Source of the DNA: Niabella aurantiaca DSM 17617
Lineage (GTDB): Bacteria > Bacteroidota > Bacteroidia > Chitinophagales > Chitinophagaceae
Direction of reading: 5' to 3'
NCBI RefSeq assembly: GCF_000374125.1
Contig: NZ_KB893649.1
Span: forward strand, 144,759 to 208,758
DNA length: 64,000 nt
Below, one piece after another: positions 1-64,000 of this stretch. Position numbers and translations under genes: made by a program. How positions within the stretch are numbered: the stretch's first letter is position 1; the number at the start of each line of letters is the position of its first letter. The notes beneath the pieces are model-generated. The model worked only from the letters and a program-made list of their open reading frames with translations, was not told where the DNA came from and searched no databases.

Positions 1-453
1 CCCGGCTCCCAGCAGCTGCGGATCCAGGATCAGGGAATACTCATCAATCAATCCCAGCCGGTGCAAGGCCATACTCACATCCCCGCTGCCCAGGATCACT
101 ACATCGCTTTTTGCGGCTTCCTTTATCGCCGTTACCGTTTCCCGGCTTATCTCCTTATGAAAACAACTGTTTTGCCACGGGCTGCTATCTACTGTAGTGG
201 AAAATGTATGTTTTTCGGCCCCATTCATATACGCCGCTATCCCGGGGAACCGGTCCATTGCGTCCTTTGTTGGCCAAAACGCTTCCATCATCTTAAACGT
301 AACCCGTCCAAATAAAATTGTAGCGGCCCCGGAAAGGTTCTGTAAATTTTCTTTTGTCAGCTCATCATCAGGAGTAAACCAGTCCGTTTCTCCATTCGGA
401 CCGGAAAAAATGCCATCAACAGAAATCCAGTTAACAACAGCGATCTTGTTCAT
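1..453 (-). CDS. Dihydrofolate reductase family protein (RibD C-terminal-like), 3' end missing
   Basis: The minus frame reads in from an ATG at 451-453 and stays open to the window edge, giving 151 residues. The start MNKIAVVNWISVDG, followed by GPNGETDW, ILFGRVTF and later VVILGSGDV, matches the YyaP/RibD_C branch of the dihydrofolate reductase fold, in which a strand-loop-helix binds NADPH. The exact substrate is unknown for most members. The gene runs off the window so its C-terminus cannot be checked. It is divergent from the GlxA-type regulator at 597, separated by 143 bp, so shared control is possible. Confidence 0.8.
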   Translation of the reverse strand, partial: MNKIAVVNWISVDGIFSGPNGETDWFTPDDELTKENLQNLSGAATILFGRVTFKMMEAFWPTKDAMDRFPGIAAYMNGAEKHTFSTTVDSSPWQNSCFHKEISRETVTAIKEAAKSDVVILGSGDVSMALHRLGLIDEYSLILDPQLLGAG

Positions 454-546
454 AATCCTCTTTTTTCAAATGATACCAACAATGCTGTCACAAACCTACA
501 ACAGCCCCATTCATTTGTAAATACGCAAATACGACAATCTCTGGGG

Positions 547-577
547 TTGATTACGACATTCTTCTGGTTTATCTTTG
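547..577 (+). promoter_or_regulatory. Bacteroidota-type promoter for the GlxA-like regulator
   Basis: TTG at 547-549, then 20 nt, then TATCTTTG at 570-577, which matches the Bacteroidota sigma-A consensus TTG-N(17-23)-TAnnTTTG. The box lies 20 nt before the ATG at 597. Seen directly; activity is inferred. Confidence 0.65.
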
Positions 578-596
578 CCTGGCTAAAAAGTATGAA

Positions 597-1571
597 ATGA
601 AAAAAGTAGTCATTCTTCTCTTAAAAGGCGCCAACCTCTCGAGCATTGAAAATCCAAGGCAGGGTTTTGAGGAGGCCAACCAGTACCTCATCGCAAAGGG
701 ACGCCCGCCCCTGTTCCAGGTACAGCTTGCCGCGGCTGCGCCAAAAGTACAGCTGAACAACGGCCTTTACGAGGTACAGGCACAGCGCCTCGTTTCTGAA
801 ATAAGCCATGCGGACCTGATACTGGTGCCGGCCCTGCAGGACCCTGTTGCGCAGTACGTCCAGGAAAACCGGGGCATCATTCCCTGGCTGGTAGAACAGT
901 ATAAAGCCGGGGCGGAGATCGCCAGTCTTTGCATGGGAGCCTTTTTACTGGCAGGTACAGGATTGCTGAACAACAAGCGTTGTGTTACGCACTGGAAGGC
1001 CAGCAATGATTTTGCAAAGCTCTTCCCGGAAGTGCACCTGGTGGCCGACAGGATCCTGACCGACGAAGGCGGGGTGTACACCAGCAGCGGCGGCTTTTCT
1101 GCTTCCAACCTGGTGCTCTACCTTATTGAAAAATACGCAGGACGCGAGGTTTCGGTCTATTGCTCCAAGTACTTCCAGATCGATATCCAGCGCAGCAGCC
1201 AGTCGCCCTTTATCATTTTTTCCGGCATGCGCGATCATGGCGATGACGCGATCCGGGAGGTTCAGGATTATATTGAACAGAATTTTGAGGAGCGCATACC
1301 GGTTGATGTGCTCTGCGAGCGCTTTGCAATGGGCCGTCGCACTTTTGAACGGCGTTTTAAAAAAGCCACTACCAACACGGTGGTGGAGTACATTCAGAAA
1401 GTAAAGATAGAGGCCGCCAAAAAACTGCTGGAGCAGGGCCGCAAAACCATACAGGAAGCTATGTACCACGTGGGCTATAATGATGTAAAGGCCTTTCGCG
1501 ACGTATTCAAAAGGATCACGGGAATGACACCGGTTGACTATAAGGTCAGGTATGAAAAAATACTGGTGTAG
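597..1571 (+). CDS. GlxA-family transcriptional regulator (DJ-1/PfpI domain plus AraC-type HTH)
   Basis: 324 residues. The N-terminal half (about 1-190) is a DJ-1/PfpI-like glutamine amidotransferase fold with the nucleophile-elbow region IASLCMGAFLLAGTG. The C-terminal 100 residues (from about 215) form an AraC/XylS double helix-turn-helix: the segment from VDVLCERFAMGRRTFERRF onward and the AraC signature around HVGYNDVKAFRDVF. Such proteins are DNA-binding activators whose sensor domain is usually not catalytic. The ATG at 597 overlaps a short ATGAAATGA string in which the upstream ATG hits a stop after one codon, so 597 is the usable start. The ligand is unknown; the divergent reductase-like gene is the obvious candidate target. 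Confidence 0.9.
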   Translation: MKKVVILLLKGANLSSIENPRQGFEEANQYLIAKGRPPLFQVQLAAAAPKVQLNNGLYEVQAQRLVSEISHADLILVPALQDPVAQYVQENRGIIPWLVEQYKAGAEIASLCMGAFLLAGTGLLNNKRCVTHWKASNDFAKLFPEVHLVADRILTDEGGVYTSSGGFSASNLVLYLIEKYAGREVSVYCSKYFQIDIQRSSQSPFIIFSGMRDHGDDAIREVQDYIEQNFEERIPVDVLCERFAMGRRTFERRFKKATTNTVVEYIQKVKIEAAKKLLEQGRKTIQEAMYHVGYNDVKAFRDVFKRITGMTPVDYKVRYEKILV

Positions 1572-1573
1572 GA

Positions 1574-2413
1574 TCAGCGGCGCTGATGCCTGAACGGCTT
1601 GCGGAAAAAAGCATCGACCCGTTTATTGAATGCGCGGCTGTGATCCACCAGGGTCGCATGCCCCGAATGCGGCACGATCCATAAGGATGCTTTACGGATA
1701 CCGGCCGCTATCTGCCGGGTATGTGCCACGGGGATCAGGTCATTGTCGCCACCGATGATCAGCGCAGGACACCGGATCTTCTGCAATTCCTGCAACGCGA
1801 TATGGGGTTGCTCAAAATCCAGCATAAACACTTTGTAATCGTTCTTCTCTTTTTCGCCGGTAAGCGGCATCCGTTTCTGCCACGCCTGATAATCCCGCAC
1901 ACCATCCCGCCATACGTCGGGCCTCAAACCTACCGAATCCGCCCAAAGATTGGCGCCTGTGCTGGCCAGCCTGATCACTTTTTCAGGGTGGCGCATTGCC
2001 AGCTCCAGGGCAATGATGCCTCCATCGCTCCAACCCAGGACATAGGCCGAAGAAATATGCATGGCCGACAACAAAGCGCTGTAATCATCGGCCATCATTT
2101 CAAAACTAAGCGAATCTGAAGGGTCTGCTGAGCGGCCGTGCGCCCGGCTATCGGCCAGGATCACTTTGTATTTTCGCGAAAAATAAGGGACATTATTGGC
2201 AAAAGCACTCATGTTGCCGCCATTACCATGGATCATTAACAGGGGCTTCCCCTTACCATAGGTTTCTGTGTACATTCGAAATCCCCGGACAGTATAATAT
2301 TTTCCGATAGTGTCGTTATAATCATAAGCGATCACCCGCAAGCGGCCGCAGGCAGCGATCCCCCATAACAGCAATAGCATAAAAAGCCCCGCCCCGATCT
2401 TTTCCGATTTCAT
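1574..2413 (-). CDS. Alpha/beta hydrolase, probable lipoprotein
   Basis: 279 residues from the ATG at 2411-2413; a TTG nine bases further upstream is in frame but less likely. The N-terminus carries a hydrophobic stretch ending in a lipobox-like GIAAC, so it is probably a lipoprotein. The fold is clear: an oxyanion region IHGNGGNMSAF, nucleophile elbow GWSDGG, acid in GGDNDLIP and the histidine in PHSGHATLVDH. The substrate cannot be told from sequence. It is convergent with the GlxA-like gene, with only 2 bp between the stops. Confidence 0.87.
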   Translation of the reverse strand: MKSEKIGAGLFMLLLLWGIAACGRLRVIAYDYNDTIGKYYTVRGFRMYTETYGKGKPLLMIHGNGGNMSAFANNVPYFSRKYKVILADSRAHGRSADPSDSLSFEMMADDYSALLSAMHISSAYVLGWSDGGIIALELAMRHPEKVIRLASTGANLWADSVGLRPDVWRDGVRDYQAWQKRMPLTGEKEKNDYKVFMLDFEQPHIALQELQKIRCPALIIGGDNDLIPVAHTRQIAAGIRKASLWIVPHSGHATLVDHSRAFNKRVDAFFRKPFRHQRR

Positions 2414-2736
2414 CTCCAGCAAATTTACCGATCCTATAAAAATAAGATAGTTTGATCATTTTCAGGGCCCGTACCGGCAGTGACGGCCGGGCCCGAAGAT
2501 AAACGCCGTTCATTTTTTAACAATGGGTTACCAATTGCCGTTTCCTGTATTAACTGCCGCTATGCGTGTGCGGTAATTACATATCATCCCTTTTGCGATC
2601 TTCCTCCGGAACATTTTCCGGCATCGTATTTTTTATTTTCAACATCTTTTTTTAACTGTGCAAATAGATTGCACCGAAATGATCCAGTTTTGTTTTCGAC
2701 AATGAAAACAACCCATTCTTATTTAAAAACACACAA

Positions 2737-4173
2737 ATGAGCAAATTAAAAATAACCGGGAAAGCGTTAAGGCAGCTGGGATACCCCGAAGGCCCGGTGA
2801 TCAGCATTGCGATGAACCTGGTGCAGAAGCACTATAAATATGCCTCCAAAGACGCGGTTTTTACTATTTTAAAAACCGTATTGCAAACTCCTTCGGATTT
2901 TGTATCCGATGCCGTGCTGGCTCCTGTTGCCGCGCAGCTGCTGCCACCGCCGGACAATAAAGACAGCAGCGTAGCCGTGTCCCTGAACCAGTCGGGGATC
3001 GCCTTTAACATCTTCGGAAGGGAGCATATAGAAGAAGGCGCCCTTGCCCAGATGTATACCGCAGCCAAATTGCCGGTTTCTGTTGCCGGCGCCCTCATGC
3101 CGGACGCACACCAGGGCTATGGATTACCCATCGGCGGAGTACTGGCCACCCGGAATGCGGTGATCCCCTATGGCGTAGGTGTGGACATCGGCTGCCGGAT
3201 GTGCCTGAGCATTTTCGACATCGATCCAAAGGAGCTGACCAACCGCGAACACTATTTTGTACGGGAGATCAACGAAGCTACTTTATTCGGAAGCGGGGCC
3301 CAGTTTACACAAGCGGCAAACCATGCGGTGATGGACGATGCGGCCTTTCAGCAATTGCCTTTTTTAAAAGCGCTGCATGGCCGTGCCTGGAAGCAATTGG
3401 GAAGCAGCGGAAGCGGTAACCATTTTGTGGAATTTGGCATCGTCGAGATCCGGGAGCAGGATGAAGTGCTGCAGGTGCCTCCAGGAACATACCTGGGGCT
3501 ATTGTCCCATTCCGGCTCCCGCGCGCTGGGTGCCGCCATTGCCAACCATTATACAAAGATCGCCATCAGTAAAAGGCGGTTGCCGCAGGATGCCAAAAAC
3601 CTGGCATGGCTGAACCTGGATGAAGCGGAAGGACAGGAATACTGGATGGCAATGAACCTGGCGGGGGATTATGCAGCCGCCTGCCACCACGTCATTCATG
3701 CAAAAATTGCAAAGCAGCTGGGCCGCAGGCCCGTAAAGATGGTAGAAAACCATCACAATTTTGCCTGGAAGGAGCTGCTGAACGGCGAAGAAGTGATCGT
3801 ACATCGCAAAGGCGCCACACCTGCCGGTAAAGACATCCTGGGCAGCATTCCGGGCAGCATGACCGCTGCAGGATTTATTGTAAAAGGCCGTGGCGAGGCA
3901 GCCGCTGTAAACTCAGCATCACATGGCGCCGGCCGGAAAATGAGCCGCAGCAGAGCCCTGCAGAGCATTACAGATGCCGATCTCAAAAAGGAACTGTCCA
4001 AACACGGGGTAACGCTGATCAGTGCCGGTCTGGACGAGGCGCCTTTCGCCTATAAAGACATCGAGGCGGTGATGAAAAGCCAAAAGGTACTGGTAGATGT
4101 GGTAGGAAAATTTACACCCAAAATTGTAAAGATGGCCGGCGACAACATAAAAAAATGGCGGGTGAAGGAATGA
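2737..4173 (+). CDS. rtcB: RNA-splicing ligase RtcB
   Basis: 478 residues. RtcB seals RNA 2',3'-cyclic phosphate (or 3'-phosphate) ends to 5'-OH ends using GTP and Mn2+. Family motifs are present in order: GVGVDIGCRM (metal Asp/Cys), GSGNHFVEFG, LLSHSGSRALG, MVENHHNFAWKE and SHGAGRKMSR, the last carrying the conserved histidine that is guanylylated in characterised homologues. It is somewhat longer than E. coli RtcB (about 408 residues) because of an N-terminal extension of roughly 80 residues. No archease, prfH or rtcA lies beside it; the gene stands alone between a convergently placed hydrolase and a peptidase. Confidence 0.93.
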   Translation: MSKLKITGKALRQLGYPEGPVISIAMNLVQKHYKYASKDAVFTILKTVLQTPSDFVSDAVLAPVAAQLLPPPDNKDSSVAVSLNQSGIAFNIFGREHIEEGALAQMYTAAKLPVSVAGALMPDAHQGYGLPIGGVLATRNAVIPYGVGVDIGCRMCLSIFDIDPKELTNREHYFVREINEATLFGSGAQFTQAANHAVMDDAAFQQLPFLKALHGRAWKQLGSSGSGNHFVEFGIVEIREQDEVLQVPPGTYLGLLSHSGSRALGAAIANHYTKIAISKRRLPQDAKNLAWLNLDEAEGQEYWMAMNLAGDYAAACHHVIHAKIAKQLGRRPVKMVENHHNFAWKELLNGEEVIVHRKGATPAGKDILGSIPGSMTAAGFIVKGRGEAAAVNSASHGAGRKMSRSRALQSITDADLKKELSKHGVTLISAGLDEAPFAYKDIEAVMKSQKVLVDVVGKFTPKIVKMAGDNIKKWRVKE

Positions 4174-4342
4174 GGTCATCACACTACGAGCCTTATGCTG
4201 TATAAGAACCCACGGAGAAGCGGGCACGATGGCTTACCGGAACAGATCGGCACACCTTCGCACATCTCTCACTAAAAAAGGAACGGAGTTTTTTATGGCG
4301 ATCTAAGAAAAGCCCGTTAATTTAGGCCCTAAATCTCAACTC

Positions 4343-6517
4343 ATGACGTTTCCAGTAAGAAGGATCTTTTTGATCCTGGGTGTGCTCGTTTTATCCATGT
4401 GCAGCGCCATCGCGCAAAAGCTGCAATGGACCCCGGATGGCAACAGCTTTTACAGCTTCTCAGAAAACGGGATCTCCAGCATTGACCCGGTACACCCGGA
4501 AAACAATAAGGTATTCATGACCGGCCGGGAGCTGACGCCCGCAGGAACATCCCGCGCGCTCAACGTACAGAGTTTTACCATCTCCCCCGATGGCAACCGC
4601 ATCCTGCTGTTTGCCAATACCCGGCGGGTGTGGCGGGAAAATACACGCGGTGATTACTGGGTATTTGACCGCGCCGCAAAAAAGCTCGTTCAGCTGGGCC
4701 AGGGACTGCCCGTCGCATCTTTGATGTTCGCCAAGTTTTCTCCCGATGGTAGAAAAGTAGCCTATGTTTCAAAGCACAACATCTATATAGAAGACCTGCA
4801 GACCCATAATCATACAGCAATAACACAGGATGGAACGGACCGGATCATCAACGGTACCTTTGACTGGGCCTATGAAGAAGAGTTCGGTTGCCAGGACGGT
4901 TTCCGGTGGTCGCCGGATGGCACCCGGATCGCTTATTGGAAACTGGATGCCCGGAACATCCGGAACTTCCTGATGATCAACAACACCGACTCCCTGTATC
5001 CATTCACCATACCGGTGGAATATCCCAAGGTAGGACAGAACCCCAGCTCCTGCACCATCTGGTTCTATGACCTCCGCAGCAAAGCAACACACCAGGCCGC
5101 TATTGAAGGAGATCCTGTTCAGCACTATATACCCCGGATGGAATGGACGCCCAAAGGGCAATCGATCATTTTGCAGCAACTGAACCGGCAGCAGAACGAC
5201 AGCCGGATCTTGCTGGTGGACGCGGCCGCCGCAACATCCAAACAGATCTACCGGGAAACCGATGCGGCCTGGATCGATATCAAAAGCCGGTGGAATGATA
5301 ACGATCCCAGTGGCTGGGACTGGATCAATAAGGAAGGCGAATTCCTCTGGCTCTCGGAAAAGAACGGCTGGCGCCAGATCTACAAACTGGACCTTTCGGG
5401 AAAAGAAACACCGATCACCAAAGGTGCCTATGATGTCATCCAGTTCAACCTGTACGACGCGCCAACAAAAACCATCTATTTTGCCGCCTCGCCGGAAAAT
5501 GCCACCCAAAACTATCTGTACCGGACCCGCCTTAACGGTGGAAAGGCCACAAGGGTAACGCCGGACGACCTGAGCGGTACCAATAAATACACCATTTCTC
5601 CAAACGGAAAGATCGCGATCCTGAACCACAGCAGCGCTTCGGAGCTGGCCAACGGCGCCATCATCAGCCTTCCGGATCACCGGGAGCTGGCCAAAGCCAG
5701 AAAGGTGCAGGCTGCAAACCCGGGAGATCCGAAAACAACATTCTTTAAATTGACGACCACAGATGGCGTGGAGCTCGATGGCTGGATGGTAAAACCGGTA
5801 CCATTTGACCCCCATAAGAAGTACCCCGTGGTATTTTACGTTTACGGCGAGCCGGCCAGCCAGACGGTGCTGGACAATTTCAACGCCGGAAAGAACTTCC
5901 TCTATAACGGCAGTATGGCCCATGACGGCTACGTGTATATTTCCCTGGAAAACCGCGGCGCACCTGCTCCCAAAGGCAGCCAGTGGCGTAAGTCGATCTA
6001 CCGGAACATTGGCCGCATCAATATCCGCGACCAGGCCATGGGGGCCAAAGAGATTTTGAAATGGGATTTTATCGATTCAAGCCGTGTTGCCGTTTGGGGA
6101 TGGAGCGGCGGCGGCTCTTCTACATTGAACCTGCTGTTCCAGTACCCGGAGATCTATAAAACGGGGATCGCCATTGCCGCCGTCACCAACCAGCTCCTGT
6201 ACGACAATATTTACCAGGAGCGGTATATGGGGGTACCAACTGCATCCAACGAAGATTTTGTAAAAGGATCGCCCATTACCTATGCCAAAAACCTGAGGGG
6301 TAACCTGCTGTATATTCATGGCACCGGCGATGACAATGTGCATTATCAGAATGCCGAAATGCTGATCAACGAGCTCATCCGTCAGGGAAAACAATTTCAG
6401 CTGATGAGCTATCCCAACCGGACCCATTCCATCTCCGAGGGAGCAGGCACCCGCGAACATCTTTCAACGCTCTACACAAATTATTTAAAAGCGCATTGCC
6501 CGCCGGGTGGGAGGTAG
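4343..6517 (+). CDS. Secreted dipeptidyl peptidase IV-like S9 peptidase
   Basis: 724 residues. A signal peptide (about 1-25, ending SAIAQ) sends it out of the cytoplasm. Residues about 60-480 form the DPPIV N-terminal beta-propeller and include the glutamate motif FDWAYEEEFG that anchors the substrate N-terminus. The C-terminal alpha/beta hydrolase domain has the catalytic triad Ser588 (GWSGGGSS), Asp664 (GTGDDNVHYQN) and His695 (NRTHSIS). This places it in the DPP IV subfamily, which cleaves X-Pro or X-Ala dipeptides. It is a single gene. A TAATTTAG box at 4318-4325 is a weak promoter candidate. Confidence 0.93.
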   Translation: MTFPVRRIFLILGVLVLSMCSAIAQKLQWTPDGNSFYSFSENGISSIDPVHPENNKVFMTGRELTPAGTSRALNVQSFTISPDGNRILLFANTRRVWRENTRGDYWVFDRAAKKLVQLGQGLPVASLMFAKFSPDGRKVAYVSKHNIYIEDLQTHNHTAITQDGTDRIINGTFDWAYEEEFGCQDGFRWSPDGTRIAYWKLDARNIRNFLMINNTDSLYPFTIPVEYPKVGQNPSSCTIWFYDLRSKATHQAAIEGDPVQHYIPRMEWTPKGQSIILQQLNRQQNDSRILLVDAAAATSKQIYRETDAAWIDIKSRWNDNDPSGWDWINKEGEFLWLSEKNGWRQIYKLDLSGKETPITKGAYDVIQFNLYDAPTKTIYFAASPENATQNYLYRTRLNGGKATRVTPDDLSGTNKYTISPNGKIAILNHSSASELANGAIISLPDHRELAKARKVQAANPGDPKTTFFKLTTTDGVELDGWMVKPVPFDPHKKYPVVFYVYGEPASQTVLDNFNAGKNFLYNGSMAHDGYVYISLENRGAPAPKGSQWRKSIYRNIGRINIRDQAMGAKEILKWDFIDSSRVAVWGWSGGGSSTLNLLFQYPEIYKTGIAIAAVTNQLLYDNIYQERYMGVPTASNEDFVKGSPITYAKNLRGNLLYIHGTGDDNVHYQNAEMLINELIRQGKQFQLMSYPNRTHSISEGAGTREHLSTLYTNYLKAHCPPGGR

Positions 6518-6540
6518 GGGAAAAGTGGGGTGCACAAAGG

Positions 6541-6782
6541 GGACCTGGGTGACCTGTGGGACATGGCGCCGTATTCAAGCTCATTGGCCCTTGGTGCCTT
6601 AATGCCTTTGCGGCAAACACCTCACCACGTCTCTGCTTCTTTGCGCCGTTTCGGGGTTAAAGATCTTAGTGTTTCTTAGTGCCCTGGAGCCTTTGTGGTT
6701 AATTGCCAGGAAGATTAGGGAATCTTCAATATTCATATTCCCATTGCGACCGCTGCGGATCCATTGCGTTCATTGCGGTTAA
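6541..6782. repeat. Four degenerate 9-bp-periodic repeat blocks
   Basis: This gene-free stretch after the DPP IV gene holds short runs of 9-bp units: 6590-6616 (CTTGGTGCC, TTAATGCCT, TTGCGGCAA), 6631-6660 (CTCTGCTTC, TTTGCGCCG, TTTCGGGGT, TAA), 6665-6702 (CTTAGTGTT, TCTTAGTGC, CCTGGAGCC, TTTGTGGTT, AA) and 6741-6782 (CCATTGCGA, CCGCTGCGG, AT, CCATTGCGT, TCATTGCGG, TTAA). The last three end in TAA or TTAA. A 14-bp string at 6555-6568 recurs at 11776-11789. No coding function is seen. Confidence 0.7.
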
Positions 6783-6994
6783 AGCGAAGACCGGGCAGAA
6801 GCTTTAACGTTGGTCTTTGACAACGGGCATACACATGTGTATGCAAGCCCAGATCCTTTTTCACGGTTACTCATTTTATAAGCTAAATTTACCAGGACCA
6901 ATAAAGCTTCGTAGAACATTACCAAATTTCCTTTATATACTTCTTTACCTCCTTTATAAGTAACTACCGCATCCAGCATATTCAGCAGTTCCAT
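6779..6994 (-). CDS. Small hypothetical protein
   Basis: 71 residues from ATG at 6992-6994, six bases after the stop of the next gene upstream (7001), so probably co-transcribed with it. The first 45 residues look like a plausible helical protein (MLDAVVTYKGGKEVYKGN, FYEALLVLVNLAYKM). The C-terminal 25 residues lie over an 18-bp perfect palindrome (6827-6844), which suggests the original end has been overwritten. No family recognised. Confidence 0.45.
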   Translation of the reverse strand: MELLNMLDAVVTYKGGKEVYKGNLVMFYEALLVLVNLAYKMSNREKGSGLAYTCVCPLSKTNVKASARSSL

Positions 6995-7000
6995 TTGAGC

Positions 7001-7426
7001 TTAAGACCCGCGGAAAGTTTTACAGAATTGGTGAATGACCTGCTGCGGGTTTTTCTTTTCCCCGGCAGTAAGCAAAACCGGGGTGTTCATTTTAGCGATC
7101 ATTTTCCGCGCGTCTTTTGACAGCCCTTTTTGATGCTTTCGTTTTCTACCTGCGTTTTTTTGTTCATTCAAAACATGGAAGGCCTCTATGAGCCGGAACA
7201 GCTGTTGAATAAAATCCATCAGGTCTTCCCGTGCTCCACCTTCGTCATACGCGCTATTATCGTTACATAAGGCCTGGCGTTGCCAGCATTTCAGCTCCTG
7301 CTTCAGCTCATCCAGGTGATAGGTATCAAAGACTTCCCATAAGATGCACAACGGCCGTTTACCGGCCTGGCTCAAAAAGTGCCAGGGCTTGCAAAAACGT
7401 TTTCTGTTGGGGGTGCCGGTTTCCAT
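7001..7426 (-). CDS. Hypothetical protein, helical
   Basis: 141 residues. No family recognised. The middle (about 30-95) is mostly helical and acidic-aromatic (YHLDELKQELKCWQRQAL, REDLMDFIQQLFRLIEAF), followed by a basic stretch GRKRKHQKG and a conserved-looking tail LTAGEKKNPQQVIHQF. It sits 28 bp after the stop of the HEPN gene and just before the small gene at 6779, so the three may be one accessory operon. The role is unknown; with a HEPN neighbour a toxin-antitoxin or defence role is possible but unproven. Confidence 0.6.
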   Translation of the reverse strand: METGTPNRKRFCKPWHFLSQAGKRPLCILWEVFDTYHLDELKQELKCWQRQALCNDNSAYDEGGAREDLMDFIQQLFRLIEAFHVLNEQKNAGRKRKHQKGLSKDARKMIAKMNTPVLLTAGEKKNPQQVIHQFCKTFRGS

Positions 7427-7454
7427 AAATCAGGCGTTTTTATTGGAAAGTATT

Positions 7455-8030
7455 TTATAGTTCAGGCTGCAACGGAGCATTTATTAAGCGTTTTCCGGCA
7501 TCGGATAAAATTTCATGAACGCGCCTGATCTTGCTGGTAAGGATTAACAACTCTTCATCCGTAATTTTATAATCGTCTTTATACCGGGTGTCTATATAGG
7601 CTTTTTGCAAAAGATTAAACAGGCGCTTGTCCCGCTCCGTTTGCCGTGGAAATATTTCCGGCAGTTGATGCGCCACAAGGCTACCATAGCGCAGCAGCCG
7701 GTCAATGCTGTGGGTATTGGCATGGTAACCGGTTCCCGCCATCAGCAGTGCCCGCAATGCCTGTTCTGCCGATTGATGCAGCATAAAAGCCGCAATCTTG
7801 TGCTGCTTGCGCACGCGGTACAGTTCCGCCCCTGCCAAAAACTCTTTGGCTTTTAATAACCCCTCCTGCCATTGCTTAGCAGCCTCTTTATTGTTGATAG
7901 ATGCTTTGATCTCCGGGAAATCCTCCCGGCAAATGCGCACCGCATCAAACAGCACCGGGGCGTGTTGCCATACGGACAGGGCAAAGGGCAGACCGGCCTG
8001 CAGCCACTCCACAAAAGTGGATGTTGCCAA
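7455..8030 (-). CDS. HEPN-domain protein, apparently lacking its nucleotidyltransferase N-terminus
   Basis: 191 residues if the TTG at 8028-8030 is used; no in-frame ATG exists upstream before a stop. Residues about 50-180 form a HEPN domain (HKIAAFMLHQSAEQALRALL, SIDRLLRYG, TRYKDDYKI). In related Bacteroidota proteins this domain follows an MNT-type nucleotidyltransferase domain. The segment FVEWLQAGLPFALSVW here resembles the linker after that domain, and the same frame still reads SCNILPVTTLVL upstream of the TTG before homology-like sequence fades near 8065. I infer that the front half was deleted, so this may be a pseudogene or a HEPN-only remnant. Confidence 0.65.
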   Translation of the reverse strand: MATSTFVEWLQAGLPFALSVWQHAPVLFDAVRICREDFPEIKASINNKEAAKQWQEGLLKAKEFLAGAELYRVRKQHKIAAFMLHQSAEQALRALLMAGTGYHANTHSIDRLLRYGSLVAHQLPEIFPRQTERDKRLFNLLQKAYIDTRYKDDYKITDEELLILTSKIRRVHEILSDAGKRLINAPLQPEL

Positions 8031-8263
8031 TACAAGTGTGGTAACCGGCAGGATGTTGCTGCAAAAAACATGATTGAATTTGAAAATTTGAGTATTGACG
8101 ATTATGTTAAGAATATAAAATTCATCCTTGCTGAACTACCGAGAAAAACTCAGTAGTCCCCTTTGTGAACAATTCAATCATCGTTAAGTTTTTTACTCAA
8201 ATCCGGCTCCTCAACGGTTGGCAGGATGCTTTTAAGATCACCCGGATATCTTTCTTATTTTGT

Positions 8264-9079
8264 TTAAAACAACCGCCCCTGCACCTCTTGTTTAGGATGA
8301 AATGCACCTATAATTACAAAAGGGTTGGGTGCATTTTTAGCATGAAAAGCATAAGTGGTGCCCAGGAAAAAGTGCAGATCCTTGGTTCTTGCAAAATCAT
8401 CTAAATATTTTTTCCGTACATCAGCAATGGCTTTAATTTCATCACCTTCATACTTTGCCAGTTGCTTCCAGTATAATGCACCAACTTCCCAGTCTTCAAT
8501 CATCAAGTTTCTTTCCTTACCCTCACTATCCTTAAATTTGAATTTAAATTTATAGGGTAGTTTTTTTACCACTTCAAACTTGCCCGCATCATTGGTTTCG
8601 AAAAGGTTGTATTGGTTCAGCTTTTCCAATTTATCTTTAGGCCATTCACGCTCTGCGGGCTCCGCATAAAAATCCAGGATTGCTGTGGGCTTGAAAACCG
8701 CCAAGGATGTACCTATTTTTTTGTTCTTTGCCTCCGCTATTAATATATCAAGATCATTATATACTTTACCCAGGCATATTTGCTTTCTTTCTTCCCAATT
8801 ATTGCTGGTATCGATATGCCCAACAACGTTTATTTCCTGATCTAAAGATTTTGGTCGGTAACTTTCCGGCCTGAAATCATTTTCGTTTTTTACAAGATCC
8901 AGCTCTATCCAGTCATATTTTTTGTATTGCTCATGGTAAGCTTTTTTCCGAAATGGGATAGGATATATTCTTATCCATGAACCATCTTCTTTAAAACCAG
9001 CGGTACATACCAGCTCTTCATATTTTGCAGATAATGTGGGATAGGTTTTAACAGTGATCAAAACTTTAGTTAAGGCCAT
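8264..9079 (-). CDS. Conserved hypothetical protein paired with a DUF488 fusion gene
   Basis: 271 residues from ATG at 9077-9079, beginning two bases after the stop of the upstream DUF488-fusion gene, so the two are almost certainly one operon. It starts VLITVKTYPTLSAKYEELVCTAGF and continues GSWIRIYPIPFRKK, VGALYWKQLAKYEGD and KDLHFFLGTTYAFHAKN. I do not recognise a named family. It has no signal peptide or membrane segment, so it should be cytoplasmic. Both genes are clearly more AT-rich than the flanking housekeeping genes, which fits an acquired cassette. Confidence 0.75.
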   Translation of the reverse strand: MALTKVLITVKTYPTLSAKYEELVCTAGFKEDGSWIRIYPIPFRKKAYHEQYKKYDWIELDLVKNENDFRPESYRPKSLDQEINVVGHIDTSNNWEERKQICLGKVYNDLDILIAEAKNKKIGTSLAVFKPTAILDFYAEPAEREWPKDKLEKLNQYNLFETNDAGKFEVVKKLPYKFKFKFKDSEGKERNLMIEDWEVGALYWKQLAKYEGDEIKAIADVRKKYLDDFARTKDLHFFLGTTYAFHAKNAPNPFVIIGAFHPKQEVQGRLF

Positions 9080-9081
9080 AT

Positions 9082-9966
9082 TTAGATGTGTTTGGTGTCA
9101 TAAGCAAACCCCGGCAGGCTTTGTATAGCTTCTGCTAAATGCTTACGATGACACTGGCAAATATTTGCCTCAAAACACGTTAAAGCAATACGTTGGTGTT
9201 GTTGCAGCAGCTGGTATATTTTTTCCTGCGAGGGAATTGTTTTTGTAAGGTTGCTTTTTTTATATATTTCAAATAACTCGTCGTAATCTTTTTGGGTTTT
9301 CAGCTCCTGTCGTTGTTCCGACCGGATACCCACTTCAGGAAAATGCAGGTATTGAATATTTAAGCTCCCGCAATAACGCTTCAATTGGCTGCCGCTAAAA
9401 CCATACTTCATGCTTACAGGGTTATTACGTACATCTACCAATACTTTTACATCGTTCCTGATTAGCCGGTTGAGGTATTCTTCTAAAGAAATACCCTCAT
9501 ATCCAATGGTAAAAAGAATGGTTCGGTTGTCTTTAGGCCTGTTTGTATGTACCTTTTGCAGTTGTTCTTCGGTAAGTATATCCGAAGCTTTTATACTGTT
9601 AATGGCCCAGTAAGGATAGTTAAGATAGGTATGGCGCATTAAAGCGTTAGCACTCATGCCGCCGTAAAGTTTTTTTATTTCCAGCAAGTGTTTTTGATCG
9701 GTTATTTGTAGTTCTTTGAAATAATCTTTTTTATCGTTACTTACTATGCAAGTGTCATTGTCTGCCAGCAAACCTTTTTTGGACATAGCTGTTACATCAG
9801 CAGTAGCAGAGTAAGAAAAACAACCATACTTATAGGGTATAAAATCGTATGCAGGTACCTGCTGTTGTCTCACCAAAAGAAACAGCAGCTTTTGGAACAC
9901 AATTTTTTCAATAGTGCCTCCCATTTGCTGCAATAATGCCAGTATTATTTTCCTTCGGTAAAACAT
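9082..9966 (-). CDS. Panacea-like (DUF4065-type) N-terminus fused to DUF488
   Basis: 294 residues from the ATG at 9964-9966; a TTG three codons upstream is in frame but unnecessary. Residues about 1-75 (KIVFQKLLFLLVRQQQ, FIPYKYGCFSYSA) look like the SocA/Panacea family, which acts as an antitoxin or adaptor domain elsewhere. From about 150 a DUF488 domain follows: ILFTIGYEGISLEEYLNRL, VKVLVDVRNNPVS, and the terminal cysteine-histidine motif CFEANICQCHR. DUF488 biochemistry is unknown. The pair with the gene at 8264 may be a defence or stress module; this is inference. Confidence 0.75.
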   Translation of the reverse strand: MFYRRKIILALLQQMGGTIEKIVFQKLLFLLVRQQQVPAYDFIPYKYGCFSYSATADVTAMSKKGLLADNDTCIVSNDKKDYFKELQITDQKHLLEIKKLYGGMSANALMRHTYLNYPYWAINSIKASDILTEEQLQKVHTNRPKDNRTILFTIGYEGISLEEYLNRLIRNDVKVLVDVRNNPVSMKYGFSGSQLKRYCGSLNIQYLHFPEVGIRSEQRQELKTQKDYDELFEIYKKSNLTKTIPSQEKIYQLLQQHQRIALTCFEANICQCHRKHLAEAIQSLPGFAYDTKHI

Positions 9967-9972
9967 ATGTAA

Positions 9973-9980
9973 CAAAGATA
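9973..9980 (-). promoter_or_regulatory. TAnnTTTG box of the DUF488-fusion operon
   Basis: On the minus strand the sequence reads TATCTTTG, a perfect Bacteroidota -7 box, 6 nt before the ATG at 9966. The -33 position holds only TTT, so the promoter may be weak. If the box is right the transcript is nearly leaderless. Confidence 0.5.
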
Positions 9981-10300
9981 CAATTTTATTTCAGTTGCTA
10001 AAATAATTAGTAACACATATGCATAAAACGTAACTAATTTTTATACACTTTGACGGGTAAAATAGCCGGTTTTGTAATAGTAACCTTTACGTAAAGCCAT
10101 ACTAGGACTGTTTACGCTGCAGGCAAGAAAATACAAGTAACTAAAACAATGCTGCCACCTGCACCGGTGAAAAACGGAGCGTCGCAAGATGGATGTCAGG
10201 GTGTTCTTAAGATGGGCACATGAAAATAATAACGCTGTCTAACCTTACAAGCTATTGAACTATTTCCCTAGTTCCAGCATATCGCATACCACCTCTTACC

Positions 10301-10410
10301 GATACAGCAACGATATACGAACGATATAGCCAGAATACAGCCAGGATATAGCCAGGATACAGAAACGATATACAAAGGATATACAAACGATACAGAAAGG
10401 ATACAGAAAA
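10301..10410. repeat. Tandem array, ten 11-bp units
   Basis: Ten consecutive 11-bp units without a single length change, from GATACAGCAAC at 10301 to GATACAGAAAA at 10400-10410; the consensus is about GATAYAGAAAG. Variation is limited to a few positions (GATATACGAAC, GATATAGCCAG, AATACAGCCAG and so on). It lies 165 bp before the DUF6266 gene start and 335 bp from the divergent DUF488-fusion gene. It is not a CRISPR array because there are no spacers. Confidence 0.92.
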
Positions 10411-10420
10411 TAGGCGTTTT

Positions 10421-10500
10421 GCGGTCAGGAGGGATCAGAAGGGGTCAGAAGAGATCAGAAAGGATCATAAGGGGTCAGAAGGGATCAATAGGGATCAAAA
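10421..10500. repeat. Tandem array, eight 10-bp units
   Basis: Ten bases after the 11-bp array begins a second array of eight 10-bp units with a different sequence: GCGGTCAGGA, GGGATCAGAA, GGGGTCAGAA, GAGATCAGAA, AGGATCATAA, GGGGTCAGAA, GGGATCAATA, GGGATCAAAA. The consensus is GGGRTCAGAA. The period is close to one helical turn, so one face of the DNA would show TCA repeatedly. It ends 74 bp before the ATG at 10575. Confidence 0.92.
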
Positions 10501-10574
10501 AAATAAAACAGCCCTTTAATACCCCAATTTTATGCAAGCAAGCATTCTTTTATTCATTTTTAAAAATTAAAACT

Positions 10575-11084
10575 ATGGGCAGCGTCACCAATTCCATTTT
10601 AAGCGGCACCTCCGGCCGCACCGGGCGTGTTGTTATCGCCAACGTTCATGGGGTGGAAGTAAGCCGCATCCGGCCCGTAATGCGCAGCAGCTCCACCAAG
10701 CCGCAAACCGTTCACCGCGAGCTGTTTCGTTTTGCAGTAGCTTTTTTGGGGTTGTACAAGTCCTTTGCACGCCTGTTCTTTGGCAAGCGTAAAGAGCTGG
10801 TAACCCTCTATAACCAGGCACAGGCCATTACCGTTACCTGGACCAATAATGCACCGCCGGCCAGCACTAATGAAAGCGACCTGTGTACCGTTTTTGTGTA
10901 TGTGCCATCGCGCAGGGACGGACAGCTTTTCAGCGGGGTGGCAGCGCGCCTGGCAGGCACTGCTACGGCAAACCTGCTGCCCCTTTACGCGGGCGAGGAA
11001 GTGCATGTATGGGCTACCTTTATCGATGAGGGAGCCACTGAGGCCTGTAATTCCAAATACATGGGCTCCGTAACACTTACCTGA
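10575..11084 (+). CDS. DUF6266 family protein
   Basis: 169 residues. The start MGSVTNSILSGTSGRTGRVV, then VHGVEVSRIRP and PQTVHRELFRFA, follows the pattern of DUF6266 proteins of Bacteroidota, which begin with a Gly-rich GxxSGxxGxVV segment. The function is unknown. The frame stays open upstream to 10419, but that part is encoded by the tandem array (basic, repetitive residues), so the ATG at 10575 is the real start. A hairpin at 11109-11135 is a good terminator. Confidence 0.78.
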   Translation: MGSVTNSILSGTSGRTGRVVIANVHGVEVSRIRPVMRSSSTKPQTVHRELFRFAVAFLGLYKSFARLFFGKRKELVTLYNQAQAITVTWTNNAPPASTNESDLCTVFVYVPSRRDGQLFSGVAARLAGTATANLLPLYAGEEVHVWATFIDEGATEACNSKYMGSVTLT

Positions 11085-11108
11085 TTCTTTTTTGAAAAAA
11101 AGACCGTT

Positions 11109-11144
11109 GCCGGGGGTATCGTATATACCTCCGGCATTTTGCTG
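11109..11144 (+). terminator. Terminator after the DUF6266 gene
   Basis: An 11-bp stem (11109-11119 with 11125-11135, one G-T wobble) starts 25 nt after the stop codon and is followed by a short T-rich run (ATTTTGCTGT). Confidence 0.6.
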
Positions 11145-11316
11145 TATATCCATGCCGGGGTTAAAAACAATGATCACTTTACAAATTAAATAGGGCGCAT
11201 TTCAATTTTTCGCCTTGACAAACTTTTTTTAATCGTCATTTATCTCCGGAACTTTTAATAAAAAAATTAACTACCTTACAATGAATTAAAATCATTACAA
11301 TTCCAAAACTTTTATT

Positions 11317-11568
11317 ATGTCAAACGAACATCAAGAAGTGGACATCCAAGACGAATCTGCATTAAAAAAAGTGGCCAACATTGCGCTATATGTAATGGCA
11401 GCCATCGGTATTGTTATATTTATCGCACTTAACGGCACCATTGGTTTTAACATTTTTGGAATGATATATGGAGGTTTAATAATCCTGAGCGGGTTTGTTA
11501 TTAAAGCTACCTTATTTGTGATTGCAAATATATCTACCACATTAAAAGAGATGAAGTCATTAAAATAA
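11317..11568 (+). CDS. Small two-helix membrane protein
   Basis: 83 residues with an acidic N-terminus (1-18) and two membrane segments, about 20-43 (VANIALYVMAAIGIVIFIAL) and 47-70 (FGMIYGGLIILSGFVIKATL), then a charged tail KEMKSLK. No family is recognised. The region before it is strongly AT-rich. It is a single gene. Confidence 0.65.
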   Translation: MSNEHQEVDIQDESALKKVANIALYVMAAIGIVIFIALNGTIGFNIFGMIYGGLIILSGFVIKATLFVIANISTTLKEMKSLK

Positions 11569-11766
11569 TTACAGCCAGCATTATTTATTCGAACGGTCCT
11601 TATAATCCGTAGCTACGCATTGCATGCAAATCATTATTGGTCTTTGGACATGCATTTGAGGTGTTGGTTATGCTGTCGCCTCAAAAGAACCATATAAGAA
11701 ATGCCCTGGGCATTGCCTTTAGCATCCTCATCCCAGGAAGTGTAGACAAGGCGTTCCAAGAGGGCC

Positions 11767-11835
11767 AGGATGACTTGTGGGACATGGCGATATTCAACCT
11801 TAGTTCTGCTTCGTGTCTTTGTGGCAAATGACACA
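11767..11835. repeat. Second copy of a dispersed degenerate repeat
   Basis: Contains TGTGGGACATGGCG at 11776-11789, identical to 6555-6568, followed in both copies by TATTCAA and a stretch ending TTTGTGGCAAA or TTTGCGGCAAA. The copies are about 5.2 kb apart, both intergenic. Confidence 0.6.
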
Positions 11836-11895
11836 CAACATTGCTCCGCATGAAAACTGTTGACGAATGTCATTAATTTCTAAAAAACACCTGAA

Positions 11896-11903
11896 TAATT
11901 TTG
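11896..11903 (+). promoter_or_regulatory. TAATTTTG box before the DUF4345 gene
   Basis: A perfect TAnnTTTG box 19 nt before the ATG at 11923; no clear TTG lies at the -33 spacing. Confidence 0.45.
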
Positions 11904-11922
11904 CATCCTAAAATAAAACAAG

Positions 11923-12318
11923 ATGAAAAAAATATTCAGTTATGCCGGTTATGGTTTTGTTTGTATTTCTGCATTAAGCCTTGCATGGGTTGCGGCAATG
12001 GCCTGGTACAATCCGCAGGCGGTTATGGACCTGGTGCATGTAACGTTGAACAATACCGATGCATTAAGTTCCATCAGGGGCGTATATGGCGGTGTGGGTT
12101 TTTCGGTGATCGCCGTATTGATCTACACCATGCGCAGGAACCTGCCTCTTGCGTTGCTTTTCCTGAGCCTGTTCTGGCTGCTGTATGCATTGTCAAGGCT
12201 TGTTACTATTTGGGCTAACGGATCATTAGGCAGCTTTGGCAGCAACTGGCTCACCATAGAAACTACATTTGGTATGATAGCGCTGGTGCTTTACCTGGGA
12301 AACAGGAAGCGGGCTTAG
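11923..12318 (+). CDS. DUF4345-like membrane protein
   Basis: 131 residues with four predicted membrane helices (about 5-28, 45-65, 75-97, 108-126). The motif SSIRGVYGGVGFSVIAVLIY with a preceding Pro/Met segment fits DUF4345, a family of small inner-membrane proteins with unknown role. It is convergent with the GH109-like gene; the two share the strong hairpin at 12384-12412. Confidence 0.75.
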   Translation: MKKIFSYAGYGFVCISALSLAWVAAMAWYNPQAVMDLVHVTLNNTDALSSIRGVYGGVGFSVIAVLIYTMRRNLPLALLFLSLFWLLYALSRLVTIWANGSLGSFGSNWLTIETTFGMIALVLYLGNRKRA

Positions 12319-12379
12319 CTTTCGGCGGCAGAGCACCCTGGCAGCACGCAACCATCAATAAACGGGCAATAATCCCGAA

Positions 12380-12412
12380 AAAAAAATGTCCGCCCCTGAA
12401 CGGCGGACATTT
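12380..12412 (-). terminator. Strong terminator, convergent genes
   Basis: A perfect 11-bp stem (12384-12394 with 12402-12412, 7-nt loop). Read on the minus strand it is followed by nine T, so it mainly ends the GH109-like transcript. On the plus strand the T-run is only three bases. Confidence 0.85.
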
Positions 12413-12431
12413 AAAATGAACAGTTCGTAGA

Positions 12432-13787
12432 TTAATAATCATCGTTGAGCGCAAACACCGGTTTCCGGTACATCCAGTTGCCCCCGGTGAAATCCGGGAA
12501 CTCAACGGTCTGGTGCCCCAGTGCGATCGATTGCTCACTAAGGGGGGTAATAACGCTCCAGGTGGCCGCATCATAAACATCCATCTGGGTAGGCTCTTTC
12601 CTTTTTGCCGATTCGATGAACGAATGGATCACAAAGAAGTCCATGCCGCCATGACCGGCCCCGGCCGCATCTTCCCCGTATTTTTTCCACAGCGGGTGGT
12701 CGTATTTATCCAGCCATACCTGGGCCTTATCCCAGGTATGGGGTTTGGATACGCCTTCCACATAAATACCGCTGTTCACATCCATCCACAGGCCTTTAGT
12801 TCCCTGTACGCGGAATCCGAGAGAATACGGACGCGGCAGGTTGGTGTCGTGCTGCAGGATCACCGTTTCACCATTGACACAATTGATCTGGGTGGTTACA
12901 ATATCGCCCAGTTTAAAATTCACTTTCGCATTTTTATGGGTAGGTCCGCCAACCTCTACAATGTAATCGTGCAGGCCGCGGGTCTTTGTAGCAAACGCAT
13001 TCAGGGAAAGAAAACGGTTCCCGCGGTTGATGTTGATGTAATGCGCTACCGGGCCGATGCCGTGCGTGGGATAGAGATCGCCGTTGCGCCAAACGGAATG
13101 ATCCGTACGCCACCGCGATTCAGAATATCCGTCGGTATGGCCAAACTCGGCGCCTTTCCCGTACGGTGTTTTCCCGTCGTTGAATTTAACTCCGCGCAGA
13201 TCGTGCTGGTAGCCTCCCTGTAAATGGATCAGCTCCCCAAACACATTCTGGCGCACCATGTTCAATACAGCCATCACATCCCTGCGGTAGCACACATTCT
13301 CCAGCATCATTACATGACCGTTGTACCTTTCGGCAGCATGCACCACATCCCAATGATCCTGCAGGGAGATGCCGAGGATCACCTCGGTTCCTACATATTT
13401 GATGCCTGCTTCCAGCGCCCCGATGATCATGGGCTTATGCAGCTCCCAGGGAGTGGCAATGATCACCGCTTCGATCCCTTTTTTCGCATACATATTCTTC
13501 CAGTCATCGGCCCCGTTGGAATAGTACACGGGCTGTTTTTTACCGGCTTTTGAAAATTTTTCTTTTGCCGCTTCAATGCAGCGGGGATCAATATCACAAA
13601 CGCCTACAACCTCCACATCATCCCGCTTTAATAAAAGATCCAGGTGCCAGATACCCCGGGCACCCACTCCCACGATCGCCGCTTTCAGCCTGGTAGCTGC
13701 CGTAGGTTTTAATACTGTTTCTGATGGCAGAATCGCTACCGAAGCCATTGCCAGGCCGGCGCTTTTTACAAAGTCTTTACGTTTCAT
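12432..13787 (-). CDS. Gfo/Idh/MocA-family protein, GH109-like (putative alpha-N-acetylgalactosaminidase)
   Basis: 451 residues. It starts with a Tat-like leader (MKRKDFVKSAGLAMASVAIL; the twin arginine is replaced by KRK, so export is uncertain). The Rossmann fold follows: AAIVGVGARGIWHLDLLL, VEVVGVCDID. GH109 enzymes are NAD-dependent retaining glycosidases; the segments MMLENVCYRRDVMAVLNM and GYQHDLRGVKFNDG match that branch better than ordinary sugar dehydrogenases. The likely role is removal of terminal GalNAc-type sugars. It lies next to a beta-galactosidase on the same strand, consistent with a glycan-degrading neighbourhood. Confidence 0.78.
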   Translation of the reverse strand: MKRKDFVKSAGLAMASVAILPSETVLKPTAATRLKAAIVGVGARGIWHLDLLLKRDDVEVVGVCDIDPRCIEAAKEKFSKAGKKQPVYYSNGADDWKNMYAKKGIEAVIIATPWELHKPMIIGALEAGIKYVGTEVILGISLQDHWDVVHAAERYNGHVMMLENVCYRRDVMAVLNMVRQNVFGELIHLQGGYQHDLRGVKFNDGKTPYGKGAEFGHTDGYSESRWRTDHSVWRNGDLYPTHGIGPVAHYININRGNRFLSLNAFATKTRGLHDYIVEVGGPTHKNAKVNFKLGDIVTTQINCVNGETVILQHDTNLPRPYSLGFRVQGTKGLWMDVNSGIYVEGVSKPHTWDKAQVWLDKYDHPLWKKYGEDAAGAGHGGMDFFVIHSFIESAKRKEPTQMDVYDAATWSVITPLSEQSIALGHQTVEFPDFTGGNWMYRKPVFALNDDY

Positions 13788-14023
13788 CCGTGTTTTATTT
13801 TATGCCTGTCCCACAGCTACGGGGTCAGGCGGGTTTTAATGGCGATCTCCTTTATTACCGGCAGCATTTTTTCCGGATCCGGCCGGTCTGTTCTGTGAAA
13901 CTGCTGCAAGCATCGGCTGATGGTTTACCGGACGCCTAAGGTAATCTGAATCGCACATATCAAAAAGGATCCATGCCTGTTTTTAAAGAGCAACCGTTTG
14001 CGCATGCCCGCCGGGCGGCGCTT

Positions 14024-17215
<3,192 letters not shown>

Positions 17216-17248
17216 CTAATTTAGAAAAAGCGGGGAAAACTATGACAA
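17216..17248 (-). promoter_or_regulatory. Promoter of the beta-galactosidase gene
   Basis: Minus strand TTG (17246-17248), 22 nt, then TAAATTAG (17216-17223), one mismatch to TAnnTTTG, 30 nt before the start. Confidence 0.45.
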
Positions 17249-17474
17249 TTTATACATAAGCGGCGGCGGCACAGCAAGCGGAATTACAACCGGCTCAAAC
17301 CGGTCAAATGCTTTACAGACAGGCATTACGGACCAACAGGTCCAAAAAGCCTTCATTCGCGCAATCGATTGTACTGTTTAAAAAATAATATCCGAAGATC
17401 CGGGTTTCTCCTCTGTACCCCAGGCATACTTTGCGGTTCAGCCATGCACTGTTATTAAAAATGCGTTTAGTTTC

Positions 17475-20297
17475 CTATTTCTTTTCCGGTTGTAAAACAG
17501 CCGTTACCACATTACCGCTGGAAAAGATCTTCTGAGCCGCGGCCTTTACGCTTTCCGGTGTCAGCGCATTGATGTACTTTTCGCTATTCAGGAACCGGTC
17601 CGGATCCTTTTTTTCCAGCCGCGCAGAAAGGATGTATTCCAGCCAGGTACCGTTTTGCTCTATGGCTACCTTGTTCCGCTCCAGCCATTGCTGCTTCACT
17701 TTGTCCAGGTTCTCTTTAGACGGCCCCCGGGTTTCTATATTGCGGATCTCGGCGCTCATTGCTTTTAACAAGGTATCTACCTTGGCCGGGCCGGTAGGCA
17801 ACTGGGTAAAGAAGCTGTAATGTGCATATGGAAAACGATCAATGCTTACCGAAGTACCACCGCCGTAAATGCCCTGTATCTTCTCCCGCAGCTCTTCGAT
17901 CACCCGGATGTTCAGCACTTCGCTTACGGCCCGCATGTTCAGGACCAGGTCCGGGCTGTACGCCAGCTCTCCTGTTACGAGGGAAAGGATCAGGCTTTTT
18001 TCGGCCTCGCCTTTATACACGGTAAGGTCCACTTTTCCTTTTACCGGGCGCACTCCGTTATCTTTAAAGGCAAACTTCTTTTTTGTTGCCGGCAAACCGC
18101 CGATGTAGGTTTCCACCAGTGGTTTCAGAACCGCTTCATCGATACTGCCTACAAAGCCAAACTGCATGCCGCTGGCATCACCGAAGTGTTCTTTATAGAT
18201 CTGAACCGCCCGGCGCATATCGATCTGGTCAAAATACTCCGGACGGGGAACCGCTACCGGTGCCAGCGGATTGTTCCTGTAAACGGTCTTAAGCAGGGTA
18301 TCGATAAAAACCGTTTCGGGGTTGGAAAGGATATAGGCTACGCTGGCTTTATTCTTTTGCACAAAGGAATGGAATAACGCCGTATCCACTCTTGGAGCCG
18401 TGGCTTTGAGGTACAATAGTTGCAGCATGGTTTCGAGATCCTTTACGCTGGAGCTGCCGGAAAAGCCATCTGTAGTGCCCGTCAATGATACTCCTGCCGA
18501 TGCGGTCTTTCCCGCCAGGGCTTTTTGCAGATCGGTAGGCGAAAAAGCCCCGTACCCCATTGCGCCCGCTACACTCAGCGCATACTGGGCATTGTATTTA
18601 TCTGCAACACCATACCCATTGGTGCCTCCGTAGCGGCGTGCACCCATCCGGATCTCATCATCCTTAAAATCCGTTTTCTTAAAGGTTACAAAAGTGCCAT
18701 TGCTGAGCTCCCAGGTTTTGGTGCCCAGTTTGCTATCAATGGTCTCTTTCAGTATCTTCCCGGGTTTGGGTTTAGTGGAAAGCAGATCTGTTGCGATGAT
18801 CTTTTCTTCATTGGCCCTGATGTCCGTCCTGGCCATCACGGCACCGGCGGCATTTACCAAATCCTGCGCAGCCGGCAGCTTTGCCGCAACCGGCCCGGTA
18901 AGAGTCACAAAATAATTGGATTGCTTTTGCAGCGACCGGGCAAAGGCATTGATCTCCGGGAGCGCAACTTGCGGCAATAGTTCTTTTACGTATTCCCGCT
19001 CTTTTGCAATACCGGGGATGGGCTCGCCGGTAAGGAAATTGCGGACGTATTCATTTACATAATTCGCAGACTCTGTTTTCTCCCGCTCATTATAGGCCTT
19101 ATCCATCCCGGCCTCCATGGTTTTTTTTACCCGGTCCAGCTCCGCCTGGGTAAAGCCAAAACGCTTTGCTTTTTCAATTTCCTCTACCAGGGTCTCCAGT
19201 CCTTTTTTTGCATCCGCCGCTGTGGCTACTCCTGCTCCCGCATTGAACTGATCGTAATTACGGGCATAACTTCCAAAATAGGTGTATCCGTAAAGAAAGG
19301 GAGGATTGGGCTGCTGTGTCAGATCGCGCAGGCGCTGGTTCAGGATACTGGAAAAGATATTCTTGATCAGGTCCTGTTCATATTCCCCCACCGTTTGCGC
19401 CTCTTTTGAAGGAAAGGCGCTGTAAGCGATCCCTACAGAGTAGTTGGTAGCTTCTTTATCCGTTACCACCATACCGTCGTTGCTGCTGTACGGTTTTACA
19501 TCGGAATAATCACGTGCACGGGGATCTGCCGGGTTTGCCATGCCACTGAAATGTTTTTTTATCAGGGCTTCGGCGGTTGCCGGCTCTACATCTCCCACAA
19601 CAACAGCAGCCATGAGGTTGGGCCGGTACCAGTCTTTATAAAACTTACGGATCAGCCCGGGATCATAAGCGCGGATAATGGAGTCTACCCCTATGGGGAG
19701 CCGGTTGGCATACCGGCTTCCGGCAAACAGTTTCGGATAGATCTGCCGGAACATACGGTCGTCCGCACCCTTTCCCAGCCTGCTTTCCTCAAGGATCACG
19801 TTTCGCTCCCCGTTGATATCATCGGTGTTGTAGGTAACCTGATGCGCCCAGTCTTCAAGTATCTGAAAGCCTTTTTCGAGGTTGCCCGGTTTATCCGTGG
19901 GGATGGGTAACATATAAACGGTTTCGTCAAATGATGTATAGGCATTCAGATCATTTCCAAAGCCCACTCCAATACTTTGCAGAAAGCTTACAATATCATT
20001 CTTTTTAAAATTGCGGGTGCCGTTAAATGCCATATGCTCTGCCATATGGGCGAGGCCCTGCTGGTCATCATCTTCAAGGATAGAGCCGGCATTGACCACC
20101 AGCCGCAGCTCCACTTTATTCCCCGGCTTCCTGTTCTGCCTGATATAATAAGTAAACCCGTTTGGCAGGGTTCCGATCGTTACTTTGGGATCCAGTGGAA
20201 TGGAATCGGTTAGCTTTACCTGGGCAGTCAGTACAAGGCCAGCTGATAAAAGAAACAACAGGGCGATTCCTTTTATCAAGATCCGTTTTTGCTTCAT
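17475..20297 (-). CDS. Secreted M16 zinc peptidase (insulinase/pitrilysin family)
   Basis: 940 residues from ATG at 20295-20297, chosen because a normal signal peptide (MKQKRILIKGIALLFLL...LTAQ) follows; the frame extends 16 codons further to a TTG. The active half carries the inverted zinc motif HMAEH in LAHMAEHMAFNGTRNF with a downstream acidic helix (NGERNVILEESRLG) for the third zinc ligand. Two M16 N/C module pairs follow in one chain; the second pair lacks the zinc motif, as is usual. It probably degrades peptides in the periplasm. It is a single gene. Confidence 0.92.
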   Translation of the reverse strand: MKQKRILIKGIALLFLLSAGLVLTAQVKLTDSIPLDPKVTIGTLPNGFTYYIRQNRKPGNKVELRLVVNAGSILEDDDQQGLAHMAEHMAFNGTRNFKKNDIVSFLQSIGVGFGNDLNAYTSFDETVYMLPIPTDKPGNLEKGFQILEDWAHQVTYNTDDINGERNVILEESRLGKGADDRMFRQIYPKLFAGSRYANRLPIGVDSIIRAYDPGLIRKFYKDWYRPNLMAAVVVGDVEPATAEALIKKHFSGMANPADPRARDYSDVKPYSSNDGMVVTDKEATNYSVGIAYSAFPSKEAQTVGEYEQDLIKNIFSSILNQRLRDLTQQPNPPFLYGYTYFGSYARNYDQFNAGAGVATAADAKKGLETLVEEIEKAKRFGFTQAELDRVKKTMEAGMDKAYNEREKTESANYVNEYVRNFLTGEPIPGIAKEREYVKELLPQVALPEINAFARSLQKQSNYFVTLTGPVAAKLPAAQDLVNAAGAVMARTDIRANEEKIIATDLLSTKPKPGKILKETIDSKLGTKTWELSNGTFVTFKKTDFKDDEIRMGARRYGGTNGYGVADKYNAQYALSVAGAMGYGAFSPTDLQKALAGKTASAGVSLTGTTDGFSGSSSVKDLETMLQLLYLKATAPRVDTALFHSFVQKNKASVAYILSNPETVFIDTLLKTVYRNNPLAPVAVPRPEYFDQIDMRRAVQIYKEHFGDASGMQFGFVGSIDEAVLKPLVETYIGGLPATKKKFAFKDNGVRPVKGKVDLTVYKGEAEKSLILSLVTGELAYSPDLVLNMRAVSEVLNIRVIEELREKIQGIYGGGTSVSIDRFPYAHYSFFTQLPTGPAKVDTLLKAMSAEIRNIETRGPSKENLDKVKQQWLERNKVAIEQNGTWLEYILSARLEKKDPDRFLNSEKYINALTPESVKAAAQKIFSSGNVVTAVLQPEKK

Positions 20298-20371
20298 AGA
20301 ACGTTTTCTTGTTTTAAAGTAAAAATAATAAACAGTCGTTAGCAAAAATAAGGGATAAAGCCGTATGCCGG

Positions 20372-21040
20372 TTATTTATCGGCACCTTTAACCACGATCA
20401 CGATTTCACCCCTGACCGTTTTTTGTGAAAAATAGGCGGCAACATCGGTCAGCGTACCCCGGTGGGTCTCTTCAAAAAGTTTGGTCAGCTCCCGGCTCAC
20501 ACTGCATTCCCTGCCGGGACCAAAATAACCTGCCAGGTCATTGAGCGTTTTCACAAGCCGCAGGGGCGATTCGTAAAAGATCATGGTCCGTTCTTCGGTC
20601 TTCAGGCTTTCCAGCAGGCTGTGCCGGCCTTTTTTGAGGGGAAGAAACCCTTCAAAGCAAAAACGGTTGGCGGGCAGGCCGCTGTTCACAAGCGCCGGAA
20701 CAAAAGCAGTGGCCCCGGGTAGGGAAGTTACGCCCACCCCGGCCTTTACACAGGCCCTTACCAAAAGAAAAGCGGGATCCGAGATCCCCGGGGTACCGGC
20801 ATCCGTAACCAGGGCCATTTTCCGCCCGGCCAGCAACTGGTCTACAAGATGGTCCGTTATCTTGTGCTCATTGTGCTGATGGTAAGGAGTGAGCGGCTTG
20901 CTGATCTGGTAATGGTTCAGCAAATGCGCCGTATTGCGGGTATCCTCCGCGAGGATCAGGTCCACGTCCTTTAACACCTCCAACGCCCGGAACGTGATGT
21001 CCTTTAAATTACCAATGGGTGTGGGAACAAGGTAAAGCAT
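20372..21040 (-). CDS. rsmI: 16S rRNA 2'-O-methyltransferase RsmI
   Basis: 222 residues from ATG at 21038-21040. RsmI methylates the ribose of C1402 in 16S rRNA using SAM. The tetrapyrrole methylase fold is clear: MLYLVPTPIGNLKDITFRAL, ILAEDTRNTAHLL, LVTDAGTPGISDPAFLLV and SLPGATAFVPALVNSGL. The C-terminal part (SREL-TKLFEE-THRG) is the usual short tail. The open frame extends to 21115 through a heptamer array, so an upstream start is unlikely. It follows purS on the same strand. Confidence 0.95.
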   Translation of the reverse strand: MLYLVPTPIGNLKDITFRALEVLKDVDLILAEDTRNTAHLLNHYQISKPLTPYHQHNEHKITDHLVDQLLAGRKMALVTDAGTPGISDPAFLLVRACVKAGVGVTSLPGATAFVPALVNSGLPANRFCFEGFLPLKKGRHSLLESLKTEERTMIFYESPLRLVKTLNDLAGYFGPGRECSVSRELTKLFEETHRGTLTDVAAYFSQKTVRGEIVIVVKGADK

Positions 21041-21089
21041 TTGGGAATGTAAAAGCGGAATATTAAATAAGAAATGTAAAACAGGCGGC

Positions 21090-21145
21090 CGGGATTCCAG
21101 GAACCAGATCCTCAATTCTGGATTCTGGATTCTCGATTCCCGACT
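21090..21145. repeat. Heptamer-period array between purS and rsmI
   Basis: Eight 7-bp units in perfect register: CGGGATT, CCAGGAA, CCAGATC, CTCAATT, CTGGATT, CTGGATT, CTCGATT, CCCGACT. The left and right halves are roughly inverted copies, so the array can fold. Its last two bases overlap the purS stop codon. Confidence 0.8.
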
Positions 21146-21389
21146 ACAGTACCGTTACCTCAAAATACTCCATTACCGCATTGGCCAGCAGTTGTTTTGC
21201 TGCTTGCTCACCAATACCCTTCGCTTCCTCCGGGGAAGCAGCATCGACCTGCAGCGTGATGTTTTTTCCAACCCGCACATCCGTAACGGCTCCAAGACCC
21301 AGATTGGCCAATCCACCCAGAACGGCTTTTCCCTGCGGGTCCAATAATTCTTTTAACGGCATGATCACCACCTGTACTGTATAACTCAT
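21144..21389 (-). CDS. purS: Phosphoribosylformylglycinamidine synthase subunit PurS
   Basis: 81 residues, the normal PurS length. PurS is the small non-catalytic subunit of the PurSQL complex that makes FGAM in purine synthesis. The sequence VVIMPLKELLDPQGKAV, followed by LANLGLGAVTDVRVGKNI and a C-terminal VMEYFEVTVL, is diagnostic. purQ and purL are not adjacent, so the subunit genes are dispersed here. Confidence 0.93.
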   Translation of the reverse strand: MSYTVQVVIMPLKELLDPQGKAVLGGLANLGLGAVTDVRVGKNITLQVDAASPEEAKGIGEQAAKQLLANAVMEYFEVTVL

Positions 21390-21485
21390 ACGCTTTCTTG
21401 TAAATTTTATTAAATTGCTTTTGCCAGGCCGGGTTCCCTGCCGGTGCAGCTTACACCCGCCCGGATCGCGGCAATATAAAAATTG

Positions 21486-22226
21486 TCACGCCCGGTCCGG
21501 CTTAAAAATCAAAGATACAATAACATAAGCTACAAATACCACGGGCACCGCGATCCATTTAAAAAAGACAGCGGCCAATATCGCAATGAACACCAGTAAT
21601 AACTTGTCTTTATTGGCTTTCAGCGTATATTTTTTAAACTTCAGGCTGATGATGGGCAGGTTGCTCACCATCAGTCCGCTGATGATCAGGATCGCCGGAT
21701 AAACCAGGAGCGGGTGAAAAACAAGCTGGCCGACGGCGGGCGAACCGGTATATGCGATCACGGGTAAGGACGCTACGGTGAGCGCTGCAGCTGGTGTTGG
21801 GATGCCTTTAAAATAATAGTGTTGCTCTTTATCCAGATTAAACTTTGCCAGGCGCCATACGGCAGCGCAGGGAAAAAGAACTGCCGGCAGGTACCACCAG
21901 CCGGTAACCGCGGCATTGTTGGCCCATCCGATCTGCAGCAGGCGATACAGGATCATGCCGGGCGCTACGCCAAAGCTTACCGCATCTGCCAGTGAATCCA
22001 ATTGCGCACCCATCTGCGAGGTGGCTTTGAAAAGCCGGGCCACAAACCCATCCAGGAAATCGACAACAGCAGCGCACAGCAGCAAAAAGCTGCCCACCAG
22101 CATGCCCGTGGTGAGCGATAGCGGGGAGGCCCACAAAAAAGCACTTTCCGGCTCCAGAATAAATTTGATCGCCAGGCAGCCAAACACCAGGTTTAACAGG
22201 GTAAATAAATTGGGGATCTGTTTCAT
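21486..22226 (-). CDS. pssA: CDP-diacylglycerol-serine O-phosphatidyltransferase
   Basis: 246 residues with about seven membrane helices. It condenses CDP-diacylglycerol and L-serine to phosphatidylserine, the precursor of phosphatidylethanolamine. The CDP-alcohol phosphotransferase signature DG-x2-AR-x8-G-x3-D-x3-D is complete across LDGFVARLFK...GAQLDSLAD. The N-terminus MKQIPNLFTLLNLVFG is typical of Bacteroidota PssA. The start lies 5 bp after the stop of the conserved gene at 22232, so the two form an operon. Confidence 0.94.
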   Translation of the reverse strand: MKQIPNLFTLLNLVFGCLAIKFILEPESAFLWASPLSLTTGMLVGSFLLLCAAVVDFLDGFVARLFKATSQMGAQLDSLADAVSFGVAPGMILYRLLQIGWANNAAVTGWWYLPAVLFPCAAVWRLAKFNLDKEQHYYFKGIPTPAAALTVASLPVIAYTGSPAVGQLVFHPLLVYPAILIISGLMVSNLPIISLKFKKYTLKANKDKLLLVFIAILAAVFFKWIAVPVVFVAYVIVSLIFKPDRA

Positions 22227-22231
22227 AATCG

Positions 22232-22795
22232 TCAGGTTAACCGGGCGGCTAACTGGTCGTTTATCTTTTTATATAAATGATACGGCTTGTACACCCGCCA
22301 GTTATTTATTTCCATCAGCTCGATGAACTGGTTCAGTTTGGCCTGCTTAAAATCATACTGGGTTTGCGAAGGCATGTTCAGGCATACGATCCAGCCGTCT
22401 GCATCGCTCAGCTCCTCGTGCAGCTCTTCATAATAGTCCCGGTCGCCGCTGTGAAAATTCAGCACATTCTCCGCGATCAGAATAAATTTATAAATGCCTT
22501 CATTCATAAATACTTCCAGCACATCCCGTTTGAGGGTCATGATGTCATTCTCTACGGCATCATTCCACTCCCCGATGAGCTCGATGACGGCATACCCTTC
22601 CTCATAATCGGCCATCAATACCTTCAGGTAAAGCGTGCGGCTGCCAAAATAATCCCATTGCGGATGAATATAGTAGTTGTACACGGCATCCTTGTATTCA
22701 AACTGGGAGTGCTCGACCCCGTAAAAGGGGGAAAGTTCATCTTCTTCGCTCAGATAAATATGCTGCCAATTGTAATATGGTTCAATATCATGCAC
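22232..22795 (-). CDS. Conserved hypothetical protein upstream of pssA
   Basis: 187 residues, acidic and aromatic-rich, with no signal peptide or membrane helix. Recognisable segments are YYIHPQWDYFGSRTLYLKVL, GYAVIELIGEWNDAVENDI and EGIYKFILIAENVLNFHSGD. No named family. The 5-bp spacing to pssA suggests a shared transcript and perhaps a role tied to membrane lipid synthesis, but nothing in the sequence proves that. Confidence 0.75.
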   Translation of the reverse strand: MHDIEPYYNWQHIYLSEEDELSPFYGVEHSQFEYKDAVYNYYIHPQWDYFGSRTLYLKVLMADYEEGYAVIELIGEWNDAVENDIMTLKRDVLEVFMNEGIYKFILIAENVLNFHSGDRDYYEELHEELSDADGWIVCLNMPSQTQYDFKQAKLNQFIELMEINNWRVYKPYHLYKKINDQLAARLT

Positions 22796-22989
22796 GGTGC
22801 GAATTTACTGTTTTTTAAAAATTTGAATCTGCTGATTTATTATTTTAACTTTATAGGGGAACCGCCGGAGATGAAGGTGTTATCTGCGAACCGTTCCTTT
22901 TAAAATATTCAACCCTGTAAAGCAGACCGGGCGGGTTTTATCCGGTCCATAAAAATCATTTTTCCGGACCATTCGTTAAAACATGCGTT

Positions 22990-24660
22990 ATGAGAACAAG
23001 CCTCGTTTGCGCCCTGGTCAGTTGCCTTTTTTTATGCTGTAAACAAAAGAACCGGCCACCAACGGCGGCCCAGATCGGATCACTGGAGCTTAAAAGAGGA
23101 CCGCTTATTTCCTGCGGTCCGCCCGAACTGCAACTGGGTGCTGCGGTATTTGAGACCGGCTGTTCTACTGTAAAGGACGATTTTAATCTTGGTATTCAAT
23201 TACTGCACTCATTTGAATATGAAGAAGCGGAGAAGGTATTCGCCGGCATCATTGACAAAGAGCCCGGTTGCGCCATGGGTTACTGGGGTATTGCCATGTC
23301 GAACTTTCATCCGCTATGGACCGCCCCAACTCCCGAAGAACTGAAAAAAGGAGCCGCAGCCATCGGTCTGGCACGCTCGCTCCCTGCTTCCGGCAGGGAA
23401 AAAGAATACATCGCTGCTATCGGGGCCTATTACGATCATTGGGAAACCGCCGGCCACCGCACCCGTGCGCTGCGCTTTGAGCACGCTATGAAAAAGCTTG
23501 CCGGTCAGTACCCGCAGGATAAGGAAGCAAGGATCTTTTATGCCCTTGCCCTTGATGCGGCGGCGGATCCTGCCGACAAAACCTTTCGCCGGCAACTGCA
23601 GGCCGCGCAGCTCCTGCAGGCTCTCTATCCCGGCCAGCCGGAACACCCGGGTATTGTGCATTACCTCATCCATACCTATGATTACCCCGAGCTGGCACAA
23701 CGGGGGCTGGCCGCTGCACGGAAATATGCATCGATCGCACCTTCTTCCGCCCACGCCCTTCACATGCCCTCACATATCTTTATACGGCTGGGACTTTGGG
23801 ATGAAGCCATCCGCTCCAATCTCGCCTGTATTGCCGCTGCCCTGTGCTATGCTGAAGCAACCAATATGAAGGGCCACTGGGATGAAGAGCTGCACGGACT
23901 GGATTATCTTGTTTACGGATACCTGCAAAAAGGACAGAATGATTCCGCCCGGAGCAAACTCGAATACCTCAGGCATATTACCGAAGTATATCCGGTAAAC
24001 ACCAAAGCGGCTTATTCTTTTGCCGCCATACCCGCCCGCTATGTGCTGGAAAATAAACAATGGGAAGCGGCCGCCGCACTCAAGCCCGCGTTTGAAAATA
24101 TCAACTGGAACCGTTTTCCCTGGCAGGCCGCCATTACCCGTTTTACCCGCGCTTTGGGCCATGCACGTACAAGACGGCCAGGACCGGCCCGGGAAGAGCT
24201 GAAAGAACTGAACCGGCTGCAGGCCCTCCTTATTAAACAAAAAGACACTTACGCGGCCAACCAGGTAGCCATCCAGGCAAAAGCCGCCGAAGCATGGATC
24301 CTGTTTATAGAGGGGAAAAACGGGACAGCGCGGCCGTTGATGCAGCTTGCTGCAGATATGGAGGATCGTACCGGGAAACATCCGGTTACACCCGGAGAAG
24401 TTTTACCGGCCCGCGAGTTATTCGGCGATATGCTTCTGGAAATGAACCAGCCGGAAGCTGCACTGGCGGCATACGAAACTGCCTTAACCACCCATCCCGG
24501 GCGGTTCAATGCGCTCTACGGTGCCGGTCAGGCAGCCATCAGATCGGGAAAAACAGAAAAGGCAGCCGCCTACTTTCAACAGCTGTTGGCAATAACGGAT
24601 AGCGGCCGGTCGGCCCGGCCGGAAATAACCCGGGTCAAAAAATACCTGAAAACCTTATGA
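22990..24660 (+). CDS. TPR-repeat lipoprotein
   Basis: 556 residues. The N-terminus MRTSLVCALVSCLFLCC is a lipoprotein signal. TPR-like helical pairs begin near residue 70 (FEYEEAEKVFAGIIDKEPGC, AMGYWGIAMSNFHPLW) and continue through HALHMPSHIFIRLGLWDEAI to a canonical pair near the C-terminus (NQPEAALAAYETALTTHPGR). TPR proteins act as scaffolds; the partner is unknown. It is convergent with thrC, with 25 bp between the stops. Confidence 0.88.
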   Translation: MRTSLVCALVSCLFLCCKQKNRPPTAAQIGSLELKRGPLISCGPPELQLGAAVFETGCSTVKDDFNLGIQLLHSFEYEEAEKVFAGIIDKEPGCAMGYWGIAMSNFHPLWTAPTPEELKKGAAAIGLARSLPASGREKEYIAAIGAYYDHWETAGHRTRALRFEHAMKKLAGQYPQDKEARIFYALALDAAADPADKTFRRQLQAAQLLQALYPGQPEHPGIVHYLIHTYDYPELAQRGLAAARKYASIAPSSAHALHMPSHIFIRLGLWDEAIRSNLACIAAALCYAEATNMKGHWDEELHGLDYLVYGYLQKGQNDSARSKLEYLRHITEVYPVNTKAAYSFAAIPARYVLENKQWEAAAALKPAFENINWNRFPWQAAITRFTRALGHARTRRPGPAREELKELNRLQALLIKQKDTYAANQVAIQAKAAEAWILFIEGKNGTARPLMQLAADMEDRTGKHPVTPGEVLPARELFGDMLLEMNQPEAALAAYETALTTHPGRFNALYGAGQAAIRSGKTEKAAAYFQQLLAITDSGRSARPEITRVKKYLKTL

Positions 24661-24685
24661 ACGCGTACCTCACTGCCACAAACGC

Positions 24686-25984
24686 TTAGCCGTTCGTGAG
24701 GTATTCTTTGAACGCCGCATAGTCCGGCTGTAGCTCCACGGCCTGCTTCGGCTGCAGCATCAGCTCCTGCAATATTTCCGGAATTACAACATCGGCACCA
24801 GTAGCCTGTTTTACAGCATCCGGAAACTTTACGGGATGTGCCGTTTCGAGGATCAGTCCTTTTTCTCCCGGGTGTCCGTTCAGGTACTGTTCCAGCGCCC
24901 GGTACGCCACGGCCCCATGCGGGTCGAGCGTATAACCGGTTTCCTGAAAAACCGTTTGAATGGTTGCGATCGTATCGGCATCCGATATGCTGGCGGCCGA
25001 CAGGTTGTCTTTTAATTTCAGGAATTGCTGATCAAACAATTCCATAATGCGGACAAAATTGCTGGGATCGCCCACGTCCATGGCGTTGGACAATGTGGCT
25101 ACTGCTTTTTTGGGCTTCCAGTCTTCTGTTTGCAAAAATGCCGGCACCACATCATTGGCATTACAGGCCGCAATAAAATGGCCCAGTGGTAAGCCGCCCG
25201 CTTTTGCGAGGAGCCCTGCACAGATATTTCCGAAATTGCCGCTGGGTACCGTAACCACAGGCGCCAGGGTCTTGTCCGCCCATTGCTTGTAGGCGAAGAA
25301 ATAATAAAACTGCTGCGGCAGCCAGCGTGCTACGTTGATGGAATTGGCAGAGGTGAGGAACCGCTTCGCCCGGATGTCTTCATCGGTAAAAGCCTGTTTT
25401 ACCAGGCGCTGGCAGTCATCAAAGCTGCCGGCCACTTCCAGCGCGGTAATGTTCTTCCCCAGCGCTGTCAGCTGTTTTTCCTGCACCGGGCTTACCCTGT
25501 CTTTGGGGTACAGGATCACTACCTGAACACCCTCTACATCATAAAATCCACTTGCCACCGCGCCTCCCGTGTCTCCGGAAGTGGCCACCAGCACGGTCAC
25601 CTCTTTTTGCTCACCGCTCAAAAAATAACCCAGACAACGGCTCATAAAACGGGCGCCCACATCTTTGAACGCCAGGGTGGGACCATGAAATAATTCGAGC
25701 GATGCAATCCTGTCCGTAACCGGTTTTAACGGGAACGGGAAATTCACCGTTTGGGAAACGATCTCAAAAAGGGTTTCTTCGGGGATAGATGTTCCGACAT
25801 AGGGCCGGATAACGCGGAATGCAATTTCTTCCTCAGAAAGGGATCCGATATTTTTTAACAGGTCAGCCTCCGCGGCGGGCAGCACTTCGGGGAAGTATAA
25901 CCCCCTATCCGGTGCCTGTCCCTGTATGGCGGCCTCTTTAAACGTTACCTTCGGCGACTGATGATTTAAACTATAGTATTGCAT
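24686..25984 (-). CDS. thrC: Threonine synthase
   Basis: 432 residues. It converts O-phosphohomoserine to threonine with PLP. The PLP lysine is Lys107 in HGPTLAFKDVGARF, followed by VLVATSGDTGGAVASGF (phosphate-binding loop) and TVPSGNFGNICAGLLAKAGG. The gene is last in a thrA-thrB-thrC order on the minus strand. Its ATG lies only 5 bp after a heptamer array (25989-26030), so its translation initiation region is made of repeat DNA. Confidence 0.96.
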   Translation of the reverse strand: MQYYSLNHQSPKVTFKEAAIQGQAPDRGLYFPEVLPAAEADLLKNIGSLSEEEIAFRVIRPYVGTSIPEETLFEIVSQTVNFPFPLKPVTDRIASLELFHGPTLAFKDVGARFMSRCLGYFLSGEQKEVTVLVATSGDTGGAVASGFYDVEGVQVVILYPKDRVSPVQEKQLTALGKNITALEVAGSFDDCQRLVKQAFTDEDIRAKRFLTSANSINVARWLPQQFYYFFAYKQWADKTLAPVVTVPSGNFGNICAGLLAKAGGLPLGHFIAACNANDVVPAFLQTEDWKPKKAVATLSNAMDVGDPSNFVRIMELFDQQFLKLKDNLSAASISDADTIATIQTVFQETGYTLDPHGAVAYRALEQYLNGHPGEKGLILETAHPVKFPDAVKQATGADVVIPEILQELMLQPKQAVELQPDYAAFKEYLTNG

Positions 25985-25988
25985 GCGA

Positions 25989-26030
25989 TTTTAGACGTTA
26001 GATTTTAGACCTTAGATATTAGACCTTAGA
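25989..26030. repeat. Heptamer array next to the thrC start
   Basis: Six 7-bp units in exact register, consensus NNTTAGA: TTTTAGA, CGTTAGA, TTTTAGA, CCTTAGA, TATTAGA, CCTTAGA. It ends 4 bases from the thrC start codon. Confidence 0.85.
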
Positions 26031-26084
26031 CGTCCCGGCCCTGACAGATCCGGGTGTACTTTGAGGTTCGGTATCCGCTCCCCT

Positions 26085-26112
26085 ATTCACCATTGACTAT
26101 TCACCATTGACT
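26085..26112. repeat. Heptamer array overlapping the thrB 3' end
   Basis: Four 7-bp units: ATTCACC, ATTGACT, ATTCACC, ATTGACT (a 14-bp unit twice). The thrB stop (26097-26099) and its last codons lie inside the repeat, so the final residues VVNGE are repeat-encoded. Confidence 0.8.
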
Positions 26113-27023
26113 ACCTCCACCCCTTTATTGTTGATGGTTGTTACATAAACATAGTTCTCAATACCGATGCGGTCATAGATGCTGCTCATGATACCCGCCA
26201 CGTTCTTTGCCACCGCTTCCGTTTCACTCAGCATAAAAATAGACGGCCCGGATCCGGATATGCCTCCACCCAGGGCGCCGGCCTCCCGGCACCGGCTCTT
26301 TACTTCGTCAAACCCGGGAATCAGGATGCTTCTTACCGGCTCGATGATCACATCCTCCAGCGAGCGGCTGATCAGCGTTTTGTCGTTCCGCATAAAGCCA
26401 GCCACCAGGCCGGCTATATTTCCCCATTGTTTGATCGCATCCTTCAGCAACACTTTTTGTTTCAGGATCTGGCGGGCGTCGGCAGTGCGTACCTCTATCT
26501 GCGGGTGCACCACCGTAACAAAAAGATCGGGGGCCGCCAGCGGAACGATGTCGATCGGGTGGATCGACCGGATGAGGGTGACCCCTCCCAAAATACAGGG
26601 GGTAATATTGTCTGCATGTTTTACACCACTGGCCAGCTTTTCGCCGATCATCGCCAGCTGTACCAGCTCATCCGTGGTAAACCGGTTACCGAGCAACAGG
26701 TTGGCCCCCACGGCCGCACCTGCAGCGCTGGCCGCGCTGGATCCTAACCCGCTGCCGGGTTTGATCCGTTTTTGTATGGTTACCTCAAACCCGATATTGC
26801 CGCCGGCCTTTTCGATGGCGGCCAGCAATACCACCCCTGCTACATTCTGTTCCGGATCCGTTGGCAAACCAAAATGATCCCTGTTCCGGATGATGACGCG
26901 CGGCTCATCCAGCAAACGGAATTCCATGATATCATACGGATCGTTCAGGGCAAGGCCCAGGATATCAAATCCGCAGACCAGGTTGGCCACAGTGCCCGGG
27001 GATTTTATTTTTACTTGTTTCAT
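26097..27023 (-). CDS. thrB: Homoserine kinase
   Basis: 308 residues from ATG at 27021-27023; the open frame runs 37 codons further up but that part is unlike the family. A GHMP kinase that phosphorylates homoserine. Motifs: PGTVANLVCGFDILGLAL, the ATP-binding KPGSGLGSSAASAAGAAVG and the C-terminal GGGISGSGPSIFML. It sits 120 bp after thrA and upstream of thrC, in the threonine pathway order. Its extreme C-terminus overlaps a tandem repeat. Confidence 0.95.
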   Translation of the reverse strand: MKQVKIKSPGTVANLVCGFDILGLALNDPYDIMEFRLLDEPRVIIRNRDHFGLPTDPEQNVAGVVLLAAIEKAGGNIGFEVTIQKRIKPGSGLGSSAASAAGAAVGANLLLGNRFTTDELVQLAMIGEKLASGVKHADNITPCILGGVTLIRSIHPIDIVPLAAPDLFVTVVHPQIEVRTADARQILKQKVLLKDAIKQWGNIAGLVAGFMRNDKTLISRSLEDVIIEPVRSILIPGFDEVKSRCREAGALGGGISGSGPSIFMLSETEAVAKNVAGIMSSIYDRIGIENYVYVTTINNKGVEVVNGE

Positions 27024-27143
27024 CTGAGAGGTAGTAAACGATTGATTTGTGAGATAATTGTGATGCGCTATGCCGCAATAAGTATAAGCGAACGAGGACC
27101 AGGGCTGCCGGAAACGTCCGTTGCCTCCGATCATCTTTGCTTC

Positions 27144-29600
27144 TTATTCATTTACCGCGCGCATAATATCGGCAAATACGCCGCTGGCGGTTACATCGGC
27201 GCCGGCGCCGGCGCCTTTCACCACAAGGGGCTGCTCCGGGTAGCGGGCCGTATAGAACAGCACCACGTTGTCTTTGCCATATAAATGGTAGAGGTCATTC
27301 TCCGGCCGTATATGCCGCAGTCCGACGGATGCTTTCCCGTCGTTGAACGTGGCCACAAATTTCAGTTTGCAATTCTCCGCCAATGCAGCATCCAGCAAAC
27401 CTTTAAAATGCGCTTCCTCTTTTTCCATCGCCTTATAAAAAGCCTCTACAGAACCTTCCATGCAGGAAGGGGGCATAAAGGAGTCGTTCTGAATATCCTC
27501 CATTTCCATTTCAAACCCGGATTCCCTTGCCAGGATCAGTATCTTGCGCATCACATCCACCCCGCTCAGATCCAAACGGGGATCCGGCTCGGTATATCCT
27601 TCCTCCTGTGCCTGTTTTACCACATCGGCAAATGGCCGGGATCCGTCATAATGATTAAATACAAAATTGAGGGTACCACTCAGCACCGCTTCAATGCGGC
27701 GGATCTCATCACCGCTCCGGCGCAGGTCGTTCAGCGTGGCGATCACCGGCAGGGCGGCTCCTACATTGGTTTCAAAAAGGAATTTGGCGTTGAACACATG
27801 CGCCAGCTCTTTTAATTTTTTATATTCGGGAAACGGGGAAGCCGCGGCGATCTTATTGCAGGCCACCACCGAGATGCTTTTCTGCAGCATCTTATCATAA
27901 ACCTTCGCCACGTCTTTATTGGCCGTTATATCCACAAAAATAGAGTTCCGCATATTCCGCCGGATGATCTCATTGGCAAACTCGGAAATGGACGCAGATT
28001 CGCCGCCCGCCAGGGACTCCTTCCAGCCGCTTAGGGAAATGCCTCTTTCCTTAAAGATCATTTTACGGCTGTTGCTGATCCCTACCACACTTACATTTAA
28101 TTTCAAATGCTGGATCAGGAAGGAGTGCTGCTGTTTTAATTGTTCCATCAGCTTGGCTCCCACATTCCCCAGTCCTACAATAAACAGATTGAGCTGTTTT
28201 TGTATGGTTTCGAAAAATTCTTCGTGCAATACATTAATGGCTTTGCCTACATCATCCGTAGCGATCACCGTGCTGATGTTCTTTTCAGAAGAGCCCTGCG
28301 CGATCGCGCGGATATTGATCCCGTTCCGGCCCAAAGCGCCAAACATCCTTCCGCTGACCCCGGGAAGGCTTTTCATATTTTCCCCTACCAGCGCCACGAT
28401 CGAAAGATGGGTTTCCGCTTTCAGCGGCTCTACTTTTTTGAGCGCGATCTCATCCGCAAAGGTCTTATCCACGATCCTCTTTGCGGCCTGCAGGTGTTTC
28501 TGGTCGATGGCTACACAGATCGAGTGCTCGGAAGAGCTTTGAGTGATCAGCACTACGTTGATCCGCTCTTTGCTCAATGCCTCAAACAACCGCTTTGAAA
28601 ACCCGGGAATGCCGATCATCCCGCTTCCCTCCAGGCTCAGAAGGGCTATATTGTTCACGCTGGAGATACCGCTTACGATATGCTCCCGTACGACTTTTGT
28701 ATCTTTTATCTTTCCACCGACCACCGTTCCCGGCATCTCAGGAGCGAACGTATTCTTTACATACAGCGGTATGTTCTTGCTCATTACCGGCTGAATGGTG
28801 GGCGGGTACAATACCTTGGCGCCAAAGTGCGACAGTTCCATTGCCTCACTGTAAGAAATGCGTTCGATCACCTTGGCATTGGCCGCCAGCCGCGGGTCTG
28901 CCGTCATCATCCCGTTCACGTCTTTCCAAACCTGCAGCGATTCTGCATCAATGGCCGCAGCGATCAGGGAAGCGGTATAGTCGGAGCCGCCCCGGCCCAG
29001 CGTTGTAGTGATCCCCTGCTCGTCGGAACCGATAAAACCCGGGATGACAAATACGTTGCTTTTATTTTCCTTAAAATACTTCCGGATCTCCTTTTCAGTT
29101 GTCTCCAGATGCACTTCCGCATGTGTATAATCGCTGTTTGTAAAAATAAACTGGCGCGCATCTTTCCATACCACAAACAGTCCCAAATGTTTGAAAGCCT
29201 CCGCAATGATCTGTGAAGAAAGCCATTCGCCGTAAGCGGCCAGCCGGTCCTGGTTCTTCGGGGTGATCTCCCGCAATAAGAAAATCCCGTTGCAGATCTC
29301 TTCTATTTCATTGATCGCCTTTTTAACCAGGCTCAGTAAGGAGCTTTGCGAAGCGATCGGGATCAGTGCCTTGATGGTTTCAAAATGACGCTGCTCGATC
29401 ACTGTGACCTTTGACCGGAAATCTTCATTGCCATCCGCGGCCTCTTTGCCCGATGTCAATAAAAGATCTGTGACACCGCCTAAAGCGGAAACAATAACAA
29501 CAATTGAATTCTTCTTTGCAGCATTGTCTACAATAGCCGCAACTTTTTTTATATTCTCAGCACTGGCTACAGATGAGCCGCCAAACTTAAAGACCTGCAT
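27144..29600 (-). CDS. thrA: Bifunctional aspartokinase / homoserine dehydrogenase I
   Basis: 818 residues, normal for ThrA. The aspartokinase domain begins VFKFGGSSVASAENI and includes LGRGGSDYTASLIAAAIDAE; two ACT regulatory domains follow (about 310-460, for example IALLSLEGSGMIG and ALVGENMKSLPGVSGRMF). Homoserine dehydrogenase starts near 465 with the NAD(P) motif FIVGLGNVGAKLM and carries EAVLSGTLNFVFNHYDGSRP and YTEPDPRLDLSGVDVMRK. It catalyses the first and third steps from aspartate and is usually inhibited by threonine through the ACT domains. It is preceded by a leader peptide and attenuator. Confidence 0.96.
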   Translation of the reverse strand: MQVFKFGGSSVASAENIKKVAAIVDNAAKKNSIVVIVSALGGVTDLLLTSGKEAADGNEDFRSKVTVIEQRHFETIKALIPIASQSSLLSLVKKAINEIEEICNGIFLLREITPKNQDRLAAYGEWLSSQIIAEAFKHLGLFVVWKDARQFIFTNSDYTHAEVHLETTEKEIRKYFKENKSNVFVIPGFIGSDEQGITTTLGRGGSDYTASLIAAAIDAESLQVWKDVNGMMTADPRLAANAKVIERISYSEAMELSHFGAKVLYPPTIQPVMSKNIPLYVKNTFAPEMPGTVVGGKIKDTKVVREHIVSGISSVNNIALLSLEGSGMIGIPGFSKRLFEALSKERINVVLITQSSSEHSICVAIDQKHLQAAKRIVDKTFADEIALKKVEPLKAETHLSIVALVGENMKSLPGVSGRMFGALGRNGINIRAIAQGSSEKNISTVIATDDVGKAINVLHEEFFETIQKQLNLFIVGLGNVGAKLMEQLKQQHSFLIQHLKLNVSVVGISNSRKMIFKERGISLSGWKESLAGGESASISEFANEIIRRNMRNSIFVDITANKDVAKVYDKMLQKSISVVACNKIAAASPFPEYKKLKELAHVFNAKFLFETNVGAALPVIATLNDLRRSGDEIRRIEAVLSGTLNFVFNHYDGSRPFADVVKQAQEEGYTEPDPRLDLSGVDVMRKILILARESGFEMEMEDIQNDSFMPPSCMEGSVEAFYKAMEKEEAHFKGLLDAALAENCKLKFVATFNDGKASVGLRHIRPENDLYHLYGKDNVVLFYTARYPEQPLVVKGAGAGADVTASGVFADIMRAVNE

Positions 29601-29643
29601 GAACTTGATTTAGTAATAAAAGAAAAGGGAATAAACCCGGGGT

Positions 29644-29663
29644 AAAAAACGGCAGAATGCCCG
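29644..29663 (-). terminator. Putative thr attenuator terminator
   Basis: On the minus strand a short GC-rich hairpin (29650-29663, 5 bp with one bulged G, 3-nt loop) is followed directly by six T (29644-29649). It lies between the leader peptide stop (29690) and the thrA start (29600), the expected place for an attenuator. A second hairpin (29683-29689 with 29695-29701, 7 bp) overlaps the leader stop codon. Confidence 0.55.
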
Positions 29664-29689
29664 ATGGATGATATAGCAGCGTACAACCC

Positions 29690-29770
29690 TCAAGGGGTTG
29701 TGGTAATAGTGGTAGCAGTTTCGTTACCGAAAGCTAAAGAAGGTTGGATATTTTGAAAACAGTATTGCAT
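29690..29770 (-). CDS. thrL: thr operon leader peptide
   Basis: A 26-residue ORF from ATG at 29768-29770 ending GNETATTITTTP. Seven of its last nine residues before the final Pro are Thr or Ile, as in enterobacterial ThrL, whose run of Thr/Ile codons makes the ribosome stall when charged tRNA is scarce. It is followed by two hairpins and a T-run before thrA. The frame is also open upstream, but the promoter box at 29787-29794 leaves this ATG as the first on the transcript. The symbol is given by analogy of position and composition. Confidence 0.7.
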   Translation of the reverse strand: MQYCFQNIQPSLAFGNETATTITTTP

Positions 29771-29786
29771 TTTATTAGATACCTGC

Positions 29787-29820
29787 ACAAGATAAGGGAG
29801 AATATTTAAAATTATAACAA
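29787..29820 (-). promoter_or_regulatory. Candidate thrLABC promoter
   Basis: Minus strand TTG (29818-29820), 23 nt, then TATCTTGT (29787-29794), which differs from TAnnTTTG at two positions. It is 16 nt before the leader peptide ATG. Confidence 0.4.
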
Positions 29821-30117
29821 ATACAGCCACTTTTTTGAAAAAAAGCCCCCGGTGGCAAGATCCTGTGTTTGTTAAAATATTGATTTCCCTCCTGTTTTTG
29901 CAACGAAACCGCCGAAAAGGGCGTCTTACCGGCCAGGGGTCTGAAGACAAATGGTCTTCCGGCCAAAGTATAATGAATCCTTAAAATACCGGAATTTTTA
30001 CGGCCTTTGCCGCCGAAGCGCCTGTATTTTTTAAACTTAGGCATTTGTTTTGTTGTTACCGGGTCAGCATATTGATCTCCTTCAACAAAACCATTATTTT
30101 TAAAAGAATCCATTGTT

Positions 30118-31011
30118 ATGAACCGATCATTTTTTTTACCCATTGGGGCCGTTCTTACCGCACTGTTCTTATCCGGTTGTGTGAGCAGTAAGAAATTTAC
30201 CGCCCTGCAGACCGATTATCAGAACCTTAATCAGCGCTACCAGGCCAGCCAGGTTGATCTGGCAGAAAGTAAAGCGCGGGTTAAAAGCCTTGAAGAGCAA
30301 TTAGAACAGGAACGCACCAATAATGCCTCTCTGAAAAAAGCGCTGGCGGCCCTCCAGGGTTCGCTGGATAAAAGCATTAATCAGAATACACAGGGGAATG
30401 TCAATATTTCGAAGCTTGTAGACGAGATCAATGCATCGAATAAATACATCCAGCACCTGGTAAATGCCAAAAATAAGAGCGACTCGCTGCTGATCGTGTT
30501 GACCAACAACCTGACCCGCTCTTTAAGCAGGGATGAGCTCCAGGATGTGGACGTTAAAGTATTGAAAGGTGTGGTGTATATTTCACTGGCCGATAACATG
30601 CTTTATAAATCCGGAAGCTATGAAATCTCAGAGCGCGCGGGCGACATCCTCAGCAAGATCGCAAAAATCATACAGGACTATAAAGACTATGAAGTACTGG
30701 TTGAAGGAAACACCGACAACGTACCCATCAATCGCCCCAATATCCGCAACAACTGGGACCTGAGCTCTCTGCGGGCGGCCTCTGTGGTGATCGCATTGCA
30801 AACACAATACGGCATCGATCCCAAACGCCTGACAGCAGGCGGCCGTGGTGAATACAACCCGGTGGCTGGCAATGATACTGAAGAGGGTAAAGCACGCAAC
30901 CGGAGAACGCAGATCATCATTACACCGAAGCTGGACCAGTTCATGGAACTGATCGACAAGGCTCCGGAGAACAGCAAAGACACTACACAATCGGTTACGC
31001 CGGGCATGTAA
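30118..31011 (+). CDS. OmpA-family lipoprotein with coiled coil
   Basis: 297 residues. A lipoprotein signal (lipobox LSGC, Cys21) is followed by a coiled coil (about 30-130, with LAESKARVKSLEEQLEQERT) and a C-terminal OmpA peptidoglycan-binding domain (about 150-275). The OmpA pocket residues are visible in LVEGNTDNVPINR, NNWDLSSLRAASVV and the end ARNRRTQIIITP. It probably links the outer membrane to the cell wall. A strong terminator follows at 31031-31065. Confidence 0.93.
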   Translation: MNRSFFLPIGAVLTALFLSGCVSSKKFTALQTDYQNLNQRYQASQVDLAESKARVKSLEEQLEQERTNNASLKKALAALQGSLDKSINQNTQGNVNISKLVDEINASNKYIQHLVNAKNKSDSLLIVLTNNLTRSLSRDELQDVDVKVLKGVVYISLADNMLYKSGSYEISERAGDILSKIAKIIQDYKDYEVLVEGNTDNVPINRPNIRNNWDLSSLRAASVVIALQTQYGIDPKRLTAGGRGEYNPVAGNDTEEGKARNRRTQIIITPKLDQFMELIDKAPENSKDTTQSVTPGM

Positions 31012-31030
31012 AAACAGCTTATACATCTGA

Positions 31031-31065
31031 AAACCTGCATGGGAGTGCCCATGCAGGTTTTTTTT
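31031..31065 (+). terminator. Terminator after the OmpA-family gene
   Basis: A perfect 13-bp stem (31031-31043 with 31048-31060), 4-nt loop AGTG, and eight consecutive T overlapping its 3' end. Confidence 0.93.
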
Positions 31066-31248
31066 GCTCCTGCTCCCAAAGCCGTCTAAGGGTTTGGGCC
31101 TCTCTTTTGACGGTTGGTATGATGATTGGTTGGTTGGGGCGCCCCGAAGCCCCGGTGGGCGCATAAATTACAGCCGCTGATGTGCTGATTTGACTGGCGG
31201 AATTGCCGAATCAAATTAAAACAGCAATTCGATATAACCCGCCCGGAG

Positions 31249-33654
31249 TTACTCAACCGGGCTTTCCGCCATTCCCGATGCACCTCCGCCTGCCATTTGC
31301 GGATCCGTTACGGACACGGCTCCTGTTTCTACATGGCCGGCATAGTGCCGCTCATACGACGGATGCTGTGGCAACAGCACGGAGAAGTCGTACCATTGGC
31401 CGCTTTTCCCCAGCCGGATGCGGATCTTTTTGGTTGTGTGTGGCTGCAGCGTCAGCTCCCGCCCGGGTAATTGATATGCATGATCTTTGAACAATACTGT
31501 TTGTACACCGGGCGTATTGTTTTGCAACAGCAGCTCCAGGTCTCCGTTCAGTTTTTTCCGGAACAACCCCTTTTGTTCGTAGGTGGCGGCAACCGTTATA
31601 TCCGGGTCGGTCTCCGCGCCCCGGAAGCGCCGGAAAAAGCCATTGGGTCCCTGTACGACCAGGTCGTACCGGCCACCGGAAAAATTTTTGATCTCAAAAT
31701 GATCTATCAATACTCCGCCCGCGCTTAGGGCGTAAAACCAGGTCTTGCCGGCAACAGTATTATAAGAAGCAGGCGTATAAACATTAAAGGGAGCGCCCCT
31801 CAGTCCGGCATCCGCATGATGCGTTCCGCTGCCGGCCCGGAGCTCAATTTCCAATTGTCCTTCACGGGTACGGCAATCCGCAAAAAGCCGGTAGGGCAAT
31901 GCGGTAGCGGGTCTTGTACCTTTCTCCTGCCGCGGCATGCGGCTGCGATTGGCCGGCGTCCCTGCCGTGGCACCGTTGACGGCACGGATCTCTTCTTCCG
32001 TCAATGGCAACGGAGGTTTTTGCTCCGGCTTATTCCGGGCATTTTGGATATCCTGTACCACGCTTTCTTTTTTTAAGGAAGCGGGCAGGGGATACTGCTC
32101 ACCGTTATACGGACGGAATACGGATGTCAGATCCCCGCAAACAGCCCTGCGCCAGTCGCTGATATGCGGGCTGCGGATGGTTTTACCGGTTTTCTTTGAA
32201 AGAAAGGTTTCCAGGAACATCAGTGCAGAGGTATGATCAAAAACCTCTGAATTCACAAATCCACCCCTGCTCCAGGGAGAAGCAACGATAAACGGTACGC
32301 GGTATCCGAGGCCAATGGGCAGGTCATGCTCCCAGGAAAAGTCGGGGGCCGGATCTATGCCGTCCGAAACCTTTCCGGTGGAATGGTCTCCTTTTTTGGG
32401 CACTGCAAAAGGAGCCAGGTGATCGTAATAACCATCGTTCTCATCATAGGTCAGAATAAAGATCGTCTTCTTCCATACCTCCGGGTTTTCCGTGAGGATC
32501 TTCAGCGCCTCCGATACATACCAGGTACCGTACAGGGGCGTACTGGTATGATCGGAAAAAGCCTGGGGCGCCACCAGCCAGGACACGGCAGGCAGTGTTC
32601 CGTTTTTTACATCCGCCCGGAATTGTTTAAAAATATCCTGTGCGGGAATGTTCACTGTTTTTTGCTGTCCCATATCATCGGTGAAGGTATACGGCTCCAG
32701 TTTCAGGTAGGCATCTCCGTCATCCTCATTTGTGGTGAACGCCTTATCGACCAAGTTCTTTTCTTTTTCTGTAAGCTGCGCGTATTGCTGCTGTACTTTC
32801 TCTGCGGGTATTTTTTCCTTACCGGTATGATCTCCGTTCTTTCGGAAATACGATGAAAGCTTTACCCGGTGATTCTTTATATATTCTACCGCATTATCGC
32901 CATAGTTGCCCAGCCAGTAATCCGTTTCATCCGGCAGGGCGGCCGTCCAGAGCCCGTTCTGGTAGATCCGCCAGGGAATACCGTGCTCTTCCAGCAGCTC
33001 CGGAAAAGAGCTCCAGTCTACATACACATTGTTGCGCGATTCGGCCTGGGAATTCCGGACGGCCGGCTTGCTTTCGCCCGACAGATCCGGCCGGATATTC
33101 CCCGTCCAAAAGAACAGCCGGTTCGGGGTGGTACCGGTCAGCGAGGAGCAAAAATTATGATCGCAGATGGTAAAGGCATCCGCCAATGCGTAATAGAAGG
33201 GTACATCTGTTCTTTGATAATGCCCCATGCACATGACCGTTTTATTGGGGATCCACTGATCGTACCGGCCCTGATTCCGGGCAGCGCTCTGATCCGGCCA
33301 GTCGTGCGGAAGCCCACCCTGCCAGGTGATCTTTGTTTTGTTGATATCAATATGGAACGGTACATAAGCATTCCCTTCTTTATCTTTCTGGATCCAGGCT
33401 TTGTTCTGATCCGGCAATATTTTTACCCGGGGGTCATTAAATCCCCGTACACCCTGCAGGCAGCCGAACATATGATCAAAGGACCGGTTCTCCTGCATCA
33501 GGAAAACGACATGCTCTGCGTCATAAAAGGTCGTTCCGGGCGCTGCGCTGATGCTGGCAGCCTTTGCAATGGAAGTGGGCAATACGTTGGTCAGCCCGGC
33601 CGCTCCTGATAAGATGGTTGCGTTCTTCAGAAAATCTCTCCTGCTCTTATTCAT
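31249..33654 (-). CDS. Phosphocholine-specific phospholipase C, Tat-exported
   Basis: 801 residues. A Tat signal (NKSRRDFLKNATILSGAAG) is followed by the phosphoesterase domain of the PlcH/PlcN/acid phosphatase superfamily: VVFLMQENRSFDHMFGCLQG, FFWTGNIRPD, FILTYDENDGYYDHLAPF and VASPWSRGGFVNSEVFDHTS. C-terminal repeats (about 620-790) correspond to the DUF756 modules of bacterial phospholipases C. It hydrolyses phospholipids to diacylglycerol and a phospho-alcohol outside the cytoplasm. It is 78 bp downstream of the hemoglobin gene with its own TATCTTTT box (33681-33688), so it may be transcribed separately. Confidence 0.9.
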   Translation of the reverse strand: MNKSRRDFLKNATILSGAAGLTNVLPTSIAKAASISAAPGTTFYDAEHVVFLMQENRSFDHMFGCLQGVRGFNDPRVKILPDQNKAWIQKDKEGNAYVPFHIDINKTKITWQGGLPHDWPDQSAARNQGRYDQWIPNKTVMCMGHYQRTDVPFYYALADAFTICDHNFCSSLTGTTPNRLFFWTGNIRPDLSGESKPAVRNSQAESRNNVYVDWSSFPELLEEHGIPWRIYQNGLWTAALPDETDYWLGNYGDNAVEYIKNHRVKLSSYFRKNGDHTGKEKIPAEKVQQQYAQLTEKEKNLVDKAFTTNEDDGDAYLKLEPYTFTDDMGQQKTVNIPAQDIFKQFRADVKNGTLPAVSWLVAPQAFSDHTSTPLYGTWYVSEALKILTENPEVWKKTIFILTYDENDGYYDHLAPFAVPKKGDHSTGKVSDGIDPAPDFSWEHDLPIGLGYRVPFIVASPWSRGGFVNSEVFDHTSALMFLETFLSKKTGKTIRSPHISDWRRAVCGDLTSVFRPYNGEQYPLPASLKKESVVQDIQNARNKPEQKPPLPLTEEEIRAVNGATAGTPANRSRMPRQEKGTRPATALPYRLFADCRTREGQLEIELRAGSGTHHADAGLRGAPFNVYTPASYNTVAGKTWFYALSAGGVLIDHFEIKNFSGGRYDLVVQGPNGFFRRFRGAETDPDITVAATYEQKGLFRKKLNGDLELLLQNNTPGVQTVLFKDHAYQLPGRELTLQPHTTKKIRIRLGKSGQWYDFSVLLPQHPSYERHYAGHVETGAVSVTDPQMAGGGASGMAESPVE

Positions 33655-33732
33655 GATGTGGTTTGATCATTAATGAGCGCAAAAGATACTGATTTTATGA
33701 ACGGTCCCGGATGAAAAAGGATGGATGGCCCG

Positions 33733-34131
33733 TTATATGAGGGGTGTTTTTCCGGTATCCCGGTAGTAATCGATCTTGGACAGGAACATCGCTGCCATTT
33801 TTTCTGCGCGCCATTTTGCTTCCTCAGCCTTCGGCCCCTGAAAGTAGGTATCAATGGTTTCCTGCCACAGCCGTAGCCAGGTATCAAAATGCGGCCCGCT
33901 GATGGGCAGCTTTGCATGTGGTGGAAAAGGGCTGCCAAAATAAGTATGGTTCCCCAGCAGCACGGTTTCCCAGAACCGGTACATTTTCTCCAGGTGCTGC
34001 GGCCACTGGTCGCGGATCACGGCATCAAAGACCGGTCCCACCTGCTGGTCTTCCCGGATCTTTGTGTAGAACTGATCCACCAGCAGCTGTATGTCTTCCC
34101 TTGTAGTGATCTCTTTTTTTAGTACCGTCAT
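33733..34131 (-). CDS. Group III truncated hemoglobin
   Basis: 132 residues. The pattern IQLLVDQFYTKIREDQQVGP, HLEKMYRFWETVLLG, YFGSPFPPHAKLPISGPHF and WLRLWQETID fits group III (trHbP) globins, with the proximal histidine in PPHAKLP or nearby GPHFDTW. These bind O2 or NO and are often linked to nitrosative stress. The start is 1 bp from the stop of the preceding membrane-protein gene, and the gene ends the cbb3 oxidase operon. This suggests NO or oxygen chemistry around the terminal oxidase. Confidence 0.9.
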   Translation of the reverse strand: MTVLKKEITTREDIQLLVDQFYTKIREDQQVGPVFDAVIRDQWPQHLEKMYRFWETVLLGNHTYFGSPFPPHAKLPISGPHFDTWLRLWQETIDTYFQGPKAEEAKWRAEKMAAMFLSKIDYYRDTGKTPLI

Positions 34132-34132
34132 T

Positions 34133-34534
34133 TTAATTCATTGAAAGATATCGTATCAGATAATATAAGGTCCACGCGGTAAAGGCAATGATCAGCACCC
34201 AGATCCACAGCGGGATGCTTTGCGGCGTTTCGCTTCCCTCGATCAGAAAGGAGCGGGAATCGCCTTTGCCGTATGCATGGATCATTACGGGCAGGATGCC
34301 GTCCACCACTTCGTGCTCCCTGATCCCCTCTACCGCTATTGCCGGTCCGTTGCGGACAACAAAGGGGATCTTCCGGATCCCTTCTTTCCCGGAGGGGTCC
34401 CTGCTCACAATTTTCAATATATGTTCCCCGTCTGTCAATTTATGCGTATCCAGCTCAAAATTGACGGGCGCCTCCAGCTGCAGCACCGGGTTGGGCGCTT
34501 CATCAATAAAAACATAAATCGTACTCTTATCCAT
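34133..34534 (-). CDS. Single-pass membrane protein of the cbb3 locus
   Basis: 133 residues. The N-terminal 100 residues are beta-rich with an Ig-like or cadherin-like feel (LEAPVNFELDTHKLTDGEHI, LKIVSRDPSGKEGIRKIPF), then one C-terminal membrane helix (IPLWIWVLIIAFTAWTLYYL). It has no N-terminal signal. No named family is recognised. It is tightly packed between a small membrane protein (11 bp) and the hemoglobin gene (1 bp), so a role in oxidase assembly or electron transfer is likely but unproven. Confidence 0.72.
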   Translation of the reverse strand: MDKSTIYVFIDEAPNPVLQLEAPVNFELDTHKLTDGEHILKIVSRDPSGKEGIRKIPFVVRNGPAIAVEGIREHEVVDGILPVMIHAYGKGDSRSFLIEGSETPQSIPLWIWVLIIAFTAWTLYYLIRYLSMN

Positions 34535-34545
34535 AACAAAGCTAC

Positions 34546-34803
34546 TTATTTAAAAATTGAGCGTTTAATATGATCTGCGGAAGTTTCTCCCGGCCGCAGG
34601 ATCCATTTTACCGAAAAGAACAGCGAAAGGGCCACAATGGCCGCTACCGCTGCAACGATCCAAAGGTCCCAGCGGCTTTCCGGGCCGGCGCCGTGACTGA
34701 TCCCCCGCAATAGTTCTGGTTGTCTACGTTCACAAACCGTACAAGCCACAGCGATGGTTCCGGACCCGAAAAAACAACTGAAAAATAATATCCGTTTTCT
34801 CAT
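34546..34803 (-). CDS. Small membrane protein with CxxC, cbb3 locus
   Basis: 85 residues: a signal-like helix (FFSCFFGSGTIAVA), the motif CTVCERRQPELL, then a membrane helix (DLWIVAAVAAIVALSLFFSV). It overlaps the ccoO stop by 4 bp (ATGA), a classic sign of translational coupling. No family recognised. The CxxC outside the membrane could bind copper or heme or do thiol exchange during oxidase assembly. Confidence 0.72.
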   Translation of the reverse strand: MRKRILFFSCFFGSGTIAVACTVCERRQPELLRGISHGAGPESRWDLWIVAAVAAIVALSLFFSVKWILRPGETSADHIKRSIFK

Positions 34804-35819
34804 TCCGATGTTTTTAACTTCAACAAATCAATGATCTTTTTTACGTCTTCGGGCGCCACTTTTTTGCCCTGGTTGCCCCAGCTCGTCCGTTCGTGGTCGA
34901 TGATGGCGGCTACTTCATTTTCGGTAAAATTCATATTCGTTCCTACCGGCGGCATCACGCCATACTCCTCGCGCGCATCATACCCGTTCATAATGATGTC
35001 TACATATTTTTCCAGGTCTTCCCCCGTAACCACGGGGCTGCCTTTCAGCGCCGGAAAAGCACCGGGCAGTCCCTCCCCGTTTTCCTGGTGGCAGCTCTGA
35101 CAATTGGCGGCATACAGCGCCTGCCCGTCGACGGTGGCTGCTGTGCCCTCGCCGGCTGCTGCTTTTTTCTCCTTCTTATATAAGAATTCCGGTACCGCGG
35201 TATTTTGCGGCAGGGCTGCCTGTTTGAGGGATTGCAGGTAGGCCAGCAGGTACAGGGCATCCTTTGTTGCCACGATCTTTTCATCACCGTTCAGGTAGGC
35301 CGCCGGCACATTGACCACAACATCTGATTCCGCCGGGTCTTTTTTCCGCTCAAACAACCAGGGATAGGCGGGCATTACGGATTCCTTCACCACAATCCTC
35401 GGGTTAAAAAGGTGCACGAGGTTCCAGTCCTTGCCCGGCTGGCGGGTGCCAACATTGGTGAGGTCCGGTCCCGTACGCTCCGTACCCATCAGGGTAGCGG
35501 TATTGCGCCAAAAATCGGTACGGACATTTGCCGCATAATCAGCGGCCAGCCCGGGCCGGTCGCCCCATACCTTATCCATATCAATATTCCGTACCTGCTG
35601 GGTATGACAGGCCACGCATCCGTTGGCAATGTATATCCCCTTCCCGATACGGGCCTCTTTACTGAGCGCCGGGGCGCCCGGCAGGGGCCTGTTCTGCTTT
35701 TGATTGGAAAGCGCAGGAACTATTGCTACCAACACGGTCAGTCCTGCAAAAAAAAGCGCCGCGTTTGAAAAAAGTAGTTTATGATTATCAAGCATGCTCA
35801 TCTTCTCAGAAATTGACAT
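34800..35819 (-). CDS. ccoO: cbb3 oxidase mono-heme subunit CcoO with a second cytochrome c domain
   Basis: 339 residues. After a membrane anchor (about 14-36), the CcoO-type heme site C68-V-A-C71-H72 lies in GIYIANGCVACHTQQVR, with the family segment KVWGDRPG. A second class I cytochrome c domain follows with C240-Q-S-C243-H244 and candidate axial Met in GVMPPVG. No separate ccoP is present in the locus, so this fused second heme probably does CcoP's job of passing electrons to CcoN. It starts 7 bp after ccoN and overlaps the next gene by 4 bp. Confidence 0.9.
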   Translation of the reverse strand: MSISEKMSMLDNHKLLFSNAALFFAGLTVLVAIVPALSNQKQNRPLPGAPALSKEARIGKGIYIANGCVACHTQQVRNIDMDKVWGDRPGLAADYAANVRTDFWRNTATLMGTERTGPDLTNVGTRQPGKDWNLVHLFNPRIVVKESVMPAYPWLFERKKDPAESDVVVNVPAAYLNGDEKIVATKDALYLLAYLQSLKQAALPQNTAVPEFLYKKEKKAAAGEGTAATVDGQALYAANCQSCHQENGEGLPGAFPALKGSPVVTGEDLEKYVDIIMNGYDAREEYGVMPPVGTNMNFTENEVAAIIDHERTSWGNQGKKVAPEDVKKIIDLLKLKTSE

Positions 35820-35826
35820 TATAAAA

Positions 35827-37959
35827 TCAGTGGGCCGCCACCCTTTCTCTTAACTGGTTCAGGGCCGTTTCGTTGACATCCGGAAGCTCATTCCCGGCAG
35901 CGTACATTTTATACATATTGTAAGCAAAAACAAGGTGGGAACCCCACATCAGGCTGCCTCCTACTGCCCGCCATACCCAGTAAGGAGCCATCCCTTTTAC
36001 CGTTTCAATAAAAGGTACCCCGTTGAGCCAGGCCACGCCCCGCAGCGTGCTTCCGTACATCAGCGGAATGATATAAAATAGCAGACCGATAAGCGCCAGC
36101 CAGAAATGGATCCCCACGCTTATCTGCGGAGGCTCTTTTCCTGTAAGCCGGGGCACAATGGCATAAATGGCCGCCCAGAGAAAAAAGCAGATGATCCCAT
36201 ACATCGTCATATGGGAATGCGCTACCGTAAAATCTGTAAAGTGCCAGATCAGGTTGGTAGTACGGAATGCTTCGGCCGTGCCCTGTAACGACCCGGTGAA
36301 ATAGAAAATGATCCCTACCAGGAAAAACGGCAGGGTATAGCTGGAGCTCACTTTGCTCCATGCGCCCTTGAAGGTCATCAGGAAATTGGTGGTGCCCGCG
36401 ATCACCGGTATGGCCATGCCGGCGCTGCCTACGATGGCTACCGTTTGCAGCCACCAGGGAATGGCACTGAATACAAAATGGTGCGTACCGATCAGGGTAT
36501 AGAACAGGATCTGCGTCCAGAAGGCCAGTATTCCCAGGCTGTAGGAATAAATGGGCTGGTTCAGCTGCTGGGGCAGGAAATAATACACAATACCCAGGGT
36601 GAACAGCATGAACCACATGCCCACTCCCTGGTGCATATAATACCCCTGGATGATCGTTTCGCCCAGGCCGTTCTGCCATGTGGGAATATAGGCCACCAGA
36701 ACGATGGTGATGGCAAAAATGACTGAAGCCACAATATACCAGTTGGCAATATAGATCTCCCTTGTGGTGCGGCGGGCGATCGTCTGGTAAAAATTCCACA
36801 GGGTGAGCACCAGTCCCAGCGCAAACAGTAACATCACCGGCCAGATATATTCCCGGTACTCGCCACCGCCATTATTGATGCCAGCCATCAGGAACAGGGT
36901 CCCAAGTACCACCGATGCATTGATAAGGCAGAGCGCATACCAGCCCGTTTTAAGGCTAAAAAGTTTTGTATTGCTTACCCGGGGCACCACGTAATAGCCC
37001 AGTCCCAACATGGCCAGGGAGGCCCATCCCCAGAATACGGAATTGGTATGCACCGGCCGGAGGCGTCCAAAACTCAGCCAGCTGACATGATCCGCATCGG
37101 GGGCAATAAACTTGATGCCCACATATTCTCCCACACTGGTACCAAACAGCAGCCAGAACACCGAGCAGCCCAGGTACCACAATACCAGCTTTGAAAGTGC
37201 CGGGTCGACGTCCGGGCGCTTCTGTGCCCGTTTTTTTTCGGCAACAATGGGCAACCCCTCCGTTTCGCGGATCCGCAGCAGACCGTTCCTGTCCTCGGCC
37301 TTTCCGGTACCGGAAAGGCGGGCAGCAGCTGGCAGGGGCCCTTCCTCCGGAGGCCGTTCTTCCAGCAACTGCTCCAGTTCCTGCTCCGGCAGCTGCTCCA
37401 GGTAAGCGGCCAGTCGGCCGGCATCTCTGAGCTGCTGCTTGTTTTTAAACTGCTGCAGGATCCTTTGCATTTTAAGATACAGCAATACCACCCCCAGCAA
37501 GATGGGCAATGCCATCAGCGTAATGGTGATGATGACACCGGTTTCGCTGAGCAATGGCCCCCCGCCCGGAGTGCTCTGTGCAAATAACTGCCCTGCGGGA
37601 GCCAGCAAGGCCGCTACCGGCAAAATGAGCAACCGCGCGTTGCTATTTTTCTTTTTTAATGCCAGGATCTCCCGGAGCTGCGCATTGGTGAACCGTTGCA
37701 GCCAGGCTTCCGGCGCCCCGTGTTTTTGACCCGCCGTACCTGCTTTGGAGGCCGTACGGATCCTGCGGATCTTTTGCCGCATCAGCCATGCCACTGCAAA
37801 CAGCACCAGAACAATCAGCAGTAAGAATATTCCCCATACAGATCTGTCGGCAAAAGAAAAGGAATAAGGAAACCCACCGCCGGCTTGTGCACCGGACGGG
37901 GCGGAGATTAAAAAGACCGGGAGCAATCCCGGGGTGCTGATGACCGATATCCGTTTCAT
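35827..37959 (-). CDS. ccoN: cbb3-type cytochrome c oxidase catalytic subunit CcoN, with an N-terminal extension
   Basis: 710 residues. The catalytic domain starts near 250 and has the expected membrane helices and ligands: RPVHTNSVFWGWASLA (heme b His), YYMHQGVGMWFMLF, YTLIGTHHFVFSAIPWWLQ (CuB His pair) and HFTDFTVAHSHMTMYG (heme His). It reduces O2 to water at low oxygen. The first 250 residues are unusual: two modules, each a hydrophobic signal-like segment plus a membrane helix and a basic helix (around 1-110 and 110-205, the second with LPEQELEQLLEERPPEEG). It is the first gene of the operon, downstream of an Rrf2-type site. Confidence 0.9.
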   Translation of the reverse strand: MKRISVISTPGLLPVFLISAPSGAQAGGGFPYSFSFADRSVWGIFLLLIVLVLFAVAWLMRQKIRRIRTASKAGTAGQKHGAPEAWLQRFTNAQLREILALKKKNSNARLLILPVAALLAPAGQLFAQSTPGGGPLLSETGVIITITLMALPILLGVVLLYLKMQRILQQFKNKQQLRDAGRLAAYLEQLPEQELEQLLEERPPEEGPLPAAARLSGTGKAEDRNGLLRIRETEGLPIVAEKKRAQKRPDVDPALSKLVLWYLGCSVFWLLFGTSVGEYVGIKFIAPDADHVSWLSFGRLRPVHTNSVFWGWASLAMLGLGYYVVPRVSNTKLFSLKTGWYALCLINASVVLGTLFLMAGINNGGGEYREYIWPVMLLFALGLVLTLWNFYQTIARRTTREIYIANWYIVASVIFAITIVLVAYIPTWQNGLGETIIQGYYMHQGVGMWFMLFTLGIVYYFLPQQLNQPIYSYSLGILAFWTQILFYTLIGTHHFVFSAIPWWLQTVAIVGSAGMAIPVIAGTTNFLMTFKGAWSKVSSSYTLPFFLVGIIFYFTGSLQGTAEAFRTTNLIWHFTDFTVAHSHMTMYGIICFFLWAAIYAIVPRLTGKEPPQISVGIHFWLALIGLLFYIIPLMYGSTLRGVAWLNGVPFIETVKGMAPYWVWRAVGGSLMWGSHLVFAYNMYKMYAAGNELPDVNETALNQLRERVAAH

Positions 37960-37968
37960 AAATGCATA

Positions 37969-38008
37969 TATTAGATATAAATACCTTTTTATCTTTTATT
38001 GAGTCAAA
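37969..38008 (-). promoter_or_regulatory. ccoN promoter with a putative Rrf2 site
   Basis: Minus strand: TTTG (38005-38008), 21 nt, then TATTTATA (37976-37983). Within and beside it lie AGATA (37973-37977) and TATCT (37990-37994) as inverted half-sites, and the string TATCTTTTATT (37990-38000), identical to one arm of the palindrome before the Rrf2 gene. Confidence 0.5.
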
Positions 38009-38013
38009 AAAAA

Positions 38014-38448
38014 TCACTTCCGCTTCAGGAACGTCTCTTTCCGGTCCAGCTGTTCAATGAATTCACCCAGCTTTGCATTCTCCAGCATGGTCTGCATTTC
38101 TTTCCGTACTTTTTTAAATTTGAAATGAATGGGGCAGGGATTGGTCTCCGAACATTGCTTCAATCCCAGTCCGCAACCCAGAAACAGCTGTTCTCCGTCC
38201 ACGGTCTTTACAATATCGGCCAGTGAACGGTTCAGCGATGCTTTCTCCAGGTAAAACCCGCCCGTAGGCCCTTTCATGGACTCTACAAGACCTTTGCGGC
38301 TTAGCTCCTGCAGGATCTTTGCGATGAAATGCTCCGGAGAATCTATGCCGGTTGCTATTTGCTTTATTCCGACACGGCTTCCGTTCCGGGTTTGCTGCGC
38401 AATGTAGATCATTGCCCTTATTGCATATTCGCAGGTCTTAGAAAACAT
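38014..38448 (-). CDS. Rrf2-family regulator with a likely iron-sulfur cluster
   Basis: 144 residues. The winged helix-turn-helix is typical (CEYAIRAMIYIAQQ, GIKQIATGIDSPEHFIAKIL, GPTGGFYLEK). Three cysteines, Cys92, Cys99 and Cys105, lie in the loop where IscR and NsrR bind their cluster (spacing C-x6-C-x5-C against C-x5-C-x5-C). So it probably senses NO, oxygen or iron-sulfur status. It lies directly upstream of the cbb3/hemoglobin operon on the same strand. A TAGCTTTG promoter box (38457-38464) sits next to a palindromic operator, suggesting autoregulation. Confidence 0.9.
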   Translation of the reverse strand: MFSKTCEYAIRAMIYIAQQTRNGSRVGIKQIATGIDSPEHFIAKILQELSRKGLVESMKGPTGGFYLEKASLNRSLADIVKTVDGEQLFLGCGLGLKQCSETNPCPIHFKFKKVRKEMQTMLENAKLGEFIEQLDRKETFLKRK

Positions 38449-38473
38449 CGATGATGCAAAGCTATGCTATTTC

Positions 38474-38501
38474 TAATAAAAGATAAAAATATCTTTTATT
38501 A
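38474..38501. promoter_or_regulatory. Palindromic operator shared by Rrf2 and DUF488 genes
   Basis: A perfect inverted repeat with 12-bp arms, TAATAAAAGATA at 38474-38485 and its complement at 38490-38501, separated by AAAA. It covers the -33 positions of both divergent promoters (TAGCTTTG at 38457-38464 minus; TACCTTTA at 38509-38516 plus). The AAGAT/ATCTT core resembles known NsrR sites. Binding by the Rrf2 protein is inferred. Confidence 0.75.
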
Positions 38502-38594
38502 ATTTTTGTACCTTTATGAAAACTGCCGGAAACGCAACCCTGCGAACACCTTCAGCGCTGCCCGGTACCGGCCTTTTATTATAAAAACAGAAAT

Positions 38595-38951
38595 ATGAGC
38601 ACTACCATCGCCATTAAACGGATATACGAAGCGCCTTCAAAGAATGACGGTCTGCGCGTGCTGGCAGACCGGCTGTGGCCGCGTGGCCTTAAAAAGGAGG
38701 CGGCGGCCATTGACGAGTGGGCAAAAGACCTGGCCCCTACCACTGAATTGAGGAAATGGTTTGACCATGACCCCGAAAAATGGACCGGGTTCCAGAAGAA
38801 ATATGAAGAAGAACTAAAACAGAATCCCGCGCTGAACGAATTTCTGAAAAAGCATGCAGACACCCGGAAGATCACCCTGCTGTACGCAGCAAAGGACGAG
38901 CTGCACAACCAGGCCATCGTTTTGCGGGAAATCCTCAAAGCCCATAGATAA
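38595..38951 (+). CDS. DUF488 protein, YeaO-like
   Basis: 118 residues, the normal length of YeaO-type DUF488 proteins. Motifs: IKRIYEAPSKNDGLRVLADR, LWPRGLKKEAAAIDEW, WFDHDPEKW and ITLLYAAKDELHNQAIVL. The function is not established. It is divergent from the Rrf2 gene and shares its operator, so it probably belongs to the same redox or NO regulon. It is unrelated in architecture to the DUF488 fusion at 9082. Confidence 0.88.
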   Translation: MSTTIAIKRIYEAPSKNDGLRVLADRLWPRGLKKEAAAIDEWAKDLAPTTELRKWFDHDPEKWTGFQKKYEEELKQNPALNEFLKKHADTRKITLLYAAKDELHNQAIVLREILKAHR

Positions 38952-38955
38952 AAGC

Positions 38956-39056
38956 GTTTGAGGTTTCACGTTTGAGATCGGGTCCCGGCTTTGGCGCCCG
39001 ATGTTGCTGCTCTGAATCCGGAGCGAACCTGAAACATGGAACGTTAAACCCTGAAA
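38956..39056. repeat. Inverted pair of heptamer arrays
   Basis: Left arm 38956-38976: GTTTGAG, GTTTCAC, GTTTGAG. Right arm 39028-39056: CCTGAAA, CATGGAA, CGTTAAA, CCCTGAAA, which on the other strand reads as similar GTTTNAN units. The pair fills the gap between the convergent DUF488 and glycosidase genes and could form a long imperfect hairpin, so it may act as a terminator. Confidence 0.65.
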
Positions 39057-39057
39057 T

Positions 39058-42039
39058 CTACTGTATCAACAGCATCCAGCCTTTATTTTTGGGAACCGGT
39101 ATTTTGTCACCCACTTTAAAGCTTCTGGCTTCCTGGAAGTTTTTAACTGCCGGCGCTGTTATGGTTGCTTTGGCCGGGTCGATACCCAGCTGCTCCCAGT
39201 TGATATTTAAAGTAACCTCCGTATCGGTCTCATTCCTGCTGGCGATGGACACCAGCGCCTTACCTTCTTTTTTATAAACCGTTGCTTTTATTTTATCGTT
39301 GTCCGTTTTTACCGGATTTGTGCTTACCCAGTAACCGATCATCCGGGAGCCCTCCATCCCAAAATCATCCCAAAGCTTCCAGATGCCCGTTGGGTCCGCA
39401 TTCGCCGTCCAGGGAATGCGGCAGGTCATGCCATAGATCATTCCCCTCCAGGCGTTTCCCCCATCCTGCAGCATCTCTCCCATCAGGCCAAAAGGGATCC
39501 CGCTTACTTCCGTCAGGAAAAAATCGGGGCTGTTATGCTCATAATCGAAATACTCGCCAAACCACAGCCGGTTCAGATAAGGAAAATGCTCCATATAGAG
39601 ATTGGCGCTGTTGATAAAGCCATCACTCTTATTATACTGGTTGGCCGAATGCAGGTCGATGATACCCGGGTGTCCCTTGGCCGTTAATACCCTTTTGATC
39701 CGTTTCATGGTAATACGGTCAAACGCCACATCATCCAGGTAAATGCCATCGATGCCCACTTTTTTTGTCAGCCAGTTCATGCCTTCCACGTAATAATTAT
39801 GCCAACGGCTCATGCCGCTGTTGATAATGGCAGCGTCTTTTACAGCCGGTACAAACCAGGCAGCAATATAGTCCGATCCTATGTGCTCCTGCAGCCAGCG
39901 GAACCCGCCCCCCTTGCCGGGTGAGTACACTTCATGACCCAGGCTTCTCAAAGGGAACAGCTCATATGCATGGTTCGACAGTTCCCGTACGGTATTGTAT
40001 ATTTTTACCTTCAGCCCGTCCTGATGTGCCTGATCGATATAATTTTTCATTTTCTGCCACTCGATAAAGGGATAATTGATCCAGGGATTGATGGCATTGC
40101 CGTGGTGGATATTGATCACCGTAGCGCCGGTGCTCTTTATCTTACTGATGCTGTCGTACCGGTGATAAAACCGGGTAGCCCACTGAAAATCGGTGTTCAG
40201 CGGATGAAAGGGGGTCAGCAACAGATTGAAATTAAAATAGAGGGTATCCCCTTTTTTGAGATGGCGCGGGCCCGTATAATTATCCGCAAGGATCGATTTT
40301 CCCTTTTGAGCAATGGTGATGCCCCCCTTCTGCCCGTTTCCCCATGAAGCGGGAAGCAACAGGGGCTTCTGCAAATAGAAGTTCGTGTTTAACGGGCGTA
40401 CATAACGCTCATCGCGCAGCGTATATTGCAGGCCTGCGTTGACTGCTCCCACCCAAACACCGTCCTGGTTCTTATGCGCCACATCCCATTTCCATGAAAG
40501 GCTGTCGGGCCGGGCACGCCCCTTCTCTCCCAGGCCCATCAGGTAGGTGGCCGCCTCCGGGGTAAAAGGAATGTGCAGGGTAATATTTTTAAAGTCGGCA
40601 TCCTGCAGCGCCGTTACTTTTACCGTGTAGGAAAGAAAGCCATCAAACTCCAGGGAGGCCGCCACATCCATCTGCACCAGCGGGCTCCTGCTGGTGGTCT
40701 TCCAGACAACGGTGCCTGCCGACTGGTTGGTATATTGCAGATTCCCGTTCTCAAATTTCAGTTCTTTACCATCGGCACCTGTAAAATGAAAATGGATCTG
40801 CTCTGTAAGAATATTATTCGGCTCCGTTTTCAACCCCGTCATTTCTTCTGTAAAAAAGGTTTGCAGCTGTGCGGGAAAGCCCGATGGGGCTACCGTAACC
40901 CGCCTTCCCAGCAGATCGATCGCATTGTTTTTAAGTACCAGTGGGGTATAGGGGGCAATGACCGTATTTTCCTGCGCCATTGTGGAGTTGAGCCATTTCA
41001 GGCGGGTCTGGTTCCAGGGTTCTCCGATATTCCCTTCCTCAGCCAGTGCCGCAGCAACCGTAAGCTGAACAGGCACCGTAGTTTTCCCGGCCCCTGCAAT
41101 GTTCACCGTTACCCGGCCTTTGTAAATACCCGGCCGGGCATCCGCAGGAATATCCACCAGGCACCACAGCGGCTGCAGGCTGTCTTTGGCCACCGGTACC
41201 TGTTTTGAAAACGGCTTCCCTGTATAATCGATCCCACCGGTATTGATACAGCTCATTCCTGAAGCAGGAATTACATGGTCCTTTCCGTCTTTCAGATCCG
41301 AAAAAAGAACAGAAATATTTCCCAGATCCCGCAAAGCATAGACCGCCAGCTGAAAGGAATAATTTTCACCGCGCATGCCGTTTCCTTTAAAATCCGTTAC
41401 CACACCGCGCCGGATCCACCGATAGGGCAGCTGCGCAAACATCTTAACAGGATATTTCCGGTCTTCGGGAAAAACGATGTAATCCGTACGCCCGTATTTT
41501 TTTACCAGCGCAGCTGTCTCTTCCGCCGTTGCTGTGATCTCCATGGGATAAAAGCTGTTAAATGCATCGCTCGATTCCATGGCCACCACCGGCGCATTTA
41601 CTGAAAGCGACGCCGGAACCGCATTCAGCCAGGCAGCACCGGCCGTTTGCTCGGGTTTCAGATAGCTCACCGTTGGATAATTGGGAGAGCCGGAGTTTTT
41701 GGAAACAAGATAGTACAGGTAGTACTTCCCCTTTCCGGAGACCGGTTCAAACAGGATCACCCCTTTTTCGTTATTGACCGATGCCACTTTTACATTGCTG
41801 ATCTTTTCGCCTGTCCGGGCGTCCTGGACAATGATCCTTTTTGCTTCCGGGTCCGGATCCCGCCTTCTCCATTCCACAACGGTTTTCGCCACTTTGCCGG
41901 ATCCGTTGAACTGCACCACGGCCCTGTGGTCGCCCAGGGAGTCTGTATCCCAGTGGCCGGCACCGGAGGTATACTTGATCTGTTGCGCATGCAGCATATG
42001 AAAAACAAGCATCGAGAGCGCGGAAAGAACGTATTTCAT
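39058..42039 (-). CDS. Large secreted glycosidase-like protein (DUF6067-type)
   Basis: 993 residues with a signal peptide (ends HMLHAQ). N-terminal beta-sandwich regions (about 20-600) are followed by a TIM-barrel-like part with segments such as HHGNAINPWINYPFIEWQKM, DGIYLDDVAFDR, GHPGIIDLHSAN and FFLTEVSGIPFGLMG. These fit the uncharacterised glycoside-hydrolase-like group annotated DUF6067. The candidate acid residues are the Asp pair in YLDDVAFD and the Glu in LTEVSG. The substrate is unknown. It is convergent with the DUF488 gene. Confidence 0.7.
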   Translation of the reverse strand: MKYVLSALSMLVFHMLHAQQIKYTSGAGHWDTDSLGDHRAVVQFNGSGKVAKTVVEWRRRDPDPEAKRIIVQDARTGEKISNVKVASVNNEKGVILFEPVSGKGKYYLYYLVSKNSGSPNYPTVSYLKPEQTAGAAWLNAVPASLSVNAPVVAMESSDAFNSFYPMEITATAEETAALVKKYGRTDYIVFPEDRKYPVKMFAQLPYRWIRRGVVTDFKGNGMRGENYSFQLAVYALRDLGNISVLFSDLKDGKDHVIPASGMSCINTGGIDYTGKPFSKQVPVAKDSLQPLWCLVDIPADARPGIYKGRVTVNIAGAGKTTVPVQLTVAAALAEEGNIGEPWNQTRLKWLNSTMAQENTVIAPYTPLVLKNNAIDLLGRRVTVAPSGFPAQLQTFFTEEMTGLKTEPNNILTEQIHFHFTGADGKELKFENGNLQYTNQSAGTVVWKTTSRSPLVQMDVAASLEFDGFLSYTVKVTALQDADFKNITLHIPFTPEAATYLMGLGEKGRARPDSLSWKWDVAHKNQDGVWVGAVNAGLQYTLRDERYVRPLNTNFYLQKPLLLPASWGNGQKGGITIAQKGKSILADNYTGPRHLKKGDTLYFNFNLLLTPFHPLNTDFQWATRFYHRYDSISKIKSTGATVINIHHGNAINPWINYPFIEWQKMKNYIDQAHQDGLKVKIYNTVRELSNHAYELFPLRSLGHEVYSPGKGGGFRWLQEHIGSDYIAAWFVPAVKDAAIINSGMSRWHNYYVEGMNWLTKKVGIDGIYLDDVAFDRITMKRIKRVLTAKGHPGIIDLHSANQYNKSDGFINSANLYMEHFPYLNRLWFGEYFDYEHNSPDFFLTEVSGIPFGLMGEMLQDGGNAWRGMIYGMTCRIPWTANADPTGIWKLWDDFGMEGSRMIGYWVSTNPVKTDNDKIKATVYKKEGKALVSIASRNETDTEVTLNINWEQLGIDPAKATITAPAVKNFQEARSFKVGDKIPVPKNKGWMLLIQ

Positions 42040-42235
42040 TTGTATGTCTTTGGTCCGGCAAATCTATAAAAAATGCCGTACCGCCTGCGGTTCTTTTTTG
42101 TGCAACCGTTTGTATAGAGCAGTAGAGCATGGATGAGCCGCAAAAACAGCGGTTCCGAAATACCGGAAGCTGTGCACTTCTGTGGAAGCTGCAGCACCTC
42201 TAAAAACTTTTATGTTTCGGCATCTCTGTGGCATC

Positions 42236-42276
42236 TTCAAAAAAAAGTCCTATAAGATCAGGAGACCTTATAGGAC
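42236..42276 (-). terminator. Terminator of the rplKAJL operon
   Basis: A perfect 10-bp stem (42247-42256 with 42267-42276) followed on the minus strand by eight T. It starts 23 nt after the rplL stop, so transcription ends here and rpoB is not downstream. Confidence 0.9.
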
Positions 42277-42299
42277 AACTATTTCTTTACTAAAAAGAA

Positions 42300-42674
42300 T
42301 TAAGCTACTTCTACTTCAGCGCCTGCTTCTTTCAGTTTAGCAGCGATGTCTTCAGCTTCAGCTTTAGATACACCTTCTTTTACGGGTTTCGGAGCACCGT
42401 CTACCAGTTCTTTTGCTTCTTTCAGACCTAACCCTGTCAGATCTTTAACGATCTTAACAACGTTCAATTTAGAAGCACCAGCGCTCTTCAGGATCACGTC
42501 AAATGCTGTTTTTTCTTCAGCAGCCGCCGCACCACCTTCACCACCGCCAGCTACTACTACCGCAGCTGCAGCAGGTTCGATGCCGTATTCAGTTTTTAAG
42601 AAATCTGCTAATTCCTGTACTTCTTTTACCGTTAAGCCTACCAGGCTTTCTGCTAATGTTTTGATATCTGCCAT
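42300..42674 (-). CDS. rplL: 50S ribosomal protein L7/L12
   Basis: 124 residues. Four to six copies form the ribosomal stalk with L10 and recruit translation GTPases. The N-terminal dimer domain ([20 protein letters not shown]), Ala-rich hinge and C-terminal domain ([40 protein letters not shown]) are complete. It is the last gene of the operon, 119 bp after rplJ, with a 20-bp perfect palindrome in the gap (42706-42725). Confidence 0.98.
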
Positions 42675-42705
42675 TGTGTTTTAATTTTTACCGTCTTCAT
42701 TTCAC

Positions 42706-42725
42706 GTTCCGGTAATTACCGGAAC
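42706..42725. repeat. Hairpin ahead of rplL
   Basis: A 20-bp perfect palindrome (GTTCCGGTAA and its complement) 31 bases before the rplL start. It is one of four such hairpins in this operon. Confidence 0.7.
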
Positions 42726-42793
42726 CGATCCGACGGCGGGTTTAAAAAAATTGTTTGTTTATTAAATATAGGTCTGAGACGCTATAAATACGA

Positions 42794-43378
42794 TCATTCA
42801 GCCGCCGGAGTGGCATCTGCTTCAGGAGCATTTGCTTCAGGAGCTGCAGGACTTTCCGCTGCGGGAGCCTCTGCTGCTGCCTGCGCATCACCTTCCGGTC
42901 TGTTCTGCAGGGCACCGATCACACGCTGGATGGGCGACAACAACAAGCCGATCACTTCACCGATCAGTTCATTTTTCGTCTTGATCTTAACCAGGGCAGC
43001 CAGTTGATTGTCTCCTGCATACAGATCCCCATTAATGAACGCCAGCTTTAATTCAGGCTTTTCATTTTTAGCTTCGCTCCGGAAAGAGCTCAGAATAACA
43101 GCCGGCTCTTTGGGATTTTCGGAGAACATCAGGGCGGTCACTTTGTGCAGCGAATCATATACTCCGGCATATTTTTCAGCATCCAGTGCTTCCAACGCCT
43201 TTTTGATCAGCGTATTCTTGGCCACTTTCATTTCCACATTCTTGTCGAAACAAGCGCGGCGGAGTTTGGTTACCTGTTCTACAGTAAGCGATTCTGTATC
43301 TGTTATATAAAAGTTGCTGTATTGAGAGAACTTTCCCTTCAATACCTCAATTACTTCATTTTTTTGTTCTTTAGTCAT
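42794..43378 (-). CDS. rplJ: 50S ribosomal protein L10
   Basis: 194 residues, longer than the usual 165-175 because of an Ala/Glu-rich tail (EAPAAESPAAPEANAPEADA) of low complexity. The core is ordinary: KNEVIEVLKGKFSQYSNFYI, LTVEQVTKLRRACFD, VEMKVAKNTLIKKALE. L10 anchors L7/L12 to 23S rRNA and in many bacteria represses its own mRNA. A 7-bp hairpin (43397-43413) lies 19 nt upstream of the start. Confidence 0.97.
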   Translation of the reverse strand: MTKEQKNEVIEVLKGKFSQYSNFYITDTESLTVEQVTKLRRACFDKNVEMKVAKNTLIKKALEALDAEKYAGVYDSLHKVTALMFSENPKEPAVILSSFRSEAKNEKPELKLAFINGDLYAGDNQLAALVKIKTKNELIGEVIGLLLSPIQRVIGALQNRPEGDAQAAAEAPAAESPAAPEANAPEADATPAAE

Positions 43379-43396
43379 TTTATTGCGGTTTGACTG

Positions 43397-43413
43397 ACCC
43401 CGTTTTACGGGGT
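43397..43413. repeat. Hairpin ahead of rplJ
   Basis: ACCCCGT-TTT-ACGGGGT, a 7-bp stem ending 19 bases from the rplJ start. Confidence 0.65.
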
Positions 43414-43448
43414 GAATTTTAAAAATTAGAACCGGTTAAGCCGGGTGA

Positions 43449-44144
43449 TTACTGTACAAAGGATTTTGTATCCAAAGCAATTCCAGGGCCCATGGAGCTC
43501 GCCATGCTGATTCCTTTTAAATAAATACCTTTTGCTGTGGTGGGTTTAGCCTTAATAAGAGCGTTTAACAACTCCTGTCCGTTTTCAGCAATCTTTTCAG
43601 GGCTAAAGCTCACACGGCCGATGGACGCATGTACAATACCTGCTTTATCCACTTTGAACGCGATCTTACCGCCTTTCACCTCGTTAACAGCAGCAGCCAC
43701 ATCATTGGTTACCGTACCTGTTTTGGGGTTCGGCATCAGGTTGCGCGGTCCCAGGATCTTACCCAGTTTACCGATCTTCGGCATTACTGCCGGAGTAGCG
43801 ATCACTACATCCACGTCGGTCCAGCCACCTTCAATTTTCTGAACATATTCATCCAAACCTACATAATCAGCACCTGCGCTGTTTGCATCGGCTTCTTTAT
43901 CCGGAGTGCACAATACCAGTACTCTTTTTGTTTTACCGGTTCCGTGCGGTAACGTTACGGTACCACGAATCGCCTGATCTGCCTTTTTAGGATCCACACC
44001 CAAACGTACGTGCAGATCAACAGAGGCGTCGAATTTCGCCACGCTTGTATCTTTTACCAATGCAGAGGCTTCTTTCAGGGAATACGCCTTGTTAGCGTCT
44101 ACCTTTGCATTTGCAACTTTTCTTTTTTTACTAATGAATGCCAT
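43449..44144 (-). CDS. rplA: 50S ribosomal protein L1
   Basis: 231 residues, the normal length. Motifs: [59 protein letters not shown] and [21 protein letters not shown]1 binds 23S rRNA at the E site and can repress translation of its own operon. It is 53 bp downstream of rplK; the gap contains a 6-bp hairpin (44174-44189). Confidence 0.98.
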
Positions 44145-44173
44145 TTTAAATTCTTTTAAAGTTTTAAGAAACT

Positions 44174-44189
44174 TTCCCCTTCAGGGGAA
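44174..44189. repeat. Hairpin ahead of rplA
   Basis: TTCCCC-TTCA-GGGGAA, a 6-bp stem 30 bases before the rplA start. Confidence 0.6.
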
Positions 44190-44197
44190 TCAGGGGG

Positions 44198-44641
44198 TTA
44201 ATTTTCCCATGGGGCTTTGCCTTCAACATTCAGTCCCATGCTGCGCGCAGTACCGGCAACCATTTTCATGGCGGCATCAACGGTAAAGCAGTTCAGGTCA
44301 GGCATTTTGTCTTTTGCGATCGCCTCAACCTGATCCCAGGTAACCTTACCTACTTTGGCGCGGTTGCTTTCCTTAGAACCTTTCTGAATTTTAGCGGCTT
44401 CCATCAGCTGAATTGCTGCGGGGGGCGTTTTGATTACAAATTCAAAACTTTTGTCGCTGTAAACGGTGATCAATACGGGGAGTACTTTTCCCATTTTGTC
44501 CTGGGTGCGGGCGTTGAATTGTTTGCAGAATTCCATGATGTTTACACCTTTGGAACCTAACGCCGGCCCGATTGGGGGTGCAGGATTGGCCTGACCGCCC
44601 TTACACTGTAGCTTTACAAAGCCAGAGATTTCTTTTGCCAT
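44198..44641 (-). CDS. rplK: 50S ribosomal protein L11
   Basis: 147 residues. The signature [20 protein letters not shown] (N-terminal domain) and the RNA-binding C-terminal domain (ANRAKV-like [31 protein letters not shown]) are intact. L11 forms the GTPase-associated centre. It is first in the operon. Normally secE-nusG precede it, but here 534 bp of non-coding DNA and an ABC transporter lie upstream. Confidence 0.98.
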
Positions 44642-44665
44642 TTTATTCGATTTATTGGTTCAAAC

Positions 44666-44687
44666 GTTCCCGGTTTAACCGGGGAAC
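44666..44687. repeat. Hairpin ahead of rplK
   Basis: GTTCCCGGTTTAACCGGGGAAC, a near-perfect palindrome with one bulge, 25 bases before the rplK start. Confidence 0.6.
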
Positions 44688-44754
44688 TCCCAAATTCCTC
44701 CGTCCTGTGCTTCTTTGAGAACAACAGGAGCTATAAAAGAACTAATTGGGGCTG

Positions 44755-44762
44755 CAAAGGTA
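44755..44762 (-). promoter_or_regulatory. TACCTTTG box, promoter of rplKAJL
   Basis: A perfect TAnnTTTG box on the minus strand, about 113 nt before the rplK ATG. A TTG at -33 is not present (TTA at 44780-44782). It implies that the rpl genes have their own promoter and do not depend on nusG read-through. Confidence 0.6.
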
Positions 44763-45175
44763 CGGAAAAACCGGAAACGTAACATGCAGAATGTTGAATT
44801 TAAATTTTAAAGGCACGCCTACATCGTAAAATATTGATAAACAAAACAATAAATGTGGAGACATGCAGATGTGGAAATGAAGATCCTGACATCAAACCAG
44901 GTCTGATCATTATCAAGAGCCAACAGTTCATGGTCAATAGTTCTCCGGTATGAAGCGAAATCCGACGTTGAACTTTGAACCCCGCCATGATCGGTGAGAA
45001 GTGAAACACGGAACTAACCTCAAACAGAAACATCAGACCAGAAACCTGTTCGTGGTCAGTGAGCATTGACACTGGCCAGAGGCCTATTTTACATCAAATG
45101 TCCTCCCACTCCGAGGCTCCGAAATCCACATTTTTCACATTCCCACACTCCCACATTTTCAAATTTTTAACTTCC

Positions 45176-46990
45176 CTAAACCATCTCCTGCATATCCACC
45201 AGCTTCCTGTAAATACCCCCTTCGATCTGCATCAGTTCCTTATGTGCGCCCCGTTCTGCAATTTCGCCTTTATTGAGCACGATGATCTCATCTGCGTGGC
45301 GTACGGTACTTAACCGGTGGGCAATTACCAGCGAAGTCCGGTTTTTCATCATATTATTGATGGCGTCCTGTACCAGGCGTTCGCTTTCCGTATCGAGGGA
45401 AGAAGTAGCTTCGTCAAGAATGAGGATGGGCGGGTTTTTGAGGACCGCCCGGGCAATGGTCAGCCGTTGTTTTTCGCCTCCGCTTAATTTAGCGCCCCTG
45501 TCGCCGATATTGGTATCAAACTGTTCAGGCTTATGTTCTATAAACCGCCAGGCATTTGCAACTTTGGCGGCGCTTTCAATTTCACTCAATGGCGCATCGG
45601 GGTCGGAAAGCGTAATATTATTGCCAATGGTATCGTTAAACAGGATGGGCTCCTGGCTTACGATACCAATTTGTTTTCTTATAGATTCGATGCTGTAGTC
45701 CCTGATATTGACGCCATCAAAGAGGATCTCGCCTGAGGTTACATCATGAAAACGGGGTACCAGGTCTGCCAGCGTGCTCTTTCCCGCACCGCTGCTGCCC
45801 ACCAGCGCCACGGTCTTTCCTTTGGGAATAAACAGGTTGATGTTTTTAAGGATGGGCGTTTCATTGTATGAAAACGACACATTTCTAAACTCGATGCCTT
45901 CGTTGAATACCTCCAGTTTCTTCGTACCGGTATCTTCTACTTTTTCCGGTGTGGTTAACAGCGCTTCAATACGCTCCACAGCAGCGGCACCTTCCCGCAC
46001 CCTGAAAAAGGATGAGGCCAGGGATTTGGCCGGGTTGATCATCATCGCAAATATGGCTATAAATGCGATCAGATCGCCGGGGCCGAGGGAGTTGCCGTTA
46101 AGAATCAGGTTGGCGCCAAAATAAATGATCACACAGAGTACCACTACACCTAAAAGCTCTGTAAGCGGCGATGCCAGGTCCCTGCGGGCCGCCATTTTCT
46201 TATTGATGCCCAGCAAGGTATTGTTGAGGGTAACAAAGCGGTTGTTCAGGATCTTTTCCGCGGTAAATGCCTTGATGATCCGGATCCCTGTAAGGGTTTC
46301 ATCCAGTATGGACAGGGTATCGCCCACCCGCAGCGATGCCGCGTTGCTTTGTTTTTTAAGGGTGCGGCTGATGCGGCCGATGATAAAGGCCGTTGCAGGC
46401 AACAGAACCAGCAAAAACACCGAAAGGCCGGGGCTGATGGCCACCATCCCAACAAGATAGCTGATCACCATCACCGGGTCTTTGATCAACCCTTCCATGG
46501 TATTTACAATGGAACTTTCTACCATGTTGGCATCATTGGTCATGCGGCTCATGATATCGCCTTTTTTCTGCTCGGAAAAATAGCCCACCGGCAGGTTCAG
46601 TACTTTGGCATAAAGATCATTTTTGAGATGGATGATGATGGAGCTCCTTACCGGTACCGAAATCAGCGAGGACACATACAACAACAGGTTTTTTAGAAAT
46701 ACTGAAATGACCACCAGCATGCAACAGAGCAGCACGGCATGCATTTGCTGCCCACTGTTAACCAATTTTGTCAATTCCTCACCGATATAATGCCCGCCCG
46801 GGATCTTGTTCAGTATATCTTGCCCGCCAATACCATCCACCTTAAAAATGAGCGACATTAACGGCGCCAGCATTCCCAAAGAAACCACTGATAATGAAGA
46901 TGCTATAATAGTAATAGAAACATACAGGACGATCTTCCCCTTGTAATAACCGATATACTTAAATAAGCGACTGAATTTTTTTAGGCCCAT
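45176..46990 (-). CDS. MsbA-like ABC exporter (fused membrane and ATPase domains)
   Basis: 604 residues. Six membrane helices (about 20-310) precede an ATPase domain with Walker A ALVGSSGAGKSTLADLVPRF, signature LSGGEKQRLTIARAVL, Walker B ILILDEATSSLD and the switch His in VIAHRLSTVRHAD. Half-transporters of this type act as homodimers and often flip lipid A or other lipids, or glycolipids, across the inner membrane. It lies just before a polysaccharide cluster on the same strand, which fits a lipid-linked glycan or lipid A substrate; the substrate is inferred. Confidence 0.9.
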   Translation of the reverse strand: MGLKKFSRLFKYIGYYKGKIVLYVSITIIASSLSVVSLGMLAPLMSLIFKVDGIGGQDILNKIPGGHYIGEELTKLVNSGQQMHAVLLCCMLVVISVFLKNLLLYVSSLISVPVRSSIIIHLKNDLYAKVLNLPVGYFSEQKKGDIMSRMTNDANMVESSIVNTMEGLIKDPVMVISYLVGMVAISPGLSVFLLVLLPATAFIIGRISRTLKKQSNAASLRVGDTLSILDETLTGIRIIKAFTAEKILNNRFVTLNNTLLGINKKMAARRDLASPLTELLGVVVLCVIIYFGANLILNGNSLGPGDLIAFIAIFAMMINPAKSLASSFFRVREGAAAVERIEALLTTPEKVEDTGTKKLEVFNEGIEFRNVSFSYNETPILKNINLFIPKGKTVALVGSSGAGKSTLADLVPRFHDVTSGEILFDGVNIRDYSIESIRKQIGIVSQEPILFNDTIGNNITLSDPDAPLSEIESAAKVANAWRFIEHKPEQFDTNIGDRGAKLSGGEKQRLTIARAVLKNPPILILDEATSSLDTESERLVQDAINNMMKNRTSLVIAHRLSTVRHADEIIVLNKGEIAERGAHKELMQIEGGIYRKLVDMQEMV

Positions 46991-47285
46991 CCGCGTTCAT
47001 TCATTAAAACGCGCAAAGTTACGAGAAAATGTGGCATCCGTTTCATTTTACCCGCTACGGATGCTATTGAAATTCCGGGATCGCTTAAAACGCTACCGCT
47101 TTTTGAGCTCCATAAGCACAACATAGGAAAAGTTTAACAGAGTAAATTCCTCCGTTCCTTTGATTGGTACCAGACAGGACCAGATGTCTAATTTCTATAA
47201 CGGACTTCTGCAAACCAATCAACAAAATGAGCGGCTACTGCTCTAATGCTTACCGGGAACTATGAATTATTGTTATCGACCGTAT

Positions 47286-47972
47286 CTATTTTGCAATAAC
47301 CGCGGTTCCCCAGGGGTCACAAATAGGGATAAAAGGTATTCTATGCTCTTTACAATATTCCGTAACAGCTCTTTTTGCGCCTTTATATTCGCCATTGTTA
47401 TAGTCATGTATAAAAATAAATCCCCCTTGAGATAATCGCGGATAGAAATATTTCAAACCTTCATAAATCGGCTTATACAGGTCAGCATCAAGGGAAACGA
47501 AAGCGAAGTTTTCATTAAGATCGCCTATAGAGTCAGGAAAATAACCTTTTTTTATCACACAGTTATCACGATATTTCATCTTATCCAATACCAATTCGAT
47601 AGTGGTGTCAGAAAAATCCTGTGTTCCGGGACTATAGTTGTTTTTTGTTTCTATGACTACATCTTCCACCGAAAATCCTTCAAAAGTGTCAAAAAGATAT
47701 AAACGTCTATCGGGGAACGCTTCATTCATATATTTGGCAAAATCTCCCCGATACACACCAAGCTCAGCGACAGCTCCGGGAATATTGTTCACCCTTATCT
47801 CTTCAGCCACGAGTTCAAGAGTACTTATCCGCACATATCCTAAATGAACAGGAATATAAAACAATCGTTCCCTGTCCAGCGCTTGCATTGATTCCTCAAG
47901 AATAAATTTGTTTTTGTTGATGTATCGATCAACGACTTTGGCATCCTGCTTATTTTTTTTAAAGAATCCCAT
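47286..47972 (-). CDS. TylF/MycF-like O-methyltransferase
   Basis: 228 residues from ATG at 47970-47972 (MGFFKKNKQD); a longer start at 48035 adds 21 residues and cannot be excluded. SAM-dependent sugar methyltransferases of the macrocin O-methyltransferase family share the segments GAVAELGVYRGDFAKYMNEA, RRLYLFDTFEGFSVEDV and FVSLDADLYKPIYEGLKYFY, and the metal-binding Asp in IFIHDYNNGEYKGAK. It probably methylates a sugar in a surface glycan. First of an AT-rich glycosyltransferase cluster. Confidence 0.85.
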   Translation of the reverse strand: MGFFKKNKQDAKVVDRYINKNKFILEESMQALDRERLFYIPVHLGYVRISTLELVAEEIRVNNIPGAVAELGVYRGDFAKYMNEAFPDRRLYLFDTFEGFSVEDVVIETKNNYSPGTQDFSDTTIELVLDKMKYRDNCVIKKGYFPDSIGDLNENFAFVSLDADLYKPIYEGLKYFYPRLSQGGFIFIHDYNNGEYKGAKRAVTEYCKEHRIPFIPICDPWGTAVIAK

Positions 47973-48101
47973 TCTTTGTGTATTGTATGTTGTGTAATAT
48001 ACAAAAAGCGGATCAGATATTTCAATGCATAGCATTTTTCAGTTCCTGACAGGACAAAAATGTCTCGCTCCTGCTTAACCCTAACGAATTGATACCTGAA
48101 C

Positions 48102-49379
48102 TCAGCCTTCTAACAAATCATCATATACCTTTTTTCGTATTATCGATGTAACCCGCTCGCTGTGATAGCTTTCAATAAATTTACGTGCCTCCATCGAAAC
48201 AGAAGCATACAGTTCCGTATGATTAGCAAGTTGCTGTAATGCGGCAATAAAATCGGTTTCTTCTTCAACAATAAAAATATTTTCGCCATTTTCAGCCCCT
48301 TCCATTCCTTCACATGCCAGGAGCGTCGTAACAACCGGTACTCCCATAGCCATTGATTGAAGAATTTTAATGCGGATTCCGCCTCCGCCTAAGCGTATTG
48401 GGGAAATAAGTATGGCCCCGTTCAGCAAGTCTGTCAGATCATCAAGAAATCCGGTAAAAACAACTTCAGGGTAGTTCATCTTAAACGATTCTTCCCATAT
48501 TCCTGTTACATAAACTTTCAATCCTGTCTGGTTGAAAACAGATGGATACATTGCATCAAGAAACCATTTCAGCCCATCCTCATTAGGCGGATGTCCCTGC
48601 GAGCCCAAAAACACAATCCGCTCTGCTTTTGTTTTCCGCGGTTCCGCTAAAGAATGAGCATAAAACATATCAGGAACGGCGGTCGGCCACATTCTAAGTT
48701 TTGCTTCATTTACCCCCTCTTTCAACTGTTCAAAATCATTCCGGTTCAAAACCAATACCCGGTCATACAAGTTCATTAGGTTGAGCTCTGTAAACTTCAC
48801 GGTATTGATCACATGCGAGGCATAAAGACTCTTATCATTGTATAATCTGAAATAGTCCTGCATTATAAGATACCGGTTCTCATGTTGAAAAAAAACCGTT
48901 TTTGATGATTGTGGCAACGAATGAATCAACGGAAGAAGATCGCTATATTCTACCTGAACAATATCAAATGCTTTTCTCAAAAAAAGTGTTTCAAGGACAT
49001 CAAGCATTTCCCGATCAAGCGGCAAAAACGGATAATGTCTGTGTGGATTCGATAATCCTTGTCCATGTCGCCTTTTTCTTTTTTTGACGTTTTTGATGAA
49101 TCGGGATATTCTTTTTGCAATGGAAAGTCTTTTCTTGGATGCATGATTGGCCATGACTCCTTTACCGTAAATGGGCAATATTTCCACTTCCGGCCACATC
49201 GCCTGTAATGTTTCCACATGGACCTTTTCTGCCACAGCAACCTTAAAGATCAACGTAATATTATAAAATTTCCTCAAATCATTGATCTGTCCAAAAACGC
49301 CAAAACGGCCGCCATCCGACACAGGAAAAGGGCAAAGAAAGGTAATTACTGCAACGTTGGGTTTGGCTTGAATATTCAT
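48102..49379 (-). CDS. Glycosyltransferase, GT4-like (GT-B fold)
   Basis: 425 residues. The N-terminal Rossmann half includes NVAVITFLCPFPVSDGGRFG and HENRYLIMQDYFRLYNDK. The C-terminal half holds the donor-binding region: ERIVFLGSQGHPPNEDGLKW, VVFTGFLDDLTDLLNGAILI, SPIRLGGGGIRIKILQSMAM and GVPVVTTLLACEGME. This fits GT4-type enzymes that add a sugar to a growing surface polysaccharide. The donor and acceptor are unknown. Confidence 0.87.
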   Translation of the reverse strand: MNIQAKPNVAVITFLCPFPVSDGGRFGVFGQINDLRKFYNITLIFKVAVAEKVHVETLQAMWPEVEILPIYGKGVMANHASKKRLSIAKRISRFIKNVKKRKRRHGQGLSNPHRHYPFLPLDREMLDVLETLFLRKAFDIVQVEYSDLLPLIHSLPQSSKTVFFQHENRYLIMQDYFRLYNDKSLYASHVINTVKFTELNLMNLYDRVLVLNRNDFEQLKEGVNEAKLRMWPTAVPDMFYAHSLAEPRKTKAERIVFLGSQGHPPNEDGLKWFLDAMYPSVFNQTGLKVYVTGIWEESFKMNYPEVVFTGFLDDLTDLLNGAILISPIRLGGGGIRIKILQSMAMGVPVVTTLLACEGMEGAENGENIFIVEEETDFIAALQQLANHTELYASVSMEARKFIESYHSERVTSIIRKKVYDDLLEG

Positions 49380-49444
49380 AAAATTTACTAATCAGTCAGT
49401 GAACCTCTTTCGTTTAAAGAACGCTTTTTTACTGTCCCTTTATT

Positions 49445-50245
49445 TTAAAATATTGCATACCCCGCCTGCCGGATGTATGGGCGCCAAAAATCAGGATAAA
49501 CATTTAACCCATGTAGGCCAAACGGTAAATCATTCTTCATAAACTTCATGGCGAGTTCCGGCTGTTGCTCAATAGAAAAATGAACTGCGATGCGGTAACC
49601 GGGAATATGCAATCTCTTCTTTTTCCGGTTAACTTCAAGCGACCAAAATACATCCTCGTTAAAGAACTTACTTTCGTTATTTGCATTGTAGAAATCAATC
49701 AGAGCACGCTCTGATTTACACAAATTGTAAAACTTTTCAACCCGCCTCAAAGAAAACCCCCCGTTCCCTACACGATTGTAAAATTGCCATATTGTCGGGA
49801 GCATACTATTGGGTTGCTTCCGGTTAGAACGGTGATGCAGGTACGATCGAATTCTATGTTTCCATTTATCCCGTTCTATCCACGGAGCTCCGATATAATC
49901 AAATCCCTGCTCGCACCAAATCAACAATTCATCTTTAAATACAAAAGCATCAAGTTGGTAGATCAGTATAAAATCATAGTCCAAAAAGCGTTCATAAAAT
50001 TCAGCGGATAGCATCAGGTTATTATACCCTTTTATATCCCTAAAGAAATGGCTGGGGAACGTTTCTACCCGATATCTGTTCTCCTTTAAAAAGGGGGTAT
50101 AAGTAGTAAGTTCGAGTCCTTCCGGCCTTATTAAAAAAAGTGAATGGTCTCCTAAGATCTTACAGCATTGTTTCAGGCTTGCCTCCTCATACGCCTCCAA
50201 AGTAGTTTTGTAAACAGGAATAACTACTGCAACTCTATTTGACAT
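49445..50245 (-). CDS. DUF5672 glycosyltransferase-like protein
   Basis: 266 residues from ATG at 50243-50245 (MSNRVAVVIPVYKT); the frame extends 21 codons further without support. Segments FFRDIKGYNNLMLSAEFYER, YDFILIYQLDAFVFKDEL, GFDYIGAPW and RVGNGGFSLRRVEKFY are characteristic of DUF5672, found in polysaccharide clusters and thought to be glycosyltransferases (DxD-like YQLDAF). The substrate is unknown. Confidence 0.85.
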   Translation of the reverse strand: MSNRVAVVIPVYKTTLEAYEEASLKQCCKILGDHSLFLIRPEGLELTTYTPFLKENRYRVETFPSHFFRDIKGYNNLMLSAEFYERFLDYDFILIYQLDAFVFKDELLIWCEQGFDYIGAPWIERDKWKHRIRSYLHHRSNRKQPNSMLPTIWQFYNRVGNGGFSLRRVEKFYNLCKSERALIDFYNANNESKFFNEDVFWSLEVNRKKKRLHIPGYRIAVHFSIEQQPELAMKFMKNDLPFGLHGLNVYPDFWRPYIRQAGYAIF

Positions 50246-50366
50246 GGGGACATTTAGCGATGAATGAATGTACAATTTCCAAAAACATAGTGACAACAAA
50301 TTTAGCAAAAGTATGTTTCACTTTGCTGATCCTGGTCAGCAATTTTGATAACCTTATCATTTCTGC

Positions 50367-51650
50367 TTAGCCGGTAACGCCTTGGTCGACACACGTAGGT
50401 TTCCTTAGGGTTTGCTTTGGTATGGTACGCAACGTAGTTTTTGTTTTTGAATCAGCACATTTTGACAATTCAAAAATCGAATCCAGGTTATCATACCCTT
50501 TATTTAAGCTAAAGAACCGGTTAAAAGTGGCTTTCGCCTGGCTGGCAACCATATTCCTGTACTGGCTATCCTCCACAAGCTTCACGATGTATGCAGCAAA
50601 CATTCCCGGGGTATCTCCCCGAAGGCATCCATTATCAAACTTAAGAGGGATCCCGTCCAGTCCCCGCAGATTACAGACTACCGGCAAACCAAAAGACATA
50701 GCTTCCACTACTTTAACCTTAATGCCGGTTCCTTCGAGCATTGGGCAGATCGCCATATTCGCATTGCTGTAATAATCGTGCAGATCATCTACAAACAAAT
50801 GCTTTTCTACATTGGGATAGTTTGGAAAATGATTACAAATAAGACCAATAACACATATTTTCAAATCTTTTGGCAGCATGGGATACACCTGCTCAAAAAA
50901 CCAATTTATAGAGCTCTTATTATTCGGATTATCACTCGCCACATAAATCAAATCATACTTTCTATTGCTTCGAACCTCATCCATCGATTTGTGAGTATTG
51001 CCAAACATTACAGGAACAAACCGATGCTTAGCTGTCAAAAACTGACTAAACAAATAATACTCATCCATCGAAATAGACCATACTTCATCAAACATGGACA
51101 GTAATTCTATCTCGCGTTCAAGTGTAGGGCCCAGCTTAAATCCTGAACGCTCTTTAAACTGAACGGTCATGAAATCATGAGTGTCAATGATCAATTTCGC
51201 TTCGTTCAGATATGGATTATCGCAGATAAGATTTGCCCAGGTAACATAACTAATGATGATGATATCATATTTGTTCTTCTGCAGAATCTGATCGAACTGG
51301 TTTTGTAAATAGGAGTTCGTATGGTCAACGATTGGCGATCGCCCGCTTAAGAGCTTTCTTTTACGAAAAAAATTGGTCAGCTTCCATTTAAAATAATAGC
51401 GAAATTTATTCTTTCTTGGCATTTTAGTAACACCAACGTATAAACCATAATCGGGAAACCGCTGTTTAAATGCATTATCATCAAATTGATTCCAGCCTGC
51501 AACCTCTTTGACACTCATAAAATCTACCTCAAAGAATGCTGACCGGCTTTCAAAATATTCCAGAAATTGAAGGGTACGCGTCCGGCATCCATGATCTTTT
51601 CGTAGTGGCGGATCGGGCATGAAGTAGAGTACTCTTTTTTTGCGATTCAT
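50367..51650 (-). CDS. Glycosyltransferase, GT4-like (paralogue A)
   Basis: 427 residues. GT-B fold with VLYFMPDPPLRKDHGCRTRT at the N-terminus and DLIYVASDNPNNKSSINWFF, FVDDLHDYYSNANMAICPML, EGTGIKVKVVEAMSFGLPVV and CNLRGLDGIPLKFDNGC in the donor half. It is clearly related along its length to the next gene upstream (51954), for example the shared IIISYVTWANLICDNP / IVISYAHWGDLIKSNP and LIIDTHDF. Probably a tandem duplication with divergence. Confidence 0.88.
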   Translation of the reverse strand: MNRKKRVLYFMPDPPLRKDHGCRTRTLQFLEYFESRSAFFEVDFMSVKEVAGWNQFDDNAFKQRFPDYGLYVGVTKMPRKNKFRYYFKWKLTNFFRKRKLLSGRSPIVDHTNSYLQNQFDQILQKNKYDIIIISYVTWANLICDNPYLNEAKLIIDTHDFMTVQFKERSGFKLGPTLEREIELLSMFDEVWSISMDEYYLFSQFLTAKHRFVPVMFGNTHKSMDEVRSNRKYDLIYVASDNPNNKSSINWFFEQVYPMLPKDLKICVIGLICNHFPNYPNVEKHLFVDDLHDYYSNANMAICPMLEGTGIKVKVVEAMSFGLPVVCNLRGLDGIPLKFDNGCLRGDTPGMFAAYIVKLVEDSQYRNMVASQAKATFNRFFSLNKGYDNLDSIFELSKCADSKTKTTLRTIPKQTLRKPTCVDQGVTG

Positions 51651-51953
51651 TACCGTTCAGTAGTTTATATACTTTCCGTATATCGTTTTTCAATAAAATG
51701 TTATTTAGAGCTCGGGCAGCCCTATACTTTTCTATAAACGACGAAAGAGGCCGTTTCGCAACAAAAGAGTTGTATTTATTTGTTAAAAAAAATCAAAGAG
51801 TCATTAGCAGTCGGTGTCTTCTATTGTTGTTCATTAGGCATCCGGATGTCAACAGGGCCGTTTCACTAACAGGGTCATCTAACACAGCATTTGAAACGCC
51901 TTTAATTTGGATTAGTTATACAGAACATAAAAAAACCTAAAGTGCGTGTCCTT
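51651..51953. other. Gene-free, AT-rich gap between glycosyltransferase genes
   Basis: About 300 bp with no credible gene, hairpin or promoter seen. An open frame on the plus strand (51698-51940) has no family resemblance and is antisense to the cluster. Confidence 0.6.
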
Positions 51954-53114
51954 CTAAACCTCTAAAGCCTCCGTCATGATACGAAAAAAGGTTTCTTTTG
52001 TATGATTCTTTTGAAAAAAAGATCCTGCCTGTGCGCTCACTTTTTTATAATGATCCGGCATAGATAACAGTTCTTGAATGGCCCGGGCAAAATCTGTTGC
52101 GGATCGCGCTACTATACATCCGTTCTCTGTCTTATTGACCAACCCGTCCACTCCCCGAGGGCTGCATACCACAGGCAGACCATAAGAAAGAGCTTCGATC
52201 ACTTTTATTTTTACCCCGGTACCGCTGAGCATAGGGCAAATGGCCAGCTTTGCTCTGGAATAGAATGCCCCCAAAGAATCCGTATAGGGAATTTTTTTTA
52301 TATTTTCTTTGTCCGGAATATATTGATGAATACCACCGATAACGCACCACTGGAAAGACGGATTTATAAGGGGGTATACTTCCCTGAAAAACCAATCGGC
52401 GGCTTTGAGGTTATGGCGATTATCACTGGCAACATAAAGAATATCGTAACTCTTTTCCGTTTCTGCAATAGCAGTGTGATCATCCGTGCAAAACGGTACA
52501 AGGACCGTTTCTTTCTTTGAAAATTGACGAAACAGATACTGTTCCTCCGCCGAAATGGCCCAGATCTTATCGAAATAATTTAGCCGCTTCATCTCGTCAC
52601 CAAACGCCTGCCCGATATCGAATTTCTTCCAGACTTGTTCTTGTGCTGTTAAAAAATCATGGGTATCTATAATAAGCTCCGCCCCTCTCACACAGGGGTT
52701 GCTTTTAATCAGATCTCCCCAATGAGCATAGCTGATCACAATATAATCATATGTATTGGCCCTTAGTATGTTATTAAACAAATATTGGTTATACGTGGTT
52801 ACAAAACTGGGAAGTGATCGTCGCGGCGATAAATCCCTCCACAGCCGCTGCATGCGATAGCGCAGCCACTGATCCAATTGTTGCATAGAACCAGGCTTTC
52901 TCCGGAGGCTATAAATATTACGAACCCGCTTCATTTGCTGCATTGCCTCTCTCTCTTCACTGCTCATCGGAGCACCCCAGGTGTCTTCGCTGTGAACATA
53001 ATCTACCGTTATACCGTTCCGGTGAAACGCTTCAAGCAAACCCCAGGCCCTGGTATGCGCCCCGGCATTGTTTTTCATAATATTGAACGGGATAAAATAC
53101 AGCAGGGTCTTCAT
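51954..53114 (-). CDS. Glycosyltransferase, GT4-like (paralogue B)
   Basis: 386 residues. Same domain order as the gene at 50367: LLYFIPFNIMKNNAGAHTRA, YIVISYAHWGDLIKSNP, LIIDTHDFLTAQE, YDILYVASDNRHNLKAADWF, YSRAKLAICPMLSGTGVKIK and EALSYGLPVVCSPRGVDGL. The last segments hold the donor-binding Glu region of GT4 enzymes. It acts in the cytoplasm on a lipid-linked glycan. First member of the AT-rich part of the cluster. Confidence 0.88.
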   Translation of the reverse strand: MKTLLYFIPFNIMKNNAGAHTRAWGLLEAFHRNGITVDYVHSEDTWGAPMSSEEREAMQQMKRVRNIYSLRRKPGSMQQLDQWLRYRMQRLWRDLSPRRSLPSFVTTYNQYLFNNILRANTYDYIVISYAHWGDLIKSNPCVRGAELIIDTHDFLTAQEQVWKKFDIGQAFGDEMKRLNYFDKIWAISAEEQYLFRQFSKKETVLVPFCTDDHTAIAETEKSYDILYVASDNRHNLKAADWFFREVYPLINPSFQWCVIGGIHQYIPDKENIKKIPYTDSLGAFYSRAKLAICPMLSGTGVKIKVIEALSYGLPVVCSPRGVDGLVNKTENGCIVARSATDFARAIQELLSMPDHYKKVSAQAGSFFQKNHTKETFFRIMTEALEV

Positions 53115-53162
53115 TCTTCTTTCCGGGAGCTAAGTCATACAGGGAATTAAAAAAAGATACGT

Positions 53163-53963
53163 TTATGCCTCCATATACCCGTTGGTCCGGTAGCTGTATT
53201 TGTACTGCACGGTTTCCCGGTATATTTTTTCATTGGTGCCCAGGTTGGCCCGGGAATTAAAAGTGTGAAAGATATGATATCCAACCGCAGCAAGTTTTAC
53301 TTTCTTCTTTTTGATGCCGAGGTTGATCAACCGCTCACCCAGCTCGGAATCCTCCCTGCCCCAGCCCTCAAATCCGCTGTAATAGCCGTTCACTTTCACA
53401 TAATCATCTTTCCAGAATGCCAGGTTACATCCTTTTATATTGTGTGATTTACGGGGATCCACAAAAAAGAAACCCGAGAAAAGAGGTACGCGCAATGCAT
53501 TAAAACGGTTGGCAAGTCCCGGCATAAAGGAATGCAGCCCTTCAATATTCTTGGTACGCAACAGGTCATGACTTCGCTGTTCGTTGATCAGCGTCCTGCT
53601 TCCCTGTACAAAATACCCCTTCCGGGCGGCCTTCATGTGATCTGCAATGAACTCGCGGTGCATGACAATATCCCCATCAATTTCAATGATATAGTCCGAC
53701 TCGATTTCTTTTATCGCTTTATTCAGGATCAGGCTTTTACGGAAACCGCGGTCTTCGTGATACACGTGCTTTACCGGTATCCCGTGGATCTTTTTAAAGT
53801 TTTCGATGCACCACGCTGTATGCGCGTCATCGCCATCCTCCGCAATAATGATCTCATCCGGCCTCCGGCTCTGGTACAGTACACTTTTTAATACCAGTTG
53901 CAGGGCCTCCGGCCATTTGTAGGTGGAAATCATCAATGCTACCGTAAAAGGAGTTTTTTTCAT
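53163..53963 (-). CDS. Glycosyltransferase family 2 (chondroitin-synthase-like)
   Basis: 266 residues. GT-A fold: VALMISTYKWPEALQLVLKS, RRPDEIIIAEDGDD, HEDRGFRKSLILNKAIKEIE, the metal-binding Asp pair in YIIEIDGDIVMHREFI, and the C-terminal GCNLAFWKDDYVKVNGY, FEGWGREDSELGERLI. This is the KfoC/chondroitin polymerase-like branch of GT2. Base composition is closer to the chromosome average than the three genes before it. Confidence 0.9.
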   Translation of the reverse strand: MKKTPFTVALMISTYKWPEALQLVLKSVLYQSRRPDEIIIAEDGDDAHTAWCIENFKKIHGIPVKHVYHEDRGFRKSLILNKAIKEIESDYIIEIDGDIVMHREFIADHMKAARKGYFVQGSRTLINEQRSHDLLRTKNIEGLHSFMPGLANRFNALRVPLFSGFFFVDPRKSHNIKGCNLAFWKDDYVKVNGYYSGFEGWGREDSELGERLINLGIKKKKVKLAAVGYHIFHTFNSRANLGTNEKIYRETVQYKYSYRTNGYMEA

Positions 53964-54307
53964 ATATATTCTGTCTTTCTGCTTTTTGGTTTAGACCGGC
54001 CATCCGGTACGATCATACCCTCCAATAACAACGTAAAAAACCGCTGCATTGCAACATTTTTGTCAGTTTGATTTATTCCGGATGCCAAATTTATCAATTC
54101 TTTTACAACTTTGCGGATCGTATCATCACCCAAAGACAAAGGGGGAGATCCATCTTGTTCAGCCTGCAACGCGCTCCTCTGTGCTCCTGTTTAGCTTGCA
54201 AAGATAGTTTTTTTACTGCATCAACGCGCAGAAATCAATCCGCCAGGCCCCGAAAGAAGCCACTGATTTATCAAACTATTATTAAATTTGCCCCTTATTT
54301 AGGAACT
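53964..54307. other. Divergent intergenic region, GT2 gene and cupin gene
   Basis: No convincing gene. A minus frame (53960-54169) overlaps the GT2 start by 4 bp but has only a TTG start. A TAAATTTG box at 54283-54290, 17 nt before the ATG at 54308, is a likely promoter for the cupin gene. Confidence 0.55.
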
Positions 54308-55174
54308 ATGCAATTGATAGCTTTAGATAAATTCGATCACCTTGGTCCGGATGATTTTAAAAAAAATTACTATCAAAAGAATAAACCTGTTGTCATCCGC
54401 GATCTTGCCCGTCAGTGGCCCGCCTTCTCCCGGTGGAACTGGGATTACTTCATCAATATCGTAGGCGACAGGGAAGTGGGCGTTTACAACAACATCAAGA
54501 GCGATTCCTACACCCCCATCAACACGGCAGACGCCTATATGAAATTTGGAGCATACCTGGAGATGGTAAAAAAAGGCCCGGTGGAACTGCGGATCTTTCT
54601 TTTTAACATTTTTCAGCATGCCCCCCAGATCGTTTCCGATTTTACATGGCCGGATGATTACATGAAAGGATTTGTAAAAAAATTCCCCATGCTGTTCGTC
54701 GGCGGCCAGGGGTCGGTTACTCACATGCACTTCGACATCGACCTCAGCCATATCCTGCACACACAATTCATGGGAAGAAAAAGGGTGCTGCTCTTCCCTT
54801 TTGAGGAGCAGCACAAACTATACCGGAAACCCTGGGAGGTTTTGAGCCTGGCCAATTTTGCCCGGTATCACGAACAATTCGACTATGAAAAGTTTCCCGC
54901 CACAAAGGCCGCCCGGGGGTATGAGGTGATCCTGGAGCATGGAGACACCCTGTTCATGCCGGCCGGGTACTGGCATCATATGGAATACATTGATGCAGGA
55001 TTTGCCATGAGTCTCAGAGCATTACAAAGCGGGATCACCGGCAAGCTGAAAGGCGCCTGGAACCTGTTTGGCATGCGCAATATTGATACCCTGATGAAGA
55101 GGACCGCACCCAAATGGTGGTATGACCGGAAGGTGAAGCAATTGTATGCAGATGCCGAGCAAACAATGAGGTGA
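54308..55174 (+). CDS. JmjC-like cupin protein
   Basis: 288 residues from ATG at 54308-54310; the frame is open far upstream but the family match begins here. The fold is cupin_8/JmjC: NKPVVIRDLARQWPAFSRWN, the iron motif H141-F-D143 in GSVTHMHFDIDLSHIL, and the distal His in MPAGYWHHMEYID. Such proteins are 2-oxoglutarate/Fe(II) oxygenases that hydroxylate proteins or small molecules. The substrate is unknown. It may be linked to the polysaccharide cluster only by position. Confidence 0.87.
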   Translation: MQLIALDKFDHLGPDDFKKNYYQKNKPVVIRDLARQWPAFSRWNWDYFINIVGDREVGVYNNIKSDSYTPINTADAYMKFGAYLEMVKKGPVELRIFLFNIFQHAPQIVSDFTWPDDYMKGFVKKFPMLFVGGQGSVTHMHFDIDLSHILHTQFMGRKRVLLFPFEEQHKLYRKPWEVLSLANFARYHEQFDYEKFPATKAARGYEVILEHGDTLFMPAGYWHHMEYIDAGFAMSLRALQSGITGKLKGAWNLFGMRNIDTLMKRTAPKWWYDRKVKQLYADAEQTMR

Positions 55175-55246
55175 TGTGCTAATCTGAAAATGCCTTGCTA
55201 CCCGGAAAACCGGCAGCGCTCATTTTCAAATTCATCAATTACCGGA

Positions 55247-55984
55247 TTATTCCTCCGCGTTCCAAATATTCCAGCTGAGTTCAGCCTGTCCTACCAGCAT
55301 CTCATACCCGTTTTTTATAAGCGCCCCCCGGTCCTTCCCTTCTTTTAAAAAAGCCGTTAACGGGGGGTTATATACCAGGTCATACAGGTAATGCCGCGAA
55401 GTGATCAATGTATAGGGCAGGTTGGGCTTGCCTTCGATGTTGGGATAGCTTCCCAATGGTGTGGTATTGATAATTAAAGAATAAGCTTCCATGATCCCGG
55501 CATCCAGGTCTGCATATCCCCATTCATTTTCACCGGGAGTCCTGGAGACATACCGGTAAGAGACGCCCAGCTTCTCCAGGGTATAGCGTACCGCCCGCGC
55601 CGCGCCGCCGGTGCCCAGGATCAATGCCTGCTGATGATGTGGCTGCAGTTGCTGAAGCAAGGTGGTTTCAAAGGCCGCAGCATCCGTATTATACCCCTTC
55701 AACCGGCCGTTGGAGATCCGGATACAATTGCAGGCGCCGATGGACTCCGCCTCCCCGTCCAGCTCATGAAGAAAAGCCATAACCTCCTGTTTGTAAGGGA
55801 TGGTCACATTGAACCCGGCCAGTTCCGGATATTGCTGCAGCAGCTCCGGCAGCTGCCGGATGGAAGGGATTTCAAAAGCCTCATACCGGCAATCTCCGAT
55901 CCCTTCTTTTTCAAATTTTTCAGTAAAATAGCGTTTTGAAAAAGACTGACTTAGCGGGAACCCGATCAAACCATACAGACGCAT
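55247..55984 (-). CDS. aroE: Shikimate dehydrogenase
   Basis: 245 residues, slightly shorter than E. coli AroE. It reduces 3-dehydroshikimate with NADPH. Motifs: YGLIGFPLSQSFSKRYFTEK, GFNVTIPYKQEVMAFL (catalytic Lys), NTDAAAFETTL (Asp) and ALILGTGGAARAVRYTLEKL (NADP-binding). Its start overlaps the stop of the upstream comA-like gene by one base (55984), so the two are translationally linked. Confidence 0.94.
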   Translation of the reverse strand: MRLYGLIGFPLSQSFSKRYFTEKFEKEGIGDCRYEAFEIPSIRQLPELLQQYPELAGFNVTIPYKQEVMAFLHELDGEAESIGACNCIRISNGRLKGYNTDAAAFETTLLQQLQPHHQQALILGTGGAARAVRYTLEKLGVSYRYVSRTPGENEWGYADLDAGIMEAYSLIINTTPLGSYPNIEGKPNLPYTLITSRHYLYDLVYNPPLTAFLKEGKDRGALIKNGYEMLVGQAELSWNIWNAEE

Positions 55985-56757
55985 CAGAATGCGGTTTTAT
56001 TATCCAGGTACAAACCAAATGAATCGCCCCGCAACCCGATGCGCATGGCTTCCAGCGCAATCAGTTCATTGGGAGGGATATTGCCGAGGTTCACATTGCA
56101 CCCGATCAGCTCCAGAAAATAAAGCTGCTGGGCCTTTTGGGGTGCCTCCCATATGATCTTCTCAGAAGGGATCTGCGTCAGGATCTCCTGCACCAGCCCC
56201 TCGCGCACCTCGCCGGTTCCGCGGTAAATACCCACGTTTCCTGCCTCCCGGGCCTCAGCGATCACATAAGAAGAGCCCGCTTCCAGCTCGGCTTTCATCA
56301 ACTCGATCCACTTATACGGCGGAATGATATGTGTGGCGTCTTTACTTCCCACCTCGCTTAAAACGGTTCCGTGCTGCGTCAGCTTTTCAATATAGCCACA
56401 CTTCTCGGCATGGGGAATGCTGATAGAGCCGTCACTTACCTCCATATAATCGATCCCAAAATGCTTGCAGATCGCAATATAATCGTCCACCTGATTCCTT
56501 ACCAGGTAGGCTTCAAAAAGGGTGCCGCCAAAATAAACGGGAACATCATAGGAGCGATAGACTTCGATCTTCTTTTCCAGGTTGGGAGTTACGACCGCAG
56601 TACCAAATCCCAATTTCAATACATCTACATGAGGATGAGACACACTCATAAAACTCTTTGCCTCATCAATACTCAACCCCTTATCCATTACCATGGTAAT
56701 GCCGTTTGTACGTGGACGAACGTACCGTTCCGGCATTTGCGTCAAATTAAACTTCAT
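55984..56757 (-). CDS. Phosphosulfolactate synthase (ComA family)
   Basis: 257 residues. ComA adds sulfite to phosphoenolpyruvate to make phosphosulfolactate. Segments match the family: PRTNGITMVMDKGLS, VDVLKLGFGTAVVTPNLEKK, PVYFGGTLFEAYLVRNQVDD, YMEVSDGSISIPHAEK, VLSEVGSKDA and VIAEAREAGNVGIYRGTGEV. In archaea the pathway leads to coenzyme M; in Bacteroidota a route through sulfopyruvate to cysteate and sulfonolipids is more likely. It shares a junction base with aroE and lies 2.9 kb from a CFAT-like acyltransferase. Confidence 0.9.
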   Translation of the reverse strand: MKFNLTQMPERYVRPRTNGITMVMDKGLSIDEAKSFMSVSHPHVDVLKLGFGTAVVTPNLEKKIEVYRSYDVPVYFGGTLFEAYLVRNQVDDYIAICKHFGIDYMEVSDGSISIPHAEKCGYIEKLTQHGTVLSEVGSKDATHIIPPYKWIELMKAELEAGSSYVIAEAREAGNVGIYRGTGEVREGLVQEILTQIPSEKIIWEAPQKAQQLYFLELIGCNVNLGNIPPNELIALEAMRIGLRGDSFGLYLDNKTAF

Positions 56758-56916
56758 TCGGTATCAGTTATTAATCGTCGCAAAAGTAACTATTTTGCTT
56801 AAGTTTATGCCACCCCCCTCCCGTTACTTGCAGAAAAAGCATTGAGAATGAATAACCAATTGATAAAACCAACTTAAATTATCAGACGATTTTCCGTTTA
56901 TAGAAGGGCATTTACT

Positions 56917-56924
56917 TATTTTTG
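56917..56924 (+). promoter_or_regulatory. TATTTTTG box before the PBP1A gene
   Basis: A perfect TAnnTTTG box 37 nt before the ATG at 56962; no clear TTG at -33. Confidence 0.4.
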
Positions 56925-56961
56925 GTGCCAGATTTTATTATAAACACTTTATCCTTTATAT

Positions 56962-59406
56962 ATGAAGAAATCAGTTCGGATTTTCTGGCGGATTTTTTTC
57001 CTTTTATTTGGCCTGGGCATTTTAACCGTTCTCCTGGCCAACTGGGGCGTATTTGGAAGAATGCCTTCGCTGGCGGAACTGGAGAACCCTGCCATCACCC
57101 AGGCTTCAGAGGTGCTGGCGGCAGATGGAACACTGATGGGCAAATATTACCTCCCCAATGGCAACCGTTCAATCATTAAATACAGGGATATTTCTCCCAA
57201 CGTAATCAATGCCCTGATCGCTACAGAAGATAAACGTTTTTATGATCATGCCGGCATCGACCTGAAGGGAACGCTGCGCGCTATCTTCCTGCTGGGAAAA
57301 GAAGGCGGGGGCAGCACCATTACCCAGCAGCTGGCCCTGGCCCTGTTTGCCCAGCGTGCCAGCAACAAAGCGGTAAGGGTGATCCAGAAATTAAAGGAAT
57401 GGATCATTTCAGTAAAGCTGGAACGCAATTTTACCAAAGAAGAGATCATTGCCCTTTATCTGAACGCGGTTCCTTTCAGTGATAACGTATACGGCATTCG
57501 TAACGCCTCCAGGACCTGGTTTAAGAAAGAGCCGGATCGTCTGAGTGTGGAAGAAGCGGCATTGCTGGTGGGTATGATCAACGGCCCGGGCATCTATAAC
57601 CCGAGAAGGAACCCCAAGCTGGCCATCGACCGCAGGAACACGGTGATCTCCCGTATGGTGGAGAACGGGAATCTGTCTGCAGCCGAAGGCGAACGATTAA
57701 TGGCCACCCCGATGACGCTGAACTATAAAAAGATGGACGAAAATACGGGGTACGCGCCCTACTTCCGGGACGTGCTGCGCGATGAGTTAAAGAGCATCCT
57801 CAAAGACCCGGGTCTGAAAAAGCCGGACGGCTCTTCTTACAGTCTCTATGAAGACGGGCTGAAGATCTATACCACCATCAACCCCCAGATGCAGCAGTAT
57901 GCGGAAGAGGCGGTCTATATGCAGGTACCCAACCTGCAGCGCGCACTGGTACGCCAGTCCTTCATAAAGAACGGATCTGTCTGGAAAGGCCATGAAAATG
58001 TGCTCCTCCGTGCAATGAAGGAAAGTGACCGCTGGAGAAGTATGGCCGATGACGGATTCTCCGATAAAGAGATCAAAGCCAGTTTTTACAAAAAAGTGCC
58101 CATGCACATTTTTGCCTGGAACGCCCATAAAGGGCGCGATACGGTAATGACCCCCTACGATTCCATTAAATACCACCGGACCATGGTGCAATCTGCCTTT
58201 ATGGTCATGGACCCTGTAACCGGTGAGGTAAAAGCCTGGGTGGGTGGCATCGATTTTAAGACCTATAAATACGATCACGTAAACCTCCGTACAAAGCGGC
58301 AGGTAGGGTCCACCATCAAACCCCTGCTGTATGCCCAGGCCATCGAAGAGCGGGGCATGACGCCCGAGTCCATGGTGCAGGACGTGCAGCAGAACTTTGG
58401 CAACGGGCAGCTGGTACCGGCAACCGGCAGAACCTGTACCGGCAGGACCATGACCATGGCCTCGGCGCTGGCCTGGTCCCGCAACTGTGCCACCGCTTAT
58501 ATTATGAAGCAGGTAGGCGCGGCCCAGTTTGCCAACTTCCTGCAGCGCATCAATATTCCCACGAAGGTAAAACCCTTCCCCTCCATTGCCCTGGGTGCCT
58601 GTGAACTTTCGCTTTTTGAAATGCTTTGGGGCTACTCTATTTTCGGAGGACGGGGCTTTTCTACCAAACCTTATTTTATCAGCCGAATTGAAGACCGCAA
58701 TGGCAATGTGATCAAACGCTTTGACTATAGTGTGAACCGGAAGGAAGCCATCAGCGAAGCAACGGCCTATACCATGAGCCGTATGATGCAGGGCATTGTT
58801 GACAAGGGAACCGCTGCAGGCCTGCGTGCCCGCCTGGGCGCCGCCGAAATGGCCGGCAAAACCGGTACCACCAATGACAACAGTGATGCCTGGTTCATGG
58901 GCTTTACCCCCCAGCTGCTGGGTGGCGTATGGGTAGGGTGCGACGACCGCTTTATCCGCAACGAGGGCCGCGGAGGCTTCGGCGGCCACGCGGCGCGGCC
59001 GATATGGGAAGCCTTCTTTAAAAAGGTATATGCCGATAAATCATTGGGCATTAACAGGGATGAAAAGTTCCCCGAACCGGCCACTATGGATAACGAGATG
59101 CTAAGCGCTGACCCTTCCCAATATGTGACTTCGGAGAACCCGGAACCAACGGCCGAAGGCGAAGATGCAGGGTTGGGTACCGAGCAGGATTACATGCAAA
59201 ATACCAATGAATACATCGGACCGGAATCCAAGCCGGTCACCGATGAGAGCAAAGGCCCCGCTAAGGATACCACCAAAAAAGAACCTCCCAAAGCGGTTCA
59301 GGGAAAACCCATCGGGTCTGCCGACCAGCCAAAAAAGAAAAAAGGATTCCTGGGAGGCCTCTTCAAGAAAAAAGATAAAAATAAAAAACAGGACCAGGAG
59401 AAATAG
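56962..59406 (+). CDS. Penicillin-binding protein 1A (GT51 transglycosylase plus transpeptidase)
   Basis: 814 residues. One membrane helix (about 9-28), then a GT51 domain with catalytic Glu89 in ATEDKRFYDHAGIDLKG and GGSTITQQLALALF. The transpeptidase domain carries S450-T-I-K453 (VGSTIKPLLYAQAIE), S506-R-N508 (AWSRNCATAYI) and K633-T-G (AGKTGTTNDNSDAWF). It polymerises and crosslinks peptidoglycan in the periplasm. The last 100 residues are a charged, low-complexity tail rich in Lys, Pro and Glu, common in Bacteroidota PBP1A. It is a single gene. Confidence 0.96.
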   Translation: MKKSVRIFWRIFFLLFGLGILTVLLANWGVFGRMPSLAELENPAITQASEVLAADGTLMGKYYLPNGNRSIIKYRDISPNVINALIATEDKRFYDHAGIDLKGTLRAIFLLGKEGGGSTITQQLALALFAQRASNKAVRVIQKLKEWIISVKLERNFTKEEIIALYLNAVPFSDNVYGIRNASRTWFKKEPDRLSVEEAALLVGMINGPGIYNPRRNPKLAIDRRNTVISRMVENGNLSAAEGERLMATPMTLNYKKMDENTGYAPYFRDVLRDELKSILKDPGLKKPDGSSYSLYEDGLKIYTTINPQMQQYAEEAVYMQVPNLQRALVRQSFIKNGSVWKGHENVLLRAMKESDRWRSMADDGFSDKEIKASFYKKVPMHIFAWNAHKGRDTVMTPYDSIKYHRTMVQSAFMVMDPVTGEVKAWVGGIDFKTYKYDHVNLRTKRQVGSTIKPLLYAQAIEERGMTPESMVQDVQQNFGNGQLVPATGRTCTGRTMTMASALAWSRNCATAYIMKQVGAAQFANFLQRINIPTKVKPFPSIALGACELSLFEMLWGYSIFGGRGFSTKPYFISRIEDRNGNVIKRFDYSVNRKEAISEATAYTMSRMMQGIVDKGTAAGLRARLGAAEMAGKTGTTNDNSDAWFMGFTPQLLGGVWVGCDDRFIRNEGRGGFGGHAARPIWEAFFKKVYADKSLGINRDEKFPEPATMDNEMLSADPSQYVTSENPEPTAEGEDAGLGTEQDYMQNTNEYIGPESKPVTDESKGPAKDTTKKEPPKAVQGKPIGSADQPKKKKGFLGGLFKKKDKNKKQDQEK

Positions 59407-59506
59407 CAGTCAGTGATCAGCCGTGTTATGCCGAAAAGTGTCGGTGTTTCTTTAAAATTTAAGGTCCCGGGTTAAATCCATTTAATACGCAGTGATCATC
59501 TGGTAA

Positions 59507-59562
59507 CTGATAGCAGAAGGCTGATGGCTGGCCGCTGACAACTGACAGCTAACAGCCGGTAG
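59507..59562. repeat. Heptamer array, consensus CTGACAG
   Basis: Eight 7-bp units in register: CTGATAG, CAGAAGG, CTGATGG, CTGGCCG, CTGACAA, CTGACAG, CTAACAG, CCGGTAG. It lies between the PBP1A and acyltransferase genes, 22 bp before a TATATTTG promoter box. Confidence 0.8.
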
Positions 59563-59584
59563 CGGTCTGACGCCTGAACTATCG

Positions 59585-59592
59585 TATATTTG
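59585..59592 (+). promoter_or_regulatory. TATATTTG promoter box
   Basis: A perfect TAnnTTTG box 32 nt before the ATG at 59625; no TTG at -33. Confidence 0.5.
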
Positions 59593-59624
59593 CGCATTAT
59601 TTTATTTAAAAATCGAATCATTAT

Positions 59625-60884
59625 ATGGCAGACATTTTTGAGCGGCTATTAAAAAATTACGGACCCATTGGTCAACACCGGGAGAGAGCCCACGGTTATT
59701 TTGCATTTCCGAAACTTGAAGGAGCCATCGGCAGTGTGATGAAGTTCCGGGGAAATGATGTGATCGTTTGGAGCCTGAACAATTACCTGGGGCTGGCCAA
59801 TCACCCGGAAATAAGAAAGGCCGATGCTGATGGCGCCGCTCAATATGGACTTGCACTGCCCATGGGCGCCCGGATGATGAGCGGCAACTCCAACCTGCAT
59901 GAGCAACTGGAAGCCGAGCTGGCCGCCTTTGTAAGTAAGGAAGATGCTGTTTTGCTGAATTTCGGCTACCAGGGCATGGTGAGCATCATCGATGTTCTTT
60001 GCAGCCGGCATGATGTGATCGTTTATGATGCGGAAAGCCATGCCTGTATCATCGACGGGCTAAGGCTGCACCCAGGGCACCGTTTTGTTTTTAAGCACAA
60101 CAATATTGAAGACTTTGAAAAACAAATGGAACGCGCCACTGCGCTGGTCGAAAAACAAAAATCAGGCGGGATCCTTGTGATCACCGAAGGCGTTTTTGGT
60201 ATGGCTGGTGATCAGGGCAAGCTAAAAGAAATTACCGCCCTGAAGCAAAAATACAGCTTCCGGTTATTGGTAGACGATGCACACGGATTTGGAACCCTGG
60301 GCAAAACAGGCGCCGGTGCCGGGGAAGAGCAAGGGGTTCAGGACCTGATCGATATTTATTTTTCAACTTTTGCAAAATCAATGGCTTCCATCGGGGCCTT
60401 TGTTGCCGGCGACCGTAAGATCATTGATTATATCCGCTACAATATCCGCAGCCAGATCTTTGCCAAAAGCCTGCCTATGCCTTTGGTAGTAGGCAACCTC
60501 AAGCGACTGGAACTTCTGCGTACAAGACCCGAGTTAAAAGAAAAACTCTGGGACGTGGCATTAAAATTACAGAACGGCTTAAAAGAAAGGGGATTTGATA
60601 TCGGTACTACAGACTCGGTAGTAACACCGATCTACATGAAAGGGGGCGTCGAAGAGGCTACCGCTATGGTAATGGATCTGCGGGAAAACTACCGCATTTT
60701 CTGCTCCATTGTAGTATATCCCGTCATACCTAAAGGTCATATCATCTATCGGCTGATACCAACCGCCAGCCACACAGACGCTGACATTGAAGCCACTTTA
60801 GAGGCTTTCTCCGCCGTAAAGGAAAAATTAGATATCGGGGCCTATAAAACAAACGCCATCCCGGATATGGCAGAACGGTCATAA
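59625..60884 (+). CDS. Alpha-oxoamine synthase, probably cysteate or serine fatty acyltransferase
   Basis: 419 residues, PLP fold type I. The family (serine palmitoyltransferase, KBL, BioF, CFAT) condenses an amino acid with acyl-CoA or acyl-ACP. Motifs: SLNNYLGLANHPEIRK, YGLALPMGARMMSGNS, LLVDDAHGFGTLG (Asp/His) and the PLP Lys251 in YFSTFAKSMASIGAFV. The N-terminal MADIFERLLKNYGPIGQHRE and the PMGARMMSG motif resemble the group that includes cysteate acyltransferases more than BioF. With a ComA gene nearby, sulfonolipid (capnine) synthesis is plausible; serine palmitoyltransferase is the alternative. Confidence 0.85.
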   Translation: MADIFERLLKNYGPIGQHRERAHGYFAFPKLEGAIGSVMKFRGNDVIVWSLNNYLGLANHPEIRKADADGAAQYGLALPMGARMMSGNSNLHEQLEAELAAFVSKEDAVLLNFGYQGMVSIIDVLCSRHDVIVYDAESHACIIDGLRLHPGHRFVFKHNNIEDFEKQMERATALVEKQKSGGILVITEGVFGMAGDQGKLKEITALKQKYSFRLLVDDAHGFGTLGKTGAGAGEEQGVQDLIDIYFSTFAKSMASIGAFVAGDRKIIDYIRYNIRSQIFAKSLPMPLVVGNLKRLELLRTRPELKEKLWDVALKLQNGLKERGFDIGTTDSVVTPIYMKGGVEEATAMVMDLRENYRIFCSIVVYPVIPKGHIIYRLIPTASHTDADIEATLEAFSAVKEKLDIGAYKTNAIPDMAERS

Positions 60885-60967
60885 AGAGACTTTTTTAAAA
60901 AAGGAGTCTGCAATCAACGTCTTTGCCGGGTTTGCCCTTTGCGGTGCAAACGCAACGAGGTAATGAC

Positions 60968-61486
60968 CTTAGAAGCTGTTCACATATAGTTTCTTGAATT
61001 GCCGGCAGGGCAGAGAACCGGTAGAAAGGCGTTTTAGTCGCCCCTTTTTTAATTAGCAGGGGAAGGGGCCGTGAATATTCAAAACCACTAAGAAACTGTT
61101 TAAAAACAACATTTTGATGCTCCCTATAAGCGCCATCCGGCGCGTTGTTGTCATTAAAGCCGCGCTTTAGCACGGCTTTAATGAAGCCGTAATTTCATAA
61201 GTGCCATCGGCACGGATCATCATGCCCCGAGCCCATGGCTCTCTGTTGCTCTTTGGGACGTATAAACGGGTTGAAACCCGTTCTTGCCGGATCTTTCGAG
61301 GCCATGCCTCTTTTGCTAAAATGATCGTTGAACCCCTTTTTTACAGATGGCCGGCTACAGCGATTGCCTAAGTAGAGACGATAAAAAGCTGGTACCTTTT
61401 AATGGTTATACGGATTCTCCCGGATCGTTTTTAAACAGCTTCTAAGAGATTAAGAAACACAAGGAGCTTAATGTCTTAGTGGTTTT
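60968..61486. mobile_element. Non-coding, hairpin-rich element bounded by inverted repeats
   Basis: No ORF codes. Nested inverted repeats bound it: 61081-61092 with 61475-61486 (12 bp) and 61096-61107 with 61427-61438 (12 bp). A third pair is 60968-60980 with 61434-61446 (13 bp, CTTAGAAGCTGTT). Between them lie six hairpins: 61130-61143, 61152-61183 (11-bp stem), 61201-61213, 61229-61241, 61265-61282 and 61298-61310, four with a CAT or ATC loop. It looks like a MITE-like or REP-like element; no transposase is present. Confidence 0.65.
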
Positions 61487-61597
61487 TTGATAAAAATGCA
61501 TATTGCAACTGTTTTTCAGGGTCAGGATAATGGGAAAACCGGCCAGACGGGTTTTTATGGCCATTTGCATTCCTCCTTTTTTCCGGGGACCGCATAT

Positions 61598-61624
61598 ACA
61601 AAAGGCTGCCCTTACGGACAGCCT
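61598..61624 (-). terminator. Terminator of the small secreted protein gene
   Basis: AGGCTG at 61603-61608 pairs with CAGCCT at 61619-61624, with inner CC-GG pairs and one bulge; four T follow on the minus strand. It starts 29 nt after the stop codon. Confidence 0.55.
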
Positions 61625-61652
61625 CTGCATTCTTATACCGATTACTTACTGG

Positions 61653-62048
61653 TTATTTCACTTCATCTACTACAACAACTTCAACGGTCTTCGCTTTTCT
61701 GCTTACATTATATACTTTAACGTTGTTGTTCTTAACGTCGCTTACTTCAAAAGTCAGCCTTACGCTTGCCGGCAACGGAGTATCGAACTGGTAGTTACGT
61801 ACGATCTTGGAACCTGAAACAGTTTCTCTGTAGAGCAACTCACCGGCTTCATCTTTGATGGCAACGGCATAGGTTCCTTTGTTCAGATTGTTTAAACGCA
61901 GCTGGTAAATAGGCAGCTCCGTAGTAGCATTGTTGATGTACTTTAATTCAACGGGATTGTCAACATTGTCATTTGCAATAGCGGTAGTTGCAGAAACAGT
62001 AGTGGCAAAAATTGCCGCGATAACGATTGATAATACTTTTGATTTCAT
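61653..62048 (-). CDS. Small secreted protein, DUF3244-like
   Basis: 131 residues. A signal peptide (MKSKVLSIVIAAIFATTVSA) is followed by a beta-rich domain (LPIYQLRLNNLNKGTYAVAI, ELLYRETVSGSKIVRNYQFD, VRLTFEVSDVKNNNVKVYNV). It resembles small periplasmic beta-sandwich proteins of Bacteroidota annotated DUF3244 or unknown. It lacks a sorting-signal domain. It is a single gene with a terminator at 61598. Confidence 0.7.
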   Translation of the reverse strand: MKSKVLSIVIAAIFATTVSATTAIANDNVDNPVELKYINNATTELPIYQLRLNNLNKGTYAVAIKDEAGELLYRETVSGSKIVRNYQFDTPLPASVRLTFEVSDVKNNNVKVYNVSRKAKTVEVVVVDEVK

Positions 62049-62729
62049 GGTAATTTGTTTTATGATTTTTAATTAAGGTTTGTTCTTTTTATTTAATATA
62101 AATGTTCGTTGTTGTGATGGTATTGGAAAACAACACCCCCAACTTATATGCTGCACTGGCAGCCCTGGTTAATAAAGTTTTCATTTTTACGTCTCCTTTT
62201 GTTTTCTTTTTACAATATTTTTTATCATCGGTCCACATCGCCGGGCGGCAAACAAAAACGAGACAAGCGAATCATGGTTGCTGAGCTCAAATCTGGTGAC
62301 CCTGTATCTGCACCATTTTTAAATTGATAACACAAAGCTACGGGCTGTAAAACGCGGAATAAAACCAATATTTGAAGGTCCACAGGGTGGTTAGCCACAG
62401 GTTACTCAATACAAATAATTACAAACCAATTAATTACAAAAATCCCCGCCATGATATCCAAAGAAAAATAAAGATCCGGAATCTACGGTGGCCAATGGCT
62501 GCATAGCATCTTTCCTCCCGTTACAAACGGTTCTTTTATACAGCAAACCGGAATGCGCCGTTCACAGAGGTGTATAATATTTTCCAGATTTTCTGAAGAC
62601 AAGAGCCCGGGCGGTCAGCCGTGTGTTGCACCTGCCACCTGAGAAATAAAAATGTTTTGCCTCTCATAGATTGTTTTTTCCTCATACGACGGATTTACTG
62701 TATCTTACGGCGCCGAAACATATTAAACC
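62049..62729. other. Gene-free stretch of 681 bp
   Basis: Upstream of both divergent genes. A plus frame (62102-62284) shows no family resemblance. AT-rich DNA is seen, but no clear hairpin, repeat array or perfect promoter box. It could hold a small RNA, but nothing in the sequence supports one. Confidence 0.5.
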
Positions 62730-63557
62730 ATGCTCAAGCATAAGACCTCTGTTCTCTTTGTTAATAATTCTGGCAAAGAAAAAAAAGCGATCCAGGTTCC
62801 AACCGCACTGCTCTTATCATGGCGGAAATATCTGATTGGTTTTATTGCGGTCATACTGCTTTTGTGCGCTACCATCTGTTTTATCATTTTTAAAAAAACA
62901 AGCAACTTTTATTCTGTTTTCTATAAAACCCGGCTGGAACACGCCAATCGCATCAAGAATGAGATCAATGTAGAAAAAGTAAAAGCATCGTTTAAATCGA
63001 TCGATCAGCAAATGAAGCAGATCAATCATCTTCTTGGAGAAAGGGGGCTATCCAAACTTGCCCTGGAAAACGCAGGCGGGCCGGAAGAATTTGACATTAC
63101 GGACATAAACGAGGTCGCTTCTTTTTACGAGAACGAGCTGCATAAAGCAGCAGATGTGATCCGGGAAACGCCCATCGGAAGACCACATTTCGGAGAACAG
63201 ACATCCGGCTTCGGACACCGCTACAACCCTTTTGGAAGCGGGTCGGTCGAAAGTCATAGCGGCCTCGACTTCCGGGGTACGATCGGGGAAACCGTAAAAA
63301 CAACTGCCGACGGTGTGGTTGCGTTCGCGGGAGTAAAGGGTGGTTACGGGAATTGTGTGATCGTACAACACAAAAACGGGTTCCAGACACTCTACGGGCA
63401 CCTGTCCAAAATCAGTGTAAAACCTCATCAAAAAATAAACTCCGGAGACAAGATCGGGGAAGTGGGCAGCACCGGAAGAAGTACCGGCCCCCACTTACAT
63501 TACGAGATACTGATAAACGGAGTACGGACAGACCCCTCCCGCTTTACAAAACTATAA
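62730..63557 (+). CDS. M23 (LytM-type) peptidoglycan endopeptidase
   Basis: 275 residues. One membrane helix (about 34-54), a coiled coil (about 65-105), then the M23 domain. The zinc ligands are His176 and Asp180 (SHSGLDFRG) and His257 (GPHLHYEIL), with His255 and His224 (LYGHLS) as the catalytic histidines. It cuts peptide crosslinks in the cell wall. The bactofilin gene follows 4 bp downstream; in other bacteria such pairs act together in cell shape, with the bactofilin holding the peptidase in place. Confidence 0.94.
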   Translation: MLKHKTSVLFVNNSGKEKKAIQVPTALLLSWRKYLIGFIAVILLLCATICFIIFKKTSNFYSVFYKTRLEHANRIKNEINVEKVKASFKSIDQQMKQINHLLGERGLSKLALENAGGPEEFDITDINEVASFYENELHKAADVIRETPIGRPHFGEQTSGFGHRYNPFGSGSVESHSGLDFRGTIGETVKTTADGVVAFAGVKGGYGNCVIVQHKNGFQTLYGHLSKISVKPHQKINSGDKIGEVGSTGRSTGPHLHYEILINGVRTDPSRFTKL

Positions 63558-63561
63558 AGCC

Positions 63562-63996
63562 ATGTTTAATAAGAATACCCCCAAAGACAAAAAAACGAAT
63601 TTGGATAACATCACCATCAATACCGTGATCGACGAAGGCATGCTGATAACCGGAAATATTTCCGGTGAGGGGGCCATAAGGATCGATGGAAAAGTTGAAG
63701 GCAATATCGATCTCAAAGAAGGCATTATCCTGGGCGAAAAGTCGGAAGTTACCGGCTCGGTAAAGAGCAATATCATTGTTGTTCACGGAAAGCTGTACGG
63801 GAACCTGAACTGCCGCTACCTCTACATCAAAAGCACCGGCCTGATTGACGGGGATATTGAAGTGGGCGCCTTTGAGGTAGAACTGGGAGGCAAATACAAT
63901 GGAACACTTAAAATGCAGGATCACGAAGCGCAAAGCAACGGAACACCCAAATCTAAAAAAGCAGTCTTGGAGGGAGAAGCCCTGCTGTCCAAGTAG
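63562..63996 (+). CDS. Bactofilin (DUF583/CcmA family)
   Basis: 144 residues, with a central beta-helix (about 25-120) of regular hydrophobic-Gly steps: DEGMLITGNISGEGAIRIDG, KVEGNIDLKEGIILGEKSEV, KLYGNLNCRYLYIKSTGLID, and short disordered ends. Bactofilins polymerise without nucleotides into filaments bound to the inner membrane. The start is 4 bp after the M23 peptidase stop, so they share a transcript. The stop at 63994-63996 lies just inside the window edge. Confidence 0.95.
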   Translation: MFNKNTPKDKKTNLDNITINTVIDEGMLITGNISGEGAIRIDGKVEGNIDLKEGIILGEKSEVTGSVKSNIIVVHGKLYGNLNCRYLYIKSTGLIDGDIEVGAFEVELGGKYNGTLKMQDHEAQSNGTPKSKKAVLEGEALLSK

Positions 63997-64000
63997 ACAA

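Follow-up and report, generated by a model that had tools for sequence, protein, structure and literature searches.

Degenerate 7-bp arrays, often paired as inverted blocks, between the genes of Niabella aurantiaca and its congeners

Period 7 is the commonest intergenic period in the genome of Niabella aurantiaca DSM 17617. The elements that carry it are best explained as a class of degenerate tandem units, of 7 bp and less often of 8 bp, that border gene ends, frequently in the form of an inverted pair of blocks, the first following the upstream stop codon and the second just before the downstream start codon. Their units are related, those near starts follow an orientation rule, and between species the elements differ in presence and in version. 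The analysis began from a window of 64,000 nucleotides (contig NZ_KB893649.1, positions 144,759 to 208,758), and genes were called with an in-house hexamer-based finder rather than a standard program.

Across 1.264 Mb sampled from this genome (172 kb noncoding), segments scoring at least 12 numbered 27 at period 7, none at period 6 and 9 at period 8, with 0.3 at period 7 in shuffles; seven congeneric genomes (391 kb noncoding) yielded 132 segments at period 7, 30 at period 8 and 7 at period 6. The comparison on which the original prediction was to stand or fall did not refute it, period 7 exceeding both 6 and 8 here and in each of the seven congeners, and autocorrelation peaks fell at lags 7, 14 and 21. 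Counts from other genera, in which the signal was examined too, are in support. The arrays have the attributes of long heptanucleotide simple sequence repeats, i.e., a 7-bp unit, a length beyond chance and a mostly noncoding location. Period 7 is not exclusive, however, and period 8 is a real second class, accounting for 19 of the 52 periodic cells in the ribosomal operon in addition to the 30 segments above. The assertion that the period is always 7 was selective: the window also contains a degenerate 11-bp array of GGATACAGMAA (10300-10409, plus strand), whose unit recurs at L092 17238-17280; a second array, of 10-bp period, lies at 10425-10497, and each of these two exceeds in length all five arrays originally singled out. 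Taken as a whole, the prediction is supported in part; the excess of period 7 and the gain, loss and change of arrays among relatives were borne out, whereas independent seeds, exclusivity of the period and the lack of an earlier description were not.

Two-copy 7-bp repeats that stand alone are about as frequent as chance predicts (34 against 24.5 ± 4.7), whereas pairs within longer arrays are in large excess (129 against 6.8); there is thus no sign of the common mechanism that had been proposed to seed period-7 DNA from different starts, and the preference shows in expansion or upkeep. Mismatches between adjacent units resemble ordinary decay, with transitions enriched 1.6-1.7 fold. C/G transversions, considered as a mark of inversion-type mutation, are unremarkable (ratio 1.08).

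The five arrays proposed in the window are indeed intergenic or extend over the end of a gene. Each was read directly and its lag-7 score compared with 500 dinucleotide shuffles of its own gap (26060-26113 for the array at 26085-26112). Four are clear; the fifth, the pair at 38956/39028, is weak as tandem DNA and good as an inverted repeat. In the span 21090-21145 (lag-7 score 17, reached by 0 of 500 shuffles), the tandem portion is 21115-21143 on the minus strand, following the purS stop codon and reading GAATCSA in the sense direction of purS (ATTCTGG on the plus strand). Within the same span, drawn originally as a single array, 21090-21108 (minus strand) pairs in inverted orientation with 21124-21142 (inverted score 11, p = 0.013, 300 shuffles); the RNA fold z of this gap is only -1.17. 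The purS gaps of G001, G009 and G012 hold an array too, differing in unit or copy number, the latter by whole units between genomes.

A further minus-strand array (25991-26031; proposed as 25989-26030, lag-7 score 13, 0 of 500 shuffles) ends 6 nt before the thrC start and reads GTCTAAN in the sense direction of thrC (TTAGACN on the plus strand), a pattern that recurs at 54 places in the genome with at most 2 mismatches, compared with 7 for the reversed control. The array in the thr gap is unstructured (RNA fold z +1.25). The ATTSACY array (26083-26113, plus strand; proposed as 26085-26112) has a 14-bp super-unit in two copies of 100% identity, scores 7.5 at lag 7 and 17 at lag 14 (0 of 500 shuffles), and spans the stop codon of thrB (ORF 26097-27134, minus strand); an inverted partner was looked for in its gap and is absent (p = 0.997). 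Between convergent genes, GTTTSAN-like heptads following the upstream stop codon form a left arm (38953-38985, plus strand), which pairs with a right arm at 39020-39052 (minus strand) with an inverted score of 13 (p = 0.003), and the gap folds with z of -4.33 and -4.05 in two runs. As tandem DNA, 38956-38976 (lag-7 score 6, p = 0.02) and 39028-39056 (score 3.5) are both weak. The degenerate CTGAYAR array (59500-59556, plus strand; proposed as 59507-59562, lag-7 score about 12-12.5, 0 of 500 shuffles) lies between a PBP1A-family gene and a serine-palmitoyltransferase-like gene, and its candidate inverted partner at 59409-59421 falls short of significance (p = 0.34). Rfam gave no match within the window.

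The original description of the units as unrelated fails at the genus level, where they share the consensus ATTTNAG/CTNAAAT. For 92 of 145 arrays (score at least 11, syntenic stretches L169-L188 left out), same-unit pairs number 57 against 10.7 expected, and the consensus score is 4.56 compared with 3.66 ± 0.11 for random noncoding 7-mers; when one genome at a time was left out, the consensus was clear in three of five genomes and weaker in two. Carried to other genera, it was non-significant (Chitinophagales p = 0.21, Weeksellaceae p = 0.67, Hymenobacter p = 0.35).

Near translation starts the consensus has a direction. Arrays at most 20 bp from a start carry CTNAAAT on the sense strand in 25 of 28 classifiable cases (background 0.55, p = 1e-4), 29 of 108 arrays being ambiguous in the orientation test. 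Among the 62 arrays lying within 60 nt of a start, 19 end 5-8 nt before it, compared with 3 at 0-4 nt and 6 at 9-12 nt, and G is scarce in start-side arrays (skew -0.318). Arrays do not abut stop codons significantly more often than expected (27 of 103 arrays, null 21.9, p = 0.12), and divergent gaps hold arrays too (18 of 262). Insulation by stop codons in all frames of the sense strand was rejected as a purpose, stop density being 0.0791 on the sense and 0.0816 on the antisense strand (p = 0.82). A promoter reading with TTTG boxes every 7 bp was set aside as improbable, because the sense strand of start-side arrays has CAAA, not TTTG.

Many gaps contain inverted arms of 7- or 8-bp period. 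Inverted repeats at a threshold of at least 14 occur in 46 of 732 codirectional gaps, where 3.2 would be expected; for convergent gaps the count is 16 of 131 (0.2 expected) and for divergent gaps 2 of 155 (3.4 expected). Their arms have a period of 7, identity being 0.364 at lag 7 and 0.287 at lag 6. Codirectional gaps with an array have an inverted repeat in 17 of 69 cases, compared with 56 of 663 for the others. Some of the listed inverted repeats are of the intrinsic-terminator kind (GC-rich stem, then a T-run). Tests of RNA structure and of arm co-evolution gave mixed results. Complementarity between arrays of the same gap is not above that of swapped pairs (4 of 61 against 3.05; 4 of 60 against 2.8 in a second test), and therefore no locus-specific co-evolution of arms is evident outside the ribosomal operon; in codirectional gaps without a called array, same-gap complementarity does exceed swapped pairs (8 of 472 against 2.1, at a threshold of at least 12). 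With at most 60 gaps folded per class (11 convergent and 9 divergent ones with arrays), array-bearing codirectional gaps are no better folded than others (z -1.17 and -1.09, p = 0.91), and divergent gaps with arrays are (p = 0.013, n = 9). The fold z-scores of codirectional and convergent gaps, compared with and without arrays, do not support RNA structure as a general purpose. Covariation is almost nil, at 0 of 34 pairs in one alignment and 2 of 35 in another.

The S10-spc operon was compared in seven species, with 2 of 140 gap cells left out and the start codons of rplP, rplV and rpsH reset by eye. Periodic DNA is present in some species in 12 of 20 gaps, all 12 of which vary between species in presence or period. 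Sister species can differ completely in gap contents while the flanking genes are 97% identical, and among close relatives one gap may carry an array, an octad hairpin or neither. A significant inverted repeat is found in 29 of 34 periodic cells compared with 6 of 27 non-periodic cells, and mean fold z is -2.77 and -1.59, respectively. One element in rpsC>rplP of G010 has a near-copy (91% over 127 bp) in the neighboring gap rplP>rpmC of G007, which could be an ordinary duplication; at rplF>rplR, G001 has 7 bp more than G000 in each arm; and rplP>rpmC occurs in a short (14 bp) and a filled (96-127 bp) version. Gap identity is 0.62 for array gaps and 0.85 for never-periodic gaps, a comparison confounded by length, and among the eight never-periodic gaps two are variable as well (0.61, 0.69) and a third stands at 0.73. 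The octad class has a recognizable arm of about 36 bp, 83-92% identical in most cross-gap matches and present in 32 of 117 family genomes, with up to 66 matches in one.

We put at about even the chance that these are dispersed intergenic repeats, tolerated and self-perpetuating, with whole-unit change and cassette-like swapping. Comparison between species suggests that array length changes by whole units, through slippage or unequal exchange, which would preserve the period even as mutations make the unit drift. Through short recombination or template switching, one whole element may take the place of another or pass between gaps and species, possibly assisted by the similar arms. Selection would mostly tolerate elements between genes, keep the few nucleotides immediately ahead of the start codon clear and, near starts, favor the G-poor strand because translation in this phylum, to our knowledge, proceeds without a Shine-Dalgarno sequence; a link to translation starts is indicated. 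Any function of the elements is putative. A further reading, which we hold to be doubtful, is that the layout and not the sequence is inherited, i.e., two inverted arrays whose step is fixed at 7 or 8 bp, arms that change together, step-wise expansion and exchange independent of flanking genes. If true, the process that copies them would have to be linked to a step of 7-8 nt, candidates being hairpin-templated repair between the two arms and template switching from gap to gap.

Simple replication slippage that inherently favors 7, acting on any seed and without selection, accords with the decay-like mismatches of neighboring units and with the report that heptanucleotides are the commonest long simple repeats in many bacteria, explained by the polymerase footprint (Mrazek 2007, as cited in PMC4679880 and PMC4692102). 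We consider it unlikely, as it does not account for isolated 7-bp duplications being without clear excess, for units common to different loci beyond chance, for a strand rule near starts that exceeds a composition effect, for the octad class, or for the absence of such arrays from 16 kb of noncoding E. coli DNA. That the elements are functional, start-side arrays binding a translation factor (S1 or a cold-shock protein) and inverted pairs acting as intercistronic hairpins that set stability or termination, would fit the position and strand rule near starts, the occurrence of inverted repeats in gaps downstream of a stop codon and not in divergent gaps, and the inverted repeats and lower fold z of periodic S10-spc cells; binding of S1, Csp or CsrA has been proposed for TAACTGA arrays (PMC4679880). 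This is nevertheless improbable in view of the interchange of array, octad hairpin and neither at one gap, the missing general structural signal in array gaps, the near absence of covariation and the unstructured thr array.

REP, BIME and MITE elements are likewise dispersed, intergenic inverted repeats, but their members share sequence, whereas the heptad elements have less in common in sequence than in period and layout. Mobility as ordinary miniature elements (MITE or REP type), which have constant ends and are moved by an encoded enzyme, would suit the octad arm with its spread through the family and the filled and short versions of rplP>rpmC. A shared terminal sequence is present for the 8-bp class; however, the heptad elements lack a common end, TTAGAC arrays at 8 loci match one another only within the array, and no target-site duplication was seen by eye at rplP>rpmC, the one gap inspected. 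We regard this origin as very improbable.

For the dominance of heptamers among long simple repeats of many bacteria, the genus is a clean natural experiment: in close relatives, orthologous gaps of an essential operon carry a heptad pair, an octad pair or nothing between nearly identical flanking genes, and repeat birth, not 7-biased here, is separable from growth and upkeep, which are. Cyanobacterial STRR are short tandem heptamers and similar in that respect; the one unit compared, CAACAGT, scores 0.61 on the genus consensus, which is low. The heptamers GGGNATC of Xanthomonas and GGGGAYT of Nostoc, as described in PMC4692102, are dispersed, form inverted pairs (70-75 places per genome) and recur in corresponding gaps of two species, where their length and sequence vary, but consist of a single G-rich, quadruplex-capable unit retained between species; G-tracts of at least 3 per unit are absent from the sequences examined here.

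The statement that nothing of the kind had been described in this group was too strong, given the account in PMC4679880 of TAACTGA direct repeats in Beggiatoaceae, Cyanobacteria and five Bacteroidetes, some of these five having other heptamers beside them and none belonging to Chitinophagaceae. They too are intergenic 7-bp tandem units, mostly in one orientation upstream of starts, with other heptamers adjacent and with relatives whose shorter gaps have no repeats. As described there, that system has one unit, whereas Niabella has many related units, inverted arm pairs and intra-operon version swaps between congeners. The one-way orientation upstream of starts is found in Niabella as well, in the 25 of 28 start-side arrays given above. 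Pure TAACTGA is not the unit of any of the five arrays in the window, the one at 59500 coming nearest, and TAACTGA scores 4.0 on the genus consensus, where arrays average 4.55 and random 7-mers 1.46.

Intergenic DNA of N. aurantiaca is dominated by period 7. In 1.264 Mb sampled from its 5.93-Mb genome (G000; the window lies on contig C25), with genes called by our own hexamer model, noncoding segments scoring at least 12 numbered 27 at period 7, nine at 8, four at 11, three at 10, one at 9 and none at 5 or 6. Shuffled noncoding DNA gave 0.3 period-7 segments, and the leading periods of coding DNA were multiples of three. Across seven congeneric genomes (2.66 Mb, of which 391 kb noncoding; score at least 11) the totals were 132 for period 7, 30 for 8 and 7 for 6. 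Period 7 came first in each genome, and the outcome that would have refuted the original idea, intergenic period 7 no commoner than 6 or 8, was not seen. Among 80 thrC-region loci of other organisms, grouped by the taxa in their records, segments at periods 6, 7 and 8 numbered 1, 46 and 24 in 57 other Chitinophagales, 1, 13 and 0 in nine Weeksellaceae, 0, 3 and 2 in ten Hymenobacter, and 1, 9 and 0 in two Niabella (the nearest thrC relatives of G000 are from Niabella MAGs, at 82 and 78% identity); the two loci from other phyla had no segments, but their 1.5 kb of noncoding DNA is uninformative. E. coli K-12 (150 kb, 16.4 kb noncoding) yielded zero period-7 segments, against about 5.5 predicted from the pooled genus rate.

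In the window, two of the four array-bearing gaps carry a significant inverted repeat: purS-rsmI (array 21090-21145; p = 0.013) and 38952-39057, between two convergent genes (arrays 38956-38976 and 39028-39056; p = 0.003). The repeat is not significant in thrB-thrC (25989-26030 and 26085-26112; p = 0.997) or in 59407-59624, which is flanked by a PBP1A-family gene and a serine-palmitoyltransferase-like gene (59507-59562; p = 0.34). At a score of at least 14, inverted repeats mark 46 of 732 codirectional gaps (3.2 expected), 16 of 131 convergent gaps (0.2 expected; ordinary terminators included) and 2 of 155 divergent gaps (3.4 expected). The arms of 114 inverted repeats scoring at least 12 are themselves periodic at lags 7, 14, 21 and 28 (0.364, 0.358, 0.346 and 0.325; most other lags 0.25-0.31). 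At this score, repeats accompany arrays in codirectional gaps (17/69 with an array, 56/663 without; p = 1.5e-4), with no difference in convergent gaps (3/11 vs 29/120). Weighing against this, complementarity of same-gap array pairs did not exceed that of pairs from different gaps, and array-bearing codirectional gaps folded no better as RNA than array-free ones. Separately, window positions 10300-10497, called noncoding, hold adjoining degenerate arrays of 11 bp (GGATACAGMAA) and 10 bp (TCAGAAGGGA); the 11-bp unit recurs at 17238-17280 of sampled locus L092.

The units had been taken to be unrelated between loci, which is contradicted by 57 locus pairs among 92 arrays sharing an identical unit, free of rotation and strand (10.7 in shuffles), and by a circular consensus, ATTTNAG, scoring 4.56 against 3.62 ± 0.07 for permuted units and 3.66 ± 0.11 for random noncoding 7-mers. 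Leave-out prediction by this consensus was clear for G000, G009 and G014 and weak for G010 and G007, all congeneric, with no carry-over to other genera. TTAGACN-type arrays occupy 54 places in G000 (control 7); in eight loci compared, similarity is confined to the arrays and the flanks differ; the exceptions are stretches of a single locus that overlap and an inverted repeat of 65 bp inside it. Eleven of 17 genomes contain a perfect TCTCAAA triple (control 0). Slippage from random seeds is weakened as an origin by exact two-copy 7-bp repeats, which number 34 when lone (24.5 ± 4.7 expected) and 129 within longer arrays (6.8 expected); slippage may still operate, as a growth threshold could yield the same contrast. 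The corresponding 8-bp counts are 15 lone (5.0 expected) and 16 within arrays (2.0 expected). Very long perfect TCTCAAA arrays, of ~15 units in G002 (C2:335290-335394) and ~16 in G009 (C5:2786884-2786995), suggest recent expansion. One G000 contig terminates within a perfect AGATTTG array (C1:1-46; L091 1-46), which means that the assembly may break at or lack arrays of greater length.

The sampled DNA of the seven congeneric genomes has 145 arrays in 1,715 gaps. In 34 of 103 cases an array end and a start codon are no more than 12 bp apart (null 21.8 ± 4.0, p = 0.003), with no significant excess at stop codons (27/103 vs 21.9, p = 0.12). With syntenic stretches left out, 19 ends fall 5-8 nt before the start, three at 0-4 and six at 9-12. 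Sense-strand GC skew is -0.318 in the 79 arrays near starts and +0.111 in the 66 near stops (p = 7e-7), compared with -0.114 and +0.053 in array-free gaps. The CTNAAAT orientation is taken by 25 of 28 classifiable arrays within 20 bp of starts (background 0.55, p = 1e-4) and by 9 of 22 near stops. Flavobacterium johnsoniae initiates translation without Shine-Dalgarno sequences, with adenines upstream and low structure setting its efficiency (PMC6847099); such initiation would explain the G-poor strand and the free last stretch before starts.

Gain and loss among relatives was followed in the S10-spc ribosomal-protein operon, where ten genes were named via NCBIfam and the remainder via translated starts and gene order. 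Periodic DNA fills 52 of 138 readable gap-by-species cells (20 gaps, seven species), 33 at period 7 and 19 at period 8. Twelve gaps are concerned, and in every one of them the presence or the period of the repeat differs between species. At rplD>rplW, G000 carries four perfect TCTCAAA units (31 bp); G005, G001 and G009 have 29 bases without repeats there, and in G012, G010 and G007 the gap is taken up by an inverted octad (8-bp-unit) element 109-143 bp long. The pair at rpsC>rplP consists of octads in four species and of heptads in the remaining three. For rplF>rplR, four species show the octad form, and G005, G001 and, sub-threshold, G000 show the heptad form; its right flank CCTGGCAGYATCAGGG is preserved, and each arm is 7 bp longer in G001 than in G000. 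G009 and G012 are sisters in the tree (97.5% over 5,439 coding bases), with gap identities of 0.19 at rplD>rplW and 0.38 at rpsC>rplP against 0.966-0.988 in flanking genes. G005 and G001 share rpsC>rplP at 0.97 (flanking genes 0.909), partly as a longer recombination tract, since near rplC-rplD G005 is nearer the G001 group than its tree sister G000. The whole rpsC>rplP element of G010 matches the rplP>rpmC element of G007 at 91% over 127 bp. In five species, inverted repeats (p ≤ 0.05) mark 29 of 34 periodic cells of at least 45 bp and 6 of 27 non-periodic ones. Identity of never-periodic gaps is at least 0.92 in five of eight and 0.61, 0.69 and 0.73 in the others. In the rplF>rplR gap (loci L211, L237, L252-L256), a small conserved hairpin, CCCTGGCAGYATCAGGG, separates the variable element from the start of rplR; in a comparison of four species, both members of one of its pairs change. 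A CCCGATAGCTATCGGGA-type palindrome, a REP-like dispersed repeat separate from the heptads, occurs in species-variable gaps (rpsQ>rplN of L256 and L211; rpsE>rpmD of L255 and L254).

Heptamer arrays are a real, family-wide feature of a kind already known. Mrazek in 2007, as cited in PMC4679880 and PMC4692102, reportedly found heptamers to be the leading long-repeat class and offered a polymerase idea. The belief that the group lacked any description fails for Bacteroidetes, since PMC4679880 reports TAACTGA arrays facing forward before starts in five of them; searches of open-licence literature turned up no description for Niabella or Chitinophagaceae. Xanthomonas heptamers form inverted pairs and vary at the gap level (PMC4692102). 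The new traits are related-but-drifting units, the choice of 7 or 8 bp, inversion of the arms, and gaps that differ like cassettes from one close species to another; the mechanism behind the arrays is one that we infer. Of 117 family genomes, 32 contain the octad arm CATTNTCAAATTNTCAAATT (reversed control 0), as do 5 of 148 drawn from across the phylum, namely G000 and four others belonging to its class. Hymenobacter thrB-thrC gaps frequently carry long near-perfect inverted repeats, e.g., GTAGAGACGCGA...TCGCGTCTCTAC (loci L026, L033, L055, L061, L063, L067 and L073).

What the first reader, a model, noticed from the sequence alone, without database searches (positions are those of the whole stretch)
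21090..59562. Intergenic arrays with unrelated unit sequences but the same 7-bp period
The arrays are: 21090-21145 (NNNGATT), 25989-26030 (NNTTAGA), 26085-26112 (ATTSACY), 38956-38976 with 39028-39056 (GTTTNAN, inverted) and 59507-59562 (CTGACAG). They occupy four intergenic regions. The unit differs at each locus while the period is always 7. All are intergenic or touch only stop or start regions. Heptamer STRR repeats are known from filamentous cyanobacteria, but I know of no description in this group. A common mechanism that builds period-7 DNA from different seeds would be new.
Basis: partly seen in the sequence, partly recalled or inferred. Interest (0 to 1): 0.72.

Follow-up and report, generated by a model that had tools for sequence, protein, structure and literature searches.

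The report
Seven-base repeat arrays at gene ends
Between many genes of this bacterium and some of its relatives lie short DNA stretches that repeat every 7 (sometimes 8) bases; the wording changes from place to place but the rhythm does not, which extends a little-studied kind of repeat already known from a few other bacteria.

Summary
The window comes from a Chitinophagaceae genome near Niabella. In 114 kb of its sampled intergenic DNA, period 7 gives 34 arrays (2.1 expected from shuffled intergenic DNA), period 6 gives 2 (3.4), period 8 gives 10 (2.0). Units differ between sites and, at one site, between close relatives.

The trait is patchy: 25-30 arrays per 100 kb in two relatives, none in samples of four others, one of them in the same genus.

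Found here: in relatives, arrays abut stop codons, those beside a stop are purine-rich on the coding strand, and many come as inverted pairs; columns fixed within an array diverge less between species. Pairing and stop adjacency are weak in the own genome.

Units are not all independent seeds. RAYT/REP mobility was tested and not supported.

Best reading: a new variant of heptameric repeats, made by a replication process with a preferred 7-8 base step, copied within genomes, tolerated or weakly selected at gene ends. The mechanism is inferred, not shown.

The parts
21090..21145 (-). GAATCNN heptad array between a small gene (PurS by recall of its sequence, no call) whose stop codon adjoins the array and the start of a tetrapyrrole-methylase family gene; its distal part is a rough reverse complement of the proximal part
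   Evidence: fold z -1.96; same site and unit family in Niabella L059 13309-13340
25989..26031 (-). RTCTNNN (TTAGANN) heptad array, about 6 units, ending just before the start of threonine synthase
   Evidence: in L059 the TCT core is kept while other columns differ
26083..26113 (-). ATTSACY (TRGTSAA) heptad array carrying the C-terminal codons and stop of a GHMP kinase (homoserine kinase by its place beside threonine synthase, inferred)
   Evidence: same unit elsewhere in the own genome
38956..38976 (+). three GTTTSAN heptads just after a stop codon (weak alone)
   Evidence: below array threshold; fold z -2.02 with its partner
39028..39056 (-). inverted, degenerate partner of 38956-38976, abutting the stop of the GH123-family gene
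   Evidence: L059 has a CTGANNN array at this place
59404..59424 (+). short possible left arm starting at the stop codon of a penicillin-binding-protein gene; complementary in part to 59500-59556
   Evidence: fold z -2.75 for 59404-59550; read by eye
59500..59562 (+). CTGACAG/GCTGATN heptad array upstream of an aminotransferase gene
45136..45173 (-). period-8 array (AAATGTGN/CACATTNN) next to the ORF at 45176-46990
   Evidence: fold z only -1.15

Best explanation
The arrays belong to a genome-wide set of short, imperfect heptameric (less often octameric) tandem repeats at gene boundaries. Most likely generator (inferred): slipped or re-primed DNA replication with a preferred step of 7-8 nt, a property of the replication machinery and not of the sequence, so that any seed gives the same period. 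Arrays survive where they do not break genes, above all directly after stop codons. Made arrays are then copied to other intergenic sites of the genome, often in inverted orientation (template switching or gene conversion, inferred), which gives unit families and inverted pairs in array-rich relatives. Shown: period, place (in relatives), within-genome families, inverted pairs in relatives, patchiness. Suggested: weak constraint on core columns. Inferred: slippage, copying route, any function.
For: Period 7 (and 8) but not 6 in intergenic DNA, whatever the unit (period 9 is up only in small numbers: G009 7 vs 0.7, G055 3 vs 1.0, G018 3 vs 0.3). Arrays whose unit drifts while the phase stays (L185 1-102, L014 5218-5326). 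Transition-rich differences between neighbouring units, as for ordinary point mutation. Number of octad units differs at one site among three Longitalea/Niastella species, by eye. Different units at one site in two Niabella-like species. Arrays within 5 nt of a stop codon: G055 53 of 153 (random placement .04), named loci 23 of 57 (.10), G009 13 of 33 (.05), other relatives 5 of 13 (.11), own 4 of 20 (.09; not significant, p 0.10). Presence differs within one genus (own vs G022).
Against: Gap lengths inside orthologous arrays show no peak at 7 (6 nt 15, 7 nt 9, 8 nt 2), which simple slippage predicts, though those alignments are rough. Slippage alone explains neither inverted pairs nor within-genome families. 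Columns invariant within an array diverge less between two other species (558/2308 vs 644/1884), which suggests selection; few independent sites. No gene tested clearly tracks the trait.
Confidence: 0.45

Rival explanations
1. Sequence-independent structural element: arms are selected for being able to pair (cruciform in DNA or hairpin in RNA) in any heptad register, so the period and the complementarity are kept while the sequence turns over.
For: Inverted partner within 250 bp at 16/21 or better: named loci 38 of 88 arrays (2.3 with permuted units, 10 with the complement-only control), G055 60 of 185 (6.0; 7). By region, inverted partners in 42/190 co-directional, 16/52 convergent, 7/39 divergent; direct 9, 4, 1; complement-only control 10, 4, 1. 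G009: near-perfect arms of about 32 nt around unrelated spacers. Chryseobacterium: predicted hairpin kept while the 5' arm changes. Arms conserved and spacer not alignable at one Longitalea/Niastella site.
Against: In the window's own genome 0 of 45 array regions have such a partner by the strict test and 3 of 35 arrays by the laxer one. Array regions fold no better than other intergenic regions in own (co-directional z -0.66 vs -1.15), and not clearly so in G055 or the named loci; only G009 stands out. Direct partners are nearly as common as inverted ones in G055 (53 of 185). No G-U over A-C bias on the transcribed strand in co-directional array regions (G055 25:29, named 44:36, own 4:1), so no sign of RNA-level selection.
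Confidence: 0.2
2. Platform for an oligomeric nucleic-acid-binding protein with a 7-nt footprint per subunit (cold-shock-type proteins are one suggestion in PMC4679880).
For: Core columns fixed and other columns free within arrays (mean z 1.83 over 257 arrays against 0.66-1.23 in simulated slippage) and between species. Purine-rich coding strand in arrays within 10 nt of a stop (137 above, 26 below 0.5 of 169).
Against: Many unrelated cores and two periods are hard to fit to one sequence-specific protein; no protein was identified; the purine bias is partly tied to stop triplets in the unit (units without one: 35 vs 19, p 0.04).
Confidence: 0.17
3. Miniature mobile elements (REP/BIME or MITE type) moved by a RAYT/IS200-like Y1 transposase.
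For: Dispersed families, inverted pairs, rarer in divergent regions. Y1_Tnp counts are 3 in own, 7 in G055, 0 in G022 and G018; presence agrees with arrays in 9 of 12 sampled genomes.
Against: That agreement is not significant (Fisher p 0.22): G008 and G052 have arrays without Y1_Tnp, G058 Y1_Tnp without arrays. None of 5 RAYT-like loci examined (of 27 Y1_Tnp matches) has a period-7 array beside the gene; they lie among non-periodic palindromes, and one has two weak period-8 segments. Spacers between identical arms are unrelated in G009.
Confidence: 0.1

Closest known systems
GGGAATC / GGGGA(C/T)T heptamer arrays of Xanthomonas and Nostoc (Rehm et al. 2015, PMC4692102; passages, the xanthomonad results section and the discussion read)
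   Same: Intergenic, imperfect heptamers with free columns (GGGANTN), mostly 4 units; 70 and 75 inverted pairs in the two Xanthomonas genomes; nearer the upstream gene; [quoted passage not shown] fewer between divergent genes; mostly the same genes but variable length and sequence in related species
   Different: G-rich units read as G-quadruplexes, one unit type per genome studied. Here many unrelated units, few of them G-rich, a unit change at one site, a period-8 class, another phylum
TAACTGA repeats of Beggiatoaceae, cyanobacteria and five Bacteroidetes (MacGregor 2015, PMC4679880; abstract, passages, section 12)
   Same: Intergenic heptamer repeats near start or stop codons, patchy, in part with other heptamers
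   Different: One exact heptamer followed; in Flexibacter litoralis mostly upstream of starts
Long simple sequence repeats with heptamers over-represented (Mrazek 2007; not held; known only as cited in PMC4679880 and PMC4692102)
   Same: Heptamer excess across genomes; slippage proposed
   Different: Location, pairing and orthologous change are not in the citations that I saw
Prokaryote satellites (PMC6749651, passages only) and Bacillus tandem repeats of constant size, 52 or 20-21 nt, and variable sequence (PMC8161180, abstract only)
   Same: Heptamer-derived families dispersed in single species, with transposition suggested; size constant while sequence varies
   Different: Longer units, or one heptamer per species (GATAGRA in Chloroflexus)
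REP/BIME elements with RAYTs (PMC3733652 passages, PMC6006769 passages and section 25)
   Same: Intergenic, palindromic, can supply stop codons
   Different: Fixed palindromes; no heptad arrays at the RAYT-like genes tested

Membership tests
Heptameric simple sequence repeats | Tandem 7-nt units beyond chance, mostly intergenic | tested here: met
Heptameric simple sequence repeats | Copy number changes by whole units (slippage) | tested here: inconclusive
   Unit number differs at one octad site by eye, but gap lengths show no peak at 7
Rehm-type G-rich heptamer arrays | Inverted pairs close together | tested here: inconclusive
   Met in named relatives, G055 and G009, weak or absent in the own genome
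Rehm-type G-rich heptamer arrays | G-tracts able to form quadruplexes | tested here: not met
   Read from the unit tables, in which hardly any listed unit holds GGG; no quadruplex program was run
Rehm-type G-rich heptamer arrays | Near gene ends; few between divergent genes | tested here: met
   Stop-codon test (met in relatives, not significant in own); array regions divergent G055 7/43, named 6/117, own 4/73 vs co-directional 45/170, 60/380, 23/234
REP/BIME with RAYT | Element flanks the cognate Y1 transposase gene | tested here: not met
   0 of 5 RAYT-like loci with period-7 arrays; own-genome Y1_Tnp loci were not read
Structured RNA family | Match to an Rfam model | tested here: not met
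   No match at gathering score in the window

The most novel reading that the evidence does not exclude
The period itself is the heritable trait: some Bacteroidota have a replication or repair property that writes 7-8 nt arrays of any sequence at gene ends, often as inverted arms, and what selection keeps is the rhythm and the pairing, not the letters. The G-rich heptamers of Xanthomonas and Nostoc would then be one case of this, and quadruplex formation would not be the general reason for heptamers.
Probability: 0.2. Interest if true: 0.8.

Novelty: new variant of a known kind. Interest (0 to 1): 0.47.

Why it matters
Why heptamers are over-represented in bacterial intergenic DNA is left open in the papers read here. 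A lineage with many unrelated units, a site where the unit changes between relatives, and close relatives without arrays lets the step size be separated from the sequence and lets the responsible factor be mapped. It also weakens the view that heptamers exist to form G-quadruplexes.

Tried and rejected
G<->C 'toggling' as a signature: not clearly enriched (G055 .107 vs .102 expected, own .065 vs .070, named .092 vs .074). A universal TSA core or phylum-wide unit code: TTSACYA x3 occurs in 18 of 296 Bacteroidota genomes, but the reversed control occurs in about as many (19 by my count of the table). Units shared across genomes: 70 exact pairs against 13-22 permuted was inflated, because the named locus L073 is the G055 genome; without it 37 against 10-27, so sharing between genomes is only modest. 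mRNA hairpins as the general function: no strand bias and no clear extra folding outside G009. RAYT/REP mobility: see rivals. Reverse transcriptase (PF00078) as driver: no agreement in 12 genomes; DinB-type polymerase (PF00817) is in all 12, so it cannot discriminate. An inner motif GTGTAAC after left arms: not supported by k-mer counts. A first column-constraint test (570/2898 vs 807/2570) was biased, because changes in the species used to label columns also count as divergence; I replaced it with the three-species test. The first control pattern (14 matches, reversed control 15) says nothing.
Full report
Where the window lies. The window is contig C25 (144759-208758) of a 5.93-Mb genome in 25 contigs. 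Its threonine synthase is 82% and 78% identical to those of two Niabella MAGs (L059, L060), so the organism is a member of Chitinophagaceae near Niabella. Genes around the arrays, by Pfam, are a tetrapyrrole methylase, a CDP-alcohol phosphatidyltransferase, threonine synthase, a GHMP kinase (homoserine kinase by its place, inferred), GH123, a penicillin-binding protein and an aminotransferase. Rfam finds nothing at gathering score.

Is it real. The 38956/39028 pair is weak alone (absent); the rest are clear. In the window alone other periods also give single hits, so I sampled the own genome: 40 stretches of 20 kb plus the window. With shuffles made from intergenic DNA only, period 7 gave 34 arrays against 2.1, period 6 gave 2 against 3.4, period 8 gave 10 against 2.0, period 9 gave 1 against 2.3. 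Period 14 (23 vs 1.8) is mostly the harmonic. Genes were called as simple ORFs, so gene starts are rough.

Relatives. Intergenic period-7 arrays per 100 kb: G009 30, G055 25, G004 6, G008 4, G021 4, G052 3, own 2.4, G027 2, and none in the samples of G022 (400 kb, same genus), G018 (200 kb), G006 and G058 (100 kb each). Of the 80 named loci around threonine synthase, 77 were grouped (three dropped): Niabella, Chryseobacterium/Cloacibacterium and the mixed Chitinophagaceae/unclassified group have the excess; Hymenobacter has 1. A period-8 class occurs too, with units such as AATGTGCG, GTCTTACN and TAATTAGC; in the mixed group it is more than half as common as period 7 (23 vs 38).

Units. Units differ between sites but are not all independent. 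In G055 single units recur at many sites, some of them in higher-order tandem repeats. Between genomes the sharing is modest: without L073, which is the G055 genome under its accession, 37 exact pairs against 10-27 with permuted units (the uncorrected 70 was inflated). Phylum-wide one unit is no commoner than its reversed control, so families belong to lineages. Some arrays drift from one unit to another without losing phase.

Place. In relatives arrays abut gene ends. Within 5 nt of a stop codon lie 53 of 153 arrays in G055 (.35, random placement .04), 23 of 57 in named loci (.40 vs .10), 13 of 33 in G009 (.39 vs .05), 5 of 13 in the other sampled relatives (.38 vs .11) and 4 of 20 in own (.20 vs .09, p 0.10). 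Own arrays do lie near some gene boundary (within 10 nt .59 vs .25). Array regions are rarer between divergent genes. Arrays within 10 nt of a stop are purine-rich on the coding strand (mean .609; 137 above, 26 below one half, of 169), those further along are not (.474, n 338); part of this goes with stop triplets in the unit, and in own it is slight (8 vs 5). Stop regions without arrays have .50-.53.

Inverted pairs. In relatives an array often has its reverse complement nearby: 38 of 88 (named) and 60 of 185 (G055) against 2.3 and 6.0 for permuted units and 10 and 7 for the complement-only control; direct partners 8 and 53. Leaving out L073 changes named to 33 of 81. By region the partner is inverted in 42/190 co-directional, 16/52 convergent and 7/39 divergent cases, direct in 9, 4 and 1. 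The 5' arm is the purine-rich one in 41 of 50 period-7 pairs (6 opposite, 3 even) and in 8 of 8 period-8 pairs, none from own. G009 shows it best: arms of about 32 nt around unrelated spacers. In the own genome this is weak: 0 of 45 regions by the strict test, 3 of 35 arrays by the laxer one, and own array regions fold no better than others. Of five window regions three fold with z near or below -2 (-1.96, -2.02, -2.75) and two do not (-0.80, -1.15).

Change over time. Between the GHMP kinase and threonine synthase, 77 of 80 named loci could be read: some have short spacers without arrays, others have longer ones with arrays of different unit or period, and several Hymenobacter have long palindromes (by eye; L109 has a heptad array as well). 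Window and L059 share three arrays of the same unit family and carry different units at a fourth site next to the same stop codon, where the window's own pair is weak. At one Longitalea/Niastella site the arms stay and the spacer between them does not align. In Chryseobacterium a predicted hairpin is kept while the 5' arm changes. Columns invariant in one species' array diverge less between two other species: 558/2308 against 644/1884 over 125 triples from 21 arrays; per array lower in 20 of 26, higher in 5 (sign test p 0.004). These arrays come from few sites, 106 of the 125 triples from Chryseobacterium, and none from the Niabella trio.

Mechanism. A preferred 7-8 nt step in replication explains a constant period with free sequence, drifting units and unit-number changes. 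It does not explain families and inverted pairs, for which copying between sites must be added. The gap-length count does not support the simple form. Selection on RNA hairpins is not supported. RAYT mobility is not supported, though presence of Y1_Tnp agrees with arrays in 9 of 12 genomes (Fisher p 0.22). The core-column result leaves room for a bound protein or for selection on pairing.

Known work. Xanthomonas and Nostoc G-rich heptamers (PMC4692102) share nearly all of the layout, including inverted pairs and strand preference; TAACTGA repeats, in part with other heptamers, were reported from five Bacteroidetes (PMC4679880). I found no paper describing many-unit heptad arrays in Chitinophagaceae in searches, which cover open-licence papers only. 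I therefore call it a new variant of a known kind.

Noticed in passing
window 10300-10409 and 10425-10498: 11-bp arrays (GGATACAGAAA) followed by a 10-bp array; with up to 3 mismatches two 11-bp units give 24 overlapping matches at five places of the own genome, all on the + strand of their contigs; one (C1:983.7 kb) lies about 3.6 kb from a reverse-transcriptase match.
   Followed up: partly
window 45136-45173 and 8077-8096: Period-8 segments of the AATTTGAN/AATGTGNN kind, the octad counterpart of the heptads.
   Followed up: partly
window 26097-26113: The heptad array encodes the last residues and the stop codon of the GHMP kinase.
   Followed up: no
window 22990-24660: This ORF (557 aa) has no nucleotide match at the syntenic place of L059, which has about 340 bp there instead, with heptad arrays near both ends (L059 11302-11332, 11565-11602).
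   Followed up: no
L188, L259, L260 (G055): A dispersed palindromic element (GGCGCGAGTGTTCC...GCCGATTGTATCGGC) lies beside RAYT-like genes and also among heptad arrays in composite intergenic repeats.
   Followed up: partly
L103, L109, L111, L115, L121, L074, L081: These Hymenobacter loci carry long palindromes in the gap before threonine synthase (by eye).
   Followed up: no
L001 1-47 (own contig C1): The own contig C1 begins inside a GAGATTT array, so arrays may break assemblies and be undercounted.
   Followed up: no
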